Origin: Nocardioides marmorisolisilvae
GTDB lineage: Bacteria > Actinomycetota > Actinomycetes > Propionibacteriales > Nocardioidaceae
Reading direction: 5' to 3'
Assembly: GCF_031656915.1 (NCBI RefSeq)
Contig: NZ_CP134227.1
Location: 2,356,001 to 2,420,000 of the forward strand
DNA length: 64,000 bases
Both the position numbers and the translations under genes were made by a program. Shown piece after piece: positions 1-64,000 of this stretch. Every line of letters begins with the position of its first letter. The stretch's first letter is position 1. The notes beneath the pieces were generated by a model. It saw only the letters and a list, made by a program, of their open reading frames with translations. It had not been told where the DNA came from and searched no databases.

Positions 1-396
1 CTGACCGGTGTGGTCCGCGTGCTGCGCTTCGTCGCCGTACAGGACGCCGGAAAGGTCATCAACGTGCTCGGGGCCGAGGGCCAGATCGAGGGCGGGGTCC
101 ACCACGGGTTGGGCTACGCCCTCACCGAGACGCTCGAGATCGAGGACGGCCAGCCGATGAACGGCAACTTCGCCGGCTATCGGGTCCTGATGGCACCGGA
201 CATGCCGGAGATCGAGCCGATCCTCGTCGAGACCGTGGACGAGGAAGCCGGGCCGTTCGGGGCCAAGGGACTCGGGACCGGTGTCATTCCCGCAGTTGCC
301 GCCGCAGCGGCCAACGCGATCCGCGACGCCCTCGGGGTGCGACCGCTCAGGGTGCCGATCACCCCGGCACGTGTCATCGAACTCCTGGACGGCTGA
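1..396 (+). CDS. Molybdenum hydroxylase (xanthine dehydrogenase/aldehyde oxidase family) large subunit, C-terminal end
   Basis: Open reading frame running in from the left edge without a start codon; about 131 residues are visible. The order V-Q-D-A-G-K-V-I-N, then G-Q-I-E-G-G-V-H-H-G-L-G-Y-A-L, then an A-K-G-L-G stretch is the typical end of molybdopterin-binding large subunits of the xanthine dehydrogenase family, which hydroxylate aromatic heterocycles, aldehydes or CO. The position after K-G-L-G, where active enzymes usually carry the catalytic glutamate, reads threonine (codon 277-279). The gene is followed 68 bp later by an NTF2-like gene and then a Liv-type importer on the same strand. 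FAD and FeS partners are not in view and may lie upstream. Family assignment is firm; substrate unknown. Confidence 0.85.
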   Translation: MTGVVRVLRFVAVQDAGKVINVLGAEGQIEGGVHHGLGYALTETLEIEDGQPMNGNFAGYRVLMAPDMPEIEPILVETVDEEAGPFGAKGLGTGVIPAVAAAAANAIRDALGVRPLRVPITPARVIELLDG

Positions 397-464
397 ACCG
401 CCCTCGCCTGGCAAACCTGGCGAACGAAAACACAACAGCAGCACCGATGAGAGGAACTGGCGCA

Positions 465-953
465 ATGTCAGACAAGAACAAGGTCAGCACGACGGCCGAT
501 GAGTCGGTCGACTACCAGGCGAAGGACCGCGAGGCGGTCTTCGAAGTGCACAACCGCTACATGGTCGCCAACACCGAGGTCGACACCGCCAAGTTGGCTG
601 AGGTTTGGGACGCCACACCGACGAACGTCTACTTCAACCTGACCGGTCACAACTATCGGGGACTCGAGCACTGGTCCAAGTTGTGGCACTACTACCAGCC
701 GCGGCTCAACATGCTGATGCCGTGGATCTCCTGGGATCACAACATCTGGGTCGAAGGCGACGTTGCCTGGCTGACCTGCCTGCGTCTGAGCCAGGCGCAG
801 TGGGTCGGCGAAGGCAGCCGTGGCCCGGTCGACCAGTCACTGCCGACCGTGTCGCGAGCGACCGAGATCTACAAGCGCGTGGACGGTGAATGGAAGGCGG
901 TGCACGTGCACTACTCACCCGCAGCGCTCAGCCCCCGTCCCGGAAATGTCTGA
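465..953 (+). CDS. SnoaL/NTF2-like small protein
   Basis: A 162-residue protein with the look of the nuclear transport factor 2 / SnoaL-like fold: an N-terminal helix with A-V-F-E-V-H-N-R-Y, a Y-R-G-L-E-H-W segment, and a closing strand pair ending R-V-D-G-E-W-K-A-V-H-V-H. Such proteins act as small cyclases, dehydratases or ring-hydroxylating accessory subunits. I place the start at ATG 465 because a GAGGAA ribosome site lies 8 bases upstream; an in-frame ATG at 447 has no such site. It lies between the hydroxylase large subunit and the Liv importer and is probably co-transcribed. The exact role is not recognisable. Confidence 0.7.
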   Translation: MSDKNKVSTTADESVDYQAKDREAVFEVHNRYMVANTEVDTAKLAEVWDATPTNVYFNLTGHNYRGLEHWSKLWHYYQPRLNMLMPWISWDHNIWVEGDVAWLTCLRLSQAQWVGEGSRGPVDQSLPTVSRATEIYKRVDGEWKAVHVHYSPAALSPRPGNV

Positions 954-983
954 GACAACCTTCCTTCCACCTAGGAGAACCCG

Positions 984-2132
984 ATGAGAGTACGAAACCT
1001 TACGGCCGCAGTTGCGGTCACAGGAATGTTGCTCGCCACCACCGCTTGCGGCGGGGGAGCGAGCAGTTCCGGCGAGGTCACGGTCGGCGCCGTCCTCACC
1101 CTGACGGGCGTTGGCGCCGACTTCGGTCAGGCTCAACGAGCAGCGCTCGAGATGGGCGTTGCCGATGAAGAGAAGAAGACGGGCACGAAGGTCAACCTGG
1201 TCGTCGAGGACAGTGGCGAGTCGAACACGGTCGCGCTGAGTGCGCTGTCCTCAGTGCTGAGCAAGCGGCCCGCAATCGTCTACGGCCCCTTCCTCGGCAC
1301 CCAGGTCCTTGCGATGACACCGAAGGTGGAGCAGGCCAAGGTCCCCTTGCTGGTCACCTCGGGGACCAAGTCCATCACCGAGGGCGCGGCTACCTCGCAG
1401 ATCTTCCGCTGGTACGCCAGCACGGCGTTGTCGGAGCCGGCAACGGCGGCGTATCTCGACGCGAAGCTGCACATCAAGGCCGCCGCGATCCTCTACGACA
1501 CCACCGCCTACGGGCAAGACGGCCTCGGGCTGGTCCGCGGCCAGCTCGAAAAGGACGGCGTGAAGGTCCTCACGACACAGGCGGTCAATCCGACCGACAC
1601 GGACGTCTCCGGCCAGGTCCACAGCATCCTTGCCACCAAGCCGGACGCGATCTTCGTGCAGCTCATCGGTGGCGCCTCGGGCGCGGTGGCGCTGAAGGCG
1701 CTCACCGCCCAGGGCAACCACGCCCCCGTCATCTGGGGATCAGGGATCACCTCGCACTCCCTGCTCGACCTGATCGATGACCAGGACGTCAACGGCGTCT
1801 ACGGCAACCAGCTGAAGGTGATCACGGCGCAGACGGCCAAGGGTGAGATCGGCGACTTCCTCCAGCGGTACAAGAAGAAGACGAATCGCGAGGGCGATGC
1901 CTTCGCACTCGCCGCCTACGACGCCGGCCGGTTCATCGTGCAGTCGGTTGCCGACGGAGTCGACACGCCCCAGAAGTGGGACGAGCATCTCAAGTCGACC
2001 ACCTACAAGGGTCTGCTCGCCACCTACCACGACGACGGCGACGGAAACATGGTCAACGAGACCACCATCCTCCAGATGCACAACAAAGTTCCCGTGCCCA
2101 TCGACGTCGTCAACGGCGCCCCGGCCAAGTAG
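984..2132 (+). CDS. Branched-chain-amino-acid-type ABC transporter substrate-binding lipoprotein
   Basis: A 382-residue type I periplasmic-binding-fold protein of the LivJ/LivK family, anchored to the outer face of the membrane. The N-terminus is a lipoprotein signal (R-V-R-N, hydrophobic run, lipobox A-T-T-A-C at about residue 22), followed by the family opening V-T-V-G-A-V-L-T-L-T-G. A good AGGAG site sits at 972-976 before ATG 984. Followed by LivH-, LivM-, LivG- and LivF-type genes, so it is the ligand-binding part of a complete importer. In catabolic settings this family also binds aromatic acids; neighbouring hydroxylase and acyl-CoA synthetase genes favour a non-amino-acid ligand, but that is inference. 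Confidence 0.9.
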   Translation: MRVRNLTAAVAVTGMLLATTACGGGASSSGEVTVGAVLTLTGVGADFGQAQRAALEMGVADEEKKTGTKVNLVVEDSGESNTVALSALSSVLSKRPAIVYGPFLGTQVLAMTPKVEQAKVPLLVTSGTKSITEGAATSQIFRWYASTALSEPATAAYLDAKLHIKAAAILYDTTAYGQDGLGLVRGQLEKDGVKVLTTQAVNPTDTDVSGQVHSILATKPDAIFVQLIGGASGAVALKALTAQGNHAPVIWGSGITSHSLLDLIDDQDVNGVYGNQLKVITAQTAKGEIGDFLQRYKKKTNREGDAFALAAYDAGRFIVQSVADGVDTPQKWDEHLKSTTYKGLLATYHDDGDGNMVNETTILQMHNKVPVPIDVVNGAPAK

Positions 2133-2150
2133 CGGCGCGAAAGGCCTTCC

Positions 2151-3017
2151 ATGCTTCAGCTCATGGTCAACGGACTATTCCTCGGGGCGATCTACGCCCT
2201 GGCAGCCATCGGGTTCGTCCTGATCCACAACGTGAGTGGCTCGGTGAACTTCTCACACGGGGCGCTCGTGCTGCTCGGCACCTACCTCGGCGTCATGTAC
2301 GTCGACATCGCGTCGGTTTCGATGTGGCTGGTGCTGGTCTTGGTCGCACTCACGATGGTAGGCATCGGGATGCTGCTCGAGCTCGTCGCATTCCGACCGC
2401 TGGAGGGGAAGCCGTTCGTTGCGGTATTCATCTCGACGCTCGCGCTCGGGTTGATCATCGCCCAGGTGATCCTCCTGGTCTGGGGGCCGCGGCCCCGCGC
2501 CGGAACTGCGCTCGTTCGCGGACAGTTGACGGTGGGGTCGGTCACGGTGCCGAACCAGGGTCTCATCATCCTTGGTTTGACCTTGGCAGTCGTCGCGGCG
2601 CAGTGGGTAATGTTTCATCGCACCCGGATCGGCATCCGGCTCCGGGCGACGGCGGACGACTCGGTGACAGCGAGCATGATGGGCATCCGCACTGGTCGAA
2701 ACAGGTTGCTGGTCTTCGGCATCGCAGCGGCGTTGGCGGGGGTGGCTGGGGTCCTCATCGCTCCACTGAGTTTCGTGGATCCCAGCCGCGGCGGCATCGA
2801 CATCATGATCAAGATCTACATCGCTGTGGTGATCGGCGGCTTCGGGTCCGAGGTGGGAGCCGCGGCCGGAGGAATCGTCCTGGGCCTGGCCGAGGTGCTC
2901 ACTGCCGGCTATCTGAGCGCGACCTATCGAGACGTCATCATCTACAGCCTGCTGATCGCAGTGCTGGTCCTGCGACCGAGCGGTCTGTTCGGGCAACCGA
3001 CTCTCAGGGAGGCGTGA
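2151..3017 (+). CDS. livH: Liv-type ABC transporter permease (LivH family)
   Basis: A 288-residue polytopic inner-membrane protein. The opening N-G-L-F-L-G-A-I-Y-A-L-A-A-I-G and the internal R-P-L-E-G-K-P-F and G-I-R-L-R-A-T-A-D-D motifs are typical of LivH permeases. About eight hydrophobic segments are visible. It starts 18 bp after the binding-protein gene and ends 3 bp before the LivM gene, so the genes form one operon. It would form the translocation path together with the next gene product. Confidence 0.9.
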   Translation: MLQLMVNGLFLGAIYALAAIGFVLIHNVSGSVNFSHGALVLLGTYLGVMYVDIASVSMWLVLVLVALTMVGIGMLLELVAFRPLEGKPFVAVFISTLALGLIIAQVILLVWGPRPRAGTALVRGQLTVGSVTVPNQGLIILGLTLAVVAAQWVMFHRTRIGIRLRATADDSVTASMMGIRTGRNRLLVFGIAAALAGVAGVLIAPLSFVDPSRGGIDIMIKIYIAVVIGGFGSEVGAAAGGIVLGLAEVLTAGYLSATYRDVIIYSLLIAVLVLRPSGLFGQPTLREA

Positions 3018-3020
3018 GCC

Positions 3021-4064
3021 ATGAAGGCAAGACGAGCGACGGGTGTGCCGAGGGCACGACTGGTCCTACCGGTCCTGGCAGTGGCGTTCGCCGTGATCCT
3101 CCCGCAGCCGTATGCGCACGACTTCTACTACCTCGACCTGTTCACGCTCTGCTGCCTCTACGGCATTCTCGTGCTCGGGTTGAACATCATCTTCGGATAC
3201 ACGGGCCAGCTCGCTCTGAGCCATGTCGGCTTCTGGGGCATCGGGGCCTATGTGTCGGCGCTCCTGACAGTCGATCTCGGTTGGTGGTCAGGATGGGCCA
3301 TGGCGCTCGGCATGGTGGTTTGCGCCGCGCTGGCCGCTCCGCTCGGCATCATCACCCGCAATCTCGCCGGCCACTATCTGGCGCTCGCGACCTTGGTGTT
3401 CACCGGCATCGTGCAGCTGCTGCTCCTGAACTGGGTCGGCCTGACGAAGGGACCGAACGGCATCGGGGGGATCCCACCTCTGGGCGTTGGTGGCTTCGTC
3501 GCCGAATCGCCCCTGGCGCGCTATTACCTGATGCTGGCAGCTCTCATCGTAGTCGCTGTGTTCACGTGGCGATGGCAGACAAGTTGTTACGGGCGCAGGG
3601 CTGCGGCGATGAAGCGCAGCGAGCTCGCGGCACGGTCGCTCGGCGTCGACACCAGTCAGCTCAAGGTCGTAAGCCTGATGGTCTCGGCGGCGATTGCGTC
3701 TTTCGCTGGAAGCCTGTACGCGCACTATCTCGGCTACGTGAGTCCGGACGTCTTCGGGTTCGCGGAGATGTTCAAGATGGTCACGATGATCATCATCGGT
3801 GGCCTCGCCACCGTGGGAGGCCCGATCGTCGGCGCTGCCCTGCTGGTGATGGCACCGGAGTGGTTCCGTGGCTTCCAGCAGTACTGGCAGCTCATCTACG
3901 CAGTGCTCTTGCTGGTGCTGGTGCTGCGCATGCCGTACGGGATCTGGGGTCTGGTCCTGCGGTTGCGCGACAACCTGCGACACCGGCGTCGGGATGCTCC
4001 CTCGGTGACCGGCAAGGCTCCCCACGCTCCCGAGCGGGCCGAGGAGGAGGTTAAGGTTCCATGA
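3021..4064 (+). CDS. livM: Liv-type ABC transporter permease (LivM family)
   Basis: A 347-residue polytopic membrane protein with the LivM signature Y-G-I-L-V-L-G-L-N-I-I-F-G-Y-T-G-Q-L-A-L-S-H-V-G-F near residue 53 and G-G-L-A-T-V-G-G-P-I-V-G-A in the second half. A GGGAGG ribosome site precedes ATG 3021. The stop overlaps the start of the ATPase gene by 4 bases. The last 35 or so residues are polar and basic and form a cytoplasmic tail. Second permease half of the importer. Confidence 0.9.
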   Translation: MKARRATGVPRARLVLPVLAVAFAVILPQPYAHDFYYLDLFTLCCLYGILVLGLNIIFGYTGQLALSHVGFWGIGAYVSALLTVDLGWWSGWAMALGMVVCAALAAPLGIITRNLAGHYLALATLVFTGIVQLLLLNWVGLTKGPNGIGGIPPLGVGGFVAESPLARYYLMLAALIVVAVFTWRWQTSCYGRRAAAMKRSELAARSLGVDTSQLKVVSLMVSAAIASFAGSLYAHYLGYVSPDVFGFAEMFKMVTMIIIGGLATVGGPIVGAALLVMAPEWFRGFQQYWQLIYAVLLLVLVLRMPYGIWGLVLRLRDNLRHRRRDAPSVTGKAPHAPERAEEEVKVP

Positions 4065-4858
4065 CGCTCCTGCGCGTAGACAACGTCACGAAGATGTTCG
4101 GTGGAGTACGGGCGCTGCACGAGGTCAGCTTCGAGGCCGGCGCCGGAGAGATCGTCGGCATAATTGGTCCCAACGGGTCGGGGAAGACCACGCTGGTGAA
4201 CACCTGCACCGGCGTCTTCTCGCCGACCTCCGGGACATTGTCAGTGGGTGGCGAGCCGGTGACCCGAAGGGCTCCGGCACGCATGACGGAGCTCAGCAAG
4301 CGCGGCATCACCCGCACGTTCCAGCATCCGGTCGTCTTCGACGGTCTCACGGTCCTGGAGAACGTTCTGGTCGGCGCCGAATCCACCCTCCGAGCCGACG
4401 GTGTCTTCAGTTTGGTCGGCCTGCCGGGAGGTCGTCGAGCCCACCGCCGAGCACGGGAGCTCGCCGAGGCGTGCGTGGAGGAGGTCGGCCTCGAGCAGTT
4501 CATGCACAGGCAGGGCAATCTGCTGTCACCGGGCCTTCAGCACTTCCTCGAGATCGCCCGAGCCTTGGCCACCCAACCGCGGCTCGTGTTCCTGGACGAG
4601 CCGGCGGCCGGCTTGAACGAGCGAGAGACCGACCAGTTGTCGGCGGTGCTTCGGGCCGTCGCCGCACGCGGTGTCGGGCTCGCAGTCATCGAGCACGATG
4701 TGCGGTTCGTACTCGACCTCTCCGCACGGGTCGTCGTGCTCAACTTCGGCCAGCTCATCGCCGAGGGACTACCAGACACCATCGCCTCGGACCGGCTCGT
4801 GCTGGACGCCTATCTGGGCACCTCGGGAAGGAGTGGCATTGGCATCGCTGAAGATTGA
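4061..4858 (+). CDS. livG: Liv-type ABC transporter ATP-binding protein (LivG family)
   Basis: A 265-residue ABC ATPase. Walker A G-P-N-G-S-G-K-T-T is at about residue 34; the signature region reads L-S-P-G-L-Q-H-F-L-E-I-A-R-A, a departure from the usual L-S-x-G-Q-Q; Walker B L-V-F-L-D-E-P-A-A-G-L follows, then the switch histidine in I-E-H-D. The T-R-T-F-Q-H-P stretch is the Q-loop. The start overlaps the LivM stop (ATGA). It would pair with the next ATPase to power the importer. The P-G-L-Q signature variant is worth noting but is unlikely to abolish function. Confidence 0.88.
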   Translation: MTLLRVDNVTKMFGGVRALHEVSFEAGAGEIVGIIGPNGSGKTTLVNTCTGVFSPTSGTLSVGGEPVTRRAPARMTELSKRGITRTFQHPVVFDGLTVLENVLVGAESTLRADGVFSLVGLPGGRRAHRRARELAEACVEEVGLEQFMHRQGNLLSPGLQHFLEIARALATQPRLVFLDEPAAGLNERETDQLSAVLRAVAARGVGLAVIEHDVRFVLDLSARVVVLNFGQLIAEGLPDTIASDRLVLDAYLGTSGRSGIGIAED

Positions 4859-5549
4859 GGACCTGTTCGTCAACTACGGACACGTCCAGGCTCTCAAGGG
4901 TGTGTCGATGACGGCCGAACACGGCGCCATCACGGCAGTTCTCGGTGCAAACGGCAGCGGCAAGTCCACGTTGCTGTCCGCGGTCATGGGTGTCGCCCGG
5001 CCGCGGCGAGGCAGGGTGCTGCTTGACGACCGAGACATCACCCGGCTCTCGCCAACAGCGACCGCGCGGTCGGGGATCGGCCTGGTGCCCGAGGGCAGGG
5101 CGCTCTTCCCGTCGCTGTCAGTCAACGAGCACTTCCTCCTCGGAGCCCGCAAGGACCTCGCTGGAGGGACCGAGTCCGATCAGCTCGCCTACCTCTACGA
5201 CCTCTTTCCCGCCCTCCGGGGCAGGGAGGACACTCGTGCCGTCATGCTGAGCGGCGGCGAGCAGCAGATGGTTGCCATCGGGCGAGCCCTCATCTCCGGT
5301 CCGAAGGTGCTGATGCTCGACGAGCCCTCCCTGGGCCTCGCGCCCAAGCTCATCGACCAGGTCCTGATGTTGGTCGAACGTCTGCGCAACGAGGGCACCA
5401 CGATCGTCTTGATCGAGCAGAATGCACGCGCCGCGCTCGAGATCGCCGACCACGCCTACGTCCTGCATGCCGGAACGGTCCAGGTCTCGGGGGAGGCGGC
5501 GGCCCTCACCCAGGAGGACGCCGTCGAGCGGGCCTACCTTGGTGGCTGA
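4839..5549 (+). CDS. livF: Liv-type ABC transporter ATP-binding protein (LivF family)
   Basis: A 236-residue ABC ATPase with Walker A G-A-N-G-S-G-K-S-T, signature M-L-S-G-G-E-Q-Q-M, and Walker B V-L-M-L-D-E-P-S-L-G-L-A-P, the last being distinctive of LivF. I choose TTG 4839 as start: AAGGAG at 4828-4833 lies 5 bases upstream and the product then begins A-S-L-K-I-E-D-L and has the usual LivF length. GTG 4833 overlaps that ribosome site and is less likely. The start lies inside the end of the LivG gene (20-base overlap), which suggests translational coupling. Confidence 0.88.
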   Translation: MASLKIEDLFVNYGHVQALKGVSMTAEHGAITAVLGANGSGKSTLLSAVMGVARPRRGRVLLDDRDITRLSPTATARSGIGLVPEGRALFPSLSVNEHFLLGARKDLAGGTESDQLAYLYDLFPALRGREDTRAVMLSGGEQQMVAIGRALISGPKVLMLDEPSLGLAPKLIDQVLMLVERLRNEGTTIVLIEQNARAALEIADHAYVLHAGTVQVSGEAAALTQEDAVERAYLGG

Positions 5550-5556
5550 GGCAGCC

Positions 5557-6603
5557 GTGATCGACCTCCGCTCGGACACAGGGACCAAGCCGTCCGCCGC
5601 GATGCTGTCGGCGATGGTGACTGCCGAGCTGGGTGACGATGTCTACGGTGACGACCCTACGGTCAACGACCTCCAGGAGCTGTGTGCCCAGCTGTTCGAG
5701 AAGGAGGCCGGCCTCTTCGTCCCATCCGGTTCCATGGGCAACCTGGTGGCCATCGCCGCGCAGGCACGGTCCGGCGAGGAGGTGCTGTGTGACCAAGACG
5801 CGCATGTTCTCAACTATGAGGGCGGTGCCTTGGCCCTGTTCGGGCTCGTCACACGCAGCCTTGCCTACGACAGGGGGCTGATGTCGGTCACCGAGCTTTC
5901 CGAGGCCGTTCGCTCCGGGGACGACCATAGCCCACGCACCGCCGTGGTGACCTTGGAAGTCACACACGCCACCCGTGGTGGCTGCGTGCCGGACTTCGCC
6001 CTGTGCGCAGCCGCATCTGCGGTCGCCCGGCGCGGAGGGTCCGCCGTACATATCGACGGTGCTCGCATCTTCAACGCGCAGGTGGCCTCGGGTATCCCTG
6101 TCCACCGGTGGGCCGGCTTGGCCGACACCATCAGCGTCTGCTTCTCCAAGGGTCTCGGCGCGCCTGCCGGCGCGATGGTGCTCGGTCCGGCTGAGGTCAT
6201 CGAACGCGCACGGATCATCCGCAAGCGGCTCGGTGGCGCCATGCGGCAGAGCGGAGTGCTCGCCGCCGCTGCACGCATCGGCGTCGAGGAGGGCGTCGAC
6301 CTGCTGGCGGAGGACCACCGGCGGGCGCGGCTTCTGGCCGAAGGGGTGGCTGCCCTGATGCCCGGATCCATCGACCCCGATGACGTGCACACGAACATTG
6401 TCCAGTTCTCGCCGGACCGGCTCGGCCTGACAGCGCCACAATTCCTCGCGCTGCTCGCCGCGCAGGGCGTTCGCGCCAAGGCGTACGGCGGACGGCTCGT
6501 GCGACTGGTCACCCACCGCGACCTCGACGACGCGGCCATCATCACCGCCTTGGCGGCAATCGAGCTGGTTGCCACCACCACAGCAAGGGGCAGCCATGGT
6601 TAG
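5557..6603 (+). CDS. PLP-dependent L-threonine aldolase-like enzyme (beta-eliminating lyase family)
   Basis: About 348 residues. The opening I-D-L-R-S-D-T-G-T-K-P and G-D-D-V-Y-G-D-D-P-T-V-N are hallmarks of the threonine aldolase branch of fold-type I PLP enzymes, which cleave beta-hydroxy amino acids to glycine and an aldehyde. The PLP lysine is in C-F-S-K-G-L-G-A-P-A-G at about residue 198. GTG 5557 gives the family's usual I-D-L-R-S-D-T start; GTG 5542, overlapping the LivF stop, is the alternative. In an importer/acyl-CoA synthetase operon it may act on a beta-hydroxy amino acid side product; that is inference. Confidence 0.85.
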   Translation: MIDLRSDTGTKPSAAMLSAMVTAELGDDVYGDDPTVNDLQELCAQLFEKEAGLFVPSGSMGNLVAIAAQARSGEEVLCDQDAHVLNYEGGALALFGLVTRSLAYDRGLMSVTELSEAVRSGDDHSPRTAVVTLEVTHATRGGCVPDFALCAAASAVARRGGSAVHIDGARIFNAQVASGIPVHRWAGLADTISVCFSKGLGAPAGAMVLGPAEVIERARIIRKRLGGAMRQSGVLAAAARIGVEEGVDLLAEDHRRARLLAEGVAALMPGSIDPDDVHTNIVQFSPDRLGLTAPQFLALLAAQGVRAKAYGGRLVRLVTHRDLDDAAIITALAAIELVATTTARGSHG

Positions 6604-8332
6604 CGGCACCTATGCGGAGACCTACGCCCGCAGCATCGGCGATCCGGAGGGGTTCTGGGATGACGCCGCGGCACTGGTCGACTGGGTCCAGCCGCCTACG
6701 CGCATCCTCGACAGGTCGCTCGACCCGGCGTCGTCGTGGTTCGCCGACGGCAAGCTCAACACCTGCTTCAACGCCCTTGACCGCCACGTGCTCGCGGGGA
6801 ACGGCGACCGGATCGCCCTGATCTGGGAGAGCCCAGTAAGCGGTCGGAGCGCGCAGTACACCTACGCCCGGCTCACTGACGAGGTCGCGAAGTTTGCCGC
6901 CGTACTCCGGCGGCACGGCGTCTCGCGTGGCGACCGGGTGTCGCTCTACCTGCCGATGATCCCCGAGGCGGTGATCGCGATGCTGGCCTGCGCACGCCTG
7001 GGCGCCGTGCACTCCGTCGTGTTCGGCGGGTTCGCACCACGCGAGCTGGCGACGCGCATCGATGACGCCCTTCCGCAGGTGATCGTGACGGCATCGTGCG
7101 GCATCGAGAGGCAACGGGTCATCGACTACCTAGCGCTGGTGGACGACGCTCTGGCTCTCGCGGACCACCAGCCTGGGGCGTGCATCGTCAAACAGCGACC
7201 GGAGCATCGGGGCAGACCGTCCTCGGGCGGAGACGTCGACTGGGACGACGCTGTTCGTCGGGAGACGATCCCTGAGCCCTGTGTCGCGGTGGATGCGGCG
7301 GACCCGCTGTACATCCTCTACACGTCGGGTACCACCGGGAAACCCAAGGGCATCGTCCGTGACAACGGCGGCCACGCCGTGGCGATGGCGTGGTCGATGC
7401 GCTACGTCTACGACATTAAGCCCGGTGACGTCTGGTGGGCGGCTTCGGATGTCGGATGGGTAGTGGGGCATTCGTACATCGTCTACGGACCGCTCATCGG
7501 CGGGGCGACAACGATCCTCTATGAGGGCAAGCCCGTAGGGACGCCCGACGCCGCCGGCTTCTGGAGAGTCGTAGCCCAGCATCGGCCGAAGGCGTTGTTC
7601 ACGGCGCCGACCGCGCTGCGAGCTGTGAAGCGCGAGGATCCGGAAGGCCTGCTCCTTGGCCAGTTCGACGTCTCGTCACTGCAGACGCTCTTTCTCGCCG
7701 GGGAGCGCTTGGACCCGGACACCTATGGGTGGGCAGCCGAGCACCTTGCCGTTCCGGTAGTCGACAACTGGTGGCAGACCGAGACGGGCTGGCCGGTAGC
7801 AGCCAACCTCCGCGGCCTGGACCCGATGCCGATCAAGGTCGGCTCGCCGAGCGTGCCCGTGCCCGGATTCGTAATCAGGATCCTCGACGAGAACGGATCG
7901 GACACGGGTCCAGGAGTCGAAGGTGCAGTCTGCTTGGAGCTGCCGCTGCCGCCCGGGTGCATGACCACGATCTGGGGTGCACACGACCGGTTCATCGAGT
8001 CCTACTTCACTCAGCACGAGGGCTTCTATCACTCCGGCGACGGCGGGTACGTGGACGACGACGGCTACGTCTTCGTCCTCGGTCGGCTCGACGATGTCAT
8101 CAACGTGGCCGGTCACCGGCTCTCCACCGGCGCGCTCGAGGAGGTGGTGTCGGATCATCCGGAGGTCGCCGAGTGTGCGGTGATCCGGGGAAGGACGAGT
8201 TGGGTACCGGTTGAGGGGCTGCCATCGGGGCGCCAGATGAGGAGCGGCCGGCCCCGGGCCGTCGGTGCTGTCATCTGGAACGGCTTGGCCTGCTTCGTGC
8301 GCCAGCGCCGATGTCGTGGGTTTCCGCGCTGA
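6596..8332 (+). pseudogene. Acyl-CoA synthetase (propionyl/acetyl-CoA synthetase family), C-terminally truncated
   Basis: Starts at ATG 6596 behind an AAGGGG site and overlaps the aldolase stop. The N-terminal domain is intact: A3 AMP-binding motif Y-T-S-G-T-T-G-K-P-K-G, then V-W-W-A-A-S-D-V-G-W and W-W-Q-T-E-T-G-W, most like propionyl-CoA synthetase (PrpE) enzymes. After G-R-L-D-D-V-I-N-V-A-G-H-R-L-S-T-G and A-E-C-A-V-I the sequence stops resembling the family (near base 8190) and runs out as about 45 unrelated residues. The missing C-terminal domain carries the P-K-T-R-S-G-K lysine needed for adenylation, so the product should be unable to form acyl-adenylates. The break coincides with the start of the conjugation module, so it looks like a recombination junction. 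Confidence 0.8.
8233..8278. terminator. Inverted repeat at the end of the 8271-9602 gene
   Basis: CCAGATGA (8233-8240) and TCATCTGG (8271-8278) form a perfect 8-bp inverted repeat enclosing a GC-rich stretch that contains a CGGCC/GGCCG pair. One arm overlaps the stop codon of the minus-strand gene. There is no T-run, so a role as terminator is only a guess; it could also mark the edge of the mobile element. Confidence 0.25.
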
Positions 8333-9602
8333 TGCTCATGTGATCGGACGGGTCGCCCGGGAGATCGCACGAGCGCACGCAGGATGCTGCAGCCTGCGGC
8401 CTCAGTTCGCTTCGGGTCACGGCGAGAAGCGGGGCACGGTCGCTGCTCAGCGTTGGGATCCAACGTTGTTCAGCGGCGTGGATTCCGATCGTCGGTTCCC
8501 CATCCAGCTGCGGGAGGGTGATCGGGACTGCGTAGAGCTTCTCGGCGAAGCCTCGTTCGATGGTGGTGGCGATGCGTGCGTCGGTCTTGGTGCACAGGCG
8601 AGCCAGGCGTTGGAGCGCTTCAGCCTGATTGTCCTCCGCTGAGGGGTGGGTGCGCTCGAGGCGGAGGATGGCTTCCTGGGCCTGGGCGACCGCGTAGCCA
8701 CCACCGCCGAGCGGGCCCTGGACGTCGCGGCTGGCATGGACCATCTCACGGTACAGCCCGGCCCGCCGCCGGAAGATGCCGGCCAGCTCTGGTGCCGCGG
8801 TTTCGACATGCCGGGCCGCAGCGTCGGAGAGCTTGGCCTGGGCGAACAGCACCCGCCGCAGGTTGAGCGCGTTCGGGTGCCGGGCCAGGTCGACGAGCAT
8901 GTTGTGCTGCGCCTGGTTCACCCCCGCCAATCCAGGCAGGGCGGGGCCGTCGATGATGCCGGCTGGTGGCCGGCGGCCGCGCTGCTCGACGCCGGGGTCG
9001 AGCCGACGGTCCGCTAGTTGGTGCAGGCAGGCTTCCGCGGCCCGCTCGAGAAGGTGCCGGCCGGACAGGTGCGTCCAGCCGGGGATGTTGGCGTAGCGGA
9101 CATCGACGATGGCGATCGCCCGCGCCAGGGTGCCGGCATCGGCGAGTACGGTGTCCATCTGGGCGCGCGGCAGGTGCAGCCGGTTCACGTCCGCGGTCAG
9201 GTCGTGCTCGCCCAACGCTGCAGCCCGTGCGGCTTGGCGCCAGGTCTGCATCAGCTCGAACCGGTGCGGTTCAGCGAGCGCATCAAGTAAGGACGGTTGC
9301 GGCTCGGCGTCGTCGATGGTCTGTCGCAGCCGGCCGAGGAGATCGTCGGTGGGCTGGCGATGTGCGGCGCTGAGGTCACCGGCCCCGGGTGGGGTGACCG
9401 CGGTGACCGCCTGTTCGCACCAGGACAGCACCGCGAGCCGGTACCGGTTGATCGTCACACCCATGGCTCGGCGTTCCTCGGTGGTGGTGGTGACCGGGAC
9501 GTTGACGTTCCCCGGCCCTCCGAGGCGTTGGGTGATCCGATGCCAGCCCAGCAGGCTGGTCAGCGCCTCCCGCATCTGGGCGACGTTCTCGCCGTAGGTC
9601 AC
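8271..9602 (-). CDS. Uncharacterised protein of a mobile-element cassette
   Basis: A 443-residue, alanine- and arginine-rich, mainly helical protein without signal peptide or membrane segments. I do not recognise a domain. Its GTG start (9602) overlaps the TGA of the upstream 99-residue gene, and that gene overlaps the HTH gene before it, so the three are co-translated. The cassette lies divergent from the relaxase gene, the usual place for mobilisation or element-maintenance proteins. The last 40 or so residues are low in family-like character and end 80 bp from the putative junction near 8190, so the C-terminus may have been altered there. Confidence 0.6.
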   Translation of the reverse strand: MTYGENVAQMREALTSLLGWHRITQRLGGPGNVNVPVTTTTEERRAMGVTINRYRLAVLSWCEQAVTAVTPPGAGDLSAAHRQPTDDLLGRLRQTIDDAEPQPSLLDALAEPHRFELMQTWRQAARAAALGEHDLTADVNRLHLPRAQMDTVLADAGTLARAIAIVDVRYANIPGWTHLSGRHLLERAAEACLHQLADRRLDPGVEQRGRRPPAGIIDGPALPGLAGVNQAQHNMLVDLARHPNALNLRRVLFAQAKLSDAAARHVETAAPELAGIFRRRAGLYREMVHASRDVQGPLGGGGYAVAQAQEAILRLERTHPSAEDNQAEALQRLARLCTKTDARIATTIERGFAEKLYAVPITLPQLDGEPTIGIHAAEQRWIPTLSSDRAPLLAVTRSELRPQAAASCVRSCDLPGDPSDHMSISAETHDIGAGARSRPSRSR

Positions 9603-9898
9603 GACCGGTCGTCCATGTCCCAGGCGACCCGCAGCATCTGCTGGCAGATCGCCAGCTCCAGCCGGTCGACGCCGTGGTGTGCCAGGTCGCTGATCGCCCG
9701 CGCGGCAACATCCTTGAGGACCCGCCGATCGCCGCTAGGCACCACCATGACCGGCGGTACGGCGCCGTCGTGTAGCCAGTCCAGATGCAGCAGCACCCGC
9801 TCGTACTCCAGCGCCGCATCGAACCCCGCAGCGGTCTCGGCCAGTGCGGCCAAGTACGAGCGGGCCTCGGCCAACACGACAGCGTGGGACAGCAACAT
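9599..9898 (-). CDS. Small conserved-looking helical protein of the mobile-element cassette
   Basis: A 99-residue protein starting M-L-L-S-H-A-V-V-L-A-E-A-R-S-Y and ending Q-M-L-R-V-A-W-D-M-D-D. I choose ATG 9898 because it overlaps the stop of the upstream HTH gene (TGATG); the longer reading frame to 10120 is arginine-rich shadow. The stop overlaps the next GTG start. No domain recognised; the acidic-hydrophobic helical pattern suggests a partner protein for one of its neighbours. Confidence 0.55.
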   Translation of the reverse strand: MLLSHAVVLAEARSYLAALAETAAGFDAALEYERVLLHLDWLHDGAVPPVMVVPSGDRRVLKDVAARAISDLAHHGVDRLELAICQQMLRVAWDMDDRS

Positions 9899-10368
9899 CA
9901 GCGACCTCCCTGATCCACGGCACCCAGGCCGCCCCGGGCACCGACGCCCCGACCGTCGACCCCAAACCGCCCGGACGCACATTCGGCCCCGGGCGCTGTG
10001 GACACCGGCAGGGCGCGGGGGTCTGTGGAGGGGTCCTCGGCTCTCACCAGTCGCCGCGCCAGATCCCGGCTGATCCCGACCTCCCGCGCGGCGGCCGCCA
10101 ACGACAGGCCCTCGCCGCACAGCCCGCGCAGGGCCCGGCCGGCCTCACGCTCAGCCGCCGAGATGGCCACTGCCAGACGGTCCCGGGTGCGGAGCGCACG
10201 CCGCGCCGTACGACGACCCAGCCCGACCCGGCGCTGCCGCAAAACCTCGGCAGGGTCCGGCCCCATCGCGGCCGGGCCACGCGCCACGCGGTTCGCCCGC
10301 GACTCCCATGCGTTCCGTCGTCCGGCCACCGCCCGAGACGCCTTCACCATCACGACCACCCCATCCAT
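9898..10368 (-). CDS. Helix-turn-helix DNA-binding protein of the mobile-element cassette
   Basis: A 156-residue basic protein. Around residues 95-125 it has L-S-L-A-A-A-A-R-E-V-G-I-S-R-D-L-A-R-R-L-V-R, which reads as a helix-turn-helix, preceded by a long basic helix rich in R, K and E. The C-terminal tail is glycine-rich and low in complexity. ATG 10368 has GGAG 7 bases upstream; the reading frame to 10608 has no such site and would overlap the start of the relaxase gene on the other strand. First gene of the minus cassette, divergent from the relaxase, so it may regulate both directions or act as an oriT accessory protein. Confidence 0.55.
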   Translation of the reverse strand: MDGVVVMVKASRAVAGRRNAWESRANRVARGPAAMGPDPAEVLRQRRVGLGRRTARRALRTRDRLAVAISAAEREAGRALRGLCGEGLSLAAAAREVGISRDLARRLVRAEDPSTDPRALPVSTAPGAECASGRFGVDGRGVGARGGLGAVDQGGR

Positions 10369-10570
10369 CGATCTGCTCCGACACCCCCACAGGCATCCGC
10401 ACCTCGCCGACGTGGACACCCACCGGCCCGAAACAGGCCTCACCACCCCCGAGAAGCCAGACACGACACACCTGGTGCACGGCCGTGGGCGGGATGGCGG
10501 GACGCACCCAGCGCGGCTCGCCCGGCGCGATGTCCACGCAGCGCCGGTGAGGGACCTGTGGTCCGCTGTG
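10369..10570. promoter_or_regulatory. Divergent control region and candidate oriT
   Basis: A 202-bp gap between the minus-strand HTH cassette and the plus-strand relaxase. It must hold both promoters. MobF transfer origins often lie next to the relaxase gene, so it is also the best place in this window for oriT. A short symmetric CACC-T-GGTG element is present within it, but I could not identify a nic site by eye. Confidence 0.35.
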
Positions 10571-13500
10571 ATGGGGCTGCACAAGTTGACCGCCGGCGAC
10601 GGGTACACCTACCTGACCCGGCAGGTCGCGGTGCACGACGCGACCGAACGCGGAAGCCGCAGCCTGGGTGACTACTACTCCGAGCGCGGCGAGTCTCCTG
10701 GCGCCTGGATGGGCTCCGGGCTGGCCGGGCTCGAGATCAGTCCCGGTGAACCGGTCGCCGAGGAGCAGATGAGGTCGCTGTTCGGGCTGGGTCGCCACCC
10801 CAACGCCGATCGGCTCGCTGTCACCGGTGATCCGGCCGGTGGAGCGTTGGGTAAGCCGTTCCGGGTCTGTGAGGGCTCGGCACCGTTCCAGGTCGAGGTC
10901 GCGCGCAGGTTCTCGACGTACAACAAGGAGCACGACCGTGCCTGGAACGCGCCCATCCCAGCCGAGGACCGGGCGAGGATCCGAACCGCGGTGGCAACCG
11001 AGATGTTCGCCGACCTGCACGGACGCGCGCCCTTGGACGATCGGGAGATCGCCGGATTCGTGGCCACCGCGTCGCGGCAGCGCACCACCGCGGTGGCGGG
11101 CTATGACCTGACGTTCTCGCCGGTGAAGTCGGTCTCAACCCTGTGGGCGCTGGCCCCGCCCGAGGTCGCCAGCGTGGTGCGGTCCGCCCACGACGCAGCG
11201 GTCGCGGACACGCTGAGCTGGCTGGAACGCGAGGTCGGGTTCACCCGGCTCGGAGCCGGCGGGGTCCGCCAGGTGCCGGTCACGGGTCTGGTGGCGGCGG
11301 CGTTCACCCACCGCGACTCCCGTGCCGGCGACCCGGACCTGCACACCCACCTCGCGGTGAGCAACAAGGTGCAGACCGATCAGGGGCGTTGGCTGGCCCT
11401 GGACGCCCGGGTGCTCTACAAGGCCAAGGTCGCAGCCTCCGAGCGGTACAACACCCGCCTGGAGGCAGAGCTGGCCGACCGGCTCGGCGTCCGGTTCGCC
11501 GACCGCGCCCGCACCACATCCGGGCAGCGCCCGGTCCGCGAGATCGTCGGCATCAACCCCTGGCTGATCCGCGCCTGGTCGTCGCGGCGTGCGGCCATCG
11601 AGGCCCGGCGCAGCCAACTGGCCAGCCAGTTCCAGGCCACCCACGGCCGGCCACCCACGGCGGTGGAGGCGTTGGCGCTGGCCCAGACCGCGACCCTGCA
11701 GACCCGCGACGGCAAGCACGAGCCGCGCAGCGAAGCAGAACAACGCGCGGCATGGCGGGCCGAGGCCATCGACGTGCTCGGCTCGGAGGCCGAGCTCAGA
11801 CACATGCTGCGTGACGCCCTCGAACCCACCACCCCGTCCATCCAGCGCTGCGACGACTGGACCGAGGTCGCGGCGCCGGCGGTGGTCGCAGAGCTGGAGC
11901 AACGCCGGGCCACCTGGCAGATCTGGCACGTGCGGGCCGAGGCCGAACGTCGGGTGCGCGCCGCCGCCATCCCGCTCGGTGAGCACGACGCGGTGGTTGA
12001 GGAGCTCGTGGGCCGTGTCCTCGACGGTCTCTCGGTGCGGCTCGGGATCCCGGACCCGGTCGACGAGCCGCCGCAGCTGCGTCGCCCCGACCACACCAGT
12101 GTGTACGACGTCCAGGGCGCCACGACCTACACCTCGGCGCGGGTGCTGCGTGCCGAACAGCGGCTGCTCGAGATCGCAGGGCAGACCGATGGCCGGCGGA
12201 TCTCGGAGGTGCGGGTCGGGATCGCGGTGGCCGAGGAGGCCGCGAACGGCATCGACCTCAACGACGCCCAGCAGACGATGGTGCGCGACCTGGTCACCTC
12301 CGGTCGTCGGCTGCAGCTGGGGCTGGCGCCGGCGGGGACTGGGAAGACCACCACGATGCGGGTGCTCAGCCGTGCCTGGTCCGACTCCGGCGGCTACGTG
12401 CTCGGGCTGGCGCCCTCGGCCCAGGCAGCCCATGAGCTCGGCACCGCCATCGACGGTCGCACCGAGACCCTCGCCAAGCTGACCTGGACGCTTGCTCACG
12501 AACCACGCGAGGCCTGGCCCGGCTGGGTGAGCCGGATCGGACCGCGCACCCTGGTGATCATCGACGAGGCCGGGCAGGCGGGCACCGCCGATCTGGCCGC
12601 CGCCGTCGAGTACGTCACGGGCCGGGGTGGATCCGTCCGGCTGATCGGCGATGACCAGCAGCTCGCCGCGATCGCCGCGGGCGGGGTCCTGCGCGACCTG
12701 CAGCACAGCGTCGGCGCCGCCACCTTGTCGGAGGTACGACGCTTTGCCGACCCCGCCGAGGCCGCGGTCACCCTCGCCGTACGCGAAGGCAACCAAGCCG
12801 CCCTCGGGTTCTATGCCGACCACGAACGCATCCACGTGGGCGACCTCGGCTCCGTCACCGATGCCGCCTATCGCGCCTGGGCCGAGGACCGCGCCGCGGG
12901 CCGAGACGCAATCCTGCTGGCCCCCACCCGCGACCTGGTCACCGCATTGAACGCCCGAGCCCGCGCCGACCTGCCGCACCGCCCCGGCCCCGAGGTGGCA
13001 CTGGCAGACGGCACCAGCGCCTCCCCCGGCGACGTCATCATCACCCGCCGCAACCAACGTCGATTGCCGGTCTCCGCGACCGACTGGGTCAAGAACGGCG
13101 ACCGATGGACCGTTGTCTCATCAACGCCGGATGGGAGATTGACGGTCCGCGGCCTGACGCACCATCGGACGGTCACGCTGCCCGCCGACTACGTGGCCGA
13201 GCACGTCCAGCTCGGTTACGCCTGCACCGTCCACGGCGCCCAGGGGATGACCACCGACACCGCCCACGTGGTGCTCAATGGCGAGGAGACCAGACAGGTC
13301 CTCTACGTCGCGCTGTCTCGTGGCCGATGCGCCAACCACCTCTACCTCTCCTCGGGGTACGACGGCGACCCGCACAGCCTGGTCCGCCGCGACGTCCTGC
13401 TGCCGCCCAGCGCGCTGGACACCCTCACCGAGATCCTGCAACGCGACGGGTCCCAGACCTCGGCCAGCACCGCACAGCGCGAGCTCACCTCACCAGCCGT

Positions 13501-16144
13501 GCAGCTGCACGACGCCGCACACCGCTACCGCGATGCCCTCGACGTCGCCGCCACCGACCTACTCCCCCCGAGCAGCCTCGAGGAGCTCGACCGTCAGGTC
13601 GAGGCACTCTGGCCCGGCCTGACCAGCGAACCTGCCTACCCCACCCTGCGCGGACACCTCGCTCTGCACGCGCTCGACGGCGCCGATCCACTCGCGGCCC
13701 TCATCGACGTCGCGGGTGACGACCCGGCGCCCGGTTCGAACGGGGCACGTGACCGGGCAGCCGTCCTCGACTGGCGACTCGCCAGCGACACGGAAGCCGA
13801 GCGCCCGCTGCCCTGGCTGGCCGGAATCCCTGCCCGGCTGCGCGCACACCCCACCTGGGGTCCCTACCTGGCTGCCCGCTCGCGTCGGGTCACCGACCTG
13901 ACGCGACAGGTCCGGCTGCATGCGCTGGCCTGCTCTCCGGGCGGCATGCCCGCCTGGGCGGCCTCGACCGCCCTGCGCAGCGACCACGAACTGCGTGCCG
14001 ACCTCGCGGTGTGGCGCGCCGCTCTCGGCGTCACCCCAGACGACTCGCGCCCGACCGGGCCGCGCCAGCCCGCCGCCGAGGCCGCCGCACACCAGCGGCA
14101 CCTGCGCCAACGGCTGCGCACCGCCGGCCTTACACCAACACCGGCGCAGCTGAACCAATGGGCCGACCGCTTGCCCGCCTCCTTCTCCGGCGACCTCGCG
14201 ACAAGGAACCTCTGCCGCCGACTGGACGCCCTGCAAGGCGCCGGACTCGACGTCGACCGACTGCTCCACAACGCCCTGACGCGTGCGCGCCCGCTGCCCG
14301 ACGAACACCCCGCCGACGCGCTGTGGTGGCGAATCGTCGGACACCTCGGACCGGCCGCCCTGCGCGCGGACAGCCCACAGGCCACCACGCTGCGCCCCGA
14401 CTGGACCCCGCTTCTGGCCGCCCTCTTCGGAAGCGACGTCGCCGAGCGCGTCATCGCCGACACCGCCTGGCCCGCCCTGGTCGCCGCTGTCCACGCCCGC
14501 CCGACCGGCTGGAGCGCCGAGGGCCTCCTCACCGCCGCAACCAGCCGCTCCCAGATCCCAGCCGACGAACTGTGCCAAGCACTGGTCTGGCGCATCGCCA
14601 CCTTGACCGACGAGCCCACCGACCCCGAAGAACCCGAGCCCCACCCGACCACCGCTCCCCCGACGCCGAACCGTCCGGCCCTTGCTCAACCGCGAAAGCG
14701 GGGGACCTCGAAGACCCGGATCCACGAGCTCAACCAGACCGCCTGTGACTACTATTGCGAGCTGTATCCACGCTCCTGGGCGCCCGGCTACGTGCAGACC
14801 CGACTCGGCACCGACCTCACCGGGAACGGCCGATTCCCGATCGGCTACGCGCCTCCCGGGCCAACCAGCCTGGTCCGGCACCTCACCGGCGCCGGCGCCA
14901 CCGAAGCCGAACTCCTCGACGCCGGCCTAGCCCGCCGCACCGACGACGGCGCCCTGATCGACACCTTCCGCGACCGGCTGATCTTCCCCATCCAGCACCA
15001 CGACGACCGCAACGAGGTTGTCGGATTCATCGGCCGCCGCAACCCCACCAAAGACACCCGCGCCCAGCACGGCCGCGTCGGACCGAAGTACCTCAACACC
15101 AAGACCACGGCCGCGTTCACCAAGGGCGACCACCTCTACGGCCTTGCCGAGGGCCGCGCGGCTCTCCGACGCGGCGCGAAGCCCGTGCTGGTCGAGGGCC
15201 CAATGGACGCCCTCGCGGTCACCCTCGCCGGTGGCGGCCAGTACGTCGGGATCGCGCCGCTGGGCACCGCGCTGACCACACGCCAGGTCGACGCACTGAA
15301 GTCTTACGTAGCCTCCGATCCGTCCGCGATCATCGTGGCCACCGATCCCGACGCTGCCGGCTGGCTCAGCGCCAAACGCGCCTACTGGATGCTCACCACC
15401 CGCGGCGCCGATCCACAGCACTTGGCGCTCCCCGACCGGCTCGACCCCGCCGACCTGCTCCGCACCAACGGCACGCCCGCACTGGGTCGAGCACTCGACC
15501 AGTCTGGGCCCCTTGCCGACGCCATCCTCGACCAGCTCATCGACTCCCACCGGCAGCACCCCGAGTCTCCGGCCGCCCGGCTGCGGTTGGTGCGCGAGGC
15601 TGCACAGGTCATCGGCGCACTTCCACCCGTCCAGTGGGCCGGGCACATCGACCGGGTCCAAGACCTGACCGGCCTGCCCGCCGGCATGTTGCACCTCGAG
15701 GTCCTCGACACCGGGCAGGCCTGGACCAATGACCCAGCGGCCAACGCGGCGGCCCACCTCAGCGAGCTCGCCGCCCGGCAGCGCCACGCCGCACAGGGCA
15801 CCTATCGCGCGACCACGCGGTGGGCGGCCCAAGCCGAGTCCGCCAGTCCCGGAATCACCGCGACCCCGGACTGGCCGCGCATCCAAGACCTTCTCACCCG
15901 TGCGCACGCCGACGGCCATGACGTCCCCGCACTGCTGGCCCTCACCCTGACTCGGGCAGATTGCCAGCGCGGTTCGGAGCCAGCCCGTACCGCTCGCTCC
16001 GTCGTGGTGGCACTGGCCGTCACCGTCGATCCCGAGGCGTCCCAGCGGCCGAGGACCTCAGCGCCAGCGCCGAGCCCGACGCCTCACCGCACCGTCGGCC
16101 CACCGCCCGCGCCAACCACCACCCCACGCGGACCGAGCCGATAG
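10571..16144 (+). CDS. MobF-family relaxase-helicase with C-terminal DnaG-like primase (TOPRIM) region
   Basis: A 1857-residue multidomain conjugation enzyme. Start ATG 10571 gives the known N-terminus M-G-L-H-K-L-T-A-G-D-G-Y-T-Y-L-T-R; no strong ribosome site is visible. The relaxase domain (about 1-400) has candidate catalytic tyrosines at Y12/Y14 and Y35/Y36 and the metal-binding histidines in D-P-D-L-H-T-H-L-A-V-S-N near residue 257. A superfamily I helicase follows, with Walker A A-P-A-G-T-G-K-T-T near 584 and Walker B V-I-I-D-E-A. The last 450 residues look like a DnaG-type core: D-R-L-I-F-P-I near 1469, V-E-G-P-M-D-A-L near 1540 and A-T-D-P-D-A-A-G near 1590 (the TOPRIM acidic motif). 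It nicks oriT, unwinds the plasmid and may prime the complementary strand in the recipient. A Pro/Thr-rich linker near 1360-1375 separates the halves. Confidence 0.9.
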   Translation: MGLHKLTAGDGYTYLTRQVAVHDATERGSRSLGDYYSERGESPGAWMGSGLAGLEISPGEPVAEEQMRSLFGLGRHPNADRLAVTGDPAGGALGKPFRVCEGSAPFQVEVARRFSTYNKEHDRAWNAPIPAEDRARIRTAVATEMFADLHGRAPLDDREIAGFVATASRQRTTAVAGYDLTFSPVKSVSTLWALAPPEVASVVRSAHDAAVADTLSWLEREVGFTRLGAGGVRQVPVTGLVAAAFTHRDSRAGDPDLHTHLAVSNKVQTDQGRWLALDARVLYKAKVAASERYNTRLEAELADRLGVRFADRARTTSGQRPVREIVGINPWLIRAWSSRRAAIEARRSQLASQFQATHGRPPTAVEALALAQTATLQTRDGKHEPRSEAEQRAAWRAEAIDVLGSEAELRHMLRDALEPTTPSIQRCDDWTEVAAPAVVAELEQRRATWQIWHVRAEAERRVRAAAIPLGEHDAVVEELVGRVLDGLSVRLGIPDPVDEPPQLRRPDHTSVYDVQGATTYTSARVLRAEQRLLEIAGQTDGRRISEVRVGIAVAEEAANGIDLNDAQQTMVRDLVTSGRRLQLGLAPAGTGKTTTMRVLSRAWSDSGGYVLGLAPSAQAAHELGTAIDGRTETLAKLTWTLAHEPREAWPGWVSRIGPRTLVIIDEAGQAGTADLAAAVEYVTGRGGSVRLIGDDQQLAAIAAGGVLRDLQHSVGAATLSEVRRFADPAEAAVTLAVREGNQAALGFYADHERIHVGDLGSVTDAAYRAWAEDRAAGRDAILLAPTRDLVTALNARARADLPHRPGPEVALADGTSASPGDVIITRRNQRRLPVSATDWVKNGDRWTVVSSTPDGRLTVRGLTHHRTVTLPADYVAEHVQLGYACTVHGAQGMTTDTAHVVLNGEETRQVLYVALSRGRCANHLYLSSGYDGDPHSLVRRDVLLPPSALDTLTEILQRDGSQTSASTAQRELTSPAVQLHDAAHRYRDALDVAATDLLPPSSLEELDRQVEALWPGLTSEPAYPTLRGHLALHALDGADPLAALIDVAGDDPAPGSNGARDRAAVLDWRLASDTEAERPLPWLAGIPARLRAHPTWGPYLAARSRRVTDLTRQVRLHALACSPGGMPAWAASTALRSDHELRADLAVWRAALGVTPDDSRPTGPRQPAAEAAAHQRHLRQRLRTAGLTPTPAQLNQWADRLPASFSGDLATRNLCRRLDALQGAGLDVDRLLHNALTRARPLPDEHPADALWWRIVGHLGPAALRADSPQATTLRPDWTPLLAALFGSDVAERVIADTAWPALVAAVHARPTGWSAEGLLTAATSRSQIPADELCQALVWRIATLTDEPTDPEEPEPHPTTAPPTPNRPALAQPRKRGTSKTRIHELNQTACDYYCELYPRSWAPGYVQTRLGTDLTGNGRFPIGYAPPGPTSLVRHLTGAGATEAELLDAGLARRTDDGALIDTFRDRLIFPIQHHDDRNEVVGFIGRRNPTKDTRAQHGRVGPKYLNTKTTAAFTKGDHLYGLAEGRAALRRGAKPVLVEGPMDALAVTLAGGGQYVGIAPLGTALTTRQVDALKSYVASDPSAIIVATDPDAAGWLSAKRAYWMLTTRGADPQHLALPDRLDPADLLRTNGTPALGRALDQSGPLADAILDQLIDSHRQHPESPAARLRLVREAAQVIGALPPVQWAGHIDRVQDLTGLPAGMLHLEVLDTGQAWTNDPAANAAAHLSELAARQRHAAQGTYRATTRWAAQAESASPGITATPDWPRIQDLLTRAHADGHDVPALLALTLTRADCQRGSEPARTARSVVVALAVTVDPEASQRPRTSAPAPSPTPHRTVGPPPAPTTTPRGPSR

Positions 16145-16191
16145 AGGCGGCCAGCCCCCCAGGAAACACGGTCACCGCCAGGGCCGGGCTC

Positions 16192-16737
16192 TCAGCCGGA
16201 GGCCTCACGGCGCCGGCGCGCCCGCGCCTGAGCATCACTGCGATACAGCGCATGGCGGGCCGCGCCCGGGCTGGGCTGGTGTCGCCCGGGCGGACAGCCG
16301 GTCGGACCGATCCGCTGCGAGATCAGCCCCAAGAACGTCGGCAGCGTCTGCTGCTGCCAGATCGCGAGCGGCCCCGGTCTCGCGGCGTAGCCCGCCTCCC
16401 AGCGCAGGCACGCCAGCGTTGCGAGCTCGTGGACGATGTGCGGGTGCTCGATCCAGCAGACCGGGATGGTGCGATCGACCCGCCAGGTGTGCTGCTCATT
16501 GATCCAGTCGACCACCTCGTCGAGCCACTTGTAGATCTCGCTACGCACGTCTGGGGCACAAGAGGCCGGGTCCCAGGGCCGATCTAGGGTGGCGACCTGC
16601 TCACGCTCACTGCGTGCCGGCTCTTTGTCCTTCCCAGGCTCGCAATCGGCCGCAACCTGGAGCTCGACCAACATCATGGCGAGCATCGAGCAGGGCTGGG
16701 GGAACGGCCTAGCCATCGAAGCGGGCTCCCCCTCCAT
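16192..16737 (-). CDS. DUF4913-like conjugation-associated protein
   Basis: A 181-residue soluble protein. ATG 16737 overlaps the stop of the coupling-protein gene (TGATG), so it is translationally coupled. The core holds tryptophans and histidines spaced as in DUF4913 proteins (W-L-D-E-V-V-D-W-I-N, W-I-E-H-P-H-I-V-H-E-L, C-L-R-W-E-A-G, L-P-T-F-L-G-L-I). The C-terminal 30 residues are basic. Proteins of this kind accompany actinobacterial coupling proteins, but their function is unknown. It ends 47 bp from the convergent relaxase stop. Confidence 0.55.
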   Translation of the reverse strand: MEGEPASMARPFPQPCSMLAMMLVELQVAADCEPGKDKEPARSEREQVATLDRPWDPASCAPDVRSEIYKWLDEVVDWINEQHTWRVDRTIPVCWIEHPHIVHELATLACLRWEAGYAARPGPLAIWQQQTLPTFLGLISQRIGPTGCPPGRHQPSPGAARHALYRSDAQARARRRREASG

Positions 16738-18134
16738 CAACCTCCCCCGCCCTCGGCACGCGCGATGAGTCGTGCACGAGCCGCTGCCTGTGCCTCGAGC
16801 AGCCGCCGGCCACGCCTTCCGTCGATGCACCGGCTGAGCTTGACGACGAACGGCGCCAGAGTCTCGGAGACCACCAGGGCATGCCGGTCGGGCAGTTGGC
16901 GGATCTCCTCGGGCCGCAGGGTCGGCACGTCCTCGCCGTACCAGCTGCTCCCCCACCCGCCACGCTGCAGGTTGAAGCTGCGCCGCGGCACCCGGGCACT
17001 ACCCACGAGCTCGGAGACCTCCTTGTAGAAGGCGCCGTCCTTGCCGCCCCCGTAGACGACTAGGTTGTTGGTCAGCCCGAACAGGGTGCGGGCCTCATCC
17101 TCGCCATAGATCATCACAAGCTGTCGCCAGGTCTGGGCGGCATAGATGAACGACAGCCCCAGCGCCCGCTCGTTGGCCATCCTGGTCCGCAGAGTCGGCA
17201 ACGGCGTGGTGGACGGCAACTCGTCCAAACAAGCCAGAAACGGCGGACACAGCCTCCCGTACGGCGAGCCCATCGCCAACTGCAACGCGGTGTCCAACAC
17301 ATGCTCCGCGATCGCCGTCATCAACGGCGATGCGGATGCATAGGGGTCTTCCCGACCCAGCAGATACACGGTGCCGCCGCGAGCGATCAGATCGCGCAGA
17401 TCAGTCGCAGCCCGGTCCGGTCCAGGAATACAACGGCGCCGGATCGACTCCTGGAAGAACAGCGCCATCGCCTGCTGCACCGTGGTGATGGTGTTGCCGG
17501 CAGTGCGGTCATCGCCGTGCAGCGCGCCACGCAGCAGACCGTCCCAGAAAGGTGCCGCACCCGGATGGGCGCGCAGGATCTCCTCGGGATGACCGGCGTT
17601 CACCGGGTCGGCCACCCAACCCAACACCGCCTCCAGGCTCCGCCTATCGAGAGCGGCCGCATGAAAGAAGGCCTGCAGCACCTTCGCCGCCTCCGCGGCA
17701 TAGAAACGCGCCGCCTCGTCTCCCGAGCCGTGCGTGATCGCGCCCCTGACCGTGCCCGCGGTGAACGCCTTCGCCCGCCGCTCGGCCACCATCGAGTCCG
17801 CACATCCCGCCACCGGATCCCACACCAGCGGCGTGGCGCCGGGGACGAGATCGAACGGATCCAGCACGCGGACCGGCCGGTCCCCCGATGAGCGGGCGGC
17901 CATGGTGAGCAGCAGGTCCTCCGGCTTGGTCAGCGTCACCAGCGCTGCGCCCGGGCACGCGAGCAGCGCCGGCGCCAGCAGGTCCAGCGTCTTGCCCGAC
18001 CCCTGCGGCCCGTAGACACCCGCCGTCCGGTCATAGGGCACCCAGATCTCGACGCCCCTCGGGCTGCTCGAGCGACCCACCCGCCACCCGACCCCGCTTC
18101 GGTCGAACCCGGTCATCGCACGACTCTTCGCCAC
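16737..18134 (-). CDS. Type IV coupling protein ATPase (TraG/TraD/VirD4-like), soluble part
   Basis: A 465-residue P-loop ATPase. Walker A G-P-Q-G-S-G-K-T is near residue 42 and Walker B L-A-C-L-D-E-L-P-S near 290, followed by R-A-L-G-L-S-F-I-Y-A-A-Q-T-W-R-Q-L, the TraM-recognition style region. Coupling proteins hand the relaxase-DNA complex to the secretion channel. Unlike classical VirD4 there is no N-terminal membrane anchor; the gene immediately upstream, overlapping by 22 bases, encodes a two-helix membrane protein that probably supplies it. Downstream is the DUF4913-like gene. Confidence 0.85.
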   Translation of the reverse strand: MAKSRAMTGFDRSGVGWRVGRSSSPRGVEIWVPYDRTAGVYGPQGSGKTLDLLAPALLACPGAALVTLTKPEDLLLTMAARSSGDRPVRVLDPFDLVPGATPLVWDPVAGCADSMVAERRAKAFTAGTVRGAITHGSGDEAARFYAAEAAKVLQAFFHAAALDRRSLEAVLGWVADPVNAGHPEEILRAHPGAAPFWDGLLRGALHGDDRTAGNTITTVQQAMALFFQESIRRRCIPGPDRAATDLRDLIARGGTVYLLGREDPYASASPLMTAIAEHVLDTALQLAMGSPYGRLCPPFLACLDELPSTTPLPTLRTRMANERALGLSFIYAAQTWRQLVMIYGEDEARTLFGLTNNLVVYGGGKDGAFYKEVSELVGSARVPRRSFNLQRGGWGSSWYGEDVPTLRPEEIRQLPDRHALVVSETLAPFVVKLSRCIDGRRGRRLLEAQAAARARLIARAEGGGG

Positions 18135-18598
18135 CAGCGGCGCCGGGGTGGCGGATACAGGTCAGGTCTCACCGCGCGTCGCCGAGACCACAGTGCCCGT
18201 GGTCCGATCGCGGCCTCGATGTCGCGGCGGCGCGCCAGGCCGAACTGAGTGCCCGGGCCCACGGTGCGCCAGCACAGGATCGCCGCCATCACGGCGAGTG
18301 CGAGTACGCCGACCTCGAGCGCGCCGACGACGCCGTACACCACCCAGTCCGGCGGCAGCGCCGCGGTCTGTGCGCCAGACAGACCCTCGCCGGGCCGTCC
18401 GGCCAGCAAGCCCGCGACGCTCGGGATCAGGGCATGATCTGGCCAGACAGGTCCGCTGCCCCCGAGGAAGGATGCGGCGGCCTGCCCGGCCGGGAGCGCG
18501 ACGGCAGCCAGGACCAGCCACCCGCCCAGGATCACTGCCGGGATCTCCCAGGTCAGTGGCGGCACCACATCGGCACGCGAGGCCTGAACCCGACGCAT
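18113..18598 (-). CDS. Two-helix membrane protein, likely membrane anchor of the coupling ATPase
   Basis: A 161-residue protein with two clear hydrophobic segments (I-P-A-V-I-L-G-G-W-L-V-L-A-A-V-A-L, then V-Y-G-V-V-G-A-L-E-V-G-V-L-A-L-A-V-M-A-A) and a basic C-terminal cytoplasmic tail. This is the layout of the N-terminal domain of VirD4/TraG proteins. ATG 18598 is preferred over an upstream start at 18661 because the extra residues are not protein-like. It overlaps the coupling ATPase gene by 22 bases. Confidence 0.65.
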   Translation of the reverse strand: MRRVQASRADVVPPLTWEIPAVILGGWLVLAAVALPAGQAAASFLGGSGPVWPDHALIPSVAGLLAGRPGEGLSGAQTAALPPDWVVYGVVGALEVGVLALAVMAAILCWRTVGPGTQFGLARRRDIEAAIGPRALWSRRRAVRPDLYPPPRRRWWRRVVR

Positions 18599-18951
18599 CA
18601 ACGGCCCACCGACCCGATGCGGTGACTGCAGTCGTACTCCATACCTTCCACAGGCGACCACAGCACGAGAACGTGGACACGGTGGCCGGGCCCATGCGCC
18701 GCAGACGAACCGATTCGGCGCCGATCGTCTCGAATAGCAACGGGGCCGGCCACGGATGAGACCAGCTTCCTACGTCCTTAGGTACATCCTCAGGTGTGTA
18801 GCCCAGTGTGACGCGCGGCGGCAACCCCTACGAATCCGGTGTGGGTGAGCGAGCGGCAGAAACCCTACCCAAGGCTCGCTCGACACGCCCCTGCGTCGCC
18901 GTCTAGCCAACGAGCTCGCTCAAGTTCCGCTGAGCCTTGTAAGGATGGGCC
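18599..18951. other. Intergenic segment at the edge of the conjugation module
   Basis: 353 bp with no gene I can support. It separates the high-GC transfer genes from the lower-GC SIR2 gene, so a junction between backbone and accessory DNA should lie here. The promoter of the minus-strand coupling operon may also be here, but I see no convincing -35/-10 pair. Confidence 0.4.
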
Positions 18952-20094
18952 TTACCGCTCCATCCACGAGATGGCAGCGCTCTCCGAGAGTAGGTCAGTG
19001 GCGGTCGGAAGATGCACGGCGGCCGCGTCTGCGGCCCAAATCTTGTTTCCGTTAGCGAAAGCGGAAAATCCGCCTCCTGAGATTGCGTAGCAGGAGAACT
19101 TACACGTGGGCCACAGCTCATCCACGGTCTCCATCGCTGAGGACTCGTTCTCCGCGACCACAAACAGCCGAGCGTCTGCCCGTAGATGCTCGGCGAGCAA
19201 GTCGAGGAAGTGTCTCTCTCGGCCGCGCCAGCCGATTGTGACTACTGTTGTCACTTTGTTCAGATCCTTCGCGAGGGAATCGAGGTGGGACCGTGGGCAG
19301 GAGAAGCTCGCTTTGGACCTGGCTGGGATTGCCAGTGCGGGGAGCCAATACGTCTGACTCTGTGGGTGTCGGTACGGGTCACCATCGTCAGGCTCATCGA
19401 CACGAAAGGCATCGGGCAACCATTCAAGGCTTGGTGCACGTTCGATGAGCATATGCAAGACATCTTCTGCGTCCTGCACTTCTAGTCCGATGTTTGGGTT
19501 CAATCTTGCGGCCTGGCTCCAGTTGACTGAACCATGCGGTTTGTACAAGTGCACGGCCGCCGATGATACGTAATCGTCGATATCTCCGAACCGCAAGCCA
19601 TAGACGTCTTGAACCGCGAACTCCAATAGCCGATCGTAATTGAAAGTCACGAATGTCGCGGCTTGTCCCTTTGCTTCAAGCGTCGGCGCTAATTCATTGA
19701 CCAAAGAAACGTAGTTCGTCTGGCCAAGTGCGTCCTTATGCCATCGACCCGGGAGTTGAGTCAAGAGCCGAGACAAGTATGCGCGCAGCGCGACGAGCTG
19801 CGGCTGCAGCGCGCTGAAAGAACCCCGCTGTTCCTGATAGGTTTCAAGAACCTCTTCGATATCCTCGCCGGCCACGGCCGCGCTCCTGAGGTGCATGAGC
19901 AACGGGGTAGCACGAAAGAACTCGCGCGCACACTCCTTCGCCTCCCTGCTGGACGGCTCAAAGAGACCGGTTGCTAGAGGTGGTCGCCACTCCCCGTCCT
20001 GCATGTGCTCTTCGTGCTGATCGGATCGAAAGGGGCGCCTTGGGTCGCTATCGAACGACGCACCTGCACCAAAGATGAACATGAGCACGCCCAC
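18952..20094 (-). CDS. SIR2-like domain protein, possible antiphage effector
   Basis: A 380-residue protein. The N-terminus M-F-I-F-G-A-G-A-S-F-D-S is the NAD-binding opening of SIR2-like proteins; T-F-N-Y-D-R-L-L-E near residue 150 and L-Y-K-P-H-G-S-V-N-W near 186, with the catalytic-type histidine, complete the signature, and I-G-W-R-G-R-E-R-H-F follows later. Many such proteins deplete NAD during phage infection. Base composition is clearly lower in GC than the flanking genes, a sign of transfer. It lies downstream on the same strand of a small membrane protein and a HEPN-motif protein. A defence role is inference; the family call is firm. Confidence 0.75.
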   Translation of the reverse strand: MGVLMFIFGAGASFDSDPRRPFRSDQHEEHMQDGEWRPPLATGLFEPSSREAKECAREFFRATPLLMHLRSAAVAGEDIEEVLETYQEQRGSFSALQPQLVALRAYLSRLLTQLPGRWHKDALGQTNYVSLVNELAPTLEAKGQAATFVTFNYDRLLEFAVQDVYGLRFGDIDDYVSSAAVHLYKPHGSVNWSQAARLNPNIGLEVQDAEDVLHMLIERAPSLEWLPDAFRVDEPDDGDPYRHPQSQTYWLPALAIPARSKASFSCPRSHLDSLAKDLNKVTTVVTIGWRGRERHFLDLLAEHLRADARLFVVAENESSAMETVDELWPTCKFSCYAISGGGFSAFANGNKIWAADAAAVHLPTATDLLSESAAISWMER

Positions 20095-20178
20095 ATCATG
20101 CTCGAAGTTTTGAGACTATTGTGCTCAAGCGCCGATCAATCCCCCTGGGGAACCATCCCAGTGGGCTGATCCGTGCGT

Positions 20179-20466
20179 TCAGGTCCGCGTCACTCCGCTG
20201 TATGGAGCGAAGTACAGGCCGCAAGCGGCAACAGTCACGACGACACCGGCGCCCCAGACGAGGCCGTCTCCGATTGCAAGACCCACCCCCACGAAAGCCG
20301 CGCCTACGACCACGAGCAGCACTCCGAGTACGCCGCACATGACCATCCGCTCGAACTGTTTGGCACCAACCTCGCCGATCACAGCGGTGAGGTCGCGGAG
20401 TCGACCCCGCGATATGTACTCGCTCTGGGCCAAGCACGCACGATCCCACGACGCTGATGCCGGCAT
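20179..20466 (-). CDS. Small membrane protein between the SIR2-like and HEPN-like genes
   Basis: A 95-residue protein: a polar N-terminal half (R-G-R-L-R-D-L-T-A-V-I-G-E-V-G) followed by two hydrophobic helices (V-L-G-V-L-L-V-V-V-G-A-A-F-V-G-V-G-L and V-W-G-A-G-V-V-V-T-V-A-A-C-G-L-Y-F) joined by a short turn. ATG 20466 or TTG 20469 are possible starts; no strong ribosome site is seen. No family recognised. Same strand and spacing as its neighbours, so it may be part of the same accessory unit. Confidence 0.4.
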   Translation of the reverse strand: MPASASWDRACLAQSEYISRGRLRDLTAVIGEVGAKQFERMVMCGVLGVLLVVVGAAFVGVGLAIGDGLVWGAGVVVTVAACGLYFAPYSGVTRT

Positions 20467-20583
20467 CAATCCCGGTCATAGCCGTGCGCTTCACCCCTGG
20501 AGGGCACATGAATCGACCACGGACCGACGAACGAGATGGATGTGCGTCGTTCCGCCGCGATGCCGGACACACGGTGGTGACAC

Positions 20584-21570
20584 TCAGCGAGCCGCAGGCT
20601 GGTCGGCCGAAAGTCGGTTGCGGAGACCGGCCATCTTCACGAAGTACCTCCGGGCGGCAATCGCTAGCAGGGTCGCCCCGGTCTCAGTGAGCCAGGTCTC
20701 GCGGTCTCCGTCGTGCTCCTCTACTGGATGGAGGGCGTAGTTGCGGACCTCGCGGAACATGTGGGCTTGGGTGACGACCTCGGTGATGGTCGCGTTGCCG
20801 GGCGAAGGCTTGACGTCGCGCAGGTTCTGCTCCGTAAGGCGGATAACCTCAGCGACGTCACGGCCCTCGTCGACCTTCTTCGCGAGTGCCTGCGGCGGCG
20901 CGGGCACGGCGCGCGCGAGGTTGAACCACGCCGCCTCAGAGGCAGCAGCCAACAGGCTGGACGACGCGAGATAGAGGCCGCGCTGGAGCGCGCGACGGCT
21001 CTCCCGGACCATGGTCATGCCGCGTGTGCCGAGGATCGGGTCGAGGCCGGACAGCAACTCCTCAATGGGCAGCAGGACCTCGCTGCCTTCGCCGTGGAGT
21101 GGCCGGACCGCCATGAAGCGTGGGGTAATACCTTGATCGCTGATGTACGGCGAGTGGACAAACACGGGGGCACTGGAACTGCCGCCTGGGTAATCGACCG
21201 GGATGCGTTCGGGCTGGGTCTCGTACTGGTTCCCTTCAGCGCGGCCCAAGATTCCCTCAGCGACGAGTTGGGCTAGCGCACGACGCACTGCGTGGCGCCC
21301 GCGGAGAACGGTCAGATGCGGATCGTGACGGTCAGGGTCGGCAAGTCGACGTCCGGGATCCGTAGAGGGTTGCGCCGTGAACTTGGTGCGCTCGGCGGGG
21401 CGCTGGCCGCCAACAGCCTTGAGCCACCGGTCTTCGAACTCGGTCAGCAACACAGGCTTGGTTGCCTCGGCGAGCGCCCCCAGGATCGCTGTGCGGGCAA
21501 CTAAGACGTCGGCCTCGCTGGGGCTGACGGCCTGCTGCATAGCCTCGATGAACGGAGCCTCGAAGTCCAT
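20584..21570 (-). CDS. Uncharacterised protein with a C-terminal HEPN-like motif
   Basis: About 328 residues from ATG 21570 (an in-frame ATG at 21651 would add 27). The C-terminal third is helical and contains F-R-E-V-R-N-Y-A-L-H-P-V, matching the R-polar-x3-H (R-x4-H) motif of HEPN ribonuclease domains. The N-terminal half has a stretch, L-R-G-R-H-A-V-R-R-A-L-A-Q-L-V-A-E-G-I-L-G-R, that could be a winged-helix-like segment. I do not recognise a full-length family. Its position beside a SIR2-like gene makes a defence or abortive-infection role possible; this is inference. Confidence 0.5.
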   Translation of the reverse strand: MDFEAPFIEAMQQAVSPSEADVLVARTAILGALAEATKPVLLTEFEDRWLKAVGGQRPAERTKFTAQPSTDPGRRLADPDRHDPHLTVLRGRHAVRRALAQLVAEGILGRAEGNQYETQPERIPVDYPGGSSSAPVFVHSPYISDQGITPRFMAVRPLHGEGSEVLLPIEELLSGLDPILGTRGMTMVRESRRALQRGLYLASSSLLAAASEAAWFNLARAVPAPPQALAKKVDEGRDVAEVIRLTEQNLRDVKPSPGNATITEVVTQAHMFREVRNYALHPVEEHDGDRETWLTETGATLLAIAARRYFVKMAGLRNRLSADQPAAR

Positions 21571-21855
21571 TGGGCCAGTCTCGCCGAAGATACCGACAAT
21601 AGGGTCGCATCGCCGTCCTGTGTTGTCCCGAACCCATATGTCTCGATCCACACAGCTTGGCCATCACGGAGAGGCGCGCGGATTCGGCATGGTGCGTCAT
21701 ACCGCCGCCAATGCAGCATGGTGTCAACGGACCACAATTCTGGCGTCTGCAGCACCGAACAGCCTCACCTCCATCACACCCGACGTCGCCAGCCCTGCCT
21801 TGGTGACGATGCAACCGGGCTTCGATGGTGGCCCTAGCGAGTGAGAGGGCGGCAA

Positions 21856-22072
21856 ATGAGTACGACGGCCGCTGAGCTGATCATCCCTGCGCCGACCGAT
21901 ACCGGTGCGTTGGCGAGGATACTGAGCTTCATCAACGCGCACGAGCCACGTCATGGCTCCTCGTCCACCTCTGTGTTCTTCTGGTTCGGATGCGAATGAC
22001 CGGGCCGAGCGGACTGAGCAGCTGCACGCGATCTTGAAGCAGGTGGTGCAGGCGCTGGGTCACGAGCAGTAG
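21856..22072 (+). pseudogene. Frameshifted antitoxin/excisionase-like gene remnant
   Basis: ATG 21856, behind a GAGAGGG site, opens M-S-T-T-A-A-E-L-I-I-P-A-P-T-D and L-S-F-I-N-A-H-E-P-R-H-G, which resembles the N-terminus of the HTH antitoxin/excisionase family that pairs with PIN toxins. That frame stops at 21999, but the next frame continues with D-R-A-E-R-T-E-Q-L-H-A-I-L-K-Q-V-V-Q-A-L, the expected following segment, ending at TAG 22070-22072. The DNA-binding helix-turn-helix that should follow is absent. It is therefore a frameshifted and truncated relic. The stretches 21571-21855 and 22073-22293 hold no gene I can support. Confidence 0.5.
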
Positions 22073-22293
22073 ATCAGCATCCGGAGCGGACCCCTCTCCC
22101 CAGCCACAGGGATGTCGCTGACGTCGGCAACCGACGAAGCTCTCGGGCCTGCGCAGGTCGACGGTCAGGATGCGGAACGCGGCTCGCGCCTCGTCTCGGA
22201 CATGCGCTCAGGTAAGCGTCACGGATGCCCTTGGCTGCACAGCGTGGGCCGCAAGGTCTGGATTTTGGAATCATTTAGTCCTAAGCTTTTTCA

Positions 22294-22656
22294 ATGCAAG
22301 CCTTCACTAACGACGAGTGCGCCCACCCCTACAGCCCGGCGTACGACGACAACGGCACCGTCTACGTTTCCGGGGCCCTGTCCGTCGACGACGACGGAAT
22401 CGCTGTAGCCGGCCGGCGAGAGGCCCTCGACGCCGCCTTACGAAACCTGTCGAAGCGCCTGGCCACGGTCGGACTCGGCCTTGAGCACGTGGTCAAGACG
22501 ACGTATTTCGCGACCGACGTGTCCCTGCGCGACGAGGCGAACGAGCAGTACGCCGAGGTCTTCGCCAGCCCTCGTCCCGCGCGTTCTTTCGTTGGCGTGA
22601 ACAACCTTCCCTACGGTGCCATCGTTGAGATCGAAGCCGTCGCACGTCGTTCCTGA
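22294..22656 (+). CDS. RidA/YjgF-family enamine/imine deaminase
   Basis: A 120-residue RidA protein. The end R-P-A-R-S-F-V-G-V-N-N-L-P-Y-G-A-I-V-E-I-E-A-V-A-R holds the arginine that binds the substrate carboxylate in deaminating RidA members and the closing glutamate region. These trimeric cytosolic proteins hydrolyse reactive enamines/imines from PLP or flavin enzymes. Start ATG 22294 has no visible Shine-Dalgarno site and is the first in-frame start, so the transcript may be leaderless. It converges with the MarR gene at 22774. Confidence 0.85.
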   Translation: MQAFTNDECAHPYSPAYDDNGTVYVSGALSVDDDGIAVAGRREALDAALRNLSKRLATVGLGLEHVVKTTYFATDVSLRDEANEQYAEVFASPRPARSFVGVNNLPYGAIVEIEAVARRS

Positions 22657-22773
22657 GCCAGGCCCGCTCAGCCTCAATCCACCGAACTCTTGGCGTTGAG
22701 AGAACAAGGGGCCAGGGTGACCGGATGATGTCGCGCAGCAGTCGAGGCATCGGTGGATGCAGCCTAAGTTGGC

Positions 22774-23268
22774 TCACTCGTGCGCGACCAGCAGCCTGCG
22801 CAGCAGACTCAGCAACTGCGTCCGCTCAGAGTCGTTGAGTGCGTGGAGCATCTGATCTTCGTGAGCCCAGTGCCGTTCAGCCAGTTCATCCGTGAGCGAC
22901 ACTCCGCTGGGGGTGAGCTCGACAAGACGGCCACGAACATCGTGCGGGTCGACAAAGCGGTGCACCAGGTTGCGACGGCTGAGGCGATCGAGCCGTTTGG
23001 CCACGCTGCCGGACTCGACGAGCACGGAACGGCCTAGTTCCCCCGGGCTCATCGGCCTTCCCCACCTGCGCAAGGTGGCCAACACGTCGAAGTCCGCGGT
23101 GCTGAGCCCCACCGCCGCGAAGACTGGGCGGAGCTCGTTCTCCAGCAGTCCAGCCAGGCGGAGCAACCGACCGAGCACCGCCATCGGCATCGTGTCCAGG
23201 TCCGGTCGGCGCTCACGCCACTGCGCGATGAACAGGTCGGTCTCATCTGGCTGCTGCAGCGTGGTCAT
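22774..23268 (-). CDS. MarR-family transcriptional regulator
   Basis: A 164-residue winged-helix regulator. Pattern: W-R-E-R-R-P-D-L-D-T, then L-S-T-A-D-F-D-V-L-A-T-L-R-R-W-G, recognition helix region S-G-S-V-A-K-R-L-D-R-L, and the wing D-P-H-D-V-R-G-R-L-V-E-L-T. It closely resembles the MarR genes at 25766 and 42622. It follows the metallo-hydrolase gene by 39 bp on the same strand; a near-palindrome in that gap may be its own operator. Confidence 0.88.
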   Translation of the reverse strand: MTTLQQPDETDLFIAQWRERRPDLDTMPMAVLGRLLRLAGLLENELRPVFAAVGLSTADFDVLATLRRWGRPMSPGELGRSVLVESGSVAKRLDRLSRRNLVHRFVDPHDVRGRLVELTPSGVSLTDELAERHWAHEDQMLHALNDSERTQLLSLLRRLLVAHE

Positions 23269-23288
23269 GACATGAGAATACCTTTGTC

Positions 23289-23302
23289 CGAAGATATTTT
23301 CG
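23289..23302. promoter_or_regulatory. Near-palindrome before the MarR gene
   Basis: CGAAGATATTTTCG is a 14-bp palindrome with one mismatched pair, lying in the 39-bp gap just upstream of the MarR start on the minus strand. Position fits autoregulation; no experimental-type evidence is available from sequence. Confidence 0.3.
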
Positions 23303-23307
23303 AGGCG

Positions 23308-24477
23308 TCAACGCTGGGGAAAGGCGAGCTGGTGCAGGTCGTGGCCAACCACGACCTCGCCACCGAATCCGGAGCGTACGGCGCGACGCCATTCCCGATC
23401 GCTGACCTCCCGCGGGTCTCCTGGGCCTATGTGCGACAACGCAACCTGCCGCGCGCCTGCCTCGCGCGCGATCCGACCCACGTCCTCCGGAGGTGTGTGC
23501 GAGCTCTCGAAGAAGTCCAGCAGCGCCTGCGGGTAGCCGATGCTCGCGTAGTACGGGATGTGCATCGTCTCATGCACGAGGAGGTCTGCTCCCGCGGCGA
23601 GCCGAACCACGTTCTCGTGCGGAGCGGTGTCGCCGGAGAACACGAACACTCCGTCCTCGGTCTCGAACCGGTAGCCGAACGAGGGAAACACCGGCGGATG
23701 CTTGACCAGGGTAGCGCTCACCCGGACGCGGTCATCCTCGAAGACCACGAACGGCTCCATGTCAGGCGTCACCGCATCGGCTGTCGCACCGGTGTCGGCC
23801 GGCGGAAGCACGTCGTGCGCTTCAATCAGCGAGGCCAGTCCCGTCCGGCTGTTGTAACGGGTCCGGATGTTCAGGTCGTAAGCCCAGGCGCCCACCGCAC
23901 CCGCGAGTAACTCACTCGTCCCTGGACTCGGGTTGTCCGGATTAGCCAGTGGCGCGGGCGTGACCCCGGGTGTCGACGCTGGCAGTGCGTGTGGGTTGCC
24001 CGGACCGAACACTTTCACCGGGGAGACCAGACCGTGTCCCCCGGTCCCCCAGCCGAGCAGGAAGAGATTGAACAGGTCGGCCACGTGATCAGAGTGCAGG
24101 TGCGTCACGAAGGTCGCCGCCAGCGAGCTCATCATCACGCCCGACTGGACGAACTTGCGCACGGTTCCGTAGCCGGCGTCGACAAGGTAGGAACGGCCGC
24201 CCACCACCAGGAGGCTCGCGCACCCCTGCCGTCCCGGCTCGGGGTACGGCCCTGCGGCTGTGCCGAGCAGGATCACCCGGGTCCGGGTGCTGCGCAGGTC
24301 GCCGGTCAGCTGGGTCGCGTCCTGTGGCACGGGCTGACCGTGTCCCTCTCGTCGACCGGCAGCCGCGGCGTACGGCGCGCAGCACAGATCCACTGCGCCG
24401 ACGGCAGCCAGGCCAAGCCCTGCCGAGAGGAGACTGCGCCGAGCGAAGCCGCCGGACTGCGCTGATTGATCTTGCAT
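23308..24477 (-). CDS. Tat-exported metallo-beta-lactamase-fold hydrolase
   Basis: A 389-residue protein with a twin-arginine signal (G-F-A-R-R-S-L-L-S-A-G near residue 13 and a hydrophobic run to about 40). The metal site T-H-L-H-S-D-H gives H126, H128, D130 and H131; further histidines follow in F-S-G-D-T-A and L-S-H-I-G-P. Family members hydrolyse lactones, sulfates, phosphodiesters or beta-lactams. I choose ATG 24477, which has GGGAAGGA 8 bases upstream, over ATG 24495, which has none. It follows the flavin monooxygenase gene by 20 bp, so it may open a ring or lactone product outside the membrane; this is inference. Confidence 0.8.
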   Translation of the reverse strand: MQDQSAQSGGFARRSLLSAGLGLAAVGAVDLCCAPYAAAAGRREGHGQPVPQDATQLTGDLRSTRTRVILLGTAAGPYPEPGRQGCASLLVVGGRSYLVDAGYGTVRKFVQSGVMMSSLAATFVTHLHSDHVADLFNLFLLGWGTGGHGLVSPVKVFGPGNPHALPASTPGVTPAPLANPDNPSPGTSELLAGAVGAWAYDLNIRTRYNSRTGLASLIEAHDVLPPADTGATADAVTPDMEPFVVFEDDRVRVSATLVKHPPVFPSFGYRFETEDGVFVFSGDTAPHENVVRLAAGADLLVHETMHIPYYASIGYPQALLDFFESSHTPPEDVGRIAREAGARQVALSHIGPGDPREVSDREWRRAVRSGFGGEVVVGHDLHQLAFPQR

Positions 24478-24497
24478 CGGGGTGTTCCTTCCCATGT

Positions 24498-25634
24498 TCA
24501 GGCGATCGCTGTCGTCCAGGCGTCGTAGCCGTAGACCCAGTCGCCGTTGCCGGCGTTCTTGAGCCAGTCGTTTCCGCGCGATCCGATCTGGATCCGCGCG
24601 GTGCGGTCGTGACGGGCCTGCTCGTAGGCGAGCAACGCCGTCGGCAACGAGAGGCCGGTCCCGCTCAGCACCCGCGAAAGCACGACAGCATCCTCGATCG
24701 CCTGGCCGGCGCCCTGCGCCATGAACGGCATCATCGGGTGGCAGGCGTCGCCGAGCAGGGTGATCCGGTCCGTGGACCAGCGTGGCAGCGGATCACGGAC
24801 ATAGAGGGCTGACTTGAGCACCTCGTCGGCCCCATCAAGGAGGGCCCGCGCCTCGGGGTGGAAGTCGGCGTACATCGCCCGCAGCTCCTCGACGTCTCCC
24901 GGCGTCGTCCAGGACTCCTCCAGCCAGCTGTCCTGCGGTGCGGTGGCGAAGACGAAGATGTCCTTGCCGGAGTTGAGGGGGAACGTCACGATCTGCGTCG
25001 CCGGGTTCGGACCCCACCACTTGGTAAAGGCGGCGAGGTTCGGCAACTCCGCGAGGCGCGGCGCCGGCACCACCGCCCGAAAGGCCACCACACCGGTGAA
25101 GTCCGGCTTCTCCGGCCCGAGGATTGAGGTTCGCACCACGGAGTGGATGCCGTCGGCCCCGATCACCAGCCCCGCTTCCTCGGTGGATCCATCGGCGAAG
25201 GTCAGCTCCACTCCGGATGCCGACTCGGTGAGGCTCTCGAGCCGCCGGCCGAGCCGCAGCACACCTGTTGGAAGCGCGTCCTCAAGGGCGGCGAGCAGGT
25301 CGGCACGGTGCATCGTCAGCTGCGGCGAGCCGTACTTCTCTTCCGCAACGGCCCCCATCTCGATGCACGACGTCGCCGTTCCGGTGTCCCAGGTGCGGCT
25401 GATCCGGTGACTGGGTCGAGCCGCGGTACGCCGCAGCGCCTCGCCGACACCCGCGCCCAGTCCGTCCAGGGCGCGAACGGCGTTGGGGGTGAGGTTGATG
25501 TCGGCGCCAACCCTGGCGAAGCCGGGGGCCTGTTCGTGGACCTGCACGTCGTGGCCCTCGGCAGAGAGCGCGATCGCAGAAACCATGCCGCCGATGCCAC
25601 CGCCGACGACGGCGACCGGACCGAAGCTCTCCAT
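24498..25634 (-). CDS. FAD-dependent aromatic hydroxylase, NicC (6-hydroxynicotinate 3-monooxygenase)-like
   Basis: A 378-residue class A flavoprotein monooxygenase. FAD-binding G-G-G-I-G-G near residue 10, the D-G motif G-A-D-G-I-H-S near 170 and the G-D motif L-L-G-D-A-C-H-P-M-M-P-F-M-A-Q-G-A are intact. Beyond the generic motifs it shares with NicC the F-T-K-W-W segment and the ending W-V-Y-G-Y-D, so an N-heteroaromatic or hydroxybenzoate substrate is likely. ATG 25634 has AGGAGG 5 bases upstream. A palindromic operator-like region lies just upstream, with a divergent MarR gene beyond it. Salicylate-hydroxylase-like activity is the alternative. Confidence 0.78.
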   Translation of the reverse strand: MESFGPVAVVGGGIGGMVSAIALSAEGHDVQVHEQAPGFARVGADINLTPNAVRALDGLGAGVGEALRRTAARPSHRISRTWDTGTATSCIEMGAVAEEKYGSPQLTMHRADLLAALEDALPTGVLRLGRRLESLTESASGVELTFADGSTEEAGLVIGADGIHSVVRTSILGPEKPDFTGVVAFRAVVPAPRLAELPNLAAFTKWWGPNPATQIVTFPLNSGKDIFVFATAPQDSWLEESWTTPGDVEELRAMYADFHPEARALLDGADEVLKSALYVRDPLPRWSTDRITLLGDACHPMMPFMAQGAGQAIEDAVVLSRVLSGTGLSLPTALLAYEQARHDRTARIQIGSRGNDWLKNAGNGDWVYGYDAWTTAIA

Positions 25635-25650
25635 GCATCCTCCTGGTTCA

Positions 25651-25679
25651 TAAGGCCTTAATATATAAGTCCTTATATA
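25651..25679. promoter_or_regulatory. Two palindromes between the monooxygenase and divergent MarR genes
   Basis: TAAGGCCTTA (25651-25660) is a perfect 10-bp palindrome. TATATAAG (25662-25669) and CTTATATA (25672-25679) form a perfect 8-bp inverted repeat with a 2-base spacer. Both lie about 20-45 bases upstream of the monooxygenase start, in an AT-rich island within high-GC DNA, between divergent genes one of which encodes a MarR regulator. This is the expected layout of a MarR operator overlapping a promoter. Confidence 0.55.
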
Positions 25680-25765
25680 ACTGCTTACCGATAACATATG
25701 CGGCGCGGCAGGCGACGTCAAGGGTTCGGCGTCGAGGCCCCCATCTCAAGGACGAAGAGGCGGCG

Positions 25766-26347
25766 ATGGCACGCAGCACGAACACACCGAGTACCGCGAG
25801 CGCCGGGAGCGCACGTGCGGGGCCGGACGAGGTCGACCGGATCGTCGCCGAGTGGCGGGCCGAGCGCCCGGACGTCGACGCCTCGAGCATCGGCGTCTTC
25901 GGCAGGATCGGTCGACTGCAGCCCTTGCAGCGCGTTGCTCTGGCAGCGCTGCACGAGAAGCACGGCCTGAACCAGGCCGCCTTCGACGTCCTGGCGAGCC
26001 TGCGGCGTGGTGGCGCGCCGTACCAGAAGACCGTCGGTCAGCTGGCGGCGTCGTCACTGCTGACCTCGAGCGCGGTCACGCTCCGGCTGGACAACCTTGA
26101 GCGTTCGCGGCTGGTTCGTCGGGTACGCATCGGCTCCGACCGCCGCCAAGTCTATGCCGAGCTGACCGAGGAGGGGCGCAAGCGCATCGACGCGATCTTC
26201 GAGGAGCACATCGCGCTCGAACGCCGGATGATGCGGCTGCTCGACGAGCAGGAGCAGGCCGAACTCGCTCGCCTGCTGCGCAAGCTGTCGCTCTCGGTAC
26301 GCCAGGAGACCTCCGTGTCGGAGAGCGACTTGCCTTGCGAGGGCTGA
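25766..26347 (+). CDS. MarR-family transcriptional regulator
   Basis: A 193-residue winged-helix regulator with an extra polar N-terminus. Core: D-V-D-A-S-S-I-G-V-F-G-R, then L-N-Q-A-A-F-D-V-L-A-S-L-R-R-G-G, recognition region S-S-A-V-T-L-R-L-D-N-L-E-R-S, and the wing S-D-R-R-Q-V-Y-A-E-L-T. Divergent from the NicC-like monooxygenase with palindromes between them, so it likely controls that operon in response to an aromatic effector. Confidence 0.88.
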   Translation: MARSTNTPSTASAGSARAGPDEVDRIVAEWRAERPDVDASSIGVFGRIGRLQPLQRVALAALHEKHGLNQAAFDVLASLRRGGAPYQKTVGQLAASSLLTSSAVTLRLDNLERSRLVRRVRIGSDRRQVYAELTEEGRKRIDAIFEEHIALERRMMRLLDEQEQAELARLLRKLSLSVRQETSVSESDLPCEG

Positions 26348-26368
26348 CCGCAGCTCCAGCCGTCCGGC

Positions 26369-26974
26369 TCAGCCTCGCGCGCGTCGTACCAAGCAGCGTA
26401 CGACGAGCCCCAGAGCCAGCATTCCGACCAGGACCGGCACGGCCCGCTTCACGAGGGGGAGCAGACCCGCGGCACCGAGATCGAGCGGCTCTGTCGACGC
26501 CGCTGGAGCCGGCGTCTCGGTCAAGGAAGGGACCGATTCCAATTCGCGTTCCAGGTTCGTCGCGAACGCATCGAGCAGCCGACTTGCGACATCCACCATG
26601 ATCCCTCGGCCGAACTGCGCCGGCTTGCCCGAGAGGTCCAGGTCGGTGGTGACCCGCACCCGCACTCGGTCGTCCGCCACCGGAGTGAGCGCAGCGGTGA
26701 TCGTCGCCTCAGCACTCCCGCCGCCTCGAACCTCACCGCCACCGGCCTCCATGATGATCGTGCGTGCGCCTTCGTCCGGCGCGATTTTGCCGTCGCCCTT
26801 GTAGGAGAGGCGCATCGGTCCGAGCTTGATGGTCATTCGCCCCGTGAAGGCTTGCCCATCCACTGAGTCGAGGCTGGCGCCCGGGAAGCACGGCACCACC
26901 CGCGAGAGGTCGGTGAGCACCGGCCAGACCTCATCGGCACTGGCCGCGATGGTGAAATCGTTGCTGAGCTGCAT
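26369..26974 (-). CDS. coxG: CoxG-like SRPBCC protein with C-terminal membrane anchor
   Basis: A 201-residue protein of the carbon monoxide dehydrogenase subunit G family. The N-terminal 145 residues have the SRPBCC pattern (F-T-I-A-A-S-A-D-E-V-W-P-V-L-T-D, then C-F-P-G-A-S-L-D), and the C-terminus has a hydrophobic helix followed by R-R-A-R. CoxG proteins tether molybdenum hydroxylases to the inner face of the membrane. A strong GAGGAGG site precedes ATG 26974. It is the last gene of the minus-strand hydroxylase operon, 23 bp after the large subunit. Confidence 0.85.
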   Translation of the reverse strand: MQLSNDFTIAASADEVWPVLTDLSRVVPCFPGASLDSVDGQAFTGRMTIKLGPMRLSYKGDGKIAPDEGARTIIMEAGGGEVRGGGSAEATITAALTPVADDRVRVRVTTDLDLSGKPAQFGRGIMVDVASRLLDAFATNLERELESVPSLTETPAPAASTEPLDLGAAGLLPLVKRAVPVLVGMLALGLVVRCLVRRARG

Positions 26975-26997
26975 GGTTTCCTCCTCGAGGATTCGCT

Positions 26998-29358
26998 TCA
27001 GAGCTGCGTTGCCCGGACCAGGTCACGCACCCGGTTGGGGGTCAACGGGCAGGCGTGCACCACCACCCCGAAGGGACGCAGCGCGTCCTCGACGGCGTTG
27101 GCGATGGCGGCTGGCGGCCCGACGGCGCCGCCCTCTCCCAGGCCCTTCACGCCGAGGGCGTTCGTCGGACTGGGACAGACAACCTCGTCGAGCCGGACAT
27201 CGGGCATCGATCCCGCCGTCGGCAGCACGTAGTCCATGAAGGTCGTCGTGACCGGCTGCCCGGACGCGTCGTACTGCAGATGTTCGAACAGCGCCCCACC
27301 GAGCCCCTGCGCAGTGCCGCCGACGATCTGGGCGTCGGCGACTTGGGGATTGACGATCCTGCCGGCTTCGTGCACGACCACGTAGTCGTCGATCTCGATC
27401 CGGCCGGTGTCGGGGTCCACTTCCACGAGCACCGCATGCAGACCCGAGGAGGTGGCGTAGTTCGGCGGCTGGAAGTACGACGTCTCCGAGAGGGAGTCAC
27501 GTCCGCTGCCGCGCGGCGTCACAGGGAGCGCACGCATGATGTCGGCCAGCTCGAGTTCGTGACCGGGTACCCCCTTCGGGCGGACCACGCCGCCGAGCAG
27601 CTCAAGGTCTTCTGGGTCGAGCTCCAGCATGTCGGCAGCCGTGGCGAGGATGCGCTCACGGACCAGAGTGGCGGCCTGAAGGATGGCGTTCCCAGCCGTG
27701 ACCAGAGCGCGGCTGGCGATCGTGCCCACCCCGAAGGGGATGTCGCGAGTGTCACCAGCGACCAGCTCCACGTCCTCGAAGGGAACTCCGAGACTCTCGG
27801 CCGCGATCTGCGCGAACGTGGTCCGGTGACCCTGCCCCTGGGACGGAGCACCAGTGCTGATGCGGATCCGTCCAGAAGGCAGCACCGTCACCTTGGCGCC
27901 TTCGAAGGGCCCGAGACCGGTGGCTTCGAGGTACATCGCTAAACCGAGTCCGAGATAGCGGCCCTCGGACCGGGCTTGCTGCTGCCGCTTTCGGAAGCCG
28001 TCCAGGTCGATCATCTTGTGGATCCGGTCGAGCATCTCCGGGTAGTCGCCGGAGTCGTACTCCTGCGGCAACCCCCGGCGGTCCAGGATGCCGGTGCGGT
28101 AGGGCATCTCCGCAGGGGTGATGACGTTGCGGCGGCGCAGTTCCCACGGATCCAGGTCGAGTTCGTCGGCCAACCTGTCCATCACCCGCTCCATTGCGAA
28201 GACGGTCTCCGGCCGACCAGCACCTCGGTACGGCGCCGTGCACATGGTGTTGGTCAACGCACCAGTAGCGGTGATCCGTAGATTCGGCACCCTGTACGGC
28301 CCGACGAGGTGGCACAACGAGTTGTAGGGCACGACCAGGCCCACCATGTTGCGGCAGCCGAGGTTGACGATCATCCGGTCGCGCACGCCAAGGATCCGGC
28401 CTTCGGCGTCAGCGGCAATGGCGATGTGGTGGACCTGTTCGCGTGCGTGTGTGCCGGCCATCAGGTTCTCGTTGCGGTCCTCCAGCCACCGCACCGGGCG
28501 ACCGAGGTCGTGCGCGGCGAGCGGAACGAGGAGTTCCTCAACGACCAGGATCCCCTTCTGCCCGAAGCCTCCTCCGACGTCTACGGAGATCACCCGCACA
28601 GCCTCCGGGTCTAGCCCGATCGCGCTGGCGAGGTGATTGCGAACCCGGTGCGGCGTCTGGGTGTTGGACCAGACCGTGAGCTGGTTGCTGAAGGGATCGT
28701 GGGTGGCAACGATTCCGCGGCACTCCATCGGCGAGGCGACGTATCGTTGCGAGACGAAGGTGTCCTCCACGACCACGGCGGCCTCGGCGAACGCGCGTTC
28801 GACGTCACCGGTCCCGTGCTCGATGTGTACGCCGATGTTGTCCTCGGCGTCGCTGAGCACCAGCGGGGATCCGTCGACCAGCGCCTGTTCCGGGTCGAGC
28901 ACGGCCGACAGGGCGTCGTACTCGACGTCGATCAGCTCGAGCGCGTCTTCGGCAAGGTAGCGGGACTCCGCCACCACCATGGCGACCGGCTGGCCCACGT
29001 AGTTGACCTCATCCACGGCCAGAAGTGGGCTCGGCTGGATCCGGACGATCGGGTCGATGTTCGCCCGAATGCCCTCGGGCACGCGCAGCTCCTCGCTGTT
29101 GAGCAGTGGCTCGACACGATCGGCCACGGATGCACCGTCGTACACCGCGACCACGCCCGGCAGAGCGAGCGCCGCCGCAATGTCGACGCTCGTGATCCGC
29201 GCGTGCGCAACCGGGCTGCGCAGGAAGGCGACCTCGAGCGCCCCGGGGATCTGCAGGTCGTCGACGAACCTGCCCTCGCCCCGCAGCAGCCGGTCGTCCT
29301 CGACCCGCGGGACGCTGCGGCCGAGAATGCCCTCGCCGATGGCTGCGTCGTGGCTCAC
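26998..29358 (-). CDS. Molybdenum hydroxylase large (molybdopterin-binding) subunit
   Basis: A 786-residue CoxL/xanthine-dehydrogenase-type catalytic subunit. Visible motifs: G-I-L-G-R-S-V-P-R-V-E-D near the start, G-G-G-F-G-Q-K in the middle, A-P-Y-R-G-A-G-R-P-E, and near the end V-K-G-L-G-E-G-G-A-V-G-P-P with the catalytic glutamate present, unlike the fragment at the left edge of the window. The GTG start at 29358 overlaps the FeS-subunit stop (GTGA) and has GAGGAGG upstream. It would hydroxylate an aromatic heterocycle or oxidise an aldehyde using FeS and FAD partners. The FAD partner gene upstream is broken by an IS, so the enzyme may be inactive here. Confidence 0.9.
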   Translation of the reverse strand: MSHDAAIGEGILGRSVPRVEDDRLLRGEGRFVDDLQIPGALEVAFLRSPVAHARITSVDIAAALALPGVVAVYDGASVADRVEPLLNSEELRVPEGIRANIDPIVRIQPSPLLAVDEVNYVGQPVAMVVAESRYLAEDALELIDVEYDALSAVLDPEQALVDGSPLVLSDAEDNIGVHIEHGTGDVERAFAEAAVVVEDTFVSQRYVASPMECRGIVATHDPFSNQLTVWSNTQTPHRVRNHLASAIGLDPEAVRVISVDVGGGFGQKGILVVEELLVPLAAHDLGRPVRWLEDRNENLMAGTHAREQVHHIAIAADAEGRILGVRDRMIVNLGCRNMVGLVVPYNSLCHLVGPYRVPNLRITATGALTNTMCTAPYRGAGRPETVFAMERVMDRLADELDLDPWELRRRNVITPAEMPYRTGILDRRGLPQEYDSGDYPEMLDRIHKMIDLDGFRKRQQQARSEGRYLGLGLAMYLEATGLGPFEGAKVTVLPSGRIRISTGAPSQGQGHRTTFAQIAAESLGVPFEDVELVAGDTRDIPFGVGTIASRALVTAGNAILQAATLVRERILATAADMLELDPEDLELLGGVVRPKGVPGHELELADIMRALPVTPRGSGRDSLSETSYFQPPNYATSSGLHAVLVEVDPDTGRIEIDDYVVVHEAGRIVNPQVADAQIVGGTAQGLGGALFEHLQYDASGQPVTTTFMDYVLPTAGSMPDVRLDEVVCPSPTNALGVKGLGEGGAVGPPAAIANAVEDALRPFGVVVHACPLTPNRVRDLVRATQL

Positions 29359-29891
29359 CGGGCAGCCTCCTCGCTCGTACCCAGGAGCGCCTTGTGCGCG
29401 GCCTTCTTGATGTTCACGTAACCAGTGCAACGGCACAGGTTGCCGTCCAGGTGCTCCTCGATGCTCTCCTTACCGACCTCTCCGGACTCCTCGAGAGCCG
29501 TCAGCGACATCAGGAAGCCGGGGGTGCAGAAGCCGCACTGGAGGCCGTGCTCGGTGTGAAACGCCTCCTGAAGCCTGTTCAGCGGAGCTCCGCTCGGTGC
29601 CAGCCCCTCCACGGTGCGGATGCTGGCTCCGTCTGCCTGGACCGCGAAGGCCAGGCAGGATCGCGAAGCCTGGCCGTCGATGATGATCGTGCACGCACCG
29701 CAGGAACCCTGCTCGCAGCCGACGTGGGTTCCGGTGAGGCCGAGGCGATGCCGCAGGAAGTCAACCAGCAGGAGCCGGGACTCGACCTGCGCCCCCACGA
29801 TCTCGCCGTTCACCTCCAGTTCGATCTCGTGCCAAGCCGACGGCTCGAGCAGCGGAGGCGTCGTGGCGGTGCGGACTCGGGAATCAGCCAT
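29355..29891 (-). CDS. Molybdenum hydroxylase small [2Fe-2S] subunit
   Basis: A 178-residue iron-sulfur subunit (CoxS type). The plant-ferredoxin cluster is C-E-Q-G-S-C-G-A-C with a fourth cysteine in S-R-S-C; the second cluster is C-G-F-C-T-P-G and C-R-C-T-G-Y. An N-terminal extension of about 18 residues precedes the usual start. ATG 29891 overlaps the end of the FAD-subunit gene by 8 bases. It carries electrons from the molybdenum centre to FAD. Confidence 0.9.
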   Translation of the reverse strand: MADSRVRTATTPPLLEPSAWHEIELEVNGEIVGAQVESRLLLVDFLRHRLGLTGTHVGCEQGSCGACTIIIDGQASRSCLAFAVQADGASIRTVEGLAPSGAPLNRLQEAFHTEHGLQCGFCTPGFLMSLTALEESGEVGKESIEEHLDGNLCRCTGYVNIKKAAHKALLGTSEEAAR

Positions 29892-30659
29892 TGCTTCTCT
29901 CCCAGGCTCTCTCGATGGTGGAGACGGCGAGTCGGGCGGCGAGCTCGCGGCGGAACTCGCCGCTGGCGTGCACGTCGGGAGAGGGATCGAGCCCGGACTC
30001 GACTGCGGAGTGAACAGCGGCGAGCACCTCTTCGTCGACAGGTCGACCGACCACCGCCTCCTCGGCCTCGGACAGCCGCAGGGCCCTGCCTCCCACACCG
30101 AAGAGTGCCAGGCGGCAGTCGATTACCGCCCCCGCACCGGCCACGAGGCGAACCGCGGCCCCAGCGGTCGCGAAGTCGCCACGCCTGGTGGCGAACTCCT
30201 CGAAGGCCCAGCCACTGTCTGCGCCGGCCGGGGGAAACACCACTTCGATGAGGATCTCGTTCTCCTCCAGGACGGTGGTGAACGGGGCTAGGACGAACTC
30301 CTCCGCCGCGATCCTGCGCTCGCCACGGCGGGAGCGCACGACCATGGTTGCATCGAGGGCCAGCGCGACGGCGGGCAATTCAGCCGCAGGGTCGGCGTGG
30401 GCGATGCTGCCACAGACCGTTCCGCGGCTGCGGATCTGCGGATGCCCGATCTCACTGATCGCCCGACGCAACATCGGCCAGCGGGCCCCGACCTCCCGGT
30501 CAGCGAGCACGTCGGCCTGACGAACGCCGGCACCGACGTGCAGCGAGCCGTCAGGTGTCATGGAGAGCTGCTGCAGCTCAGGGATCCGACACACGTCGAC
30601 CAGGGCCGCGGGGTGCCCCATACGCAGGTTCATCACCGGGATCAGTGACTGCCCGCCCG

Positions 30660-30680
30660 CTAGTACTACAGCCGCACTTA
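30660..30680. repeat. Left end of the IS701-family element: CTAG target copy plus inverted repeat
   Basis: CTAG (30660-30663) is the target duplication and TACTACAGCCGCACTTA (30664-30680) the 17-bp terminal inverted repeat, matched perfectly at the right end. CTAG fits the YTAR target preference of the IS701 family. Confidence 0.9.
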
Positions 30681-32127
30681 TTTTGGCCGTGATCGGTGTG
30701 TCGCCTGTGTGAGACTGGTGTTCGCCGGCATGTTGCTGGTGTGACTGGTGAGGTTTGTGTGTCTGAGGTCGAGGAGTGGGCGGCGGGGCTTGCGGAGGTG
30801 CATGCCCGGATCGCGCCGCGGTTCGCGCGCTCGGAGCCGCGTGAGCGGGTGTTGGCCTATGTGCGGGGGTTGTTGGCGCCGTTGGAGAAGAAGAACTCCT
30901 GGACGCTGGCCGAGTCTGCAGGTGAGGCGATCCCCGACGGGATGCAGCGATTGTTGGCCTATGCCGATTGGGACGCCGACGCGGTGCGCGACGATGTGCG
31001 TGACTACGTGGTCGAGCACCTCGCCCCTGCGCCTGGCGACCCTGCTGGGGTGCTGGTGGTTGATGAGACTGGCTTCTTGAAGAAGGGCACGAAGTCCGCG
31101 GGGGTGGCGCGGATGTACTCCGGCACTGCGGGACGAATCGAGAACTGCCAGATCGGCGTCTTCCTCGGCTATGCCACTGGTCCTGGCCAGGGATCCGCAC
31201 GGACGTTCTTGGACCGTGAGCTCTACCTGCCCAAGGCCTGGGCCGAGGATGCTGCCCGACGCGCTGAGGCGCATATCGGGGACGAGGTGGAGTTCGCGAC
31301 CAAGCCGGAGCTGGCGATGCGGATGATCGGGCGCGCGATCGACGCCGGGGTGCCGGCTGGGTGGGTCACCGGCGATGAGGTCTATGGCCAGCACTACCGA
31401 TTGCGCGCGATGCTTGAAGAACGTCAGATGCCTTACGTGATGGCGGTTCCGGTGAACCAGCGCGTCATCGCCGCCGTCGACGACGGTGACGGACCGAAAG
31501 TGCGTGAACTGCGCGCCGATGCGCTGGCCGCGATGCTTCCCGCCCAGGCGTGGAAGAAGATCTCCGCCGGGCGCGGCGCCAAGGGTCCGCGCCTGTATCA
31601 CTGGGCCCGGGCGCCGATCCGCCCCCTGGAGGACAGCCCCAGCTACTGGTTGCTGGCCCGCCGCAGCCTGACCGACCCCGATGATGTCGCCTACTACCTG
31701 TGCTTCGGGCCCGAACGCACCCCATTGCGTGAACTGGTCCGGGTGGCCGGTGCCCGCTGGGCGATCGAGGAGACGTTCCAAACAGCCAAGGGCCAAGTCG
31801 GCCTCGACCAGTACCAGGTACGCCGCTACGACTCCTGGTATCGGCACATCACCTTGGCGATGCTCGCGCACGCCTTCTTGACCATCACCACCGCCCAGAC
31901 CAACACCGCCGCCGGCGGCGGAAAAAGGGGGACCTCCGGCCGGTCGAGGAACTGATCCCCCTCACCGTGCCCGAAGTCAGACGGCTCCTCGCTGCCCTGA
32001 TCTGGCAGCGCCAGCCAGACACCACCGTCGTCCTGGACTGGTCACGCTGGCGACGCCGCCACCAAGCCCGCGCCCGACGATGCCACTACGCCAGGCGCAG
32101 CGCTGTTCCCTAAGTGCGGCTGTAGTA
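30664..32127 (+). mobile_element. IS701-family insertion sequence
   Basis: A 1464-bp element bounded by perfect 17-bp inverted repeats, flanked by 4-bp CTAG duplications, and containing one IS701-type transposase. It sits inside the FAD subunit gene of the molybdenum hydroxylase, on the opposite strand. The perfect repeats and the exact restoration of the host frame on excision suggest a recent insertion. Confidence 0.92.
30759..32113 (+). CDS. IS701-family transposase, probably read through a -1 frameshift
   Basis: DDE transposase with the IS701 stretch V-L-V-V-D-E-T-G-F-L-K-K-G-T-K-S-A-G-V-A-R. GTG 30759 has GAGG 6 bases upstream; GTG 30741 is an alternative. The zero frame ends at 31955 with unrelated residues, but the usual family C-terminus (P-L-T-V-P-E-V-R-R-L-L and W-S-R-W-R-R-R-H-Q-A-R-A) continues in the -1 frame to TAA 32111-32113. 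The switch maps to a run of five A then five G at 31922-31931, where a tRNA-Lys slip by one base gives the long product. The final TAA is the first three bases of the right inverted repeat. It could be programmed frameshifting or a simple mutation. Confidence 0.8.
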
Positions 32128-32131
32128 CTAG
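32111..32131. repeat. Right end of the IS701-family element: inverted repeat plus CTAG target copy
   Basis: TAAGTGCGGCTGTAGTA (32111-32127) is the exact reverse complement of the left repeat, and CTAG follows at 32128-32131. Confidence 0.9.
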
Positions 32132-32226
32132 GACCTTGACCTCGCGCTCATCGTTGACCATCCCGTCGATGGCATCGATGGCGTGATCCAGAGTGGTCGG
32201 AGCCAGGTAGTCGAAGGGTGCCGGCT

Positions 32227-33054
32227 TCATGCGATGACGCGGACGTTGGACGTCCCTGCTGCGCCTTCCTGTTTCGGCTCCGGCTCACCGCGGAGCAGCC
32301 TCAGGACGTGTGCGCGGGCGTGCACGAAGAACGGCTCCTCCTTCGTGATGATCTGGTCACGCGGACGGGCCAGGTCGACGCTGATCACCTCGGCGACCGT
32401 GCTCGGCGCCTTCGACAAGACGATGATGTTGTCGGCGAGGTAGACGCTTTCGTCGATGTCGTGCGTCACGACCAGGACCGTGATCTCGAGCTGCGCCTGG
32501 ATCGTCAGCAGCAGGTCTTCGAGCTCGGCACGAGTCTGCGCGTCCACCGAGGCGTAGGGCTCGTCCATCACCAGCAGTCTCGGCCGGCACGCCAGCGCCC
32601 TGGCGATAGCCACGCGCTGCTGCATGCCGCCCGACATCTGCCACGGGTAGAGCCGCTCCTTGCCCTCCAGGCCGACCGCCTGCAATGCCTCGAGCACCCG
32701 GGCGCGACGCTCCGCCTTGTCGACACGTCGCAGGGGGAACGCAACGTTGTCCTCGACCCGCATCCACGGGAACAGCGACCGGGAGTAGTCCTGGAACACC
32801 ATCGCCAGGCCCTCAGGGACGCCCTTGACCGGATCGCCGTCGAACAGCACCTTACCGGTGGTCGGGATGTCCAGACCGCTGATGATCCGCAGCAGGGTCG
32901 TCTTGCCCGCCCCGGAGGGACCGACGATGACCGAGACCTTCCCGGCGGGGGCGGTGGCGGAGATCTCCTTGATCGCGCAGTTCTCTCCGTAGACCTTGGA
33001 GATCCCGTCGAGCACGAGCTCCGCCGGCTTGGACTGTTTCTTGTGGTCAGTCAT
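32227..33054 (-). CDS. NitT/TauT-type ABC transporter ATP-binding protein (SsuB/TauB family), system 1
   Basis: A 275-residue ATPase: Walker A G-P-S-G-A-G-K-T-T near residue 45, Q-loop V-F-Q-D-Y-S-R-S-L-F-P-W, signature M-S-G-G-M-Q-Q-R-V-A-I-A-R-A, Walker B L-L-V-M-D-E-P-Y, and switch V-T-H-D-I-D-E-S-V-Y. The F-P-W after the Q-loop is typical of nitrate/sulfonate/taurine-type importers; some members carry phthalate-like aromatics. It overlaps the permease gene upstream by 8 bases and the (interrupted) FAD subunit gene downstream by 4, tying import to the hydroxylase. Confidence 0.88.
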   Translation of the reverse strand: MTDHKKQSKPAELVLDGISKVYGENCAIKEISATAPAGKVSVIVGPSGAGKTTLLRIISGLDIPTTGKVLFDGDPVKGVPEGLAMVFQDYSRSLFPWMRVEDNVAFPLRRVDKAERRARVLEALQAVGLEGKERLYPWQMSGGMQQRVAIARALACRPRLLVMDEPYASVDAQTRAELEDLLLTIQAQLEITVLVVTHDIDESVYLADNIIVLSKAPSTVAEVISVDLARPRDQIITKEEPFFVHARAHVLRLLRGEPEPKQEGAAGTSNVRVIA

Positions 33055-33907
33055 GTTGCGAGGTCACCCCTCTGTGCCAGGCCAGGACCCGACGCTCGAT
33101 TTGGACGAGTACGACGTTGAGAACGATGCCGACCACCGCCAGCACCACCAGCACCGACCAGAAGCCCGGGTAGTCGAAGTTGCGCTGGTCGTAGACCAGC
33201 AGGTAGCCGAGACCGTTCTTGGACTTCTGTAGCTCCGAGATGATCATCATGATCAGCGAGAGGGACAGGGCGATCCGGGCCCCAGCGAAGATCTTCGGCG
33301 CCGCCCCCGGCAGCACGATCTTGAAGAACACGTCGCGGCTGCGGATCTTGAACACGGACGCGACCTGGGAGCGGGCGGTGCCGATCCCCTGCACTCCGTC
33401 GATGGTGTTGAACAGGATCGGCCAGATGATGCCGAACGCGATCAGCAGCACCTTGGGCCAGTCGCCGGTGCCGAACAGCAGGAAGAAGACACCGAGCAGT
33501 GCGGGAGTCGGTAGCGAACGGCCGAGGTGGATCATCGGCTGGAACAGAGCTGCCAGGACCGGCTGGATGCCCAGGGCGATCCCGATCAGGACGCCGACGA
33601 CCAGCGCCAGCCAGAAGCCGAGGGTCGCCCGGATCAGGCTGGGCACCAGGTCGCTGCGGGCCACGTCGCCGAGAAACAGGTGGGCGGGATTGCCGCTGAG
33701 GAAGTCCTCGGCCGTGCGCTTGACGACGTCCAGAGGCGGCGCAATGAAGAGCCCCTTGGTCTCGCTGCGGGAGCCGAGCCACCACAGCAGCACGATCAGC
33801 ACGGGCACGATCGCGCGCAGCGCCAGCTGCCGCATCAGGGGCAGGACACGGTGTGGCAGGCCGACGCGAGGGAAGGCACTGGCCTCGTCGTGGGTCAGGG
33901 ACGTCAT
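33047..33907 (-). CDS. NitT/TauT-type ABC transporter permease, system 1
   Basis: A 286-residue permease with about six hydrophobic segments and the inner-membrane-component loop F-K-I-R-S-R-D-V-F-F-K-I-V-L-P-G-A-A-P-K-I-F-A-G-A-R, matching the E-A-A loop of the SsuC/TauC family. It overlaps the second permease gene by 4 bases and the ATPase gene by 8. Confidence 0.87.
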   Translation of the reverse strand: MTSLTHDEASAFPRVGLPHRVLPLMRQLALRAIVPVLIVLLWWLGSRSETKGLFIAPPLDVVKRTAEDFLSGNPAHLFLGDVARSDLVPSLIRATLGFWLALVVGVLIGIALGIQPVLAALFQPMIHLGRSLPTPALLGVFFLLFGTGDWPKVLLIAFGIIWPILFNTIDGVQGIGTARSQVASVFKIRSRDVFFKIVLPGAAPKIFAGARIALSLSLIMMIISELQKSKNGLGYLLVYDQRNFDYPGFWSVLVVLAVVGIVLNVVLVQIERRVLAWHRGVTSQHD

Positions 33908-34695
33908 TGAGCCAGTCCTTCCTTCCAGCCGAACGCCACTCGGTCGACGACGGCGAACGCCGTGCTCACCATGACACCGAGGACACCGGCCACCAGGGTG
34001 GCGGCGTAGACCGCGTCGAGGTTGGCCGCACTCGTGCTCTGCAGGAGGATGTAGCCGCCGATGCCTTTGCCGGAGCCGAAGAGCAGCTCCGCACTCACCG
34101 CCACGATCAGGCCGATCGAGGCGGAGACCCGGATGCCGGTGAACATGAACGGCAGCGCCGCGGGCAGACGCACTCGCGTCATGATCCCGAACGGGGAGAC
34201 GTGAAGCGTGCGAGCCGTCTGGATCGCGACTGGGTCGACCGCGCGTGCGGCGTACATCGAGTTAAACAGGATCGGCCATAGGCAGGCGATCGCCACCGTG
34301 AGGGCCAGCGGGAGCATCCCCTCGCCGATCAGCAGCACCAGCAACGGGCCGATCGCGATGGACGGCAACGGCCGCAGGATCTCGACCGGCAGGGAGAACA
34401 TCGTGAACACCGTCCTGGAGGCTCCCATCAGCCCCCCGAGGACGACTCCGACGACTGCCGCGATCAGCAGACCAACCATCCACTCGCGCAAGGTGTAGGC
34501 GATCTGGGTCCAGAAGTCACCGTTGCCCAGGAGCGTCCAGGCCTGCTCGGCCACCGCGCTCGGTAGCGGAAGTCCGGCTCCGCTGATGACGTGCGTTCGG
34601 ATCAGCACCTCGCCGAGAAAGAGCACGCCGACCACTCCAACGACACCGAGGATGATCTCGTGGCGCCGCGGAAGGGGGTCGTGAATGAGCTGCAT
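33904..34695 (-). CDS. NitT/TauT-type ABC transporter permease, system 1 (second subunit)
   Basis: A 263-residue permease with about six hydrophobic segments and the loop A-R-T-L-H-V-S-P-F-G-I-M-T-R-V-R-L-P-A-A-L-P. Two different permease genes in one operon mean a heterodimeric channel, unlike the usual SsuC homodimer. It starts 5 bp after the binding-protein gene stops. Confidence 0.87.
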   Translation of the reverse strand: MQLIHDPLPRRHEIILGVVGVVGVLFLGEVLIRTHVISGAGLPLPSAVAEQAWTLLGNGDFWTQIAYTLREWMVGLLIAAVVGVVLGGLMGASRTVFTMFSLPVEILRPLPSIAIGPLLVLLIGEGMLPLALTVAIACLWPILFNSMYAARAVDPVAIQTARTLHVSPFGIMTRVRLPAALPFMFTGIRVSASIGLIVAVSAELLFGSGKGIGGYILLQSTSAANLDAVYAATLVAGVLGVMVSTAFAVVDRVAFGWKEGLAQ

Positions 34696-34700
34696 TCGGA

Positions 34701-35663
34701 TCAGTCCTTGGTGGTGATGATGTGGTCGTCGACCTTGTAGTTGCCCTCGATGAGGTGGAGGCCGATGAGTACGTCGGCGATGCGCTGCATGCCAGCGTGA
34801 TCGAGCTCAACATCGAAGAGCGGCAACTTCATCTCCTTGGCGGCAGCCGGATCGGTGCCGGTCGCCTTCGGGAGCCAGCTGCGGAACTCGTCCTCGTTGG
34901 CGGCAATCTGTGCGCGAGCTTCGTTCATGGTCACCGCGAACTTCTGCACAACCTCGGGCTCGGACTTCGCGTACTGCGTGCTGGTCACGAACGTCGTCAC
35001 AGGCAGAGCTTCATTGGGGCCTTGCACCAGTTCGACGATCTCGCGCAAGCCGGCCTGACGCGCCGAGGTGGCAAATGGCTCGGGCACATAGCCGGCCTCG
35101 ATGGAGCCGTTCTGGACCCCCGGGATCATCTCGGGGAAGGGCACCTCGATCCAGTCTGGCTTCGCGTTGATGCCCTTGGACTTCGCCAGGTTGGCGAATG
35201 CCACATCGCCAACGTTGCTGAGAGTGTTCGTGCCGACTGTCCGCCCATCCAGGTCAACCAGTGTTTTGATCGGCGAATCAGCCTCCACATAGATGTTGTT
35301 GCTCCCCTTGCCGAGGCTCGAGCCGAGGGCCACCGTCTGCACCGGCGCCCCCTTTGCGGCAGCGATGGTCGTGCTGATCGAGTTGGCGAAGCTGAACTGG
35401 AGCTCCCCGGTGACCACCTTCTGCACGCCCACAGGACCACCCTGCAACGGCTCCAGCTTCACGTCGAGGCCATGCTTCTCAAAGAGGCCCTTGTCCTTCG
35501 CCCAATAGACCGGTGAGTAGTCAGCCAGGGGAAGCACGCCGACCTTGACCGTGGTCGTGGAGTCGCCTTCCGCATCGCTCCCGGCGTTCCCTCCGCCAGA
35601 TCCGCAAGCGGTGACGGCTGCCCCCGCTGCAACAAAGACGGCCGCCAACGGCTTGTTCTTCAC
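34701..35663 (-). CDS. NitT/TauT-type substrate-binding lipoprotein, copy 1
   Basis: A 320-residue type II binding protein (SsuA/NMT1-like) with lipobox V-T-A-C at about residue 20. Shared core with the next gene: V-L-P-L-A-D-Y-S-P-V-Y-W-A-K-D, G-G-P-V-G-V-Q-K-V-V-T-G-E-L-Q-F, and P-D-W-I-E-V-P-F-P-E-M-I. It lies 11 bp from its paralogue, so the pair arose by tandem duplication. It delivers an organic anion to the permeases downstream. Confidence 0.87.
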   Translation of the reverse strand: MKNKPLAAVFVAAGAAVTACGSGGGNAGSDAEGDSTTTVKVGVLPLADYSPVYWAKDKGLFEKHGLDVKLEPLQGGPVGVQKVVTGELQFSFANSISTTIAAAKGAPVQTVALGSSLGKGSNNIYVEADSPIKTLVDLDGRTVGTNTLSNVGDVAFANLAKSKGINAKPDWIEVPFPEMIPGVQNGSIEAGYVPEPFATSARQAGLREIVELVQGPNEALPVTTFVTSTQYAKSEPEVVQKFAVTMNEARAQIAANEDEFRSWLPKATGTDPAAAKEMKLPLFDVELDHAGMQRIADVLIGLHLIEGNYKVDDHIITTKD

Positions 35664-35674
35664 GTCTGGCCCCG

Positions 35675-36631
35675 TCAGCCTTCGTTGACGATCGTGTACT
35701 TCGCAGCGTCGTACTTGCCCTGGATGACGCCCAGCTCGGAGAGGAAGTCAGCGATGCTCTGCATCTCCTTGACGTCCAGCTTCACATCGAAGGTGGGCAG
35801 GTGCATCACCTTCGCGGCCGCCGGGTCCGTGCTCGATGCCTTGGGCCACCAGGCGCGGAACGCGGCGTCGTTGCCAGCCATCTGGTCGCGGGCTGCGTTG
35901 AGCGCGGTGGCGAACTTCTTCACGACGTCAGGATTCGACTTGGCGTACTGGGTGGAGGTCACGAACGTCGACATGGGGAGACCCACGTTGTCACCCTGGA
36001 CCAGGTCGACGACCTGGCGCAGCCCCGCCTGGCGTGCGGCCGACGCGAACGGCTCGGGGAGGTAGCCGGCCTGGATGGAGCCGTTCTTGACCCCGTCGAT
36101 CATCTCGGGGAAGGGCACCTCGACCCAGTCGGGCTTGGCGTCGATGCCCTGAGCCTTGGCCAGCTTCGCGAAGGTGACGTCACCGACGTTGTTGGTCGTG
36201 TTTATGCCGACCGTCTTCTTGTCGAGGTCGGCCATGGTCTTGATCGGCGAGTCGGCCTTCACGAAGATACCGAGCTCGCCCTTGCCGAGTCCGGACAGCA
36301 TCGCGACGGTCTGGACCGGTGCGCCCTTGCTGGTCGCGATGGTGGAGCTGATCGGGTTCGAGAACGCGAACTGCAGTTCGCCCGTGACCACCTTCTGCAC
36401 CCCCACCGGGCCGCCAGGAAGGTTCTCGAAGGTGACATCGAGGCCCTGGTCCTTGAACTGACCGTGGTCCTTGGCCCAGTAGACGGGTGCGTAGTCCGCC
36501 AGCGGGAGGACGGCAACCTTGATCTTGGTGTCTCCACCCTTGGCCGTGGCGTCGTTCGCTCCGCCACAGGCACTAACCAGCATCAGGGCCGCAGCCAGAA
36601 CAGTGACGAGCTTCCAACGATTGTGATTCAT
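35675..36631 (-). CDS. NitT/TauT-type substrate-binding lipoprotein, copy 2
   Basis: A 318-residue paralogue of the adjacent gene, with lipobox L-V-S-A-C near residue 22 and the same core motifs. ATG 36631 has GGAG 9 bases upstream; longer starts at 36646 and 36676 exist. It is the first gene of the minus-strand run to 26369, behind a region with overlapping palindromes. Two binding proteins for one channel could widen substrate range. Confidence 0.87.
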   Translation of the reverse strand: MNHNRWKLVTVLAAALMLVSACGGANDATAKGGDTKIKVAVLPLADYAPVYWAKDHGQFKDQGLDVTFENLPGGPVGVQKVVTGELQFAFSNPISSTIATSKGAPVQTVAMLSGLGKGELGIFVKADSPIKTMADLDKKTVGINTTNNVGDVTFAKLAKAQGIDAKPDWVEVPFPEMIDGVKNGSIQAGYLPEPFASAARQAGLRQVVDLVQGDNVGLPMSTFVTSTQYAKSNPDVVKKFATALNAARDQMAGNDAAFRAWWPKASSTDPAAAKVMHLPTFDVKLDVKEMQSIADFLSELGVIQGKYDAAKYTIVNEG

Positions 36632-36707
36632 GTACACGATCTCCATCGACGAAGGACCAACTGTGGCGCCGGTCACGGTGTGGGCTTCGTCCAGTGTGAA
36701 TGTCTTG

Positions 36708-36727
36708 CCTCTAAGAGGTCAAGACCT
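36708..36727. promoter_or_regulatory. Overlapping palindromes upstream of the importer-hydroxylase operon
   Basis: CCTCTAAGAGG (36708-36718) is a perfect 5-1-5 palindrome and AGGTCAAGACCT (36716-36727) a perfect 5-2-5 palindrome, overlapping by three bases. On the minus strand a TTGACC hexamer lies inside, placed as a possible -35 box for the operon starting at 36631. The adjacent gene is a MarR regulator, so operator function is likely but unproven. Confidence 0.5.
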
Positions 36728-36752
36728 AAGAGAATGAATCTTTCTCCGATCG

Positions 36753-37322
36753 TCAGCTCTCAGCGTACAGATGATCGCTCCGGAGCATCCGCCGAAGCAG
36801 CCGCTCGAGTTGCAGGCTCTCCGCTGGGTCGAGATCTGCGATCAGCTCCTGCTGGCACGCGATGATGTCGTCGAAGGCTTGGTCGATCCGAGCTCGTCCG
36901 GTGTCGGTGATGACCACGAGAACGCCCCGACGATCGCTTTCGTCGCGGCGTCGAGCGATCAGCTTGCGGCGCTCAAGGGAGTCCAGCCGGGAGGTCATCG
37001 TGCCGGAGGTGACGAAGGTGAACTCCAGCAGGTCTCCCGGGCGCATCTGTTCGGCAGTCGAGCGCCGGATCGCGGCGAGCATGTCGAAGGACCAGGCCTC
37101 CAGGCCATGGGTCTTCAAGGCCTTCTCACGGCAGCGCTCGAAGATCCGTATCACCCGGAGCATGCGGCTCACGACGTGCAGACTGCTCAGGTCCGCTTCT
37201 GGCGTGATCCGGTGCATGTCCTCGATGATTTGGTCGACGACGTCCCAGTTCGGATCGCCCGGATCAGGCCGCTCGACCGACTTACCCGGGTTCTCGTTTC
37301 GAACAGTCGATCCGTGCTCCAT
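36753..37322 (-). CDS. MarR-family transcriptional regulator
   Basis: A 189-residue winged-helix regulator: L-E-A-W-S-F-D-M-L-A-A-I-R-R-S, then S-G-T-M-T-S-R-L-D-S-L-E-R-R-K-L-I, and the wing E-S-D-R-R-G-V-L-V-V-I-T. It diverges more from the other MarR proteins here than they do from each other. ATG 37322 has AGGAGG upstream. It lies between two NitT/TauT importers, divergent from system 2, with paired palindromes in the divergent gap and more palindromes beyond its stop. Confidence 0.88.
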   Translation of the reverse strand: MEHGSTVRNENPGKSVERPDPGDPNWDVVDQIIEDMHRITPEADLSSLHVVSRMLRVIRIFERCREKALKTHGLEAWSFDMLAAIRRSTAEQMRPGDLLEFTFVTSGTMTSRLDSLERRKLIARRRDESDRRGVLVVITDTGRARIDQAFDDIIACQQELIADLDPAESLQLERLLRRMLRSDHLYAES

Positions 37323-37370
37323 GCGGCTCTTCCTCCTGAGTGTCCAGCAACCCCTACCCCGGAAATTTAT

Positions 37371-37415
37371 CTTGACTGTCAAGAAAAAAGGATTCCAAGT
37401 CTCTTGACGCTCAAG
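37371..37415. promoter_or_regulatory. Pair of CTTGA-N3-TCAAG operators
   Basis: CTTGACTGTCAAG (37371-37383) and CTTGACGCTCAAG (37403-37415) are two perfect 5-3-5 palindromes with the same arms. Their centres are 32 bp apart, close to three helical turns, as for cooperative repressor binding. TATGAT at 37420-37425 just beyond the second could be the -10 box of the plus-strand importer operon. Both lie in the gap between the divergent MarR gene and system 2. Confidence 0.7.
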
Positions 37416-37488
37416 AAAGTATGATGCAAGGCTTCGGCTCATGCACGGCGGCGACGCCGCGGTCTCGTACACAGGTCCTGGAGGAACG

Positions 37489-38559
37489 ATGTTCAAGCAG
37501 AAGAGGGCTCTCGGCGGAGTTGCAGGCGGCCTGCTGGTGGCCATGGCAGTGGCTGGCTGCGGTGCCGGCAACACCAAGGCGCAGACCAATGCCGAAGGCA
37601 TGGCCTACTCCACGGACTGTTCCAAGATCGACCTTTCGGTCGCGCCCAAGTCCCCGGCCAAGCTCACGTTCGCACACGGCACTGCGGCCGAGGAACCGAT
37701 CTACCTGATGCAGGCGAATGTCGGCACCACTCCGAACCGCGGCAAGTGGTACGACCCGACGTACACGACCATCACCAAGTCGAGCGACCGGATGACCTCG
37801 ATCGTGTCTGGTCAGATCGACGGCGCGTCGATGTCTATCCCGCCGCTGATCAGTGCCAAGGCCAAGGGCCTCGACTTCAGCCTGGTCGCCTCGATCAGCA
37901 AGGAGGCAAAGGGGCACTTCCTGAGCACCTTCGTCGCGCTGAAGTCGAGCGGGATCAAGTCGGTGAAGGATCTCAAGGGCAAGACCATCGCGATCGCTGA
38001 CTACGGCACGTCGCAGGACTACTGGGCCCAGAAGGCGGTCGCATCGGCGGGACTGGACCCGAAGAAGGATGTGAAGTACGCCGTCATCCCGCTCTCAAGC
38101 ATGGAGGAGGCACTGCGCAACCACACTGCCGACGTCGTTGGCCTGGTCGAGCCGTTCTACTCGATCGCACAGGAGAAGGGCGCGCTGGTCGACGTCTTCG
38201 ACTCGTTGACCGGGTCCGACGTCGACCAGGAGTTGCAGGACGCAATCTTCGGCAACAAGTACATCAAGGCCAACGCGGGCGCCGTGTGCGCCTGGATCGC
38301 TGACTACAAGCAGACCGTCGCCGCATACAACGCCGACGTGAAGAAGGGCAAGCAGCAGATCCTGGACGCCAAGATCATCCAGGCACCCGCCGACGTCTAC
38401 CTCGGTGCCGACGACTGGGCCCGACCCGAGGGCGGCGTCATCGACCTGACCGACCTTGATGCCCTCATCAAGAGCATGAAGGCCGTCGGGATCGTCAGCT
38501 CGGACGCGAATGTCACCGCGAAGGACATGGTCTTCCCGGGCATTTCGAACACCCAGTGA
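37489..38559 (+). CDS. NitT/TauT-type substrate-binding lipoprotein, system 2
   Basis: A 356-residue binding protein with lipobox A-V-A-G-C near residue 24. F-A-H-G-T-A-A-E-E-P-I-Y-L, Y-D-P-T-Y-T-T-I-T-K-S-S-D-R-M, and D-L-K-G-K-T-I-A-I-A-D-Y-G-T-S-Q-D are visible. It is not closely similar to the two binding proteins of system 1. GGAGG lies just upstream of ATG 37489. First gene of a plus-strand run through 43170. Confidence 0.85.
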   Translation: MFKQKRALGGVAGGLLVAMAVAGCGAGNTKAQTNAEGMAYSTDCSKIDLSVAPKSPAKLTFAHGTAAEEPIYLMQANVGTTPNRGKWYDPTYTTITKSSDRMTSIVSGQIDGASMSIPPLISAKAKGLDFSLVASISKEAKGHFLSTFVALKSSGIKSVKDLKGKTIAIADYGTSQDYWAQKAVASAGLDPKKDVKYAVIPLSSMEEALRNHTADVVGLVEPFYSIAQEKGALVDVFDSLTGSDVDQELQDAIFGNKYIKANAGAVCAWIADYKQTVAAYNADVKKGKQQILDAKIIQAPADVYLGADDWARPEGGVIDLTDLDALIKSMKAVGIVSSDANVTAKDMVFPGISNTQ

Positions 38560-38592
38560 CCCCTGGTCCACAGGGCAGAGAAGGAGCACGTC

Positions 38593-39435
38593 ATGGCCAC
38601 TCGACACACCGAGTCGATGATGAACACCGAGGCCACCGGTCCCGACGTCCAGCCGATCCTCGAGATCAAGGGGGTCCGCAAGACCTTCCGACGCGGCAAG
38701 CGAACGGTCGAGGCGCTGGCGGAGGTCGAGTTACAGGTCCGTGACGGCGAGTTCTTGACCATCCTGGGACCGAGTGGCTGCGGCAAGAGCACGCTGCTAC
38801 ACATCATCGGAGGGTTCGAGACCGCCACAGCGGGTTCGGTCCACCTGGAGGGCCGACCCGTCACCGGGCCAGGTCGGGCCCTGGGGATGATGTTCCAGCA
38901 CGGCGCACTCTTCCCCTGGAAGAACGTGCTCGACAATGTCGCCTGGCCGCTCGTGGCAGCCAGAGTCGGGCGCCGCGAGGCCCGCGCAGCCGCGATGGAG
39001 TACGTCGAGCTGGTCGGCCTGAGCGGATTCCAGGACTCCTACCCCGGTGAGCTCTCGGGAGGCATGAGGCAGCGGGTGGCTCTTGCCCGGACCTTGGCGC
39101 TCAAGCCGCGGGTCCTGCTGATGGATGAACCGTTCGGCGCCCTCGACGCTCAGACCAGGGAACTCATGCAAGAGGAGCTGAACAGGGTGTGGAGCACGAC
39201 CGGGACCACCGTCGTCTTCGTCACTCACGACATCAACGAGGCGGCCTTCCTCGGGGACCGCGTGGTGGTGATGGGTGCCCGGCCCGGCCGAATCGTGCAC
39301 GTCGAGCAGGTCGCCCTGCCGCGCCCTCGCACGGCGGAGTCCAAGAAGGACCCGCGACTGCTCGAACAGCACAACCGCCTGTGGGACGTGCTGCGCAACG
39401 AAATGCAGCCGCGTGCGGACGGAGCTGGCCGATGA
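38593..39435 (+). CDS. NitT/TauT-type ABC transporter ATP-binding protein, system 2
   Basis: A 280-residue ATPase: Walker A G-P-S-G-C-G-K-S-T near residue 60, signature L-S-G-G-M-R-Q-R-V-A-L-A-R-T, Walker B V-L-L-M-D-E-P-F-G-A-L-D, switch V-T-H-D-I-N-E-A. G-R-A-L-G-M-M-F-Q-H-G-A-L-F-P-W is the Q-loop. GAAGGAG precedes ATG 38593. Its stop overlaps the permease start. Confidence 0.88.
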   Translation: MATRHTESMMNTEATGPDVQPILEIKGVRKTFRRGKRTVEALAEVELQVRDGEFLTILGPSGCGKSTLLHIIGGFETATAGSVHLEGRPVTGPGRALGMMFQHGALFPWKNVLDNVAWPLVAARVGRREARAAAMEYVELVGLSGFQDSYPGELSGGMRQRVALARTLALKPRVLLMDEPFGALDAQTRELMQEELNRVWSTTGTTVVFVTHDINEAAFLGDRVVVMGARPGRIVHVEQVALPRPRTAESKKDPRLLEQHNRLWDVLRNEMQPRADGAGR

Positions 39436-40280
39436 GCTCCGCGGCTGCCGTTCCGTCGCTGGTCGAGGTGGGGCATGGCGACCCACGAGACTCCGTGTAC
39501 GAGTGGATGCTCGCCAAGAAGTGGCCGCTCTCCCTGATCTCCTTCGTGGTCGTGCTGACCGTCTGGGAGCTCGCGGGGACGACCGGCGTGCTGCCCGACT
39601 ACATCCTGAGCCCGCTTGAGATCGTGCGCGGTGTTGCGACCGCGCACGATGAGGGCCTGCTGATACCGGCACTCGTCACGAGTGGGCGGCGGTTACTGGC
39701 CGGATTCGCCATCGGCACCGGCTGCGGAATCGTGCTCGGCCTGCTATCCGGCCGGAGCTGGCTCGTCGGCAAGCTCGTCGATCCCCTGGTCAGTGTCGCC
39801 AACCCGCTCCCGAAGATCGCACTCCTGCCAGTGTTCGCAGTGTGGCTCGGCTTCACAGACGTGACCCGGGTCAGCGTCATCGCCCTGGGCTGCTTCTTTC
39901 CGGCGTACATCAACTCCGCGAGCGGAACCCGACTCGTCGAGAAGAACCTAGTGCGTGTCGCGGAGAATGCTGAGGCCTCTCGCCTGCGCCGGTTCTTCGG
40001 GGTCGTCCTCCCTGCCGCCCTGCCCCGGGTGTTGGTGGGTACCCGGATCGCCCTTGCGCTGTCCTTCGTCACCCTGTTCGCCGGTGAGATCGTGGTGAGT
40101 CCCGACGGCGTCGGCGGCATGCTTTACAACGGATACCAGAACGGCCGCTACGACGTGATGTATGGCGGCCTGCTGGTCCTGGCCCTGGCCGGCTTCCTGG
40201 CCGATCTCCTGCTTGGCTGGGTCGGAGTCAGGTTGACGCGTGGCCAGGCGATCGAGGCGGTGGGTCACGATGGCCGTTGA
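39432..40280 (+). CDS. NitT/TauT-type ABC transporter permease, system 2
   Basis: A 282-residue permease with about six hydrophobic segments; loop A-E-A-S-R-L-R-R-F-F-G-V-V-L-P-A-A-L-P-R-V-L-V-G-T-R matches the family E-A-A loop. ATG 39432 overlaps the ATPase stop (ATGA). Confidence 0.87.
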   Translation: MSSAAAVPSLVEVGHGDPRDSVYEWMLAKKWPLSLISFVVVLTVWELAGTTGVLPDYILSPLEIVRGVATAHDEGLLIPALVTSGRRLLAGFAIGTGCGIVLGLLSGRSWLVGKLVDPLVSVANPLPKIALLPVFAVWLGFTDVTRVSVIALGCFFPAYINSASGTRLVEKNLVRVAENAEASRLRRFFGVVLPAALPRVLVGTRIALALSFVTLFAGEIVVSPDGVGGMLYNGYQNGRYDVMYGGLLVLALAGFLADLLLGWVGVRLTRGQAIEAVGHDGR

Positions 40281-41058
40281 CCGAGCCTCGAAGACGGCAC
40301 GCAGGTGGCTCGCCATTACGCTGACGGTGCTCAGCCTGGGTGTTCCGGTGATCCTGTGGCAGGTCAACGCCATGATCCAGCAGAACCCTGTCCTGGCACC
40401 GGGCCTGGGCCGCATCTGGGACACCATGGTGAGCTCGGCGAACTCCGGAGACCTCTGGTACAACGCTTCCGTCTCCATTCGGTCGGGTCTGGAAGGCCTG
40501 CTGCTGGCGGCAGTGCTGGGGGTCGCGCTGGGCGTGCTGATGGCACAGAGCCGACTGGCCAGTGCGATCGTGTCGCCCTTCCTCAGCGCCACCTACCCGG
40601 TGCCGAAGCTGGCGCTCTATCCGGTCTTCATCCTGATGCTGGGCCTGGGCACCCTGCCCGTAGTGGTCCTCGTTGCCCTGGAATGCATGTACCCGATCGC
40701 TTACAACACGCTCCAGGGCGTGCAGTCCACCAACAAGGAACTGGTGCGCGCGGCGGCCAATGCGGACGCCGGCCGGTGGCGGACATTCACGGCAGTACAG
40801 GTCCCCTCGGCGCTCCCGGCATTCCTGACCGGACTGCGAATCTCCGTGCCGATCATGGTAGTGGTTACCGTGGTGGTGGAGATGCTCGGCCAGAGCCGGG
40901 GCCTGGGCTTCCTGATCCGTGACGCCGGCCGCACCTTCGAGCCGTCCCAGGCCCTCGGCGTCATCCTGCTGCTCGGCGTCCTTGGCTTCGTGCTCGATCA
41001 ACTGCTCCAGGTCGCGACCCGCCAGATTGTCTTCTGGGAGGCACGATCCGATGCCTGA
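40270..41058 (+). CDS. NitT/TauT-type ABC transporter permease, system 2 (second subunit)
   Basis: A 262-residue permease with about six hydrophobic segments and the loop A-N-A-D-A-G-R-W-R-T-F-T-A-V-Q-V-P-S-A-L-P-A-F-L-T-G-L-R. It overlaps the first permease by 11 bases and the hydrolase gene by 8. As in system 1 the channel is a heterodimer. Confidence 0.87.
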   Translation: MAVDRASKTARRWLAITLTVLSLGVPVILWQVNAMIQQNPVLAPGLGRIWDTMVSSANSGDLWYNASVSIRSGLEGLLLAAVLGVALGVLMAQSRLASAIVSPFLSATYPVPKLALYPVFILMLGLGTLPVVVLVALECMYPIAYNTLQGVQSTNKELVRAAANADAGRWRTFTAVQVPSALPAFLTGLRISVPIMVVVTVVVEMLGQSRGLGFLIRDAGRTFEPSQALGVILLLGVLGFVLDQLLQVATRQIVFWEARSDA

Positions 41059-41890
41059 ATCGAACACCCTGCGCACCCGCGATTCCGGCGTTCCGCCATT
41101 GATCGAGGACCCGGCCAGCATGGAGGCACTGGAAGCCTGGATCAAGAAGATCACCGCGGTAGCGAGGGCAGGGAGCTTCGCCCTCACCACGGTGGCCTAC
41201 GGCACCCACCCGGAACAGGTCGCAGACCTCTGGCTGCCTGACGGCCCAGGACCCTTCCCGACGGTCGTGTTGATCCACGGTGGCGGATTCCTGGCCCGCT
41301 TCTCCAAGGCAATCATGGACGCTAATGCGGCCGACCTTGTTGGGCGTGGCTATGCCGTCTGGTGCCCGGAGTACCGCCGGACAGACCTCGACGGCGGCCC
41401 TCGTCGTACGACGTCCGACATCGAGTCCGCCCTCGCCCATCTCTCCCAGATCGAGGAGCCGCTCGACCTTGATCGGGTGGCGGTCGTGGGGCACTCCGCA
41501 GGTGGATACCTCGCGCTGTGGTCCGCCGGGCTAACGGCCGTGCGCCACGTTATTGCTCTGGGGGCGGTGTGCGACCTGCGGATCAACGCCAGGGCTACCG
41601 CGGACTACGCCCGGTTCGTGGGTGGAACCACCGACGAGGTCCCGGATGACTACGAGTATCTCGACCTCTCCCGTCGCCCGGCGAGTCGGTCCACCCAGGT
41701 CATCCTGTGTGGCGAGCTGGACCAACCGCACCGGATCCGGGAGAACCGCGACTACGTCGCCACCGCCATTCATAAGGGAGAGTCGATCACTCTCGAGGAA
41801 CTGCCGGCGACCGGCCACTTTGCCTTCCTGGACCCGCAGTCGCTGGGTTGGACTCGAGCAATGGAAGCGCTGGAGGCGCTGCGGTTGTGA
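41051..41890 (+). CDS. Alpha/beta hydrolase, arylformamidase/BD-FAE-like
   Basis: A 279-residue hydrolase with the oxyanion motif V-L-I-H-G-G-G-F near residue 77, nucleophile elbow G-H-S-A-G-G, and a late histidine in P-A-T-G-H-F-A-F. The H-G-G-G plus G-H-S-A-G-G pairing and size match kynurenine formamidase and related esterases. It starts inside the permease gene, so import and hydrolysis are linked. An N-formyl or other amide/ester of an aromatic amine would fit; this is inference. Confidence 0.8.
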   Translation: MPESNTLRTRDSGVPPLIEDPASMEALEAWIKKITAVARAGSFALTTVAYGTHPEQVADLWLPDGPGPFPTVVLIHGGGFLARFSKAIMDANAADLVGRGYAVWCPEYRRTDLDGGPRRTTSDIESALAHLSQIEEPLDLDRVAVVGHSAGGYLALWSAGLTAVRHVIALGAVCDLRINARATADYARFVGGTTDEVPDDYEYLDLSRRPASRSTQVILCGELDQPHRIRENRDYVATAIHKGESITLEELPATGHFAFLDPQSLGWTRAMEALEALRL

Positions 41891-41897
41891 GTCGAGC

Positions 41898-42641
41898 ATG
41901 AGCGAACTGTCCGGTGGTGCCCCCTGTTGGCTGGAACTCGGTGGCACGCCCAGCGCGGACGTGCTGGCGCACTATGCCGCACATCTCGGCTGGACCTACG
42001 ACATGAACCCCGAGGACTCGGGCTATCGGAGGGCGTTTGCCGACGGCTTCAAGGTGGCCGGTTTCGGCGGTCCCGCCGAGCCTCGGCCCGAGCGCGGGTG
42101 GCGGGTCTACATCGCCGTGGACGACGTCGATGCCGGTCGCGAGCTCGCGGTCCACGCGGGCGCTCCCGCACTCGGCGCGATCATCTCCGTCCCCGACGGC
42201 CGGTTCGCCTGGTTGCATCACCCCTTGGGCGGGCACATGGGCCTGTTCGAGTCACAGACAGATCCGGGCACCGCGGTATGCCCAGGAGTGGGACGCATCA
42301 GTGGTTGGACCCAGGAGTCACCTGACTGCGATGGAGTCCGAAGCTTCCACCAGGCTGTCTTCGGACCCGGGTTCCCGACACTGGTCGACTACCAGACGAG
42401 CACACGTGCCGGCTGGATCGTGCGCGTCACCGCGGAAGTCGATCACGCCCTGGATCTGCAAGACCCGGCAGGCAATCGATTGCGCCTCGAGCCCGCCACT
42501 CCTTCGGACCGCACTGCCGCGGGGAGCGGTCGGCGGGCGTTGAAGTCGTTCACATGTGAGAACCTTGACGAGGTGCACCACCGAATGAGAGCACGAAACC
42601 TTCTTAGACCTCAGGGGAATGATGGCGCAGAAGCAACCTAA
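41898..42641 (+). CDS. VOC-superfamily (glyoxalase/dioxygenase-fold) protein
   Basis: A 247-residue protein beginning M-S-E-L-S-G-G-A-P-C-W-L-E-L-G-G-T-P-S-A-D-V-L-A-H-Y-A-A-H-L-G-W, the usual vicinal-oxygen-chelate opening, with a second half-module from about residue 125. H-P-L-G-G-H-M-G-L-F-E and D-P-A-G-N-R-L-R-L-E are the ends of the two modules. Metal ligands are not clearly conserved in both halves, so catalytic class is open. The 3' end overlaps the MarR gene by 20 bases. Confidence 0.7.
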   Translation: MSELSGGAPCWLELGGTPSADVLAHYAAHLGWTYDMNPEDSGYRRAFADGFKVAGFGGPAEPRPERGWRVYIAVDDVDAGRELAVHAGAPALGAIISVPDGRFAWLHHPLGGHMGLFESQTDPGTAVCPGVGRISGWTQESPDCDGVRSFHQAVFGPGFPTLVDYQTSTRAGWIVRVTAEVDHALDLQDPAGNRLRLEPATPSDRTAAGSGRRALKSFTCENLDEVHHRMRARNLLRPQGNDGAEAT

Positions 42642-43170
42642 GCGTTCCTCGGATCTGGTCGACCTCATCATCGACCAATGGTCCCGCGAGGTCCCCGGTC
42701 TGGACGTCAGCAGCATCGGCGTGCTCGGCCGGCTGCATCGCTGCGACATCCGCTACCAGGGACTCGTGGCCGATGTGCTTGAGGAGTTCAACCTGACCAC
42801 GGCGGCCTTCGACGTGCTCGCGTCCCTTCGCCGGAGCCCAGAGCACAAGCGCACTGCGGGCCAGCTCGCGCAGGTCGGCCTGATCAGCAGCGGCGGCCTC
42901 ACCCAGCGGATCGACAGGCTGGAGAGGTCCGGGCTGGTCAGCCGCACCCGGGATCCCAACGATCGCCGGGTCGTCTACATCGAGCTCACCGCTGCCGGCC
43001 ACAACCTGATCGACACGGTGCTGGAGCGGCATTTCGCGGAACAGAACAGCTTCCTGTCCGGACTCACCCGCACCGAGCAGCGGCAGCTGGCCGAGCTGCT
43101 CTCGCGGCTCGAGGTCTCGCTCGAAGTCGCCGAGCGAATGCGCGAGGAGCCCGACCAGGACGCCGGCTGA
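42622..43170 (+). CDS. MarR-family transcriptional regulator
   Basis: A 182-residue winged-helix regulator very like the one at 25766: G-L-D-V-S-S-I-G-V-L-G-R, then T-T-A-A-F-D-V-L-A-S-L-R-R-S, S-G-G-L-T-Q-R-I-D-R-L-E-R-S-G-L-V, and the wing N-D-R-R-V-V-Y-I-E-L-T. ATG 42622 has AGGGG 4 bases upstream; ATG 42619 is too close. It is the last gene of the importer/hydrolase run and lies next to the catabolic cluster, which it may control. Confidence 0.88.
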   Translation: MAQKQPKRSSDLVDLIIDQWSREVPGLDVSSIGVLGRLHRCDIRYQGLVADVLEEFNLTTAAFDVLASLRRSPEHKRTAGQLAQVGLISSGGLTQRIDRLERSGLVSRTRDPNDRRVVYIELTAAGHNLIDTVLERHFAEQNSFLSGLTRTEQRQLAELLSRLEVSLEVAERMREEPDQDAG

Positions 43171-43208
43171 CCAAAAGCCTGGCCGGAGTGCCGGCGTAGT
43201 TCCCAGCG

Positions 43209-43255
43209 CTGGATCAGGGCTAGGTCAGGGCTGGGTCAGTGCTGGATCAAGGCTG
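43209..43255. repeat. Four tandem 11-bp repeats at a convergent gene end
   Basis: Units CTGGATCAGGG, CTAGGTCAGGG, CTGGGTCAGTG and CTGGATCAAGG follow one another from 43209 to 43252, with a partial fifth. Each unit gives a TGA on the minus strand, and with an 11-bp period these fall in all three frames. The aldehyde dehydrogenase stop (43247-43249) is one of them. Confidence 0.75.
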
Positions 43256-44782
43256 GCCCCACGGCAGCGGGGTGCCGGTCAGGTCCCAGTAGATGCTCTT
43301 CTGGCGCATGTACGACTTGATCCCGTCCCGACCCTTCTCGGTGCCTAGTCCACTGGCCTTGTGGCCGCTGAACGGCGTCGAGATGCTGAACTGCTTGTAG
43401 GTGTTGATCCACACCGTGCCGGAGTCGATCGCTCGGGCGACCCGCCAGGCCCGGCGATAGTCGCTGGTCCAGATTCCGCAGGCGAGCCCGAACTCGTTGT
43501 CGTTCGCCTGGGCGATCAGGTCGGACTCGTCCCTGAACGGGAGTACGACAGCGACCGGCCCGAAGACCTCCTCGCGGCAGATCGTGTCCTGGTTGGTGAC
43601 ACCGGCCAGGATCGTCGGCAGGTAGTAGGCGCCTGCAGCCAGCGCTGGATCCTCCGGAATGCATCCTCCGGCCAGCACCGTCGCACCTTCCGCGACCGCC
43701 TTGTCGACCATGCCGGCCACCTGGTCCCGGTGGGAGTGGTGCACCAAGGGCGCGACGTCGGTGCCCGGGTCGGTGCCGGGTCCGACTCGCAGTTGCCGGG
43801 TCCGTTCCACGAGCCGACCGACGAAGTCGTCGTAGACAGACTCGTGGATGAACAAGCGGGAACCAGCGATGCAGCTCTGGCCACTGGAGGAGAAGATGCC
43901 GAACAGGATCCCGGCGAGGGCTTGCTCCAGATCGGCATCGGCGAAGACGATCGTCGGTGACTTACCCCCGAGCTCGAGGGTCACCGGCATGATCTTGTCC
44001 GCAGCGACCCGCCCGATCTTGCGCCCCGTGGTGGTTCCACCGGTGAAGGACACCTTGCCGACCGACGGGTGGGCGACCAGCGCGTTGCCGATCACCGAGC
44101 CCGAGCCGGGCAACACCGAGAGCAGTCCTGCGGGCAGACCCGCCTCCTCGCAGATCCGGCCGACCAGCAGGGACACCAATGGCGCCCACACCGGCGGCTT
44201 GAGCACCACCGCGTTGCCTGCAGCCAGCGCCGGCGCGACCTTCTGGGCATCACTGGCGATGGGCGAGTTCCAGGGCGTAATCGCTGCGACCACGCCGTAC
44301 GGCTCGTGCGCCGTCATGGTCAGGCTGCCGGCGCGCTGGGGCGTGACTGCCTCCTCCATCGTTTCCAGTGCGGCTGCCATGTACCGGAAGGTCCCCGCGG
44401 CGCTCATCGCCAGTGCCCTGGTTTCGGACCGGCACTTTCCGGTGTCAGCGGTCTGAACATGCGAGATGAGGTCGGCACGCTCCTCGATGAGATCACCTAT
44501 CCGGTGCAGAACCAGGGCGCGCTGGTGCGGGAGCAGGTCTGCCCAGACACCCGCCCGCGAAGCCGCGAGTCCGGCCGTCACCGCGTCCTCGACATCCTCC
44601 AGCGATGCCCCGTGGAAGGCGTGCACTACCCCGCCCGTGGCCGGGTCACGTGACTCGATCAGCTCGCCGCCGCCCTGCCGCCACTCCCCTCCGACCAGGA
44701 TGAGGTCCTCCAGCCCGTCCACCCCGTCCAGGGCGGCATGGCGAGAAGCGCTCAGCTGCGTGTCCGGCTGCGTGGTGTTCAT
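43247..44782 (-). CDS. NAD(P)-dependent aldehyde dehydrogenase
   Basis: A 511-residue class I-type aldehyde dehydrogenase: V-A-A-I-T-P-W-N-S-P and F-T-G-G-T-T-T-G in the nucleotide-binding domain, E-L-G-G-K-S-P with the general base, and catalytic cysteine in G-Q-S-C-I-A-G-S. ATG 44782 has AAGGAG 8 bases upstream. It is divergent from the cupin and the rest of the plus-strand cluster, sharing a control region with a palindrome. It would oxidise a semialdehyde or the aldehyde made by the ThDP enzyme. Confidence 0.9.
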   Translation of the reverse strand: MNTTQPDTQLSASRHAALDGVDGLEDLILVGGEWRQGGGELIESRDPATGGVVHAFHGASLEDVEDAVTAGLAASRAGVWADLLPHQRALVLHRIGDLIEERADLISHVQTADTGKCRSETRALAMSAAGTFRYMAAALETMEEAVTPQRAGSLTMTAHEPYGVVAAITPWNSPIASDAQKVAPALAAGNAVVLKPPVWAPLVSLLVGRICEEAGLPAGLLSVLPGSGSVIGNALVAHPSVGKVSFTGGTTTGRKIGRVAADKIMPVTLELGGKSPTIVFADADLEQALAGILFGIFSSSGQSCIAGSRLFIHESVYDDFVGRLVERTRQLRVGPGTDPGTDVAPLVHHSHRDQVAGMVDKAVAEGATVLAGGCIPEDPALAAGAYYLPTILAGVTNQDTICREEVFGPVAVVLPFRDESDLIAQANDNEFGLACGIWTSDYRRAWRVARAIDSGTVWINTYKQFSISTPFSGHKASGLGTEKGRDGIKSYMRQKSIYWDLTGTPLPWGQP

Positions 44783-44922
44783 CTGCGGTCTCCTTAGAGC
44801 CAAGAGGATTGAAACCTGGGCAGAGACGATCCGCGTGCGTGGAAGCATCGACTGCTGAAGGAGCGTCCGCCAAACTTCTTGCTTTTGGGTGTTGACGGAT
44901 CGCCCTCGACGGCTTCATGCTA

Positions 44923-44935
44923 CTAAGTATCTTAG
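44923..44935. promoter_or_regulatory. Palindrome in the divergent aldehyde dehydrogenase/cupin control region
   Basis: CTAAGTATCTTAG is a perfect 5-3-5 palindrome 31 bases upstream of the cupin start, in a 183-bp divergent gap. A TTGACG hexamer at 44892-44897 could be a -35 box for the plus strand. The arms (CTAAG/CTTAG) also occur around the palindromes at 36708-36727, suggesting related MarR regulators. Confidence 0.5.
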
Positions 44936-44965
44936 GTCTGAGACAATACCCCAAGGAGACTTCCT

Positions 44966-45493
44966 ATGACCACGACAGAGAACACCGTGGAGACCAACGA
45001 CCTCGATGCGCTCATCGACTCCTGCCTGGCCACCAAGGAGAGCCGATACGAGGACTGGGACACGTTGGCCTTCCAGGCCGAGAAGGGTGGCGAGAAGTTT
45101 CGCCGGGCCCAGATCCGCTACATCGGGTCCGGTGCGACCGGCAACCACGAGGGTGACGGTCGGACCCTGCCCTCCGGCGGGTTCACGTTCTCTAACATGC
45201 TGTTGCCGGCCGGCTGTGTCGGTCCCGAGCACACTCACCACGACGTCGAGGAGGCGTTCTTCGTCCTCGAGGGCCAGGTCGAGTTCAGCGTGCACGATGT
45301 CGAGGACGGCACCAAGACCGCCTCCCGTGTTCTCGGCTACCGGGATCTGATCCGGGTCCCGGCCGGCGTACCCCGCAGCCTGAAGACGGTCAGTGACGAG
45401 GACGCACTCATCTGCGTGATCATCGGAACCCAGAAGCCGCAGCTCCCGACGTACCCCAAGACGTCGGAGATGTACGGCGTCACGCGCGACTGA
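44966..45493 (+). CDS. Cupin-domain protein
   Basis: A 175-residue single-cupin protein. Motif 1 reads G-P-E-H-T-H-H-D-V-E-E-A-F-F-V-L-E-G, motif 2 R-D-L-I-R-V-P-A-G-V-P-R, so metal-binding histidines and glutamate are present. Possible roles are a dioxygenase, isomerase or decarboxylation helper. AAGGAG precedes ATG 44966. First gene of the plus-strand catabolic run. Confidence 0.8.
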   Translation: MTTTENTVETNDLDALIDSCLATKESRYEDWDTLAFQAEKGGEKFRRAQIRYIGSGATGNHEGDGRTLPSGGFTFSNMLLPAGCVGPEHTHHDVEEAFFVLEGQVEFSVHDVEDGTKTASRVLGYRDLIRVPAGVPRSLKTVSDEDALICVIIGTQKPQLPTYPKTSEMYGVTRD

Positions 45494-45532
45494 CCACCCA
45501 CCAGCCCAGCACAACATCGGAGGGAGAGACGG

Positions 45533-46495
45533 ATGCTCACCCCAACAGGAGCACGCGAGCTCCGCGTCAACGGGTTGAACTGGGAGGCCGAAGGCGTCCT
45601 GAGTGTCCGGCTCACCGACCCGTCCGGGGAGGCCCTGCCCACGTGGGAGCCAGGCGCCCACCTGGCGCTGCACCTGCCCAACGGCATCGTTCGTGAGTTC
45701 TCCCTGTGCTCCGATCCGGAGGACCGCACCGGTTGGACCGTCGCGGTCCTCCGGGAGCCGAGCTCACGCGGTGGCAGTGCCTACGTCCATGTCGAGCTGC
45801 GTCCCGGCGACCTCATCACCGTCGACGGGCCACGCAACAACTTCCAGCTCGAGCCGGCGGCGAGGTACGTGCTGGTCGCCGGGGGCATCGGGATCACTCC
45901 GATCCTCGCGATGGCTCGCGACCTGGAGCGGCGCGGCGCAGACTGGAGCATGCTCTATGCGGGCCGGTCCGCCGCCACGATGGCCTTCGTCGACGAGCTG
46001 GAGAAGCTCGGCACCGCTCACCTGCGCATCCATGCGGATGACGAAGCGGGCGGCCCCCCGAACCTCTCCGAAGTACTCGAAGGGGTTGACGCCGACACGC
46101 TCGTCTACTGCTGCGGCCCCGAGCCGCTGCTCAAGGGGGTGGAGGAGGGGTTGGCCGATGCCGGATGCCTGCGCCTGGAGCGGTTCAAGGCCCCCGACCC
46201 GGTTGCTCCGCCCGAAGGTGGCGACCAGCCCTTCGAGATCGTCTGCGCGGGGTCGGGAAGACGGGTCGCCGTCCCGGTCGGAACCACCGCTCTCGACGCC
46301 CTGGACCAGGCGGGCTTCGACATGCCCAGCTCGTGCACCGAGGGCATCTGCGGCACCTGTGAGACCAAGGTGCTCAGCGGCATCGTCGACCATCGCGACT
46401 TCCTGCTGAGCGACAGCGAGAAGGAAGCCCAGAACACCATGTTCATCTGCGTATCGCGGGCGCTGACCCCCGAGCTCACCCTCGACATCTCCTGA
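45533..46495 (+). CDS. VanB/phthalate dioxygenase reductase-type ferredoxin reductase
   Basis: A 320-residue reductase with an N-terminal flavin domain (R-E-F-S-L-C-S-D-P), NADH domain (V-A-G-G-I-G-I-T-P-I-L-A-M near residue 117 and Y-C-C-G-P-E-P-L-L), and C-terminal plant-type [2Fe-2S] domain with cysteines near 267, 272, 275 and 305 (S-S-C-T-E-G-I-C-G-T-C). This architecture serves two-component Rieske oxygenases, so it should supply electrons to the Rieske enzyme at 53279. Confidence 0.9.
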   Translation: MLTPTGARELRVNGLNWEAEGVLSVRLTDPSGEALPTWEPGAHLALHLPNGIVREFSLCSDPEDRTGWTVAVLREPSSRGGSAYVHVELRPGDLITVDGPRNNFQLEPAARYVLVAGGIGITPILAMARDLERRGADWSMLYAGRSAATMAFVDELEKLGTAHLRIHADDEAGGPPNLSEVLEGVDADTLVYCCGPEPLLKGVEEGLADAGCLRLERFKAPDPVAPPEGGDQPFEIVCAGSGRRVAVPVGTTALDALDQAGFDMPSSCTEGICGTCETKVLSGIVDHRDFLLSDSEKEAQNTMFICVSRALTPELTLDIS

Positions 46496-46505
46496 AGGGA
46501 ACCAC

Positions 46506-47459
46506 ATGTCCATCACCGGGATCGTCAACCCCGGGCCGCCCGTGGCCCGCCTCCACTCCCTGCGCTCGGTCTCCCTGCTCGTGCCGGACCCGAAGTCGAT
46601 GATCGACTTCTACACCGGCACCTGGGGCCTCAGCGCCACCGATCAGGGTGACGACGTCGCCTGGCTACGCGGGTCCGGCCAGGAGCACCACATCCTGCAC
46701 CTCGCCCAGCACGACCAGAACGCGCTCGGCAAGATCGTCTTCGCTCTCGACACCCGTCGTGCCGTCGACGCAGCCGCCCGCGGACTGGAGAGGCTCGGCG
46801 TGGCCGTCGTACGCGAACCGGGTCCGCTCGACGATGCGGCCGGTGGCTACGGGCTGCAGTTCGTCGACCCGGAAGGGCGTCTGGTCGAGCTGAGCGTCGA
46901 GCGCTTCGCCGTCTCCGCCCGCGACGCCAACGGCCGGGACGCGATCCCGCGCAAGATCGCCCACGTGGTGCTCAACACCGTCGACATCGACGCGATTAGC
47001 ACCTTCTACTGCGACGTCCTGGGCATGCGGATCTCGGACTGGTCCGAGCACCAGATGGCCTTCCTGCGCTGCAACAGCGACCACCACGTGATCGCCTTCA
47101 ACCAGGCGCCCTGGACCTCGCTGAACCACGTCGCCTACGAGATGCCGTCGGTCGATCACTTTATGCGCGGCATCGGCAACCTGCGCCGTGCGGGCATCAG
47201 CCCCGAGTGGGGCCCGGGCCGGCACGGACCCGGCGACAACACCTTCTCCTACTTCAGCGACCCGGCCGGACTGGTCTGCGAGTACACCTCCGAGGTCGCC
47301 CAGATCGAGGAGGACAGCTGGCTGTGCCGGGTCTGGCCGCGCACCCCGGAGCTCTCAGACCAGTGGGGTACGGCGGGACCGCCCACCGAGAAGGTCCGCA
47401 AGCACATGGCGGGCGTGCCGGACGCTGGTCACCTGGCCCGACTCACCAAGACCGCCTGA
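46506..47459 (+). CDS. Extradiol ring-cleavage dioxygenase, type I (BphC/VOC family)
   Basis: A 317-residue two-module VOC protein. The active C-terminal module keeps the Fe(II)/Mn triad: H153 (K-I-A-H-V-V-L-N-T), H208 (L-N-H-V-A-Y-E-M) and E259 (V-C-E-Y-T). The start ATG 46506 is 8 bp after the reductase stop. It would cleave a catechol-type ring next to the hydroxyls; the hydrolase at 48292 is a candidate for the next step. Substrate unknown. Confidence 0.85.
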   Translation: MSITGIVNPGPPVARLHSLRSVSLLVPDPKSMIDFYTGTWGLSATDQGDDVAWLRGSGQEHHILHLAQHDQNALGKIVFALDTRRAVDAAARGLERLGVAVVREPGPLDDAAGGYGLQFVDPEGRLVELSVERFAVSARDANGRDAIPRKIAHVVLNTVDIDAISTFYCDVLGMRISDWSEHQMAFLRCNSDHHVIAFNQAPWTSLNHVAYEMPSVDHFMRGIGNLRRAGISPEWGPGRHGPGDNTFSYFSDPAGLVCEYTSEVAQIEEDSWLCRVWPRTPELSDQWGTAGPPTEKVRKHMAGVPDAGHLARLTKTA

Positions 47460-47461
47460 TC

Positions 47462-48295
47462 ATGACGCTCACCCACCTGCGACACCCGGCGACCGCATCA
47501 GCGCAAGGGGGCCCGCTGCGCGTCGCCGTGCTCGGCCACGGCTCGATCGGCAGGCCCGTCGCCGACGCACTGAAGTCCGGCAACGTCGACGGAGCCGCCC
47601 TGGCTGCCGTGGTCGACTCGCACGGCACCCAGGATGCGGCCGGTGAGTCGATCACCTTTGCCCAGGCCACAGAGCTGGCTGACCTCTTCGTCGAGGCGGC
47701 CGGCCAGAACGTGCTCGCCGAGTTCGGACCGCGGGTTGTGGCCGCAGGGGTGGACCTGCTGGTGCTCTCGATCGGGGCGCTCGCCGACGAGCGGTTGCAC
47801 GAGCAGCTCTTCGGGGGACCAGGCAGGCTCTACCTCTCCACCGGCGCGATCGGTGGGCTGGACCTAATCCGGGCGGTCGCCGACGGGGGCACCCTGGACA
47901 AGATCTGCATCGAGACCTACAAGCAACCACGCACACTGGTCCAGGACTGGATGGACGACCAGCAGCGGGCCGAGCTGCTCGAGGTCACCGGCCGCACCGA
48001 AGTTCTCCGCGGCACCCCGCAACGGATCGCCACGGCGTTCCCGAAGTCCGCCAACGTCGCCATGGCCGTGGCGATGGCCGCCGGCGACCCGGCCAAGGTC
48101 GAGGCAGTGGTGTTCGCCGACCCGGAATGCAGCCTGACCAGCAACGAGATCACCGTCCAGAGCAGAACCGGCAGCTACCTGTTCCAGATCCGCAACCTGC
48201 CGTCTCGGGACAACCCAGCCAGCTCCGGAGTGGTGCCGTTCGCCGTTCTGCGCGCAATCCAGGACCTGGCCGGTCGGCGGGAGACGCTGATATGA
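47462..48295 (+). CDS. Aspartate dehydrogenase-like NAD(P) oxidoreductase
   Basis: A 277-residue protein with the Rossmann motif V-A-V-L-G-H-G-S-I-G near residue 21 and the aspartate-dehydrogenase domain signatures S-T-G-A-I-G-G-L-D and F-P-K-S-A-N-V-A-M-A-V-A-M-A-A. True family members reductively aminate oxaloacetate or oxidise aspartate to iminoaspartate. In aromatic clusters the paralogues probably act on another amino or imino acid. It starts 2 bp after the dioxygenase stop and overlaps the hydrolase gene (ATGA). Confidence 0.82.
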   Translation: MTLTHLRHPATASAQGGPLRVAVLGHGSIGRPVADALKSGNVDGAALAAVVDSHGTQDAAGESITFAQATELADLFVEAAGQNVLAEFGPRVVAAGVDLLVLSIGALADERLHEQLFGGPGRLYLSTGAIGGLDLIRAVADGGTLDKICIETYKQPRTLVQDWMDDQQRAELLEVTGRTEVLRGTPQRIATAFPKSANVAMAVAMAAGDPAKVEAVVFADPECSLTSNEITVQSRTGSYLFQIRNLPSRDNPASSGVVPFAVLRAIQDLAGRRETLI

Positions 48296-49164
48296 GCCGC
48301 GCCGAGGTCGGCGACATTGCCCTGGAGCTCTTCGAACCCGACGAGACCGGCGAGCCTGCCCGCACCGTCCCCGTGGTACTCCTGCACGGCATCGGCGGCA
48401 GTGCTGACACCTTCGCCGGAGTCGGACCCCTGCTCGCCGCGGCCGGATGGCGCACCGTGGCCTGGGACGCTCCGGGATACGGCGCCTCCGCCGACCCCGG
48501 TCCGGAGGTCGCTGGGCCACTCACTGGGCCTGACTCCCCCGGCGCCTACGTCGAACTGGTCGCCGGTCTGCTCGAGCGCCTCGACGCCCCCCACGCCCAC
48601 CTTGTCGGAGTGTCCTGGGGCGGCGTGATCTGCACCCAGGTCGCGGTCCGCCGACCTGAGGTGGTCGCCAGCCTCACCCTGATCGACTCCACTCGTGGGT
48701 CGGCGACGACTCCGGAGAAGGCGGCCGCCATGCGTGGCCGGGTGGCCGAGTTGCAAGCCGTCGGCGCCGAGCAGTTCGCGGCAGGCCGTGCGCCACGACT
48801 GCTCGCCGACGGAGCGGACCTCACGGTCGCTCGGGAGGTGGCACGACAGATGTCGTCCGTGCGGCTGGCCGGGTACGCCGGCGCCGCCGAGATGATGGCC
48901 CAGAGCGACACCGGGCCTGTGCTCTCGAGCATCACAGCGCCGACGCTGGTGCTGGTCGGTGACCAGGACCTGGTCACCGGCGTCGAGGAGTCTCGACTGC
49001 TGGCGGATGCGATCCGGCAGGCGCAGTTCGGTCTGGTCCGCAACGCCGGCCACGCCGCCGTACAGGAACAGCCGGTCGAGGTCGCCGATGCGCTGCTGAG
49101 GTTCCTGGCCGGGCTGCCCGAGGAAGCGCCCAGCGACCGCACCCGTCAGGAGAGCATCCGATGA
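48292..49164 (+). CDS. Alpha/beta hydrolase, ring-cleavage-product hydrolase-like
   Basis: A 290-residue hydrolase with oxyanion motif L-L-H-G-I-G-G, nucleophile elbow G-V-S-W-G-G, acid in V-G-D-Q-D and histidine in N-A-G-H-A-A. This arrangement matches the BphD/MhpC group that splits C-C bonds of meta-cleavage products. It overlaps its neighbours by 4 bases at each end. Confidence 0.82.
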   Translation: MSRAEVGDIALELFEPDETGEPARTVPVVLLHGIGGSADTFAGVGPLLAAAGWRTVAWDAPGYGASADPGPEVAGPLTGPDSPGAYVELVAGLLERLDAPHAHLVGVSWGGVICTQVAVRRPEVVASLTLIDSTRGSATTPEKAAAMRGRVAELQAVGAEQFAAGRAPRLLADGADLTVAREVARQMSSVRLAGYAGAAEMMAQSDTGPVLSSITAPTLVLVGDQDLVTGVEESRLLADAIRQAQFGLVRNAGHAAVQEQPVEVADALLRFLAGLPEEAPSDRTRQESIR

Positions 49165-49904
49165 GTGGCCGACCGTTGTACGTCGTCACCGGCTCCGGAC
49201 GGGGCCTCGGCCTGGCCATCGCCGAGCGACTCGGACGCGACGGCGCCCGGATCGTGGTGGCCGAGCTGAGGCCCGAGGTTGCCGAGAAGGGCGTCGCCCA
49301 ACTGCTGGAGCACGGCATCGAGGCGCACCGGGTGGACACCGACGTCTCCGAGGCAGCCTCAGTGGCCGCACTGGCCGAAGCCGTCGAGGCCCTCGGCGGT
49401 GCGCAGGGCCTGGTCAACAACGCTGCCATCGCCAACGGCGTCGGCGGGCTGCCCTTCCACCAGATCGAGGAGACGCAGTTCAGCCGGATCCTCGACGTCA
49501 ACGTGCGCGGGACCTGGCTGGTCTCCAGGGCGCTGTACCCCCAACTGACCCGCCACCAGGGGGCGATCGTCAACCTCGCCTCTGATGCCGCCCTCTACGG
49601 CTCACCACGGCTGGCACACTACGTCGCCTCCAAGGGCGCGATCATCTCGATGACGCGTGGCATGGCCCGCGACGCCGGACCGGACGGCGTGCGCGTCAAC
49701 GCGGTGGCCCCCGGCCTGACCCGGGTGGAGGCGACGGAGACCGTTCCGGCGGAGCGCTACGAGCTCTATCGCAACAACCGCGCCCTGGATCGCGACCAGA
49801 CCCCGGAGGACGTGACCGGCGTGGTCGCATTCCTGCTCAGCGACGACTCCCGCTACGTCACCGGCCAGACACTGGTCGTCGACGGCGGCTTTGTGATGCC
49901 CTGA
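49161..49904 (+). CDS. Short-chain dehydrogenase/reductase (canonical)
   Basis: A 247-residue SDR: cofactor motif T-G-S-G-R-G-L-G, N-N-A, catalytic serine in N-L-A-S-D-A, and Y-V-A-S-K with Tyr and Lys intact. It could oxidise a cis-dihydrodiol or alcohol in the pathway. ATG overlaps the hydrolase stop. Confidence 0.88.
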   Translation: MSGRPLYVVTGSGRGLGLAIAERLGRDGARIVVAELRPEVAEKGVAQLLEHGIEAHRVDTDVSEAASVAALAEAVEALGGAQGLVNNAAIANGVGGLPFHQIEETQFSRILDVNVRGTWLVSRALYPQLTRHQGAIVNLASDAALYGSPRLAHYVASKGAIISMTRGMARDAGPDGVRVNAVAPGLTRVEATETVPAERYELYRNNRALDRDQTPEDVTGVVAFLLSDDSRYVTGQTLVVDGGFVMP

Positions 49905-49974
49905 CCAACCAGCCAGCCCGGCCACCCGACCAACCGACTACCCCGACCCGACAAACCTTCACGAAAGGCACCAC

Positions 49975-50754
49975 ATGGACCTCGGACTGCGTGACCGCAC
50001 GGTGCTGGTCACCGGCGCCAGTTCCGGCGTGGGCCTGGCCACCGCCCAGATGCTGCTGGCCGAGGGTGCCAACGTGGCGGCGTGCGCCCGAGACCTCGAC
50101 CGCTTGACCGCAGTGCTGACGGATGCGTCGACCGAGCGCCTTCATCTGGTCTCCTGCGACGTGACGAACCAGTCCGCGGTCGAGGCATTCGTCGAGTCCG
50201 CAGTTGACCGCTTCGGCGGCGCTGACGGGGTGGTGTGCAACGCCGGGAGGTCGCTGATGGCACCCATCGAGAGCACCACCGATGCGCAGATCCGTGAGGA
50301 GTTCGACCTGAAGATCTTCGGCGTCCTGAACCTCGTGCGGGCTGCTCAGACGCACCTCGCCACGTCGCAGGTCGGCTCCGTGGTCACGGTGAACGCGATC
50401 CTGGCCCGCCAACCGGAGCCCCGGCTGCCGGTCACGTCTGCCGCTCGTGCTGCCCTGCTGAACCTGACCAGAACCCTGGCCACCTCGCTCGGCTCCGAAG
50501 GCATCCGGATCAACTCGGTGCTCCTCGGGCTGGTCGACACCGGCCAGTGGTCCCGACGATATGCCGAGGCCGATACCTCCCTCACCTATGCCGAGTGGGC
50601 CAGCGAGCTGGCCAGCGACCGAGGTGTCGTCCTCGGCCGCCTCGGCACCGCAGCCGAGGTGGCGTTCCCCATCGTCTCGTTGCTGTCCCCCTTGTCCGGC
50701 TACACCACCGGAGCCTGCATCGACGTCGGCGGCGGCGTCGGCCGCTACGTCTGA
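49975..50754 (+). CDS. Short-chain dehydrogenase/reductase-fold protein with altered catalytic motif
   Basis: A 259-residue SDR-fold protein. The cofactor motif T-G-A-S-S-G-V-G and C-N-A-G are present. Where Y-x-x-x-K is expected the sequence reads V-T-S-A-A-R, so both the catalytic tyrosine and lysine are replaced, and the preceding serine strand reads V-N-A-I-L. It may use different chemistry or serve a binding role. GAAAGG precedes ATG 49975. Confidence 0.8.
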   Translation: MDLGLRDRTVLVTGASSGVGLATAQMLLAEGANVAACARDLDRLTAVLTDASTERLHLVSCDVTNQSAVEAFVESAVDRFGGADGVVCNAGRSLMAPIESTTDAQIREEFDLKIFGVLNLVRAAQTHLATSQVGSVVTVNAILARQPEPRLPVTSAARAALLNLTRTLATSLGSEGIRINSVLLGLVDTGQWSRRYAEADTSLTYAEWASELASDRGVVLGRLGTAAEVAFPIVSLLSPLSGYTTGACIDVGGGVGRYV

Positions 50755-50788
50755 CCTGACCACCATCCCGGAGATCCCAGGAGATCCC

Positions 50789-52471
50789 ATGACCGATCAA
50801 CCCACCCACGTCACCGGCGGCGACGTCCTCGTCGAGGTGATGCGCGCGCACGGCGTCGACACCGCGTTCGGGGTCGTCAGCATCCACAACCTCCCCCTGG
50901 TGGAGGCGATCGACCGGGAGCTGCGCTTCGTCCCGGTCCGTCACGAGGCGGCGGCGGTGAACGCAGCGGACGGTTATGCGAGAGCCACCGGGAGGTTCGG
51001 GGTGGCCATCACCAGCACCGGCACCGGAGCCGGCAACGCGGCCGGGTCGATGCTGGAGGCGCTCTCTGCTGGGAGTCGGGTGCTGCACGTCACCGGCCAG
51101 ATCGACAGCGATTTCCTCGGGTCAGGTCGAGGCGTCATCCACGAGGTCCCACGCCAGCTGCAGATGCTCCAGGCCGTGTCCAGGTTCGCCCGCACCGTCG
51201 AGCGCGCCGACCAGGCTCGTGAGGTCCTCGAGGCCGCCATTGCAGATCTGAGCACCCTGCCCACCGCTCCCGCCAGCGTGGAGTGGCCAATCGACCTGCA
51301 GTACCTCGGCGACCCCGCCGACCAGACCGTGAACGGGCCCGCCACCGTCAGCAGACCCCCGACCGTTGATGCAGCCGCTCTGGCATCCGCGATCGACGTG
51401 CTCGACAACGCCAGGCGTCCCCTGATCTGGGCCGGCGGTGGTGCCCGCGACATCGGCGCCCCTCTCCAGGAGCTCGCCGAGCTGCTCGGCGCCGGACTGC
51501 TCACCAGCAACGCCGGCCGGGGCTCCATTCCAGAGGATCACCCTCTGGTGGTCGGCAATTTCGCCTCCAACCCGGGATTGGACGCGCTGATCGCCGACGC
51601 CGATGCCCTGCTGAGCATCGGCAGCCACTTCCGTTCCAACGAGACCCGGCACTATCACCTGCCACTGCCCTCCCCTCACGTCGCCATCGACGTCGACGAG
51701 GCGGCCGTCGGGCGGGTGTACCCCGCTGAGGTCGGCCTCGTCGGTGACGCCGCTGCGATCGTGCCGGCCCTCCTCGACGCGCTCCGCTCCAGGTCCACCG
51801 GACCGGAAGCGGGCTGGACGGAGCGGGTCACCTCGGTGCGCGAAGACGTCCGGACCAAGCTGGAAGCGGACATCGGCGCCTACGGGAGCATCTGTACGGC
51901 GATCAGCGAGGTGCTGCCCCAGGGGTCCATGATCGCCCGTGACGTGACCATCCCGTCGAGCTCCTGGGGCAACCGCCTGTTGCCGATCCTCGACCCGCGC
52001 AGCAACATCTTCCCGCTCGGCGGTGGCATCGGTCAGGGCCTCGCCATGGGCATCGGTGCCGCTGTCGGTCGCACGGACGTGCCGACCCTGGTCATGGTCG
52101 GCGATGGCGGCCTCGCCGTACACCTCGGCGAGCTGTGCACGCTGGCGGGTGAGGAGCCGTCGTGCATCCTGGTGATCTTCAATGACGGCGGCTACGGCGT
52201 GCTGCGCAACCTGCAGGAGGCCAACACCGGCAGACGCGCGGGAGTTGACCTGTTCACGCCGGACTTCGGCGACCTGGCGCATTCACTCGCGCTCCCCTAT
52301 GCCCTGGCGAGGAACGGCGACGAGTTCCGCAGCGCCCTGGTCAAGGCGGTCGAACTGGGTACCCCGATGGTCATCGAGGTCGACGTCACCGCGCTGTCGC
52401 CGGCGCCGAAGCCGTTCGTTCCACCGGTGCACGTGCCCACACCCGGGGCGCGTCAGAGCAGGGAGTCCTGA
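50789..52471 (+). CDS. Thiamine diphosphate-dependent enzyme (acetolactate synthase/benzoylformate decarboxylase family)
   Basis: A 560-residue ThDP enzyme. The catalytic glutamate lies in P-V-R-H-E-A-A-A-V-N-A-A-D-G-Y-A near residue 53; the ThDP-binding motif opens G-D-G-G-L-A near 437 and ends N-D-G-G. The family decarboxylates or ligates 2-oxo acids; here it could remove CO2 from an aryl-oxo acid, with the aldehyde going to the divergent aldehyde dehydrogenase. GGAG precedes ATG 50789; its stop overlaps the next gene. Confidence 0.87.
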   Translation: MTDQPTHVTGGDVLVEVMRAHGVDTAFGVVSIHNLPLVEAIDRELRFVPVRHEAAAVNAADGYARATGRFGVAITSTGTGAGNAAGSMLEALSAGSRVLHVTGQIDSDFLGSGRGVIHEVPRQLQMLQAVSRFARTVERADQAREVLEAAIADLSTLPTAPASVEWPIDLQYLGDPADQTVNGPATVSRPPTVDAAALASAIDVLDNARRPLIWAGGGARDIGAPLQELAELLGAGLLTSNAGRGSIPEDHPLVVGNFASNPGLDALIADADALLSIGSHFRSNETRHYHLPLPSPHVAIDVDEAAVGRVYPAEVGLVGDAAAIVPALLDALRSRSTGPEAGWTERVTSVREDVRTKLEADIGAYGSICTAISEVLPQGSMIARDVTIPSSSWGNRLLPILDPRSNIFPLGGGIGQGLAMGIGAAVGRTDVPTLVMVGDGGLAVHLGELCTLAGEEPSCILVIFNDGGYGVLRNLQEANTGRRAGVDLFTPDFGDLAHSLALPYALARNGDEFRSALVKAVELGTPMVIEVDVTALSPAPKPFVPPVHVPTPGARQSRES

Positions 52472-53037
52472 TGAGCGAGGGGCCCCACAGTGCCGTCCTG
52501 GGTCTGCACAGCAGCCTGGACTGGCCCGAGCTGACGGGGTCGGATGACGGAAGCCGGTCGGTCGCGTTCACGCCCGACCAGGACCTCCCCGCCCGGGTCG
52601 CGGTCGCAGCCGAGGCAATTGAAGATTTCGGTGCACCGATGCACATCGTGGCGAGTGGACCCGAAGGTGCCGTCGCTGTCCGGTTGGCGGTCAGCCGCCC
52701 GGAGCTCGTGCGGAGCCTGGTGCTCACCGATTGTTCGCCCCGCACGGATCTGGGCGACGTCACCGACGACCTGGTGGACGTCAGGGTGCCGTCGCTGGTG
52801 GTCGCGGCGAGTCCCGACGGGGAGTCCGGTCTCGAGGACTCCCAGACCCTGGCTGGCCAGATTCCCAATGGGGTGTTCGTGGTGATGGACCACACCGAGC
52901 TGCCCGCCCATGCATCGCGGCCGGGTTCATTCCAGGAGTGGTCAGCCTCGTTCATCTCGATCGTCGAGGGTTTGCGCGCCCTGGACCCCGAAGCCCGCCA
53001 CATCATCACCCCGGCCGACACGGCCAGTACCCCTTGA
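52471..53037 (+). CDS. Alpha/beta-hydrolase-like protein lacking the nucleophile
   Basis: A 188-residue protein that follows the alpha/beta hydrolase pattern from the nucleophile elbow onward (V-A-S-G-P-E-G-A-V-A-V-R-L-A, then R-S-L-V-L-T-D, and S-L-V-V-A-A-S-P-D-G), but the elbow serine is replaced by glycine. It is short for the family. Either a non-catalytic partner of the ThDP enzyme it overlaps by one base, or a degenerate paralogue. Confidence 0.55.
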   Translation: MSEGPHSAVLGLHSSLDWPELTGSDDGSRSVAFTPDQDLPARVAVAAEAIEDFGAPMHIVASGPEGAVAVRLAVSRPELVRSLVLTDCSPRTDLGDVTDDLVDVRVPSLVVAASPDGESGLEDSQTLAGQIPNGVFVVMDHTELPAHASRPGSFQEWSASFISIVEGLRALDPEARHIITPADTASTP

Positions 53038-53054
53038 GAACCGGAGGAGAAACC

Positions 53055-53276
53055 ATGCAAGAGCCGCTGTATCTGCAGCCCGTTCAGACCCGAACCGAGC
53101 CGGCCTCGCCGTACGAGCTCAAGCTCGCCGGCCTGATCGAGCGAGTCTTCGCCGAGGGCCACACCGAGCTCCCTGAACTGGTGAAGGGGCTCAACGATCA
53201 CCGGTCGACCTCACCGACCGGCGAGCCGTGGACCGAGGAGTCCTTCTGTGCCGAGATGACGAGACTGGGAGCCTGA
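53055..53276 (+). CDS. Small protein preceding the Rieske oxygenase (recombinase-like HTH type)
   Basis: A 73-residue protein: P-Y-E-L-K-L-A-G-L-I-E-R-V-F-A-E-G, L-P-E-L-V-K-G-L-N-D-H-R, and P-W-T-E-E-S-F-C-A-E-M-T-R-L-G. This is the pattern of the small recombinase-like helix-turn-helix proteins that I recall being encoded next to Rieske oxygenases. AGGAG precedes ATG 53055, and the stop lies 2 bp before the oxygenase start. An assembly or electron-transfer accessory role is possible. Confidence 0.6.
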   Translation: MQEPLYLQPVQTRTEPASPYELKLAGLIERVFAEGHTELPELVKGLNDHRSTSPTGEPWTEESFCAEMTRLGA

Positions 53277-53278
53277 CG

Positions 53279-54346
53279 ATGACTGTGACCGAGACCCCCC
53301 GGGTGAACTCGCCGGGCCGCAACACCGGAGCCCTGGATGTCGCGGAGCTCATGGGGACCGGCCTGCGGGACCGCTGGTACCCCGTGCTGCCCTCACACCT
53401 GGTCAAGCCGGGTGCGATGAAGAAGGTCACCCGCCTCGGCAAGGACTGGCTGCTCTTCCGCAGCGCCCAGGGCAAGCTGTCAATGCTGGCCGATCGGTGC
53501 CCACACCGCAATGCGCCGCTCTCCATCGGCCAGCACCTCGGCGACCGGGTGAAGTGCCAGTACCACGGGGTAGAGGTCGACGGCACCGGCACCGTGGTGA
53601 AGGTGCCCGGCATGCCCGGGTGTGCCTTGGAGGGCAAGCAGGCAACCGTCAGCCTAGACATGGTCGAGGCTGCCGGCGTTGCGTTCGCCTGGTTCCCCGC
53701 ACTGCCTGACAACAAGGCTCCGGAGTTCACTCTGCCGGACCGGCTCGACTCCTCGGAGCACTCCTACTTCGTGAACTTCGTGGAGTGGAAGGCGCCATGG
53801 CGGTTCTACCTCGACAACGTGCTGGACCCCATGCATGGGGCCTTCCTGCACGCCGACTCTCACTCGATGTTCAGCGGTGACACCACTGCACGGTTCCGGA
53901 TCCGCGAGACCGACCGGGGCTTCTTCTTCGAGAAGACCGACCAGCGCGGGCAGAACTTCGACTGGGTCGAGTACGTCCACCACAACGGTCTGGACTACGT
54001 CGACCTGGAGATCCCCTACGGCCCGGAGGCGGGCCCCGGCGGTCCCTTCGGCATCGTCGGCATCCCCACGCCGGTCACCGACAACGTCACGGCTGTCTTC
54101 CACTGGCGGACCCGCAAGGTGCAGGGCTGGGAGCGCGACGTCTGGCGCTTCCTCTACAAGACCACCCTCGAGGCGAAGCACTGGGCCGTGCTGGAGCAGG
54201 ACCGCGGCATGCTTGAGAACTTCGCCGTCGACGCCGACCAGGGCGAGCACCTCTACCAGCACGACCTCGGGGTCGCCAGAATGCGACGGATGTACCAGGC
54301 CGCTGCCAAGGAACAGGCCGAGAAGATCTCCCAAGGCGGCAAGTGA
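53279..54346 (+). CDS. Rieske non-haem iron aromatic ring-hydroxylating oxygenase
   Basis: A 355-residue oxygenase. The Rieske cluster ligands are C74-x-H76 and C93-x2-H96 (C-P-H-R and C-Q-Y-H-G). The mononuclear iron site is N180-x2-D183-x2-H186-x4-H191 (D-N-V-L-D-P-M-H-G-A-F-L-H). No small (beta) subunit gene is present, so it belongs with single-subunit-type oxygenases such as the vanillate or phthalate types, matching the VanB/PDR-type reductase at 45533. It probably starts ring attack or demethylation. Confidence 0.9.
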   Translation: MTVTETPRVNSPGRNTGALDVAELMGTGLRDRWYPVLPSHLVKPGAMKKVTRLGKDWLLFRSAQGKLSMLADRCPHRNAPLSIGQHLGDRVKCQYHGVEVDGTGTVVKVPGMPGCALEGKQATVSLDMVEAAGVAFAWFPALPDNKAPEFTLPDRLDSSEHSYFVNFVEWKAPWRFYLDNVLDPMHGAFLHADSHSMFSGDTTARFRIRETDRGFFFEKTDQRGQNFDWVEYVHHNGLDYVDLEIPYGPEAGPGGPFGIVGIPTPVTDNVTAVFHWRTRKVQGWERDVWRFLYKTTLEAKHWAVLEQDRGMLENFAVDADQGEHLYQHDLGVARMRRMYQAAAKEQAEKISQGGK

Positions 54347-54675
54347 CCTCGCCCGACGAGGTGATGCTGACCGTCTTCCTGCGCCACGACCAGTCCCAGC
54401 ACCTCGAAAAGATCCAGGACCAGCTTGACGAGCGAGACTGGTGGACCGGCTTTCCGCCGGAGGGGGTCGAGATCGTCTCCTGGGTAGTGGCCATGGGCGT
54501 GGGGCAGATCGTCACATTGCGGTTGCCCGCCTCGCGAATCGCTGCGGTGAACGTCGAGCTGGAACGTCGTGCTTGGGGCGCCTTCCGCACCGAGTTCTAC
54601 CCAACGTACGACTTCCTGCCGGTGCGTGAGCGGCTGACAGCTGAGTCGGCCGCACGTAGAGGGAATACGCCGTGA
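54343..54675 (+). CDS. Conserved small protein of aromatic-catabolic clusters
   Basis: A 110-residue protein from GTG 54343, overlapping the oxygenase stop (GTGA). It opens V-M-L-T-V-F-L-R-H-D-Q-S and contains P-P-E-G-V-E-I-V-S-W and W-G-A-F-R-T-E-F-Y-P-T-Y-D. The alternating pattern suggests a small dimeric alpha-beta fold. I do not know a function; I have the impression of seeing similar proteins beside aromatic oxygenases, but cannot verify it here. Confidence 0.6.
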   Translation: MTSPDEVMLTVFLRHDQSQHLEKIQDQLDERDWWTGFPPEGVEIVSWVVAMGVGQIVTLRLPASRIAAVNVELERRAWGAFRTEFYPTYDFLPVRERLTAESAARRGNTP

Positions 54676-55067
54676 CGGCCGTGCACGCGCCGGGAGTCGA
54701 CGAGCCACCACGCTCCACGATGTTCAGCAACGCCCGGGTCGTGGGCGACCAGATCTTCGTCTCCGGCCTCCATGCGGGTGACGGCGCCGGCGGCATCCTG
54801 GGCGACGGATCGACCTACGACCAGGCCCGAATAGCGCTGACCAAGATCCAGCGACTCATCGAGGCTGCGGGCGGCGTGATGGACGACCTGGTCGTGTTGC
54901 GTCTCTACATGACCGACATCGACGAGAAGGCCGAGGTCGGTCGGGCGAGGGCAGAGTTCTTCACTGGCGACTTCCCTTGCTCCACCCTGGTCGAGGTGAG
55001 GGCGCTGGTGGATCCCCGCCTCACCGTCGAGATCGAGGCCCAGGGCGTCCTGGGGAGCTCCCGTTGA
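54672..55067 (+). CDS. RidA/YjgF-family protein, catalytic arginine replaced
   Basis: A 131-residue RidA-fold protein: V-V-G-D-Q-I-F-V-S-G-L-H-A-G-D, L-T-K-I-Q-R-L-I-E-A-A-G-G, V-L-R-L-Y-M-T-D, and S-T-L-V-E-V-R-A-L-V-D-P-R-L-T-V-E-I-E-A. Where RidA deaminases have P-A-R-S this one has F-P-C-S, so the carboxylate-binding arginine is missing. Some family members act in aminomuconate-type pathways; here a different imine or ring-opened product is likely. It overlaps both neighbours. Confidence 0.8.
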   Translation: MTAVHAPGVDEPPRSTMFSNARVVGDQIFVSGLHAGDGAGGILGDGSTYDQARIALTKIQRLIEAAGGVMDDLVVLRLYMTDIDEKAEVGRARAEFFTGDFPCSTLVEVRALVDPRLTVEIEAQGVLGSSR

Positions 55068-55180
55068 TCGAGCGCGCCGTGACCGTGGGAGCGGGGATCG
55101 CCGGCTGCTCGGCAGCGATCACGCTGGCCACGCGTGGTGTCGAGGTGACTCAGGTGGAGAAGCAGGCAGAGTGGCGGCCA
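55064..55180 (+). pseudogene. N-terminal stump of an FAD-dependent monooxygenase
   Basis: From TTG 55064, overlapping the RidA stop, the frame reads V-T-V-G-A-G-I-A-G-C-S-A-A-I-T-L-A-T-R-G-V-E-V and V-E-K-Q-A-E-W-R-P, the FAD-binding start of a class A monooxygenase. Family resemblance ends abruptly near 55180; the frame then runs on into the IS. Only about 39 of roughly 400 residues remain. The break marks the right edge of the catabolic cargo. Confidence 0.7.
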
Positions 55181-55369
55181 ACTTCAAGATGGTTCCCATC
55201 TCACCTTTGCCCTCTGGGGACAGACATCGTGACCGTCGACAGTGTTCACACCGCGTTCGTCGCGTCGCGTAACCCGGTCGCTGCCGCCAGGCAGTTGACT
55301 CGAAGTCGCAAGGCCGTTCGCCGCGTGCCTCCAAGTCAGCGCAGCGCTGGAACGGTCACATCCGGCCGA
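55181..55369. other. Backbone flank between the cargo edge and the ISL3 element
   Basis: 189 bp without a gene I can support, except that its right end carries the original last codons of the DUF2510-SHOCT gene on the minus strand (see 56803-57495). It therefore belongs to the element backbone, and the cargo junction lies at its left edge. Confidence 0.55.
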
Positions 55370-55377
55370 GTATTTCT
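55370..55377. repeat. Left 8-bp target duplication of the ISL3 element
   Basis: GTATTTCT, repeated exactly at 56814-56821 on the far side of the IS. An 8-bp duplication is standard for ISL3 elements. Confidence 0.9.
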
Positions 55378-56813
55378 GGCCCTCCTGACTGATCTGTGGG
55401 TTAGTTGCGGCCCGGGAGGGCGGGTCGGTGCCCGCCGAGGGTGAGCATCGCCAGCGCGATCAATGCCTCGGCGGAGTGGAACCCGAACGCCATCCTGGTC
55501 AGCAGCCGGATCTTGGTGTTGGTCGACTCGATCAGCCCGTTGGACAGGTTGTGCTCGATCGCGGCGAGGATCCGGGAACGGTGCTTGACGATGCTCTTCT
55601 GCAGTTTCACGAACGCCGGGATCCGGCAGCGTCGCGCCCAGCTGATCCACCGGTCCAGGGCCTCGGCGGCTGCCGCGTGGGGTAGTCGGAAGACCAGCCG
55701 CAGGCCTTCTTTGAGCAGATAGGCGCGATACAACCGCGGATCGGTGGCCGCGATCCAAGCCAGCTTGGTCTGCTGGTTCTCGGTGAGATCTTCGGGGTTC
55801 TTCCACAACGAGTAGCGGGCTCCCTTCAACGACTTGGCCCGTTCGCTGCCCGGTCGCGGCGGTGCGTCGGCGCGAGGACGTCCACGCGGCCGCTTGGGTT
55901 CGGTTCTGGCCTGCTTGCGGGCGTCGTTCCACGCCTCACGCCGGACCTCATCGAGCGCCTCGGTCGCCCATTTGACGATGTGGAACGGATCGGCCACCCG
56001 GACCGCGTTCGGGCACCGCCCGGCGACGATGGTGTCGATGAAGTCGGCCCCATCAGCCGAGACGTGGGTGATCAGCTTGCAGCGTTCTTCGCCGAGGAGA
56101 TCGAAGAACTCAGCGACGGTGGCGCTGTTGCGTCCCGGTGCGGCCCAGACCAGTCGCCGCTGGTCGTGGTCGACGACGACCATCAAGTACTTGTGCCCGC
56201 GCTTGTAGCTGATCTCGTCGATCCCGATGCGCCGCAGCCCGGCGAAGCGGTCGTGCTGGGTCTCGATGTCGGCCCAGACCCGGGAGATGATCGAACCCAC
56301 GGTGCGCCAGGCGATCCGCATCAGCTCGACCACGCATGACTTCGAGGCCTGGGTGGCCAGCCATGCCACCTGATCATCGAAGCTCAGCGTGTGGCCGGCG
56401 TCGTGGCGGGCCCAGGGCACGTGGGCGACCACCACGCCATGGGCCCGGCAGGTCACCCGCGGCGCGTCAGCCTCGACCATCGCGACCATCGTGCCCAGGT
56501 CCAGCGCCCGCCAACGCCTCCTGCCCGCACCGGCGTCATAACCCGGACAGCGTCGCCGACAACGCCCGCAGCGGCCACGCTGCCGCTTGGTCGGCCGCAC
56601 GTAGGCGACCAGCACCTGGTCGTCCTCGTCGAACTCGACCCGCTCGATCACCGTCTTCTCGACCCCGAACACGCCCCGCCATAGGCTGACATCACGCACG
56701 CCGCTCTCCTGTGCACCTGGTTCCTGTTCCTAGACAGCTCAGAAACCTAGACAGGAAGCGGCGTGTGGCTCGTTCAGGCGCGCTCAGGCACCCACAGGTA
56801 CGTCAGGAGAGCC
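55378..56813 (-). mobile_element. ISL3-family insertion sequence
   Basis: A 1436-bp element. The ends are 24-bp imperfect inverted repeats (left GGCCCTCCTGAC...CTGTGGGT, right the complement of GGCTCTCCTGAC...CTGTGGGT), flanked by perfect 8-bp direct repeats. It holds one ISL3 transposase gene. The last codons of the neighbouring SHOCT gene are now supplied by the IS end. Confidence 0.92.
55401..56699 (-). CDS. ISL3-family transposase
   Basis: A 432-residue transposase. The N-terminal zinc-finger-like cysteines (C-G-R-C-R-R-R-C-P-G-Y), then I-G-I-D-E-I-S-Y-K-R-G-H-K-Y, V-S-A-D-G-A-D-F, V-A-D-P-F-H-I-V-K-W, and the late S-N-G-L-I-E-S-T-N-T-K-I-R-L-L-T-R-M-A-F-G-F are characteristic of ISL3. 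Start GTG 56699 has AGGAG 7 bases upstream. The stop abuts the left inverted repeat. It looks intact and active. Confidence 0.93.
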   Translation of the reverse strand: MRDVSLWRGVFGVEKTVIERVEFDEDDQVLVAYVRPTKRQRGRCGRCRRRCPGYDAGAGRRRWRALDLGTMVAMVEADAPRVTCRAHGVVVAHVPWARHDAGHTLSFDDQVAWLATQASKSCVVELMRIAWRTVGSIISRVWADIETQHDRFAGLRRIGIDEISYKRGHKYLMVVVDHDQRRLVWAAPGRNSATVAEFFDLLGEERCKLITHVSADGADFIDTIVAGRCPNAVRVADPFHIVKWATEALDEVRREAWNDARKQARTEPKRPRGRPRADAPPRPGSERAKSLKGARYSLWKNPEDLTENQQTKLAWIAATDPRLYRAYLLKEGLRLVFRLPHAAAAEALDRWISWARRCRIPAFVKLQKSIVKHRSRILAAIEHNLSNGLIESTNTKIRLLTRMAFGFHSAEALIALAMLTLGGHRPALPGRN

Positions 56814-57495
56814 GTATTTCTGTCTTCTTCGCTGTGAACTCTTGTTCGGTGAGAATGCCCGCATCCTTGAGCGCGGCGAGCTCCTTCAGCTGAGCAACAG
56901 GGTCTGGCCCCGTCTCAGGAGCAGGAGCAGCGACGGCCCGGGCGATCGGGTTGTAGCCCTCGTACCTCATTGTGTTCTGGCGTTGCTGGATCGCGTTGCG
57001 GGCCGCGAACGTCGCATCGTTGATCTGCCGTTGAGCAGTCCGCCCATCCGGGATGTCTTCCATGAGGACGATCTCCACCCCAGCGCCACGCTGAATCTGC
57101 ACTGTCAGCGTGAATACCGAGCGAGCCTTTTGGGTCATGGTCTGCTTCACGTCGACATCGATCACCTGGGCAAGCGGAACCTGCTGTGACTCTGTGCGCA
57201 ACGTCCCCTTCTCGAAGTACAGGTAGTTGGCATCCATGCGGTAACGGCCAGCACCGATGCCGGTCACTGGCTTCCCGACCGCAGACCAGACAGTGTCTTC
57301 CGGCAGGTTCTGATCCTTGACAAGCAGGCGTCCCGCGGCCGAGACAGCGGCATTCTTGAGAGCGCCAGGCGCAGAACCAGTGTCCGCCGGCACGGGAGCG
57401 TCACGAACCTGCTCCGTCCAGGCAGCCCCGTCCCAAAAACGCTCATGCCCACCATCGACGGGATACCAACCCGCGGGTGCCTGGACTTCGCTCAT
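56803..57495 (-). CDS. DUF2510-SHOCT protein with IS-altered C-terminus
   Basis: A 230-residue protein: DUF2510 (A-G-W-Y-P-V-D-G-G-H-E-R-F-W-D-G-A-A-W-T) at the N-terminus, a PH-like middle (R-M-D-A-N-Y-L-Y-F-E-K-G-T-L-R-T), a low-complexity linker, and a SHOCT domain (Q-L-K-E-L-A-A-L-K-D-A-G-I-L-T-E-Q-E-F). The present end is K-K-T-E-I-R-L-S, encoded by the ISL3 end. Joining across the IS with one target copy gives K-K-T-E-I-L-G-R-M-stop, a normal SHOCT end. Only the last residues changed, so it is probably still functional. ATG 57495 is used; ATG 57528 is possible. Confidence 0.8.
   Translation of the reverse strand: MSEVQAPAGWYPVDGGHERFWDGAAWTEQVRDAPVPADTGSAPGALKNAAVSAAGRLLVKDQNLPEDTVWSAVGKPVTGIGAGRYRMDANYLYFEKGTLRTESQQVPLAQVIDVDVKQTMTQKARSVFTLTVQIQRGAGVEIVLMEDIPDGRTAQRQINDATFAARNAIQQRQNTMRYEGYNPIARAVAAPAPETGPDPVAQLKELAALKDAGILTEQEFTAKKTEIRLS
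56814..56821. repeat. Right 8-bp target duplication of the ISL3 element
   Basis: GTATTTCT, identical to 55370-55377. Confidence 0.9.
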
Positions 57496-57772
57496 GTTCG
57501 GAGTGTAAGCACCGCGACGGGAGTGCATCTCGATTCCCCGAGCCTCCTCATGGGCGTCCCGAAGCTAGGCGAACGCCCTACATGCGCGTCGGCTCAGGGG
57601 CCCATTCAGCGACCCAGATCGGCACGTGGACGTCAGCTCGCGTTCAGACAGCTCGCGGCCGCGTTACATGATGCTGCGATCCGTGCAGCTGACAATGGGA
57701 CTCGACCGTACGTCACACCCCCGCGAGAGAGCAGCCCCGTGTGCTACCGGGTGTCGCGCAACTTGAGACGAG

Positions 57773-57816
57773 GCCGCCCTCGGCGCGGGCATGTGAGGGC
57801 CGGGGCCGAGGGCGGC
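57773..57816. terminator. Perfect 12-bp inverted repeat downstream of the M23 protein gene
   Basis: GCCGCCCTCGGC (57773-57784) and GCCGAGGGCGGC (57805-57816) are exact complements around a 20-base loop. They lie about 140 bp past the stop of the minus-strand transfer operon. No T-run follows, so it may be a terminator or some other structured site. The rest of 57496-57953 shows no gene I can support. Confidence 0.45.
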
Positions 57817-57953
57817 GAATGTCGGCCGAGAGGGAGGGAGAGGGCCGACCTGCGCGACGCTAATCGGAGGCCAGTCCACTGCGCCAAATACTGGACAGTA
57901 GTGTCACGATGCAAGACAGGCGAGATCGCAGATCGCTCGACCGGGCCGATGGC

Positions 57954-59027
57954 TCACCGGGACGGCTGTGGATGACCGACGTGCGCAGCCAGCCAGGTGC
58001 TCGGATTGACCGGGTCCTGGTAGATCGTGCCGCCATGGGGATGGACTTCGAAGTGCAGGTGGCAGCCGGTGGCGTTGCCCAAGTCGCCGACTTCGCCGAT
58101 CTGTTGACCCGCCCTGACGCGCTGCCCGCTAGTGGCCAGAACGCGGCGCATGTGGGCATACCAAGTCGCTAACCTGCCCGAGCCGGTGGAGACCACGACC
58201 AGCCAGCGACCGGCCCAGGCCTGGTCGGTGCGGATCGTGATGGCGCCGGATGTGGCGGCCAGCACCGGGGTTCCGCATGCCACGGAGAGGTCGGTGCCGG
58301 TGTGGAAGCTGGACCAGTGGCCACCGGTGTGGCCGAAGTTGTGCTGGTCGACGTACCCCGAGCCCGCCGGCAGCGGAAAGCGCACGGCTCCGTCGCCGTA
58401 CTGTGCTGCGCAGCCGCCCACCGTAGCCGAGCCGCCTGCGTCCAATCGAACGAGGAGGGTGCGGGCGAGTGGCTCGTCGTCGGCGTATGCCTCCGGGTAG
58501 GCGGAGTGCTGGACTGCTTGGGCTGCGACGGTGACCGGCAGGCGAACCCATCCGGGCACCTTGGCCAGCGCCCGGTAGAACAGACCGGCCGAGGCGGCGG
58601 GATCCATCAGGGTCTGCATGGTTCCCCACCAGGGCCACTGCTGTTGGAAGATGCCGAGGCTGCCGTGGTCGGTGCCGACGGCTTCATGTGGCAGCCGCAG
58701 GGATGCGGCGATCCCGTGTTGATCGGGCGCGAGGTCGCCGCCGAGGCCGTCGTTGGCGTAGATCCGCAGCCGGGATTCCTGCAGAGCGGCGGCCAAGGCG
58801 ATCACGATCCCTCGATCCGGCACGCCTCGGGAACGACCGGCCTGAATGATCGTGGCTGCGTGCTGGATCTGGCTGGAGTCCATGCCAGCGACGCCCGCGG
58901 CGGCTCCGGCACCGGTCGTAGCCTGGACGCAGGTCTGGAGTCTGGGCGCAGCAACAGCACTGACCACGATGAGTGGGAGTGCGCCGAGGAGCAGGACCGC
59001 AACGACAGCTGTGGAGAGGACCTTCAC
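57954..59027 (-). CDS. Exported cell-wall hydrolase with lytic-transglycosylase-like and M23 peptidase domains
   Basis: A 357-residue protein. An N-terminal signal/anchor (V-V-A-V-L-L-L-G-A-L-P-L-I-V-V-S-A-V) is followed by a lysozyme-like region (A-L-A-A-A-L-Q-E-S-R-L-R-I, S-L-G-I-F-Q-Q-Q-W-P-W-W-G) and a C-terminal M23 domain with H-T-G-T-D-L-S and H-L-H-F-E-V-H-P zinc ligands. It would open the peptidoglycan for the conjugation channel, like VirB1. It follows the VirB4-like gene by 20 bp. Confidence 0.87.
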   Translation of the reverse strand: MKVLSTAVVAVLLLGALPLIVVSAVAAPRLQTCVQATTGAGAAAGVAGMDSSQIQHAATIIQAGRSRGVPDRGIVIALAAALQESRLRIYANDGLGGDLAPDQHGIAASLRLPHEAVGTDHGSLGIFQQQWPWWGTMQTLMDPAASAGLFYRALAKVPGWVRLPVTVAAQAVQHSAYPEAYADDEPLARTLLVRLDAGGSATVGGCAAQYGDGAVRFPLPAGSGYVDQHNFGHTGGHWSSFHTGTDLSVACGTPVLAATSGAITIRTDQAWAGRWLVVVSTGSGRLATWYAHMRRVLATSGQRVRAGQQIGEVGDLGNATGCHLHFEVHPHGGTIYQDPVNPSTWLAAHVGHPQPSR

Positions 59028-59047
59028 TCGGGATCACCACCGGTGGC

Positions 59048-60565
59048 TCAGACGATCTGGAGGGCATCGTTGGTGTAGGTGAGGTCGAGCTCGAGGGGGG
59101 TCATCTTGGCCTCGACCTTGAACTGGCGCTCCCCCACCGTCCACAGCGCGCGGCCCTTGCCGCCCATCGCCCAGCCCGTCACCAGCTGCTGGGCGATCGG
59201 GTTCAGACCAAGCAGGGCGGCGAGCTCGTCGACGACGGCCTTGTCCTGACCGTGCAGGACCCTGATGTCGGCCAAGTGCAGCAGATCCTTGGCGATGGCC
59301 ACGGCCTGGCTGCCCGCTGCGCCGGCCGACAGCGGGTCGGACGGCTTGTGGTAGACGACCACCTGCACATCACCTGCATGCCTGGACAGCCGAAGGTTGG
59401 AGTCAAGAGTCTTCACCGGCTCCAGACCCAGACGCATCTGCTTCCAGGTCTCGTCGCGGACCACGATGCGCACGTCGCCGGGCTCGGCGATCTCGCGCAT
59501 GCCCTGCCCCCAGGAGTTCAGGCACAGCAGCGCGATGCCGACCGCCTCGTCCCCGGACTTCTCCAACCGGGACAGCGACAGCGATTGGACCGGAGCCCGC
59601 CAGTCCGGACGGATGCTGGTCGGAGCGTCGAAGAGCCCCTCCAGATGCCCCTTCACCAGTGCACCGAGGGCGTCCCGCAGAGTGCGGGTCTCGCCCTGGA
59701 AGTGCCGCACCGAGGCGAACCGGCACTCGTCGACCAGCTCGCCGGTGGGGTCGTCCAGCGCCGCCCACAACTCGGGCACGGTGACCGGCGCCAGTTCGGT
59801 GGCACCTCGGGTGTAGCCGGTCAAGGCGCGCAGTGCTGCGGAGACGGCTGTTTCGTCGCTAGGTCCGAACGGCACCGAGTCTGCGCCGATCTTCTGCGAG
59901 CCGACAAGTCCGCGGATCAGCAGCAGCCACCGGTTGAACACGAGGGATGCGCGGCGGGTGGCTTCAGCGGCATCGAGCCTTGCCCAGCCGTTGCCCAGGG
60001 GGCCGATGTCGAGAGGGTTGACCCGGGCCGGGAGCCCGTGGCCGATAGAGAACGGCTCGACATCGAGGGCGTGGCACAGTGGCTCGTACTCGTCCTTGGT
60101 GTCGCCGAGGATCAGCACCCTGTAGCCGAAGTCCATCATCCGCAGGCAGAAGATCTTGACGGTCCCGGACTTGCCGCGGCCGGGCTTCCCGAAGACGAAG
60201 ATGTTGGGGTTGGTGACCGGGATGCTGTCGTCCTTGACCCAGCCGAGCGGGTCGCAGTAGAACGCGCCGCCGGACAGCAGGTCGATGCCGATCTGGGCGC
60301 CGGTCGGCGGCAGACCCTGAGCCGCGATCAGCGGCCACAGCACCGGGGTCTGCTCGGAGGTCATCCGCCAGGTCGAGAAGGGCGCGAGCGCGGGCGCCCA
60401 TCCGGCGGCTCGCGCGCGATGACCGTGCGCGCCGACGTGCTGGTCAAACAGCCGGTCCTCCTCGAGCGCAGGTGGCGCCGCCGTTCGCGCCGGCACGGGG
60501 GCGCCGCTGTCGCGGAGCAGCTCGTCGATGCCGCGGCCGAACACCGCCCGTGCGCGTCGTCTCAT
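59048..60565 (-). CDS. VirB4/TraC-like conjugation ATPase
   Basis: A 505-residue P-loop ATPase. Walker A G-K-P-G-R-G-K-S is at residues 126-133, preceded by P-N-I-F-V-F; Walker B is likely R-I-V-V-R-D-E-T-W-K. I-L-G-D-T-K-D-E-Y and L-D-S-N-L-R-L-S-R-H are VirB4-like. It is shorter than classical VirB4 and lacks most of the N-terminal domain, as in actinobacterial systems where the SCO6880 protein stands beside it. The start overlaps the SCO6880 stop (ATGA). Confidence 0.83.
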   Translation of the reverse strand: MRRRARAVFGRGIDELLRDSGAPVPARTAAPPALEEDRLFDQHVGAHGHRARAAGWAPALAPFSTWRMTSEQTPVLWPLIAAQGLPPTGAQIGIDLLSGGAFYCDPLGWVKDDSIPVTNPNIFVFGKPGRGKSGTVKIFCLRMMDFGYRVLILGDTKDEYEPLCHALDVEPFSIGHGLPARVNPLDIGPLGNGWARLDAAEATRRASLVFNRWLLLIRGLVGSQKIGADSVPFGPSDETAVSAALRALTGYTRGATELAPVTVPELWAALDDPTGELVDECRFASVRHFQGETRTLRDALGALVKGHLEGLFDAPTSIRPDWRAPVQSLSLSRLEKSGDEAVGIALLCLNSWGQGMREIAEPGDVRIVVRDETWKQMRLGLEPVKTLDSNLRLSRHAGDVQVVVYHKPSDPLSAGAAGSQAVAIAKDLLHLADIRVLHGQDKAVVDELAALLGLNPIAQQLVTGWAMGGKGRALWTVGERQFKVEAKMTPLELDLTYTNDALQIV

Positions 60566-62070
60566 CGGCGTCCTCGCCTCCTGGGCGCGCCGACGCCGAG
60601 CGGGACGCTTGCGGCGGCAAAGGCGGCGTCTTGAGCTCCGTCGAGTCGTTGCGGCACATAGCCCGCGAGCCGGACCGCGGCGTCGAGGCGTCGTCCGAAC
60701 TCCTGGGTGGGCCAGTTGGCCGGGATGGTCACCGAGACCGCGGCGTAGGGCCGGACCAGGGAGCGACCGCGGGCGAGCTTCTCGTCGGTGGACCGCACTC
60801 GGTTGACGGTGCGGCGCTCCTTGGCCCGTTCGAGTCGTCCGGTCCGGCGGCGCAGCTCGGCGCCCGTGACCGCCGACATCTCCTCACGACCGGTGATCTT
60901 CTCCGCCGACCGTGTCGACATCGGCGCGAAGAAGACTGTCAGGGAACGGCGCTCACCGGCTGCCGACGGGACGAGCACCGGGGCGAGGGCACCGAGCACA
61001 GCACCCTGCTCTGGAAGCAAGACGGTGTCGGTGATGCTGCTCCAGTCTCCATGGCTGTATTGGCGCAGCTCGGTGCTGGCCGTACTGGGCCCGGCCGCGG
61101 CCAGTGACACTCCGGTTGCCACCTGGGGTAGGGATCGGGCGGCGACGTCGGCTGCGGACAGCAGGGCGCGGTCGCCGGGCTCGAACCCGGTGCGGATCGC
61201 GACGGCGAGGCTCGCGGAGTCCAGCCAGGTCACGGCCGTGCACCCCATCGGGCCGAGCAGACGAGCCTCGATCTCGCTCAATGCGCCATAGAGCACCCGG
61301 GCACGACCGGCGATGCCGCCGCCGGCGCGTTTGGCCGACCTCGAGATCCGGTCCTCGCCGACCACGACGCTCACGAAGGCCTCGCTGCGCACCGATGCGG
61401 GCATCAGCTGTTCGGACAGCTGGTCGTTGGTACGGCGGGCCAGGTCGGGTCCGTCCGCCCTGCGATGCAGCCGCACCCAGTCCTCGCGTTCGGCACCGTC
61501 ATCGGGGACCGTGCGCACCTGGATGGCGACCAGGTCCACCAGCTCGGTGCGGGTGGCTGCCTCGCACAGCTCGGCCAGGCCCGCCCCCATCCGGTCTCGG
61601 GTGTCCGCCTCGGTCAGCCCGAGCCCGGGGTGCTCGATCCGGGCGGTGGCCGCCCAGGTGCGGGCCGCCTGATGCTGGATGACCGCGACCCGGGTCAGCA
61701 GATGTCCGTACGGCGGGCCGTCGTGGATCTGCACGCCGGCCAGGACGCCGGGGAGATCGGCCTGGTCCAGGTCCTCGGCTATCCCGGCGGCGACCTTGGA
61801 CTGCCAGGTCGTCCACCCCATCAGCGCGCCGAGGCCGTGCGCAGCGAGCACCCCGACCCATTGTGCCGTCGACCAGCCGCGCACCGGGACGACTACCAGC
61901 AGTGCGACCCCGGCCCAGGCGGGCAGCCACAGTGCGAGCCACCCCCACATCGCAGCGTTCACCGCGATCCATGCCGGGATGCCCGAGAGCACCAGCAGCG
62001 CCAGTTGGATGCCGGTAAGTCCGAAGAACCAGCCGGTGCGGTCCTTCATGTATTCGCCGTAGACCGTCAT
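60562..62070 (-). CDS. SCO6880-family conjugation membrane protein
   Basis: A 502-residue protein with three N-terminal hydrophobic segments within the first 100 residues (L-T-G-I-Q-L-A-L-L-V-L-S-G-I-P-A-W-I, W-L-A-L-W-L-P-A-W-A-G-V-A-L-L-V-V, W-V-G-V-L-A-A-H-G-L-G-A-L) and a long soluble part, as in SCO6880 proteins. These appear to combine a VirB3/PrgI-like membrane part with the VirB4 N-terminal region. It sits directly before the VirB4-like gene. Confidence 0.82.
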   Translation of the reverse strand: MTVYGEYMKDRTGWFFGLTGIQLALLVLSGIPAWIAVNAAMWGWLALWLPAWAGVALLVVVPVRGWSTAQWVGVLAAHGLGALMGWTTWQSKVAAGIAEDLDQADLPGVLAGVQIHDGPPYGHLLTRVAVIQHQAARTWAATARIEHPGLGLTEADTRDRMGAGLAELCEAATRTELVDLVAIQVRTVPDDGAEREDWVRLHRRADGPDLARRTNDQLSEQLMPASVRSEAFVSVVVGEDRISRSAKRAGGGIAGRARVLYGALSEIEARLLGPMGCTAVTWLDSASLAVAIRTGFEPGDRALLSAADVAARSLPQVATGVSLAAAGPSTASTELRQYSHGDWSSITDTVLLPEQGAVLGALAPVLVPSAAGERRSLTVFFAPMSTRSAEKITGREEMSAVTGAELRRRTGRLERAKERRTVNRVRSTDEKLARGRSLVRPYAAVSVTIPANWPTQEFGRRLDAAVRLAGYVPQRLDGAQDAAFAAASVPLGVGAPRRRGRR

Positions 62071-62107
62071 CGTCGATCACCTCTCATGTCCCCCGCTCCA
62101 AAGCAGC

Positions 62108-63574
62108 TCACAGCGCCGCTGCAGCGCCGGCAGCGCCCGCTGCTCCCCTGGCAGACCCAGCCCCGGCCGATGATCCCGCCGCTGCTGCGCCGCCGGCATC
62201 GCCTGCGCCCGCGGAGCCGGCACCGAGGCCTCGTCCCCCCGATGGCACCGGCACCGGCACCGGTCCAGGCGGCAGTGCGGGCGGTGGTCCCAGCGACCCC
62301 GGAGGTGCCTCGTCGGGGCCTTGGGAGCCCTCGTCGTACGGCTCGGGCCGATCAGAATCTTGGGAGGCGGCGGTGCCACCGGTGCGATGCCTCGACGGGG
62401 TGGCGGTGCTGGCGTAGCTCGGGTAGTAGGGGTGGGAGTGTCCAACGCCTGAGGTGCTCAAGATGTCACTGCCCACCGCGACCGATCCCGCTGCCATCCG
62501 GGCCACCCCGGCGAGCAGGCCACCTGCCGCGGCGAACCGGCTGCTGGTAGCGGTGTCCGCGGTTGCCTCGCCCGAGGATCGACCGGCGCCGTCGTCCTGG
62601 GTGGCTGCTGGACCGGCAGTGTCGCCTCGGGAGAGCAGCCCCGAGATGCCTCCGTGGGCGGCCAGGGAGGTGCGCATGGCCGCGCCGCTGGAGGTGCCGG
62701 GCTCGACGAAGGCGAGCAGCCGGAACAGCACCAAGGGGCAGATCGCGCCGATCAGGATCAGCAGGCTGCTCACCACCGCCATCCCGACCGCAGCAGTAGT
62801 GTCGTGACCCGCGCCAGCGGTGATTCCTTCGGAGATCCGCTCCCCCACCCCGAGCACCAGCGCCGCCAAAGGAGCGACCAGTAGCGCAGCGAGGAACCAG
62901 CGCAGGCTGCGCCAGAACCACGTTCGACCCAGCTCCGCCATCAGGCCCCCGGCCGCGATCGGGGAGGTGGCGACCAGCAGCAGCAGCGCGGCCTCGCGGA
63001 CCAGCATGATCAGCAGGTAGGCGATCGCGGCCGGCCAGATCAGCAGCCACGAGCAGATCCCCAGCACCGTGGCCGTGGTGGTGTCGGTGATCTGTCGTGG
63101 CCACCCAGCCCCGGGGTTGAACCCGGAGAAGCCATGAATGCCCAGTAGGCCCTCGAGCAGACCGTGGGTGAGCCCGGAGGCGGCCGTGACCAGGGCGCCG
63201 GCGACCCCGACGTACCCCAGCCATACCGCGCCGAACTGGGCCAGTCCAACCAGCACCCGCGCGATCGACTGGCCATCGCGCTTGAACGCAGCAACCCCCA
63301 CCTGGAAAAACGCCATCACCAGCGCCACCGACAGGCCGATGCCGAAGGTGTACGGGTACACCGCGCCCATCGGCCCGGCGGCGGACAGGTCAGGAGTGGT
63401 GAACGCATCGATGACCTTGAACGCGAGCTTGAGGATCCACAGGCCCGAGGACCAGGCGGCGACCATGGCCGCGGTCAAGGTCTGGCCCACCGCTTCGGTC
63501 GCGGCGCTGCCGAGCCAGTGCAGCGGGTTCACGTCATTCCAGCCGAACAGCGGCGCCAGGAGTCGGCTACTCAT
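62108..63574 (-). CDS. Polytopic conjugation membrane protein (TrbL/VirB6-like)
   Basis: A 488-residue protein with about six to seven hydrophobic segments between residues 30 and 310, including L-L-I-W-P-A-A-I-A-Y-L-L-I-M-L-V-R-E-A-A-L-L-L-L-V-A-T-S-P-I-A-A-G-G, typical of TrbL proteins. The last 150 residues are disordered, rich in Gly, Ala, Pro and Ser. It probably forms the inner-membrane pore. It overlaps the upstream gene by 8 bases and ends 37 bp before the SCO6880 gene. Confidence 0.8.
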   Translation of the reverse strand: MSSRLLAPLFGWNDVNPLHWLGSAATEAVGQTLTAAMVAAWSSGLWILKLAFKVIDAFTTPDLSAAGPMGAVYPYTFGIGLSVALVMAFFQVGVAAFKRDGQSIARVLVGLAQFGAVWLGYVGVAGALVTAASGLTHGLLEGLLGIHGFSGFNPGAGWPRQITDTTTATVLGICSWLLIWPAAIAYLLIMLVREAALLLLVATSPIAAGGLMAELGRTWFWRSLRWFLAALLVAPLAALVLGVGERISEGITAGAGHDTTAAVGMAVVSSLLILIGAICPLVLFRLLAFVEPGTSSGAAMRTSLAAHGGISGLLSRGDTAGPAATQDDGAGRSSGEATADTATSSRFAAAGGLLAGVARMAAGSVAVGSDILSTSGVGHSHPYYPSYASTATPSRHRTGGTAASQDSDRPEPYDEGSQGPDEAPPGSLGPPPALPPGPVPVPVPSGGRGLGAGSAGAGDAGGAAAAGSSAGAGSARGAAGAAGAAAAL

Positions 63575-64000
63575 AGCTCAGCTGCGCGTATCCCGCGGCA
63601 CGGGCAGCCTCGGTGCCGGGCCATATCGACGGCGGTTGGGCGGGCTCGGCTCCAGGCCCGATCAACCATCGCGCATCGGTGGCCGACCAGACCATCCGCT
63701 GACAGTCCGCGGCGGCGGTCCGCGCCGTACGGGACGCGGTGGCGGTGACTACGAAGTCGACACATCCCACGACGTAGTTGTCGCCGATCGTGCCCTTGAT
63801 CAGTCCCATCGCCGGACTCGCCGATACGGCCAGGTCGGTCGAGCCGGTGGCCGGTAGGCCTGCAGTACCCAGCATGTCGGCGATCGCCTTGACCCCCGAC
63901 CATGACTGCGCCGTGGGTCCGCCCGGTTGGGCCCAGGCAGAGATCACCCGCTGGGCAACGGGGACCGAGGCTGACTGCAACGCGGCCTGGTCGATGGCGA
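63567..64000 (-). CDS. Conjugation-operon protein, partial (C-terminal part)
   Basis: The frame enters from the right edge; about 144 residues are visible. V-A-Q-R-V-I-S-A-W-A, T-I-G-D-N-Y-V-V-G-C-V-D-F-V-V-T-A-T-A and A-A-D-C-Q-R-M-V-W show a mixed alpha-beta fold without membrane segments in this part. Position before the TrbL-like gene suggests a channel component such as a VirB8/TcpC-like protein, but I cannot confirm that from the visible portion. Confidence 0.55.
   Translation of the reverse strand, partial: AIDQAALQSASVPVAQRVISAWAQPGGPTAQSWSGVKAIADMLGTAGLPATGSTDLAVSASPAMGLIKGTIGDNYVVGCVDFVVTATASRTARTAAADCQRMVWSATDARWLIGPGAEPAQPPSIWPGTEAARAAGYAQLSYE

Follow-up and report, generated by a model that had tools for sequence, protein, structure and literature searches.

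The gene block in the stretch of Nocardioides marmorisolisilvae DNA analysed here (64,000 nt, subsequently called the window) is real, and its gene content makes it rather probable that the locus serves the breakdown of quinoline-2-carboxylates. Kynurenate is the most likely substrate, while xanthurenate and perhaps quinaldate would enter by side routes. That the substrate is some N-heteroaromatic acid appears highly probable; the narrower assignment to kynurenate or xanthurenate is favoured with fair confidence. An earlier note, based on the letters of the sequence, had proposed an undescribed pathway for a nitrogen-containing aromatic acid. As a gene set this proposal is supported, since we found no described match; if the substrate is kynurenate, however, the chemistry would be old.

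Gene content and conservation

All genes named in the note between positions 41051 and 55180 are present with open frames (Table 1), and the overlaps it saw were borne out: AspDH/ABH2, ABH2/SDR1, Rieske/small2 and small2/RidA overlap by 4 nt and ThDP/ABH3 by 1 nt. Its description needs correcting in that the ALDH gene lies on the opposite strand and splits MarR, ABH1 and VOC1 from the operon running from the cupin to RidA. Two genes, VOC1 and ABH3, were missing from the note. At its end the block carries a fragment of an FAD protein adjoining an ISL3 transposase gene; this fragment has no convincing match in the cluster loci, the best one outside the window covering 29 residues (41% identity, E 0.099). 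A tblastn search (E 1e-5) for ABH1 and VOC1 in the cluster loci fetched for it returned nothing, and we therefore excluded both from the core. The functional unit probably extends beyond the block in the note and would include the FMO, RidA2, two MarR regulators, the Mo-hydroxylase and two ABC transporters at 22.3–41.1 kb; the intact FMO, RidA2 and the Mo-hydroxylase lie within the window 10–19 kb upstream of the block.

Table 1. Features of the window in order of position
Feature	Position	Strand	Evidence or remark
RidA2, second Rid-family protein	22294..22656	+	PF01042 4.1e-24; 56–70% identity to genes in 34 cluster loci
MarR regulator	22774..23268	-	domain scan
Metallo-beta-lactamase-fold hydrolase	23308..24495	-	52–73% identity in L017, L042, L044
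FAD monooxygenase (FMO), proposed second entry enzyme	24498..25640	-	5eow 4.7e-81
MarR regulator, divergent from FMO	25766..26347	+	domain scan
CoxG-like accessory protein of Mo-hydroxylase	26369..26974	-	PF06240 2.8e-15
Mo-hydroxylase large subunit	26998..29361	-	best solved relative quinoline 2-oxidoreductase 1t3q 2.5e-154
Mo-hydroxylase [2Fe-2S] subunit	29409..29879 (scanned range, not exact gene ends)	-	
Mo-hydroxylase FAD subunit, 5′ end missing	29886..30666 (approximate ends)	-	adjoins transposase gene 30696-31955
ABC transporter genes: ATPase, two permeases, two binding proteins	32227..36676	-	34701-35663 scanned, NMT1; others by eye
Second ABC transporter set, NMT1/SsuA-like binding protein	37441..41058	+	three of four genes scanned
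ABH1, BD-FAE/formamidase-like alpha/beta hydrolase, not core	41051..41890	+	domain scan; unmatched in other loci
VOC1, divergent VOC-like protein	41898..42641		
MarR regulator	42619..43170	+	related MarR in 57/80 loci
Aldehyde dehydrogenase (ALDH)	43247..44848	-	PF00171 5e-163
Cupin	44966..45493	+	domain scan
VanB/PDR-type reductase, presumed partner of Rieske enzyme	45533..46495	+	
Two-domain VOC extradiol dioxygenase	46506..47459	+	3b59 3e-64; H153/H208/E259
Aspartate-dehydrogenase-like protein (AspDH)	47462..48295	+	PF01958
ABH2, alpha/beta hydrolase, PcaD/MCP-hydrolase-like	48292..49164	+	
SDR1, proposed cis-dihydrodiol dehydrogenase	49161..49904	+	YxxxK; travels with Rieske
SDR2, proposed side-chain C=C reductase	49975..50754	+	Tyr/Lys dyad absent; 3lf1 5e-58
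ThDP enzyme (PRK07064 family), proposed 2-oxoacid decarboxylase	50789..52471	+	NF005470 658.7 bits, cut-off 495
ABH3, short PcaD-like protein, accessory	52471..53037	+	found in 42/80 loci
HTH_62 73-aa protein	53055..53276	+	PF20552 4e-30
Single-subunit Rieske oxygenase (VanA_C)	53279..54346	+	PF00355 + PF19112
small2, 110-aa protein	54343..54675	+	65–87% identity in 27 loci
RidA1	54672..55067	+	PF01042
FAD-protein fragment	55064..55186		
ISL3 transposase	55401..56699		

Actinobacterial loci were located via the Rieske protein; 80 were named, 69 of them with sufficient flank and 11 with short flanks. Each core enzyme occurs in 65–69 of these 69 loci (HTH_62 in 69, PDR in 68, SDR1 in 67, the cupin, the extradiol enzyme, ABH2 and SDR2 in 66 each, ALDH and ThDP in 65 each), where L052 and L092 count as lacking ThDP by score though ThDP matches occur there in pieces. 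L001–L006 and L012 (short or duplicate) were omitted from some analyses, and L014 is in the final counts. Given this recurrence, the clustering is not due to chance. In three Rhodococcus loci (L042, L044 and L048) some or most of the lower genes are missing from the flank; in L042 and L044 the gene for the metallo-beta-lactamase-fold hydrolase adjoins an FMO gene as it does in the window. Soil actinobacteria carrying the complete set include Streptomyces parvulus JCM 4068 (L066) and Rhodococcus ruber NBRC 15591 (L031). The gene set is also found in Klebsiella, Acinetobacter, Burkholderia, Caballeronia, Novosphingobium and Paracoccus. The extradiol enzyme of the window is only 26–27% identical to those of Klebsiella, Acinetobacter and Novosphingobium and 43–46% to alphaproteobacterial ones, and the Klebsiella and Acinetobacter clusters carry genes for a ferredoxin and an FAD-dependent oxidoreductase in place of the PDR reductase.

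The Rieske oxygenase has C74/H76/C93/H96, D183 and H186/H191/D308 all in place, the residues expected of an active-type extradiol dioxygenase are intact (Table 1), and the ThDP enzyme keeps the RHEAA and GDG...NDGG motifs; we take these positions to be catalytic. SDR1 shows YxxxK in all 88 sequences compared, and SDR2 has no Tyr and an Arg instead of the Lys in 88 out of 88. At position 228 the AspDH of the window carries Asn, where all 57 relatives compared have a conserved His. The HTH_62 gene is directly upstream of the Rieske match or overlaps it in 80/80 actinobacterial loci. Its product is predicted to fold into three helices and small2 into a ferredoxin-like fold (model pLDDT 86.6); comparison of both models with the PDB yielded nothing at E 0.001 or better.

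Two probable entry modules and a proposed final imine

A congeneric genome (G402) separates the set into modules: one contig (C7) carries PDR-SDR1-ABH3-HTH62-Rieske and another FMO-ALDH-ThDP-SDR2-cupin-ABH2-AspDH-EDO-MarR-FMO. Vibrio plasmids bear extradiol, ThDP, ALDH, SDR2, hydrolase, cupin and AspDH genes plus a frame-broken FMO, with neither Rieske nor SDR1 in the stretches read. SDR1 thus accompanies the Rieske enzyme, both being on the same contig in G402 and absent from lower-only loci. As the lower set occurs with an FMO and without Rieske and SDR1, it appears that a single catechol can be reached in two ways, by Rieske plus SDR1 or by the FMO. The nearest solved relative of the window FMO is 6-hydroxynicotinate 3-monooxygenase (NicC-like), and it shares 60–69% identity with the FMOs of the best-matching cluster loci. 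Among 396 phylum-wide genomes (best four candidates per genome scored), none but the own genome has an FMO match of at least 50% identity; among 58 relatives, none but the own genome and G402 has one. Of the 80 named loci, only 12 reach this identity (10 kb flanks; matches below 35% in L022, L034 and L049 uncounted). Mo-hydroxylases near other clusters are distant from that of the window (22–32% identity).

An AspDH or Rid gene is present in 67 of the 69 full loci, and AspDH lies inside the cluster in Streptomyces, Klebsiella, Acinetobacter and others. A whole-genome search covering 19 of the 29 AspDH-negative loci among the 80 detected no AspDH at all in 16 genomes, and 15 of these carry RidA2 in the cluster. 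Since AspDH is absent mostly where Rid genes occur, the pattern points to a pathway that ends in an imine. On the tree this exchange amounts to at least five changes for AspDH and three for Rid, numbers at which a sign test has no power. AspDH gave two weak matches in phage records. The AspDH/Rid pattern, the NicC-like FMO and the quinoline-oxidoreductase-like Mo-hydroxylase lend indirect support to the nitrogen-bearing substrate assumed in the note.

A candidate route and its alternatives

Kynurenic acid is a waste product of tryptophan, and the chemistry of its bacterial breakdown has been known since the 1960s. The classical route of pseudomonads comprises a 7,8-dioxygenation, a dihydrodiol dehydrogenase and a 7,8-dihydroxykynurenate 8,8a-dioxygenase, and is reportedly due to Taniuchi and Hayaishi (1963) and Horibata (1961). 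This work is cited in the accessible parts of PMC5610271 and PMC11354673, and those of the latter list glutamate and alanine among the pseudomonad products.

We infer the substrate and every step of the following scheme. The Rieske oxygenase and PDR reductase, together with HTH_62, would yield the 7,8-dihydrodiol, which SDR1 would convert into 7,8-dihydroxykynurenate; the FMO may reach the same catechol from xanthurenate, the already hydroxylated analogue. The extradiol enzyme would then cleave between C8 and C8a, SDR2 would reduce the double bond of the side chain, the ThDP enzyme would decarboxylate its 2-oxoacid and ALDH would oxidise the resulting aldehyde. ABH2 with the cupin is proposed to hydrolyse the 4,6-dihydroxypicolinate ring to glutarate and iminosuccinate, the imine being removed by AspDH as aspartate or by RidA as oxaloacetate and ammonia. 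By its atom bookkeeping the kynurenate route would thus end in iminosuccinate, the substrate of AspDH. Several points speak against the scheme: the proposed end products leave alanine unexplained, the window AspDH has lost its conserved His, the FMO is rare, the other Mo-hydroxylases are distant, the extradiol enzymes diverge and the three Rhodococcus loci are incomplete. In addition, the annotated cluster loci read contain no genes annotated for tryptophan or kynurenine, and the tryptophan dioxygenase match of the own genome is far from the window.

A different acid, bicyclic or N-heteroaromatic (some other quinoline acid, or an isoquinoline, indole or pyridine-fused one), degraded by dihydroxylation, extradiol cleavage, decarboxylation, side-chain oxidation and imine clean-up, is a possible though rather unlikely substrate. 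The nearest solved relatives of the FMO and the Mo-hydroxylase do act on hydroxynicotinate and quinoline, and AspDH and Rid say only that an imine may remain; as imine handler, however, AspDH suggests iminosuccinate, which would require an N-ring with a 2-carboxylate and a 4-oxygen as in kynurenate. It is improbable that the acid is nitrogen-free and AspDH and RidA are auxiliaries for detoxification or the supply of NAD or aspartate. Rieske oxygenase, extradiol enzyme and hydrolase form a classic aromatic meta-cleavage set, and this part of the note's comparison with such pathways holds; the PDR and VOC families are generic. Yet the 2-hydroxypentadienoate hydratase/aldolase pair was not found among the scanned block genes, and AspDH recurs in clusters from Streptomyces to Acinetobacter, with RidA2 in the cluster of 15 of the 16 searched genomes that lack it.

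The note had also thought of kynurenine, anthranilate and iad-type indole-3-acetate loci. PF00848 (Ring_hydroxyl_A) has no match in the own genome, which removes the anthranilate dioxygenase pathway with its PF00848 alpha subunit; the own tryptophan dioxygenase match lies ∼0.86 Mb from the left edge of the window. An iad-type locus is very improbable. In the accessible parts of the papers on the iad locus of Variovorax (PMC9613470, PMC11630574, PMC10374108, PMC12633357), the MarR regulator, Rieske oxygenase with reductase, hydrolase annotated as kynurenine formamidase and transporter with an ABC binding protein have counterparts in the window. The same parts describe a two-subunit oxygenase (IadDE, its alpha subunit presumably carrying PF00848) and CoA chemistry with the acyl-CoA synthetase IadF and the thiolase IadG, and no extradiol, ThDP or AspDH step, whereas the Rieske enzyme here is single-subunit and neither CoA ligase nor thiolase was found among the block genes.

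A wider reading has a slightly less than even chance: that the kynurenate-type cluster is the missing kynurenate/xanthurenate gene set of soil actinobacteria and opportunists (Klebsiella, Acinetobacter), with parallel Rieske and FMO entries and interchangeable AspDH and Rid. In this reading a dyad-less SDR would reduce a C=C bond, and HTH_62 would be a Rieske partner that has gone unrecognised. We found no gene assignment for kynurenate breakdown in openly licensed papers; one in a subscription journal is possible. In the accessible part of PMC5757984, A. baumannii genes changed on mucin include A1S_0956-0958, named aspartate dehydrogenase, betaine-aldehyde dehydrogenase and acetolactate synthase; these may be the cluster genes of this species, which would not be decisive. 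Both kynurenate and xanthurenate are tryptophan products with biological activity. If the reading is true, enzymes known only from 1960s biochemistry gain genes, genomes can be read for a sink in microbial tryptophan metabolism, a nutrient is predicted for several opportunistic bacteria, and two small accessory proteins that accompany Rieske oxygenases become testable.

Comparison with known systems

The lum lumichrome cluster of Nocardioides (PMC12746152) was compared and rejected: as far as its accessible text goes, it shares an N-heterocycle, a xanthine-oxidase-type hydroxylase, Rieske and extradiol enzymes, a ThDP enzyme and a cupin with our system, but has a two-subunit Rieske oxygenase (LumC/D), a P450, a split ThDP enzyme and no AspDH. 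Biphenyl-type upper/meta pathways, likewise rejected for want of their hydratase and aldolase among the scanned block genes, resemble the block in Rieske oxygenase, SDR, extradiol enzyme and alpha/beta hydrolase; the Rieske enzyme of the block, however, is single-subunit, and ThDP, ALDH, AspDH and RidA stand instead of hydratase and aldolase. For the classical kynurenate pathway, in contrast, the conserved core offers a putative counterpart of each enzyme class, and classes as well as order can be mapped onto core genes from descriptions rather than sequences: a Rieske-type oxygenase occurs together with the putative dihydrodiol dehydrogenase SDR1, the extradiol dioxygenase is of the active type, and candidates for the side-chain decarboxylase and the aldehyde dehydrogenase recur throughout the actinobacterial loci.

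Conserved gene module

The earlier note had described a catabolic gene block at 41–55 kb, and this held up: the frames are open and closely packed, and the residues expected of the Rieske, extradiol and ThDP enzymes were all found. The alpha/beta hydrolase ABH1 and the VOC-like gene were excluded from the unit because neither had a match in the other loci compared.

Features of the window (SDR, short-chain dehydrogenase; FMO, FAD monooxygenase; AspDH, aspartate-dehydrogenase-like protein)
Feature	Position	Remarks
Second Mo-hydroxylase set	1–396; also locus L124, 1795–12397	FAD, FeS and large subunit; ends at the window's left edge
TraG/T4SS coupling protein	16737–18134 (-)	left flank
RidA2	22294–22656	
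FMO	24498–25640	intact close homologue of the split-module FMO; 60–69% to best-matching cluster FMOs
CoxG and Mo-hydroxylase set	26369–30666	FAD subunit without start; transposase gene adjoining
Block (41–55 kb), first part	up to ALDH	ABH1, a VOC-like gene read divergently, MarR, ALDH on the minus strand
Block, second part	after ALDH	cupin, PDR reductase, extradiol dioxygenase, AspDH, ABH2, SDR1, SDR2
Block, third part	after SDR2	ThDP enzyme, ABH3, HTH_62, Rieske oxygenase, small2, RidA
AspDH	47462–48295	
SDR2	49975–50754	
HTH_62	53055–53276	
small2	54343–54675	110 aa
N-terminal FAD-protein fragment and ISL3 transposase	55064–56699	side by side
Conjugation-type genes	57954–63574 (-)	right flank; M23 peptidase, weak TraG-/TrbL-like matches below Pfam cut-offs

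The block is a real, conserved catabolic module, for which no assigned function was found. With the Rieske protein as tblastn query, 497 plasmid records were obtained, 35 of them at ≥80% query coverage; many of the remainder represent other Rieske proteins. Largely the same set occurs in annotated loci of Acinetobacter, Klebsiella, Novosphingobium, Caballeronia (the M1242 locus is incomplete, cut by the record end), Pseudosulfitobacter, Nitratireductor and Paracoccus, with ferredoxin and/or FAD-reductase genes replacing PDR in several, and unannotated Burkholderia and Cupriavidus loci match it gene by gene. From a GTDB genome scan the best 80 of at least 587 stretches encoding a relative were kept, all 80 titled actinobacteria. 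The 69 loci with enough flank (full loci) contain HTH_62 (69), PDR (68), SDR1 (67), cupin, extradiol enzyme, ABH2 and SDR2 (66 each), and ThDP enzyme and ALDH (65 each). Among relatives the locus is sporadic: at E 1e-30 the Rieske protein was matched in 3/396 phylum-wide genomes and 4/58 relatives, own genome counted in both.

In 80/80 actinobacterial loci (L013–L092) HTH_62 either immediately precedes the Rieske match or overlaps with it; ABC genes part the two in three others (L100–L102). It has three helices, its Pfam label denotes a recombinase-like HTH, and a comparison with the PDB gave nothing at E 0.001; it may be an oxygenase partner rather than a DNA binder. The protein small2 (65–87% identity among loci) accompanies RidA1 in 27/27 loci and is itself accompanied by RidA1 in 27/29; its predicted fold is ferredoxin-like, with weak likeness to methylmuconolactone methylisomerase among others.

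Entry enzymes, nitrogen removal and surroundings

In a congeneric MAG, taken as the source of locus L014, one contig carries PDR-SDR1-ABH3-HTH_62-Rieske and another FMO-ALDH-ThDP-SDR2-cupin-ABH2-AspDH-EDO (EDO, extradiol dioxygenase), MarR and a second FMO. Two Vibrio nigripulchritudo plasmids carry cupin-ABH-EDO-SDR2-ThDP-AspDH-ALDH and an unannotated FMO whose reading is split over two or three frames. Because neither Rieske nor SDR1 adjoins these lower sets, we infer that Rieske plus SDR1 and FMO would be two routes to one catechol. Three Rhodococcus loci (L042, L044, L048), in which some or most lower genes are missing within the flank, count against so tidy a module picture.

The window's FMO has 6-hydroxynicotinate 3-monooxygenase as its best solved relative. 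Matches of ≥50% occur in 12/80 named loci, in the own genome only among 396 (four others at 40–44%, four candidates scored per genome) and in the own and the congeneric genome only among 58 (one other at 38%). The FAD-protein fragment next to the block gave no match to this family. The Mo-hydroxylase is closest, among solved structures, to quinoline 2-oxidoreductase. Mo-hydroxylase genes also adjoin the cluster in Caballeronia pNK84 and in one Streptomyces, and Cupriavidus gave a weaker match. Since cluster-side Mo-hydroxylases elsewhere share just 22–32% identity with the window's, its putative link to the cluster is weak. The second Mo-hydroxylase set is accompanied by a CoxG-like and an amidase-like gene, the latter called by eye. 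Two ABC transporters also lie in the window. The catabolic region has conjugation-type genes on both flanks and may be carried by an integrative conjugative element.

AspDH is present in 49/69 full loci and a Rid gene in 34/69; 67 have at least one of the two kinds, 16 have both, and L014 and L049 have neither; in the genome of L014, AspDH belongs to the lower module on the other contig. A whole-genome search (threshold E 1e-10) covering 19 of 29 AspDH-negative loci found AspDH in 3/3 positive controls and 3/19 genomes, and none at this threshold in the other 16. RidA2 lies within the cluster in 15 of these 16, a pattern rather than a statistic, the tree-aware test being powerless. We read AspDH and Rid as candidate alternatives for removing one imine. 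The window's AspDH has Asn228 where 57/57 relatives compared have His, which we take to be catalytic; it may be dispensable here, two RidA genes being present. In L112 and L113 (Phaeobacter and Pukyongiella plasmids) AspDH adjoins a dihydrodipicolinate-synthase-like gene, some kb from kynureninase or 3-hydroxyanthranilate 3,4-dioxygenase, perhaps another Trp-linked setting.

Candidate substrate and known systems

Kynurenate is converted via its 7,8-dihydrodiol to 7,8-dihydroxykynurenate, and extradiol cleavage at 8,8a yields a 5-substituted 4,6-dihydroxypicolinate bearing an unsaturated 2-oxoacid side chain, which is reduced and decarboxylated before the aldehyde is oxidised. All enzyme classes needed for these steps have candidates among the core genes. 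The Rieske enzyme would form the dihydrodiol, SDR1, a classical SDR, would oxidise it and the extradiol enzyme would cleave the catechol; SDR2 would then reduce the side-chain C=C, the ThDP enzyme decarboxylate the 2-oxoacid and ALDH oxidise the aldehyde. By our own bookkeeping, ABH2 and cupin would hydrolyse the leftover pyridine ring to glutarate and iminosuccinate. YxxxK is kept in 88/88 SDR1 proteins; the dyad is missing from 88/88 SDR2 proteins, which have a TSAARA-type sequence at this position, as does their best solved relative (3lf1). Kynurenate or xanthurenate is the most likely candidate substrate, at somewhat better than even confidence. An excerpt of PMC11354673 describes conversion of kynurenate to glutamate, alanine and organic acids by certain pseudomonads, and work on 7,8-dihydroxykynurenate is cited in an excerpt of PMC5610271; alanine is unaccounted for by the proposed scheme.

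The earlier note had also seen a likeness to iad-type indole-3-acetate loci. According to an excerpt of PMC12633357, IadDE consists of a large and a small subunit, IadF is an acyl-CoA synthetase and IadG a thiolase. No genes of these types were found in the block and PF00848 has no match in the whole genome, so the likeness was not sustained and an iad locus was rejected. Identity with the lumichrome (lum) cluster of Nocardioides was likewise rejected: unlike the block, that cluster, as described in part of PMC12746152, uses a two-subunit LumC/D and a P450.
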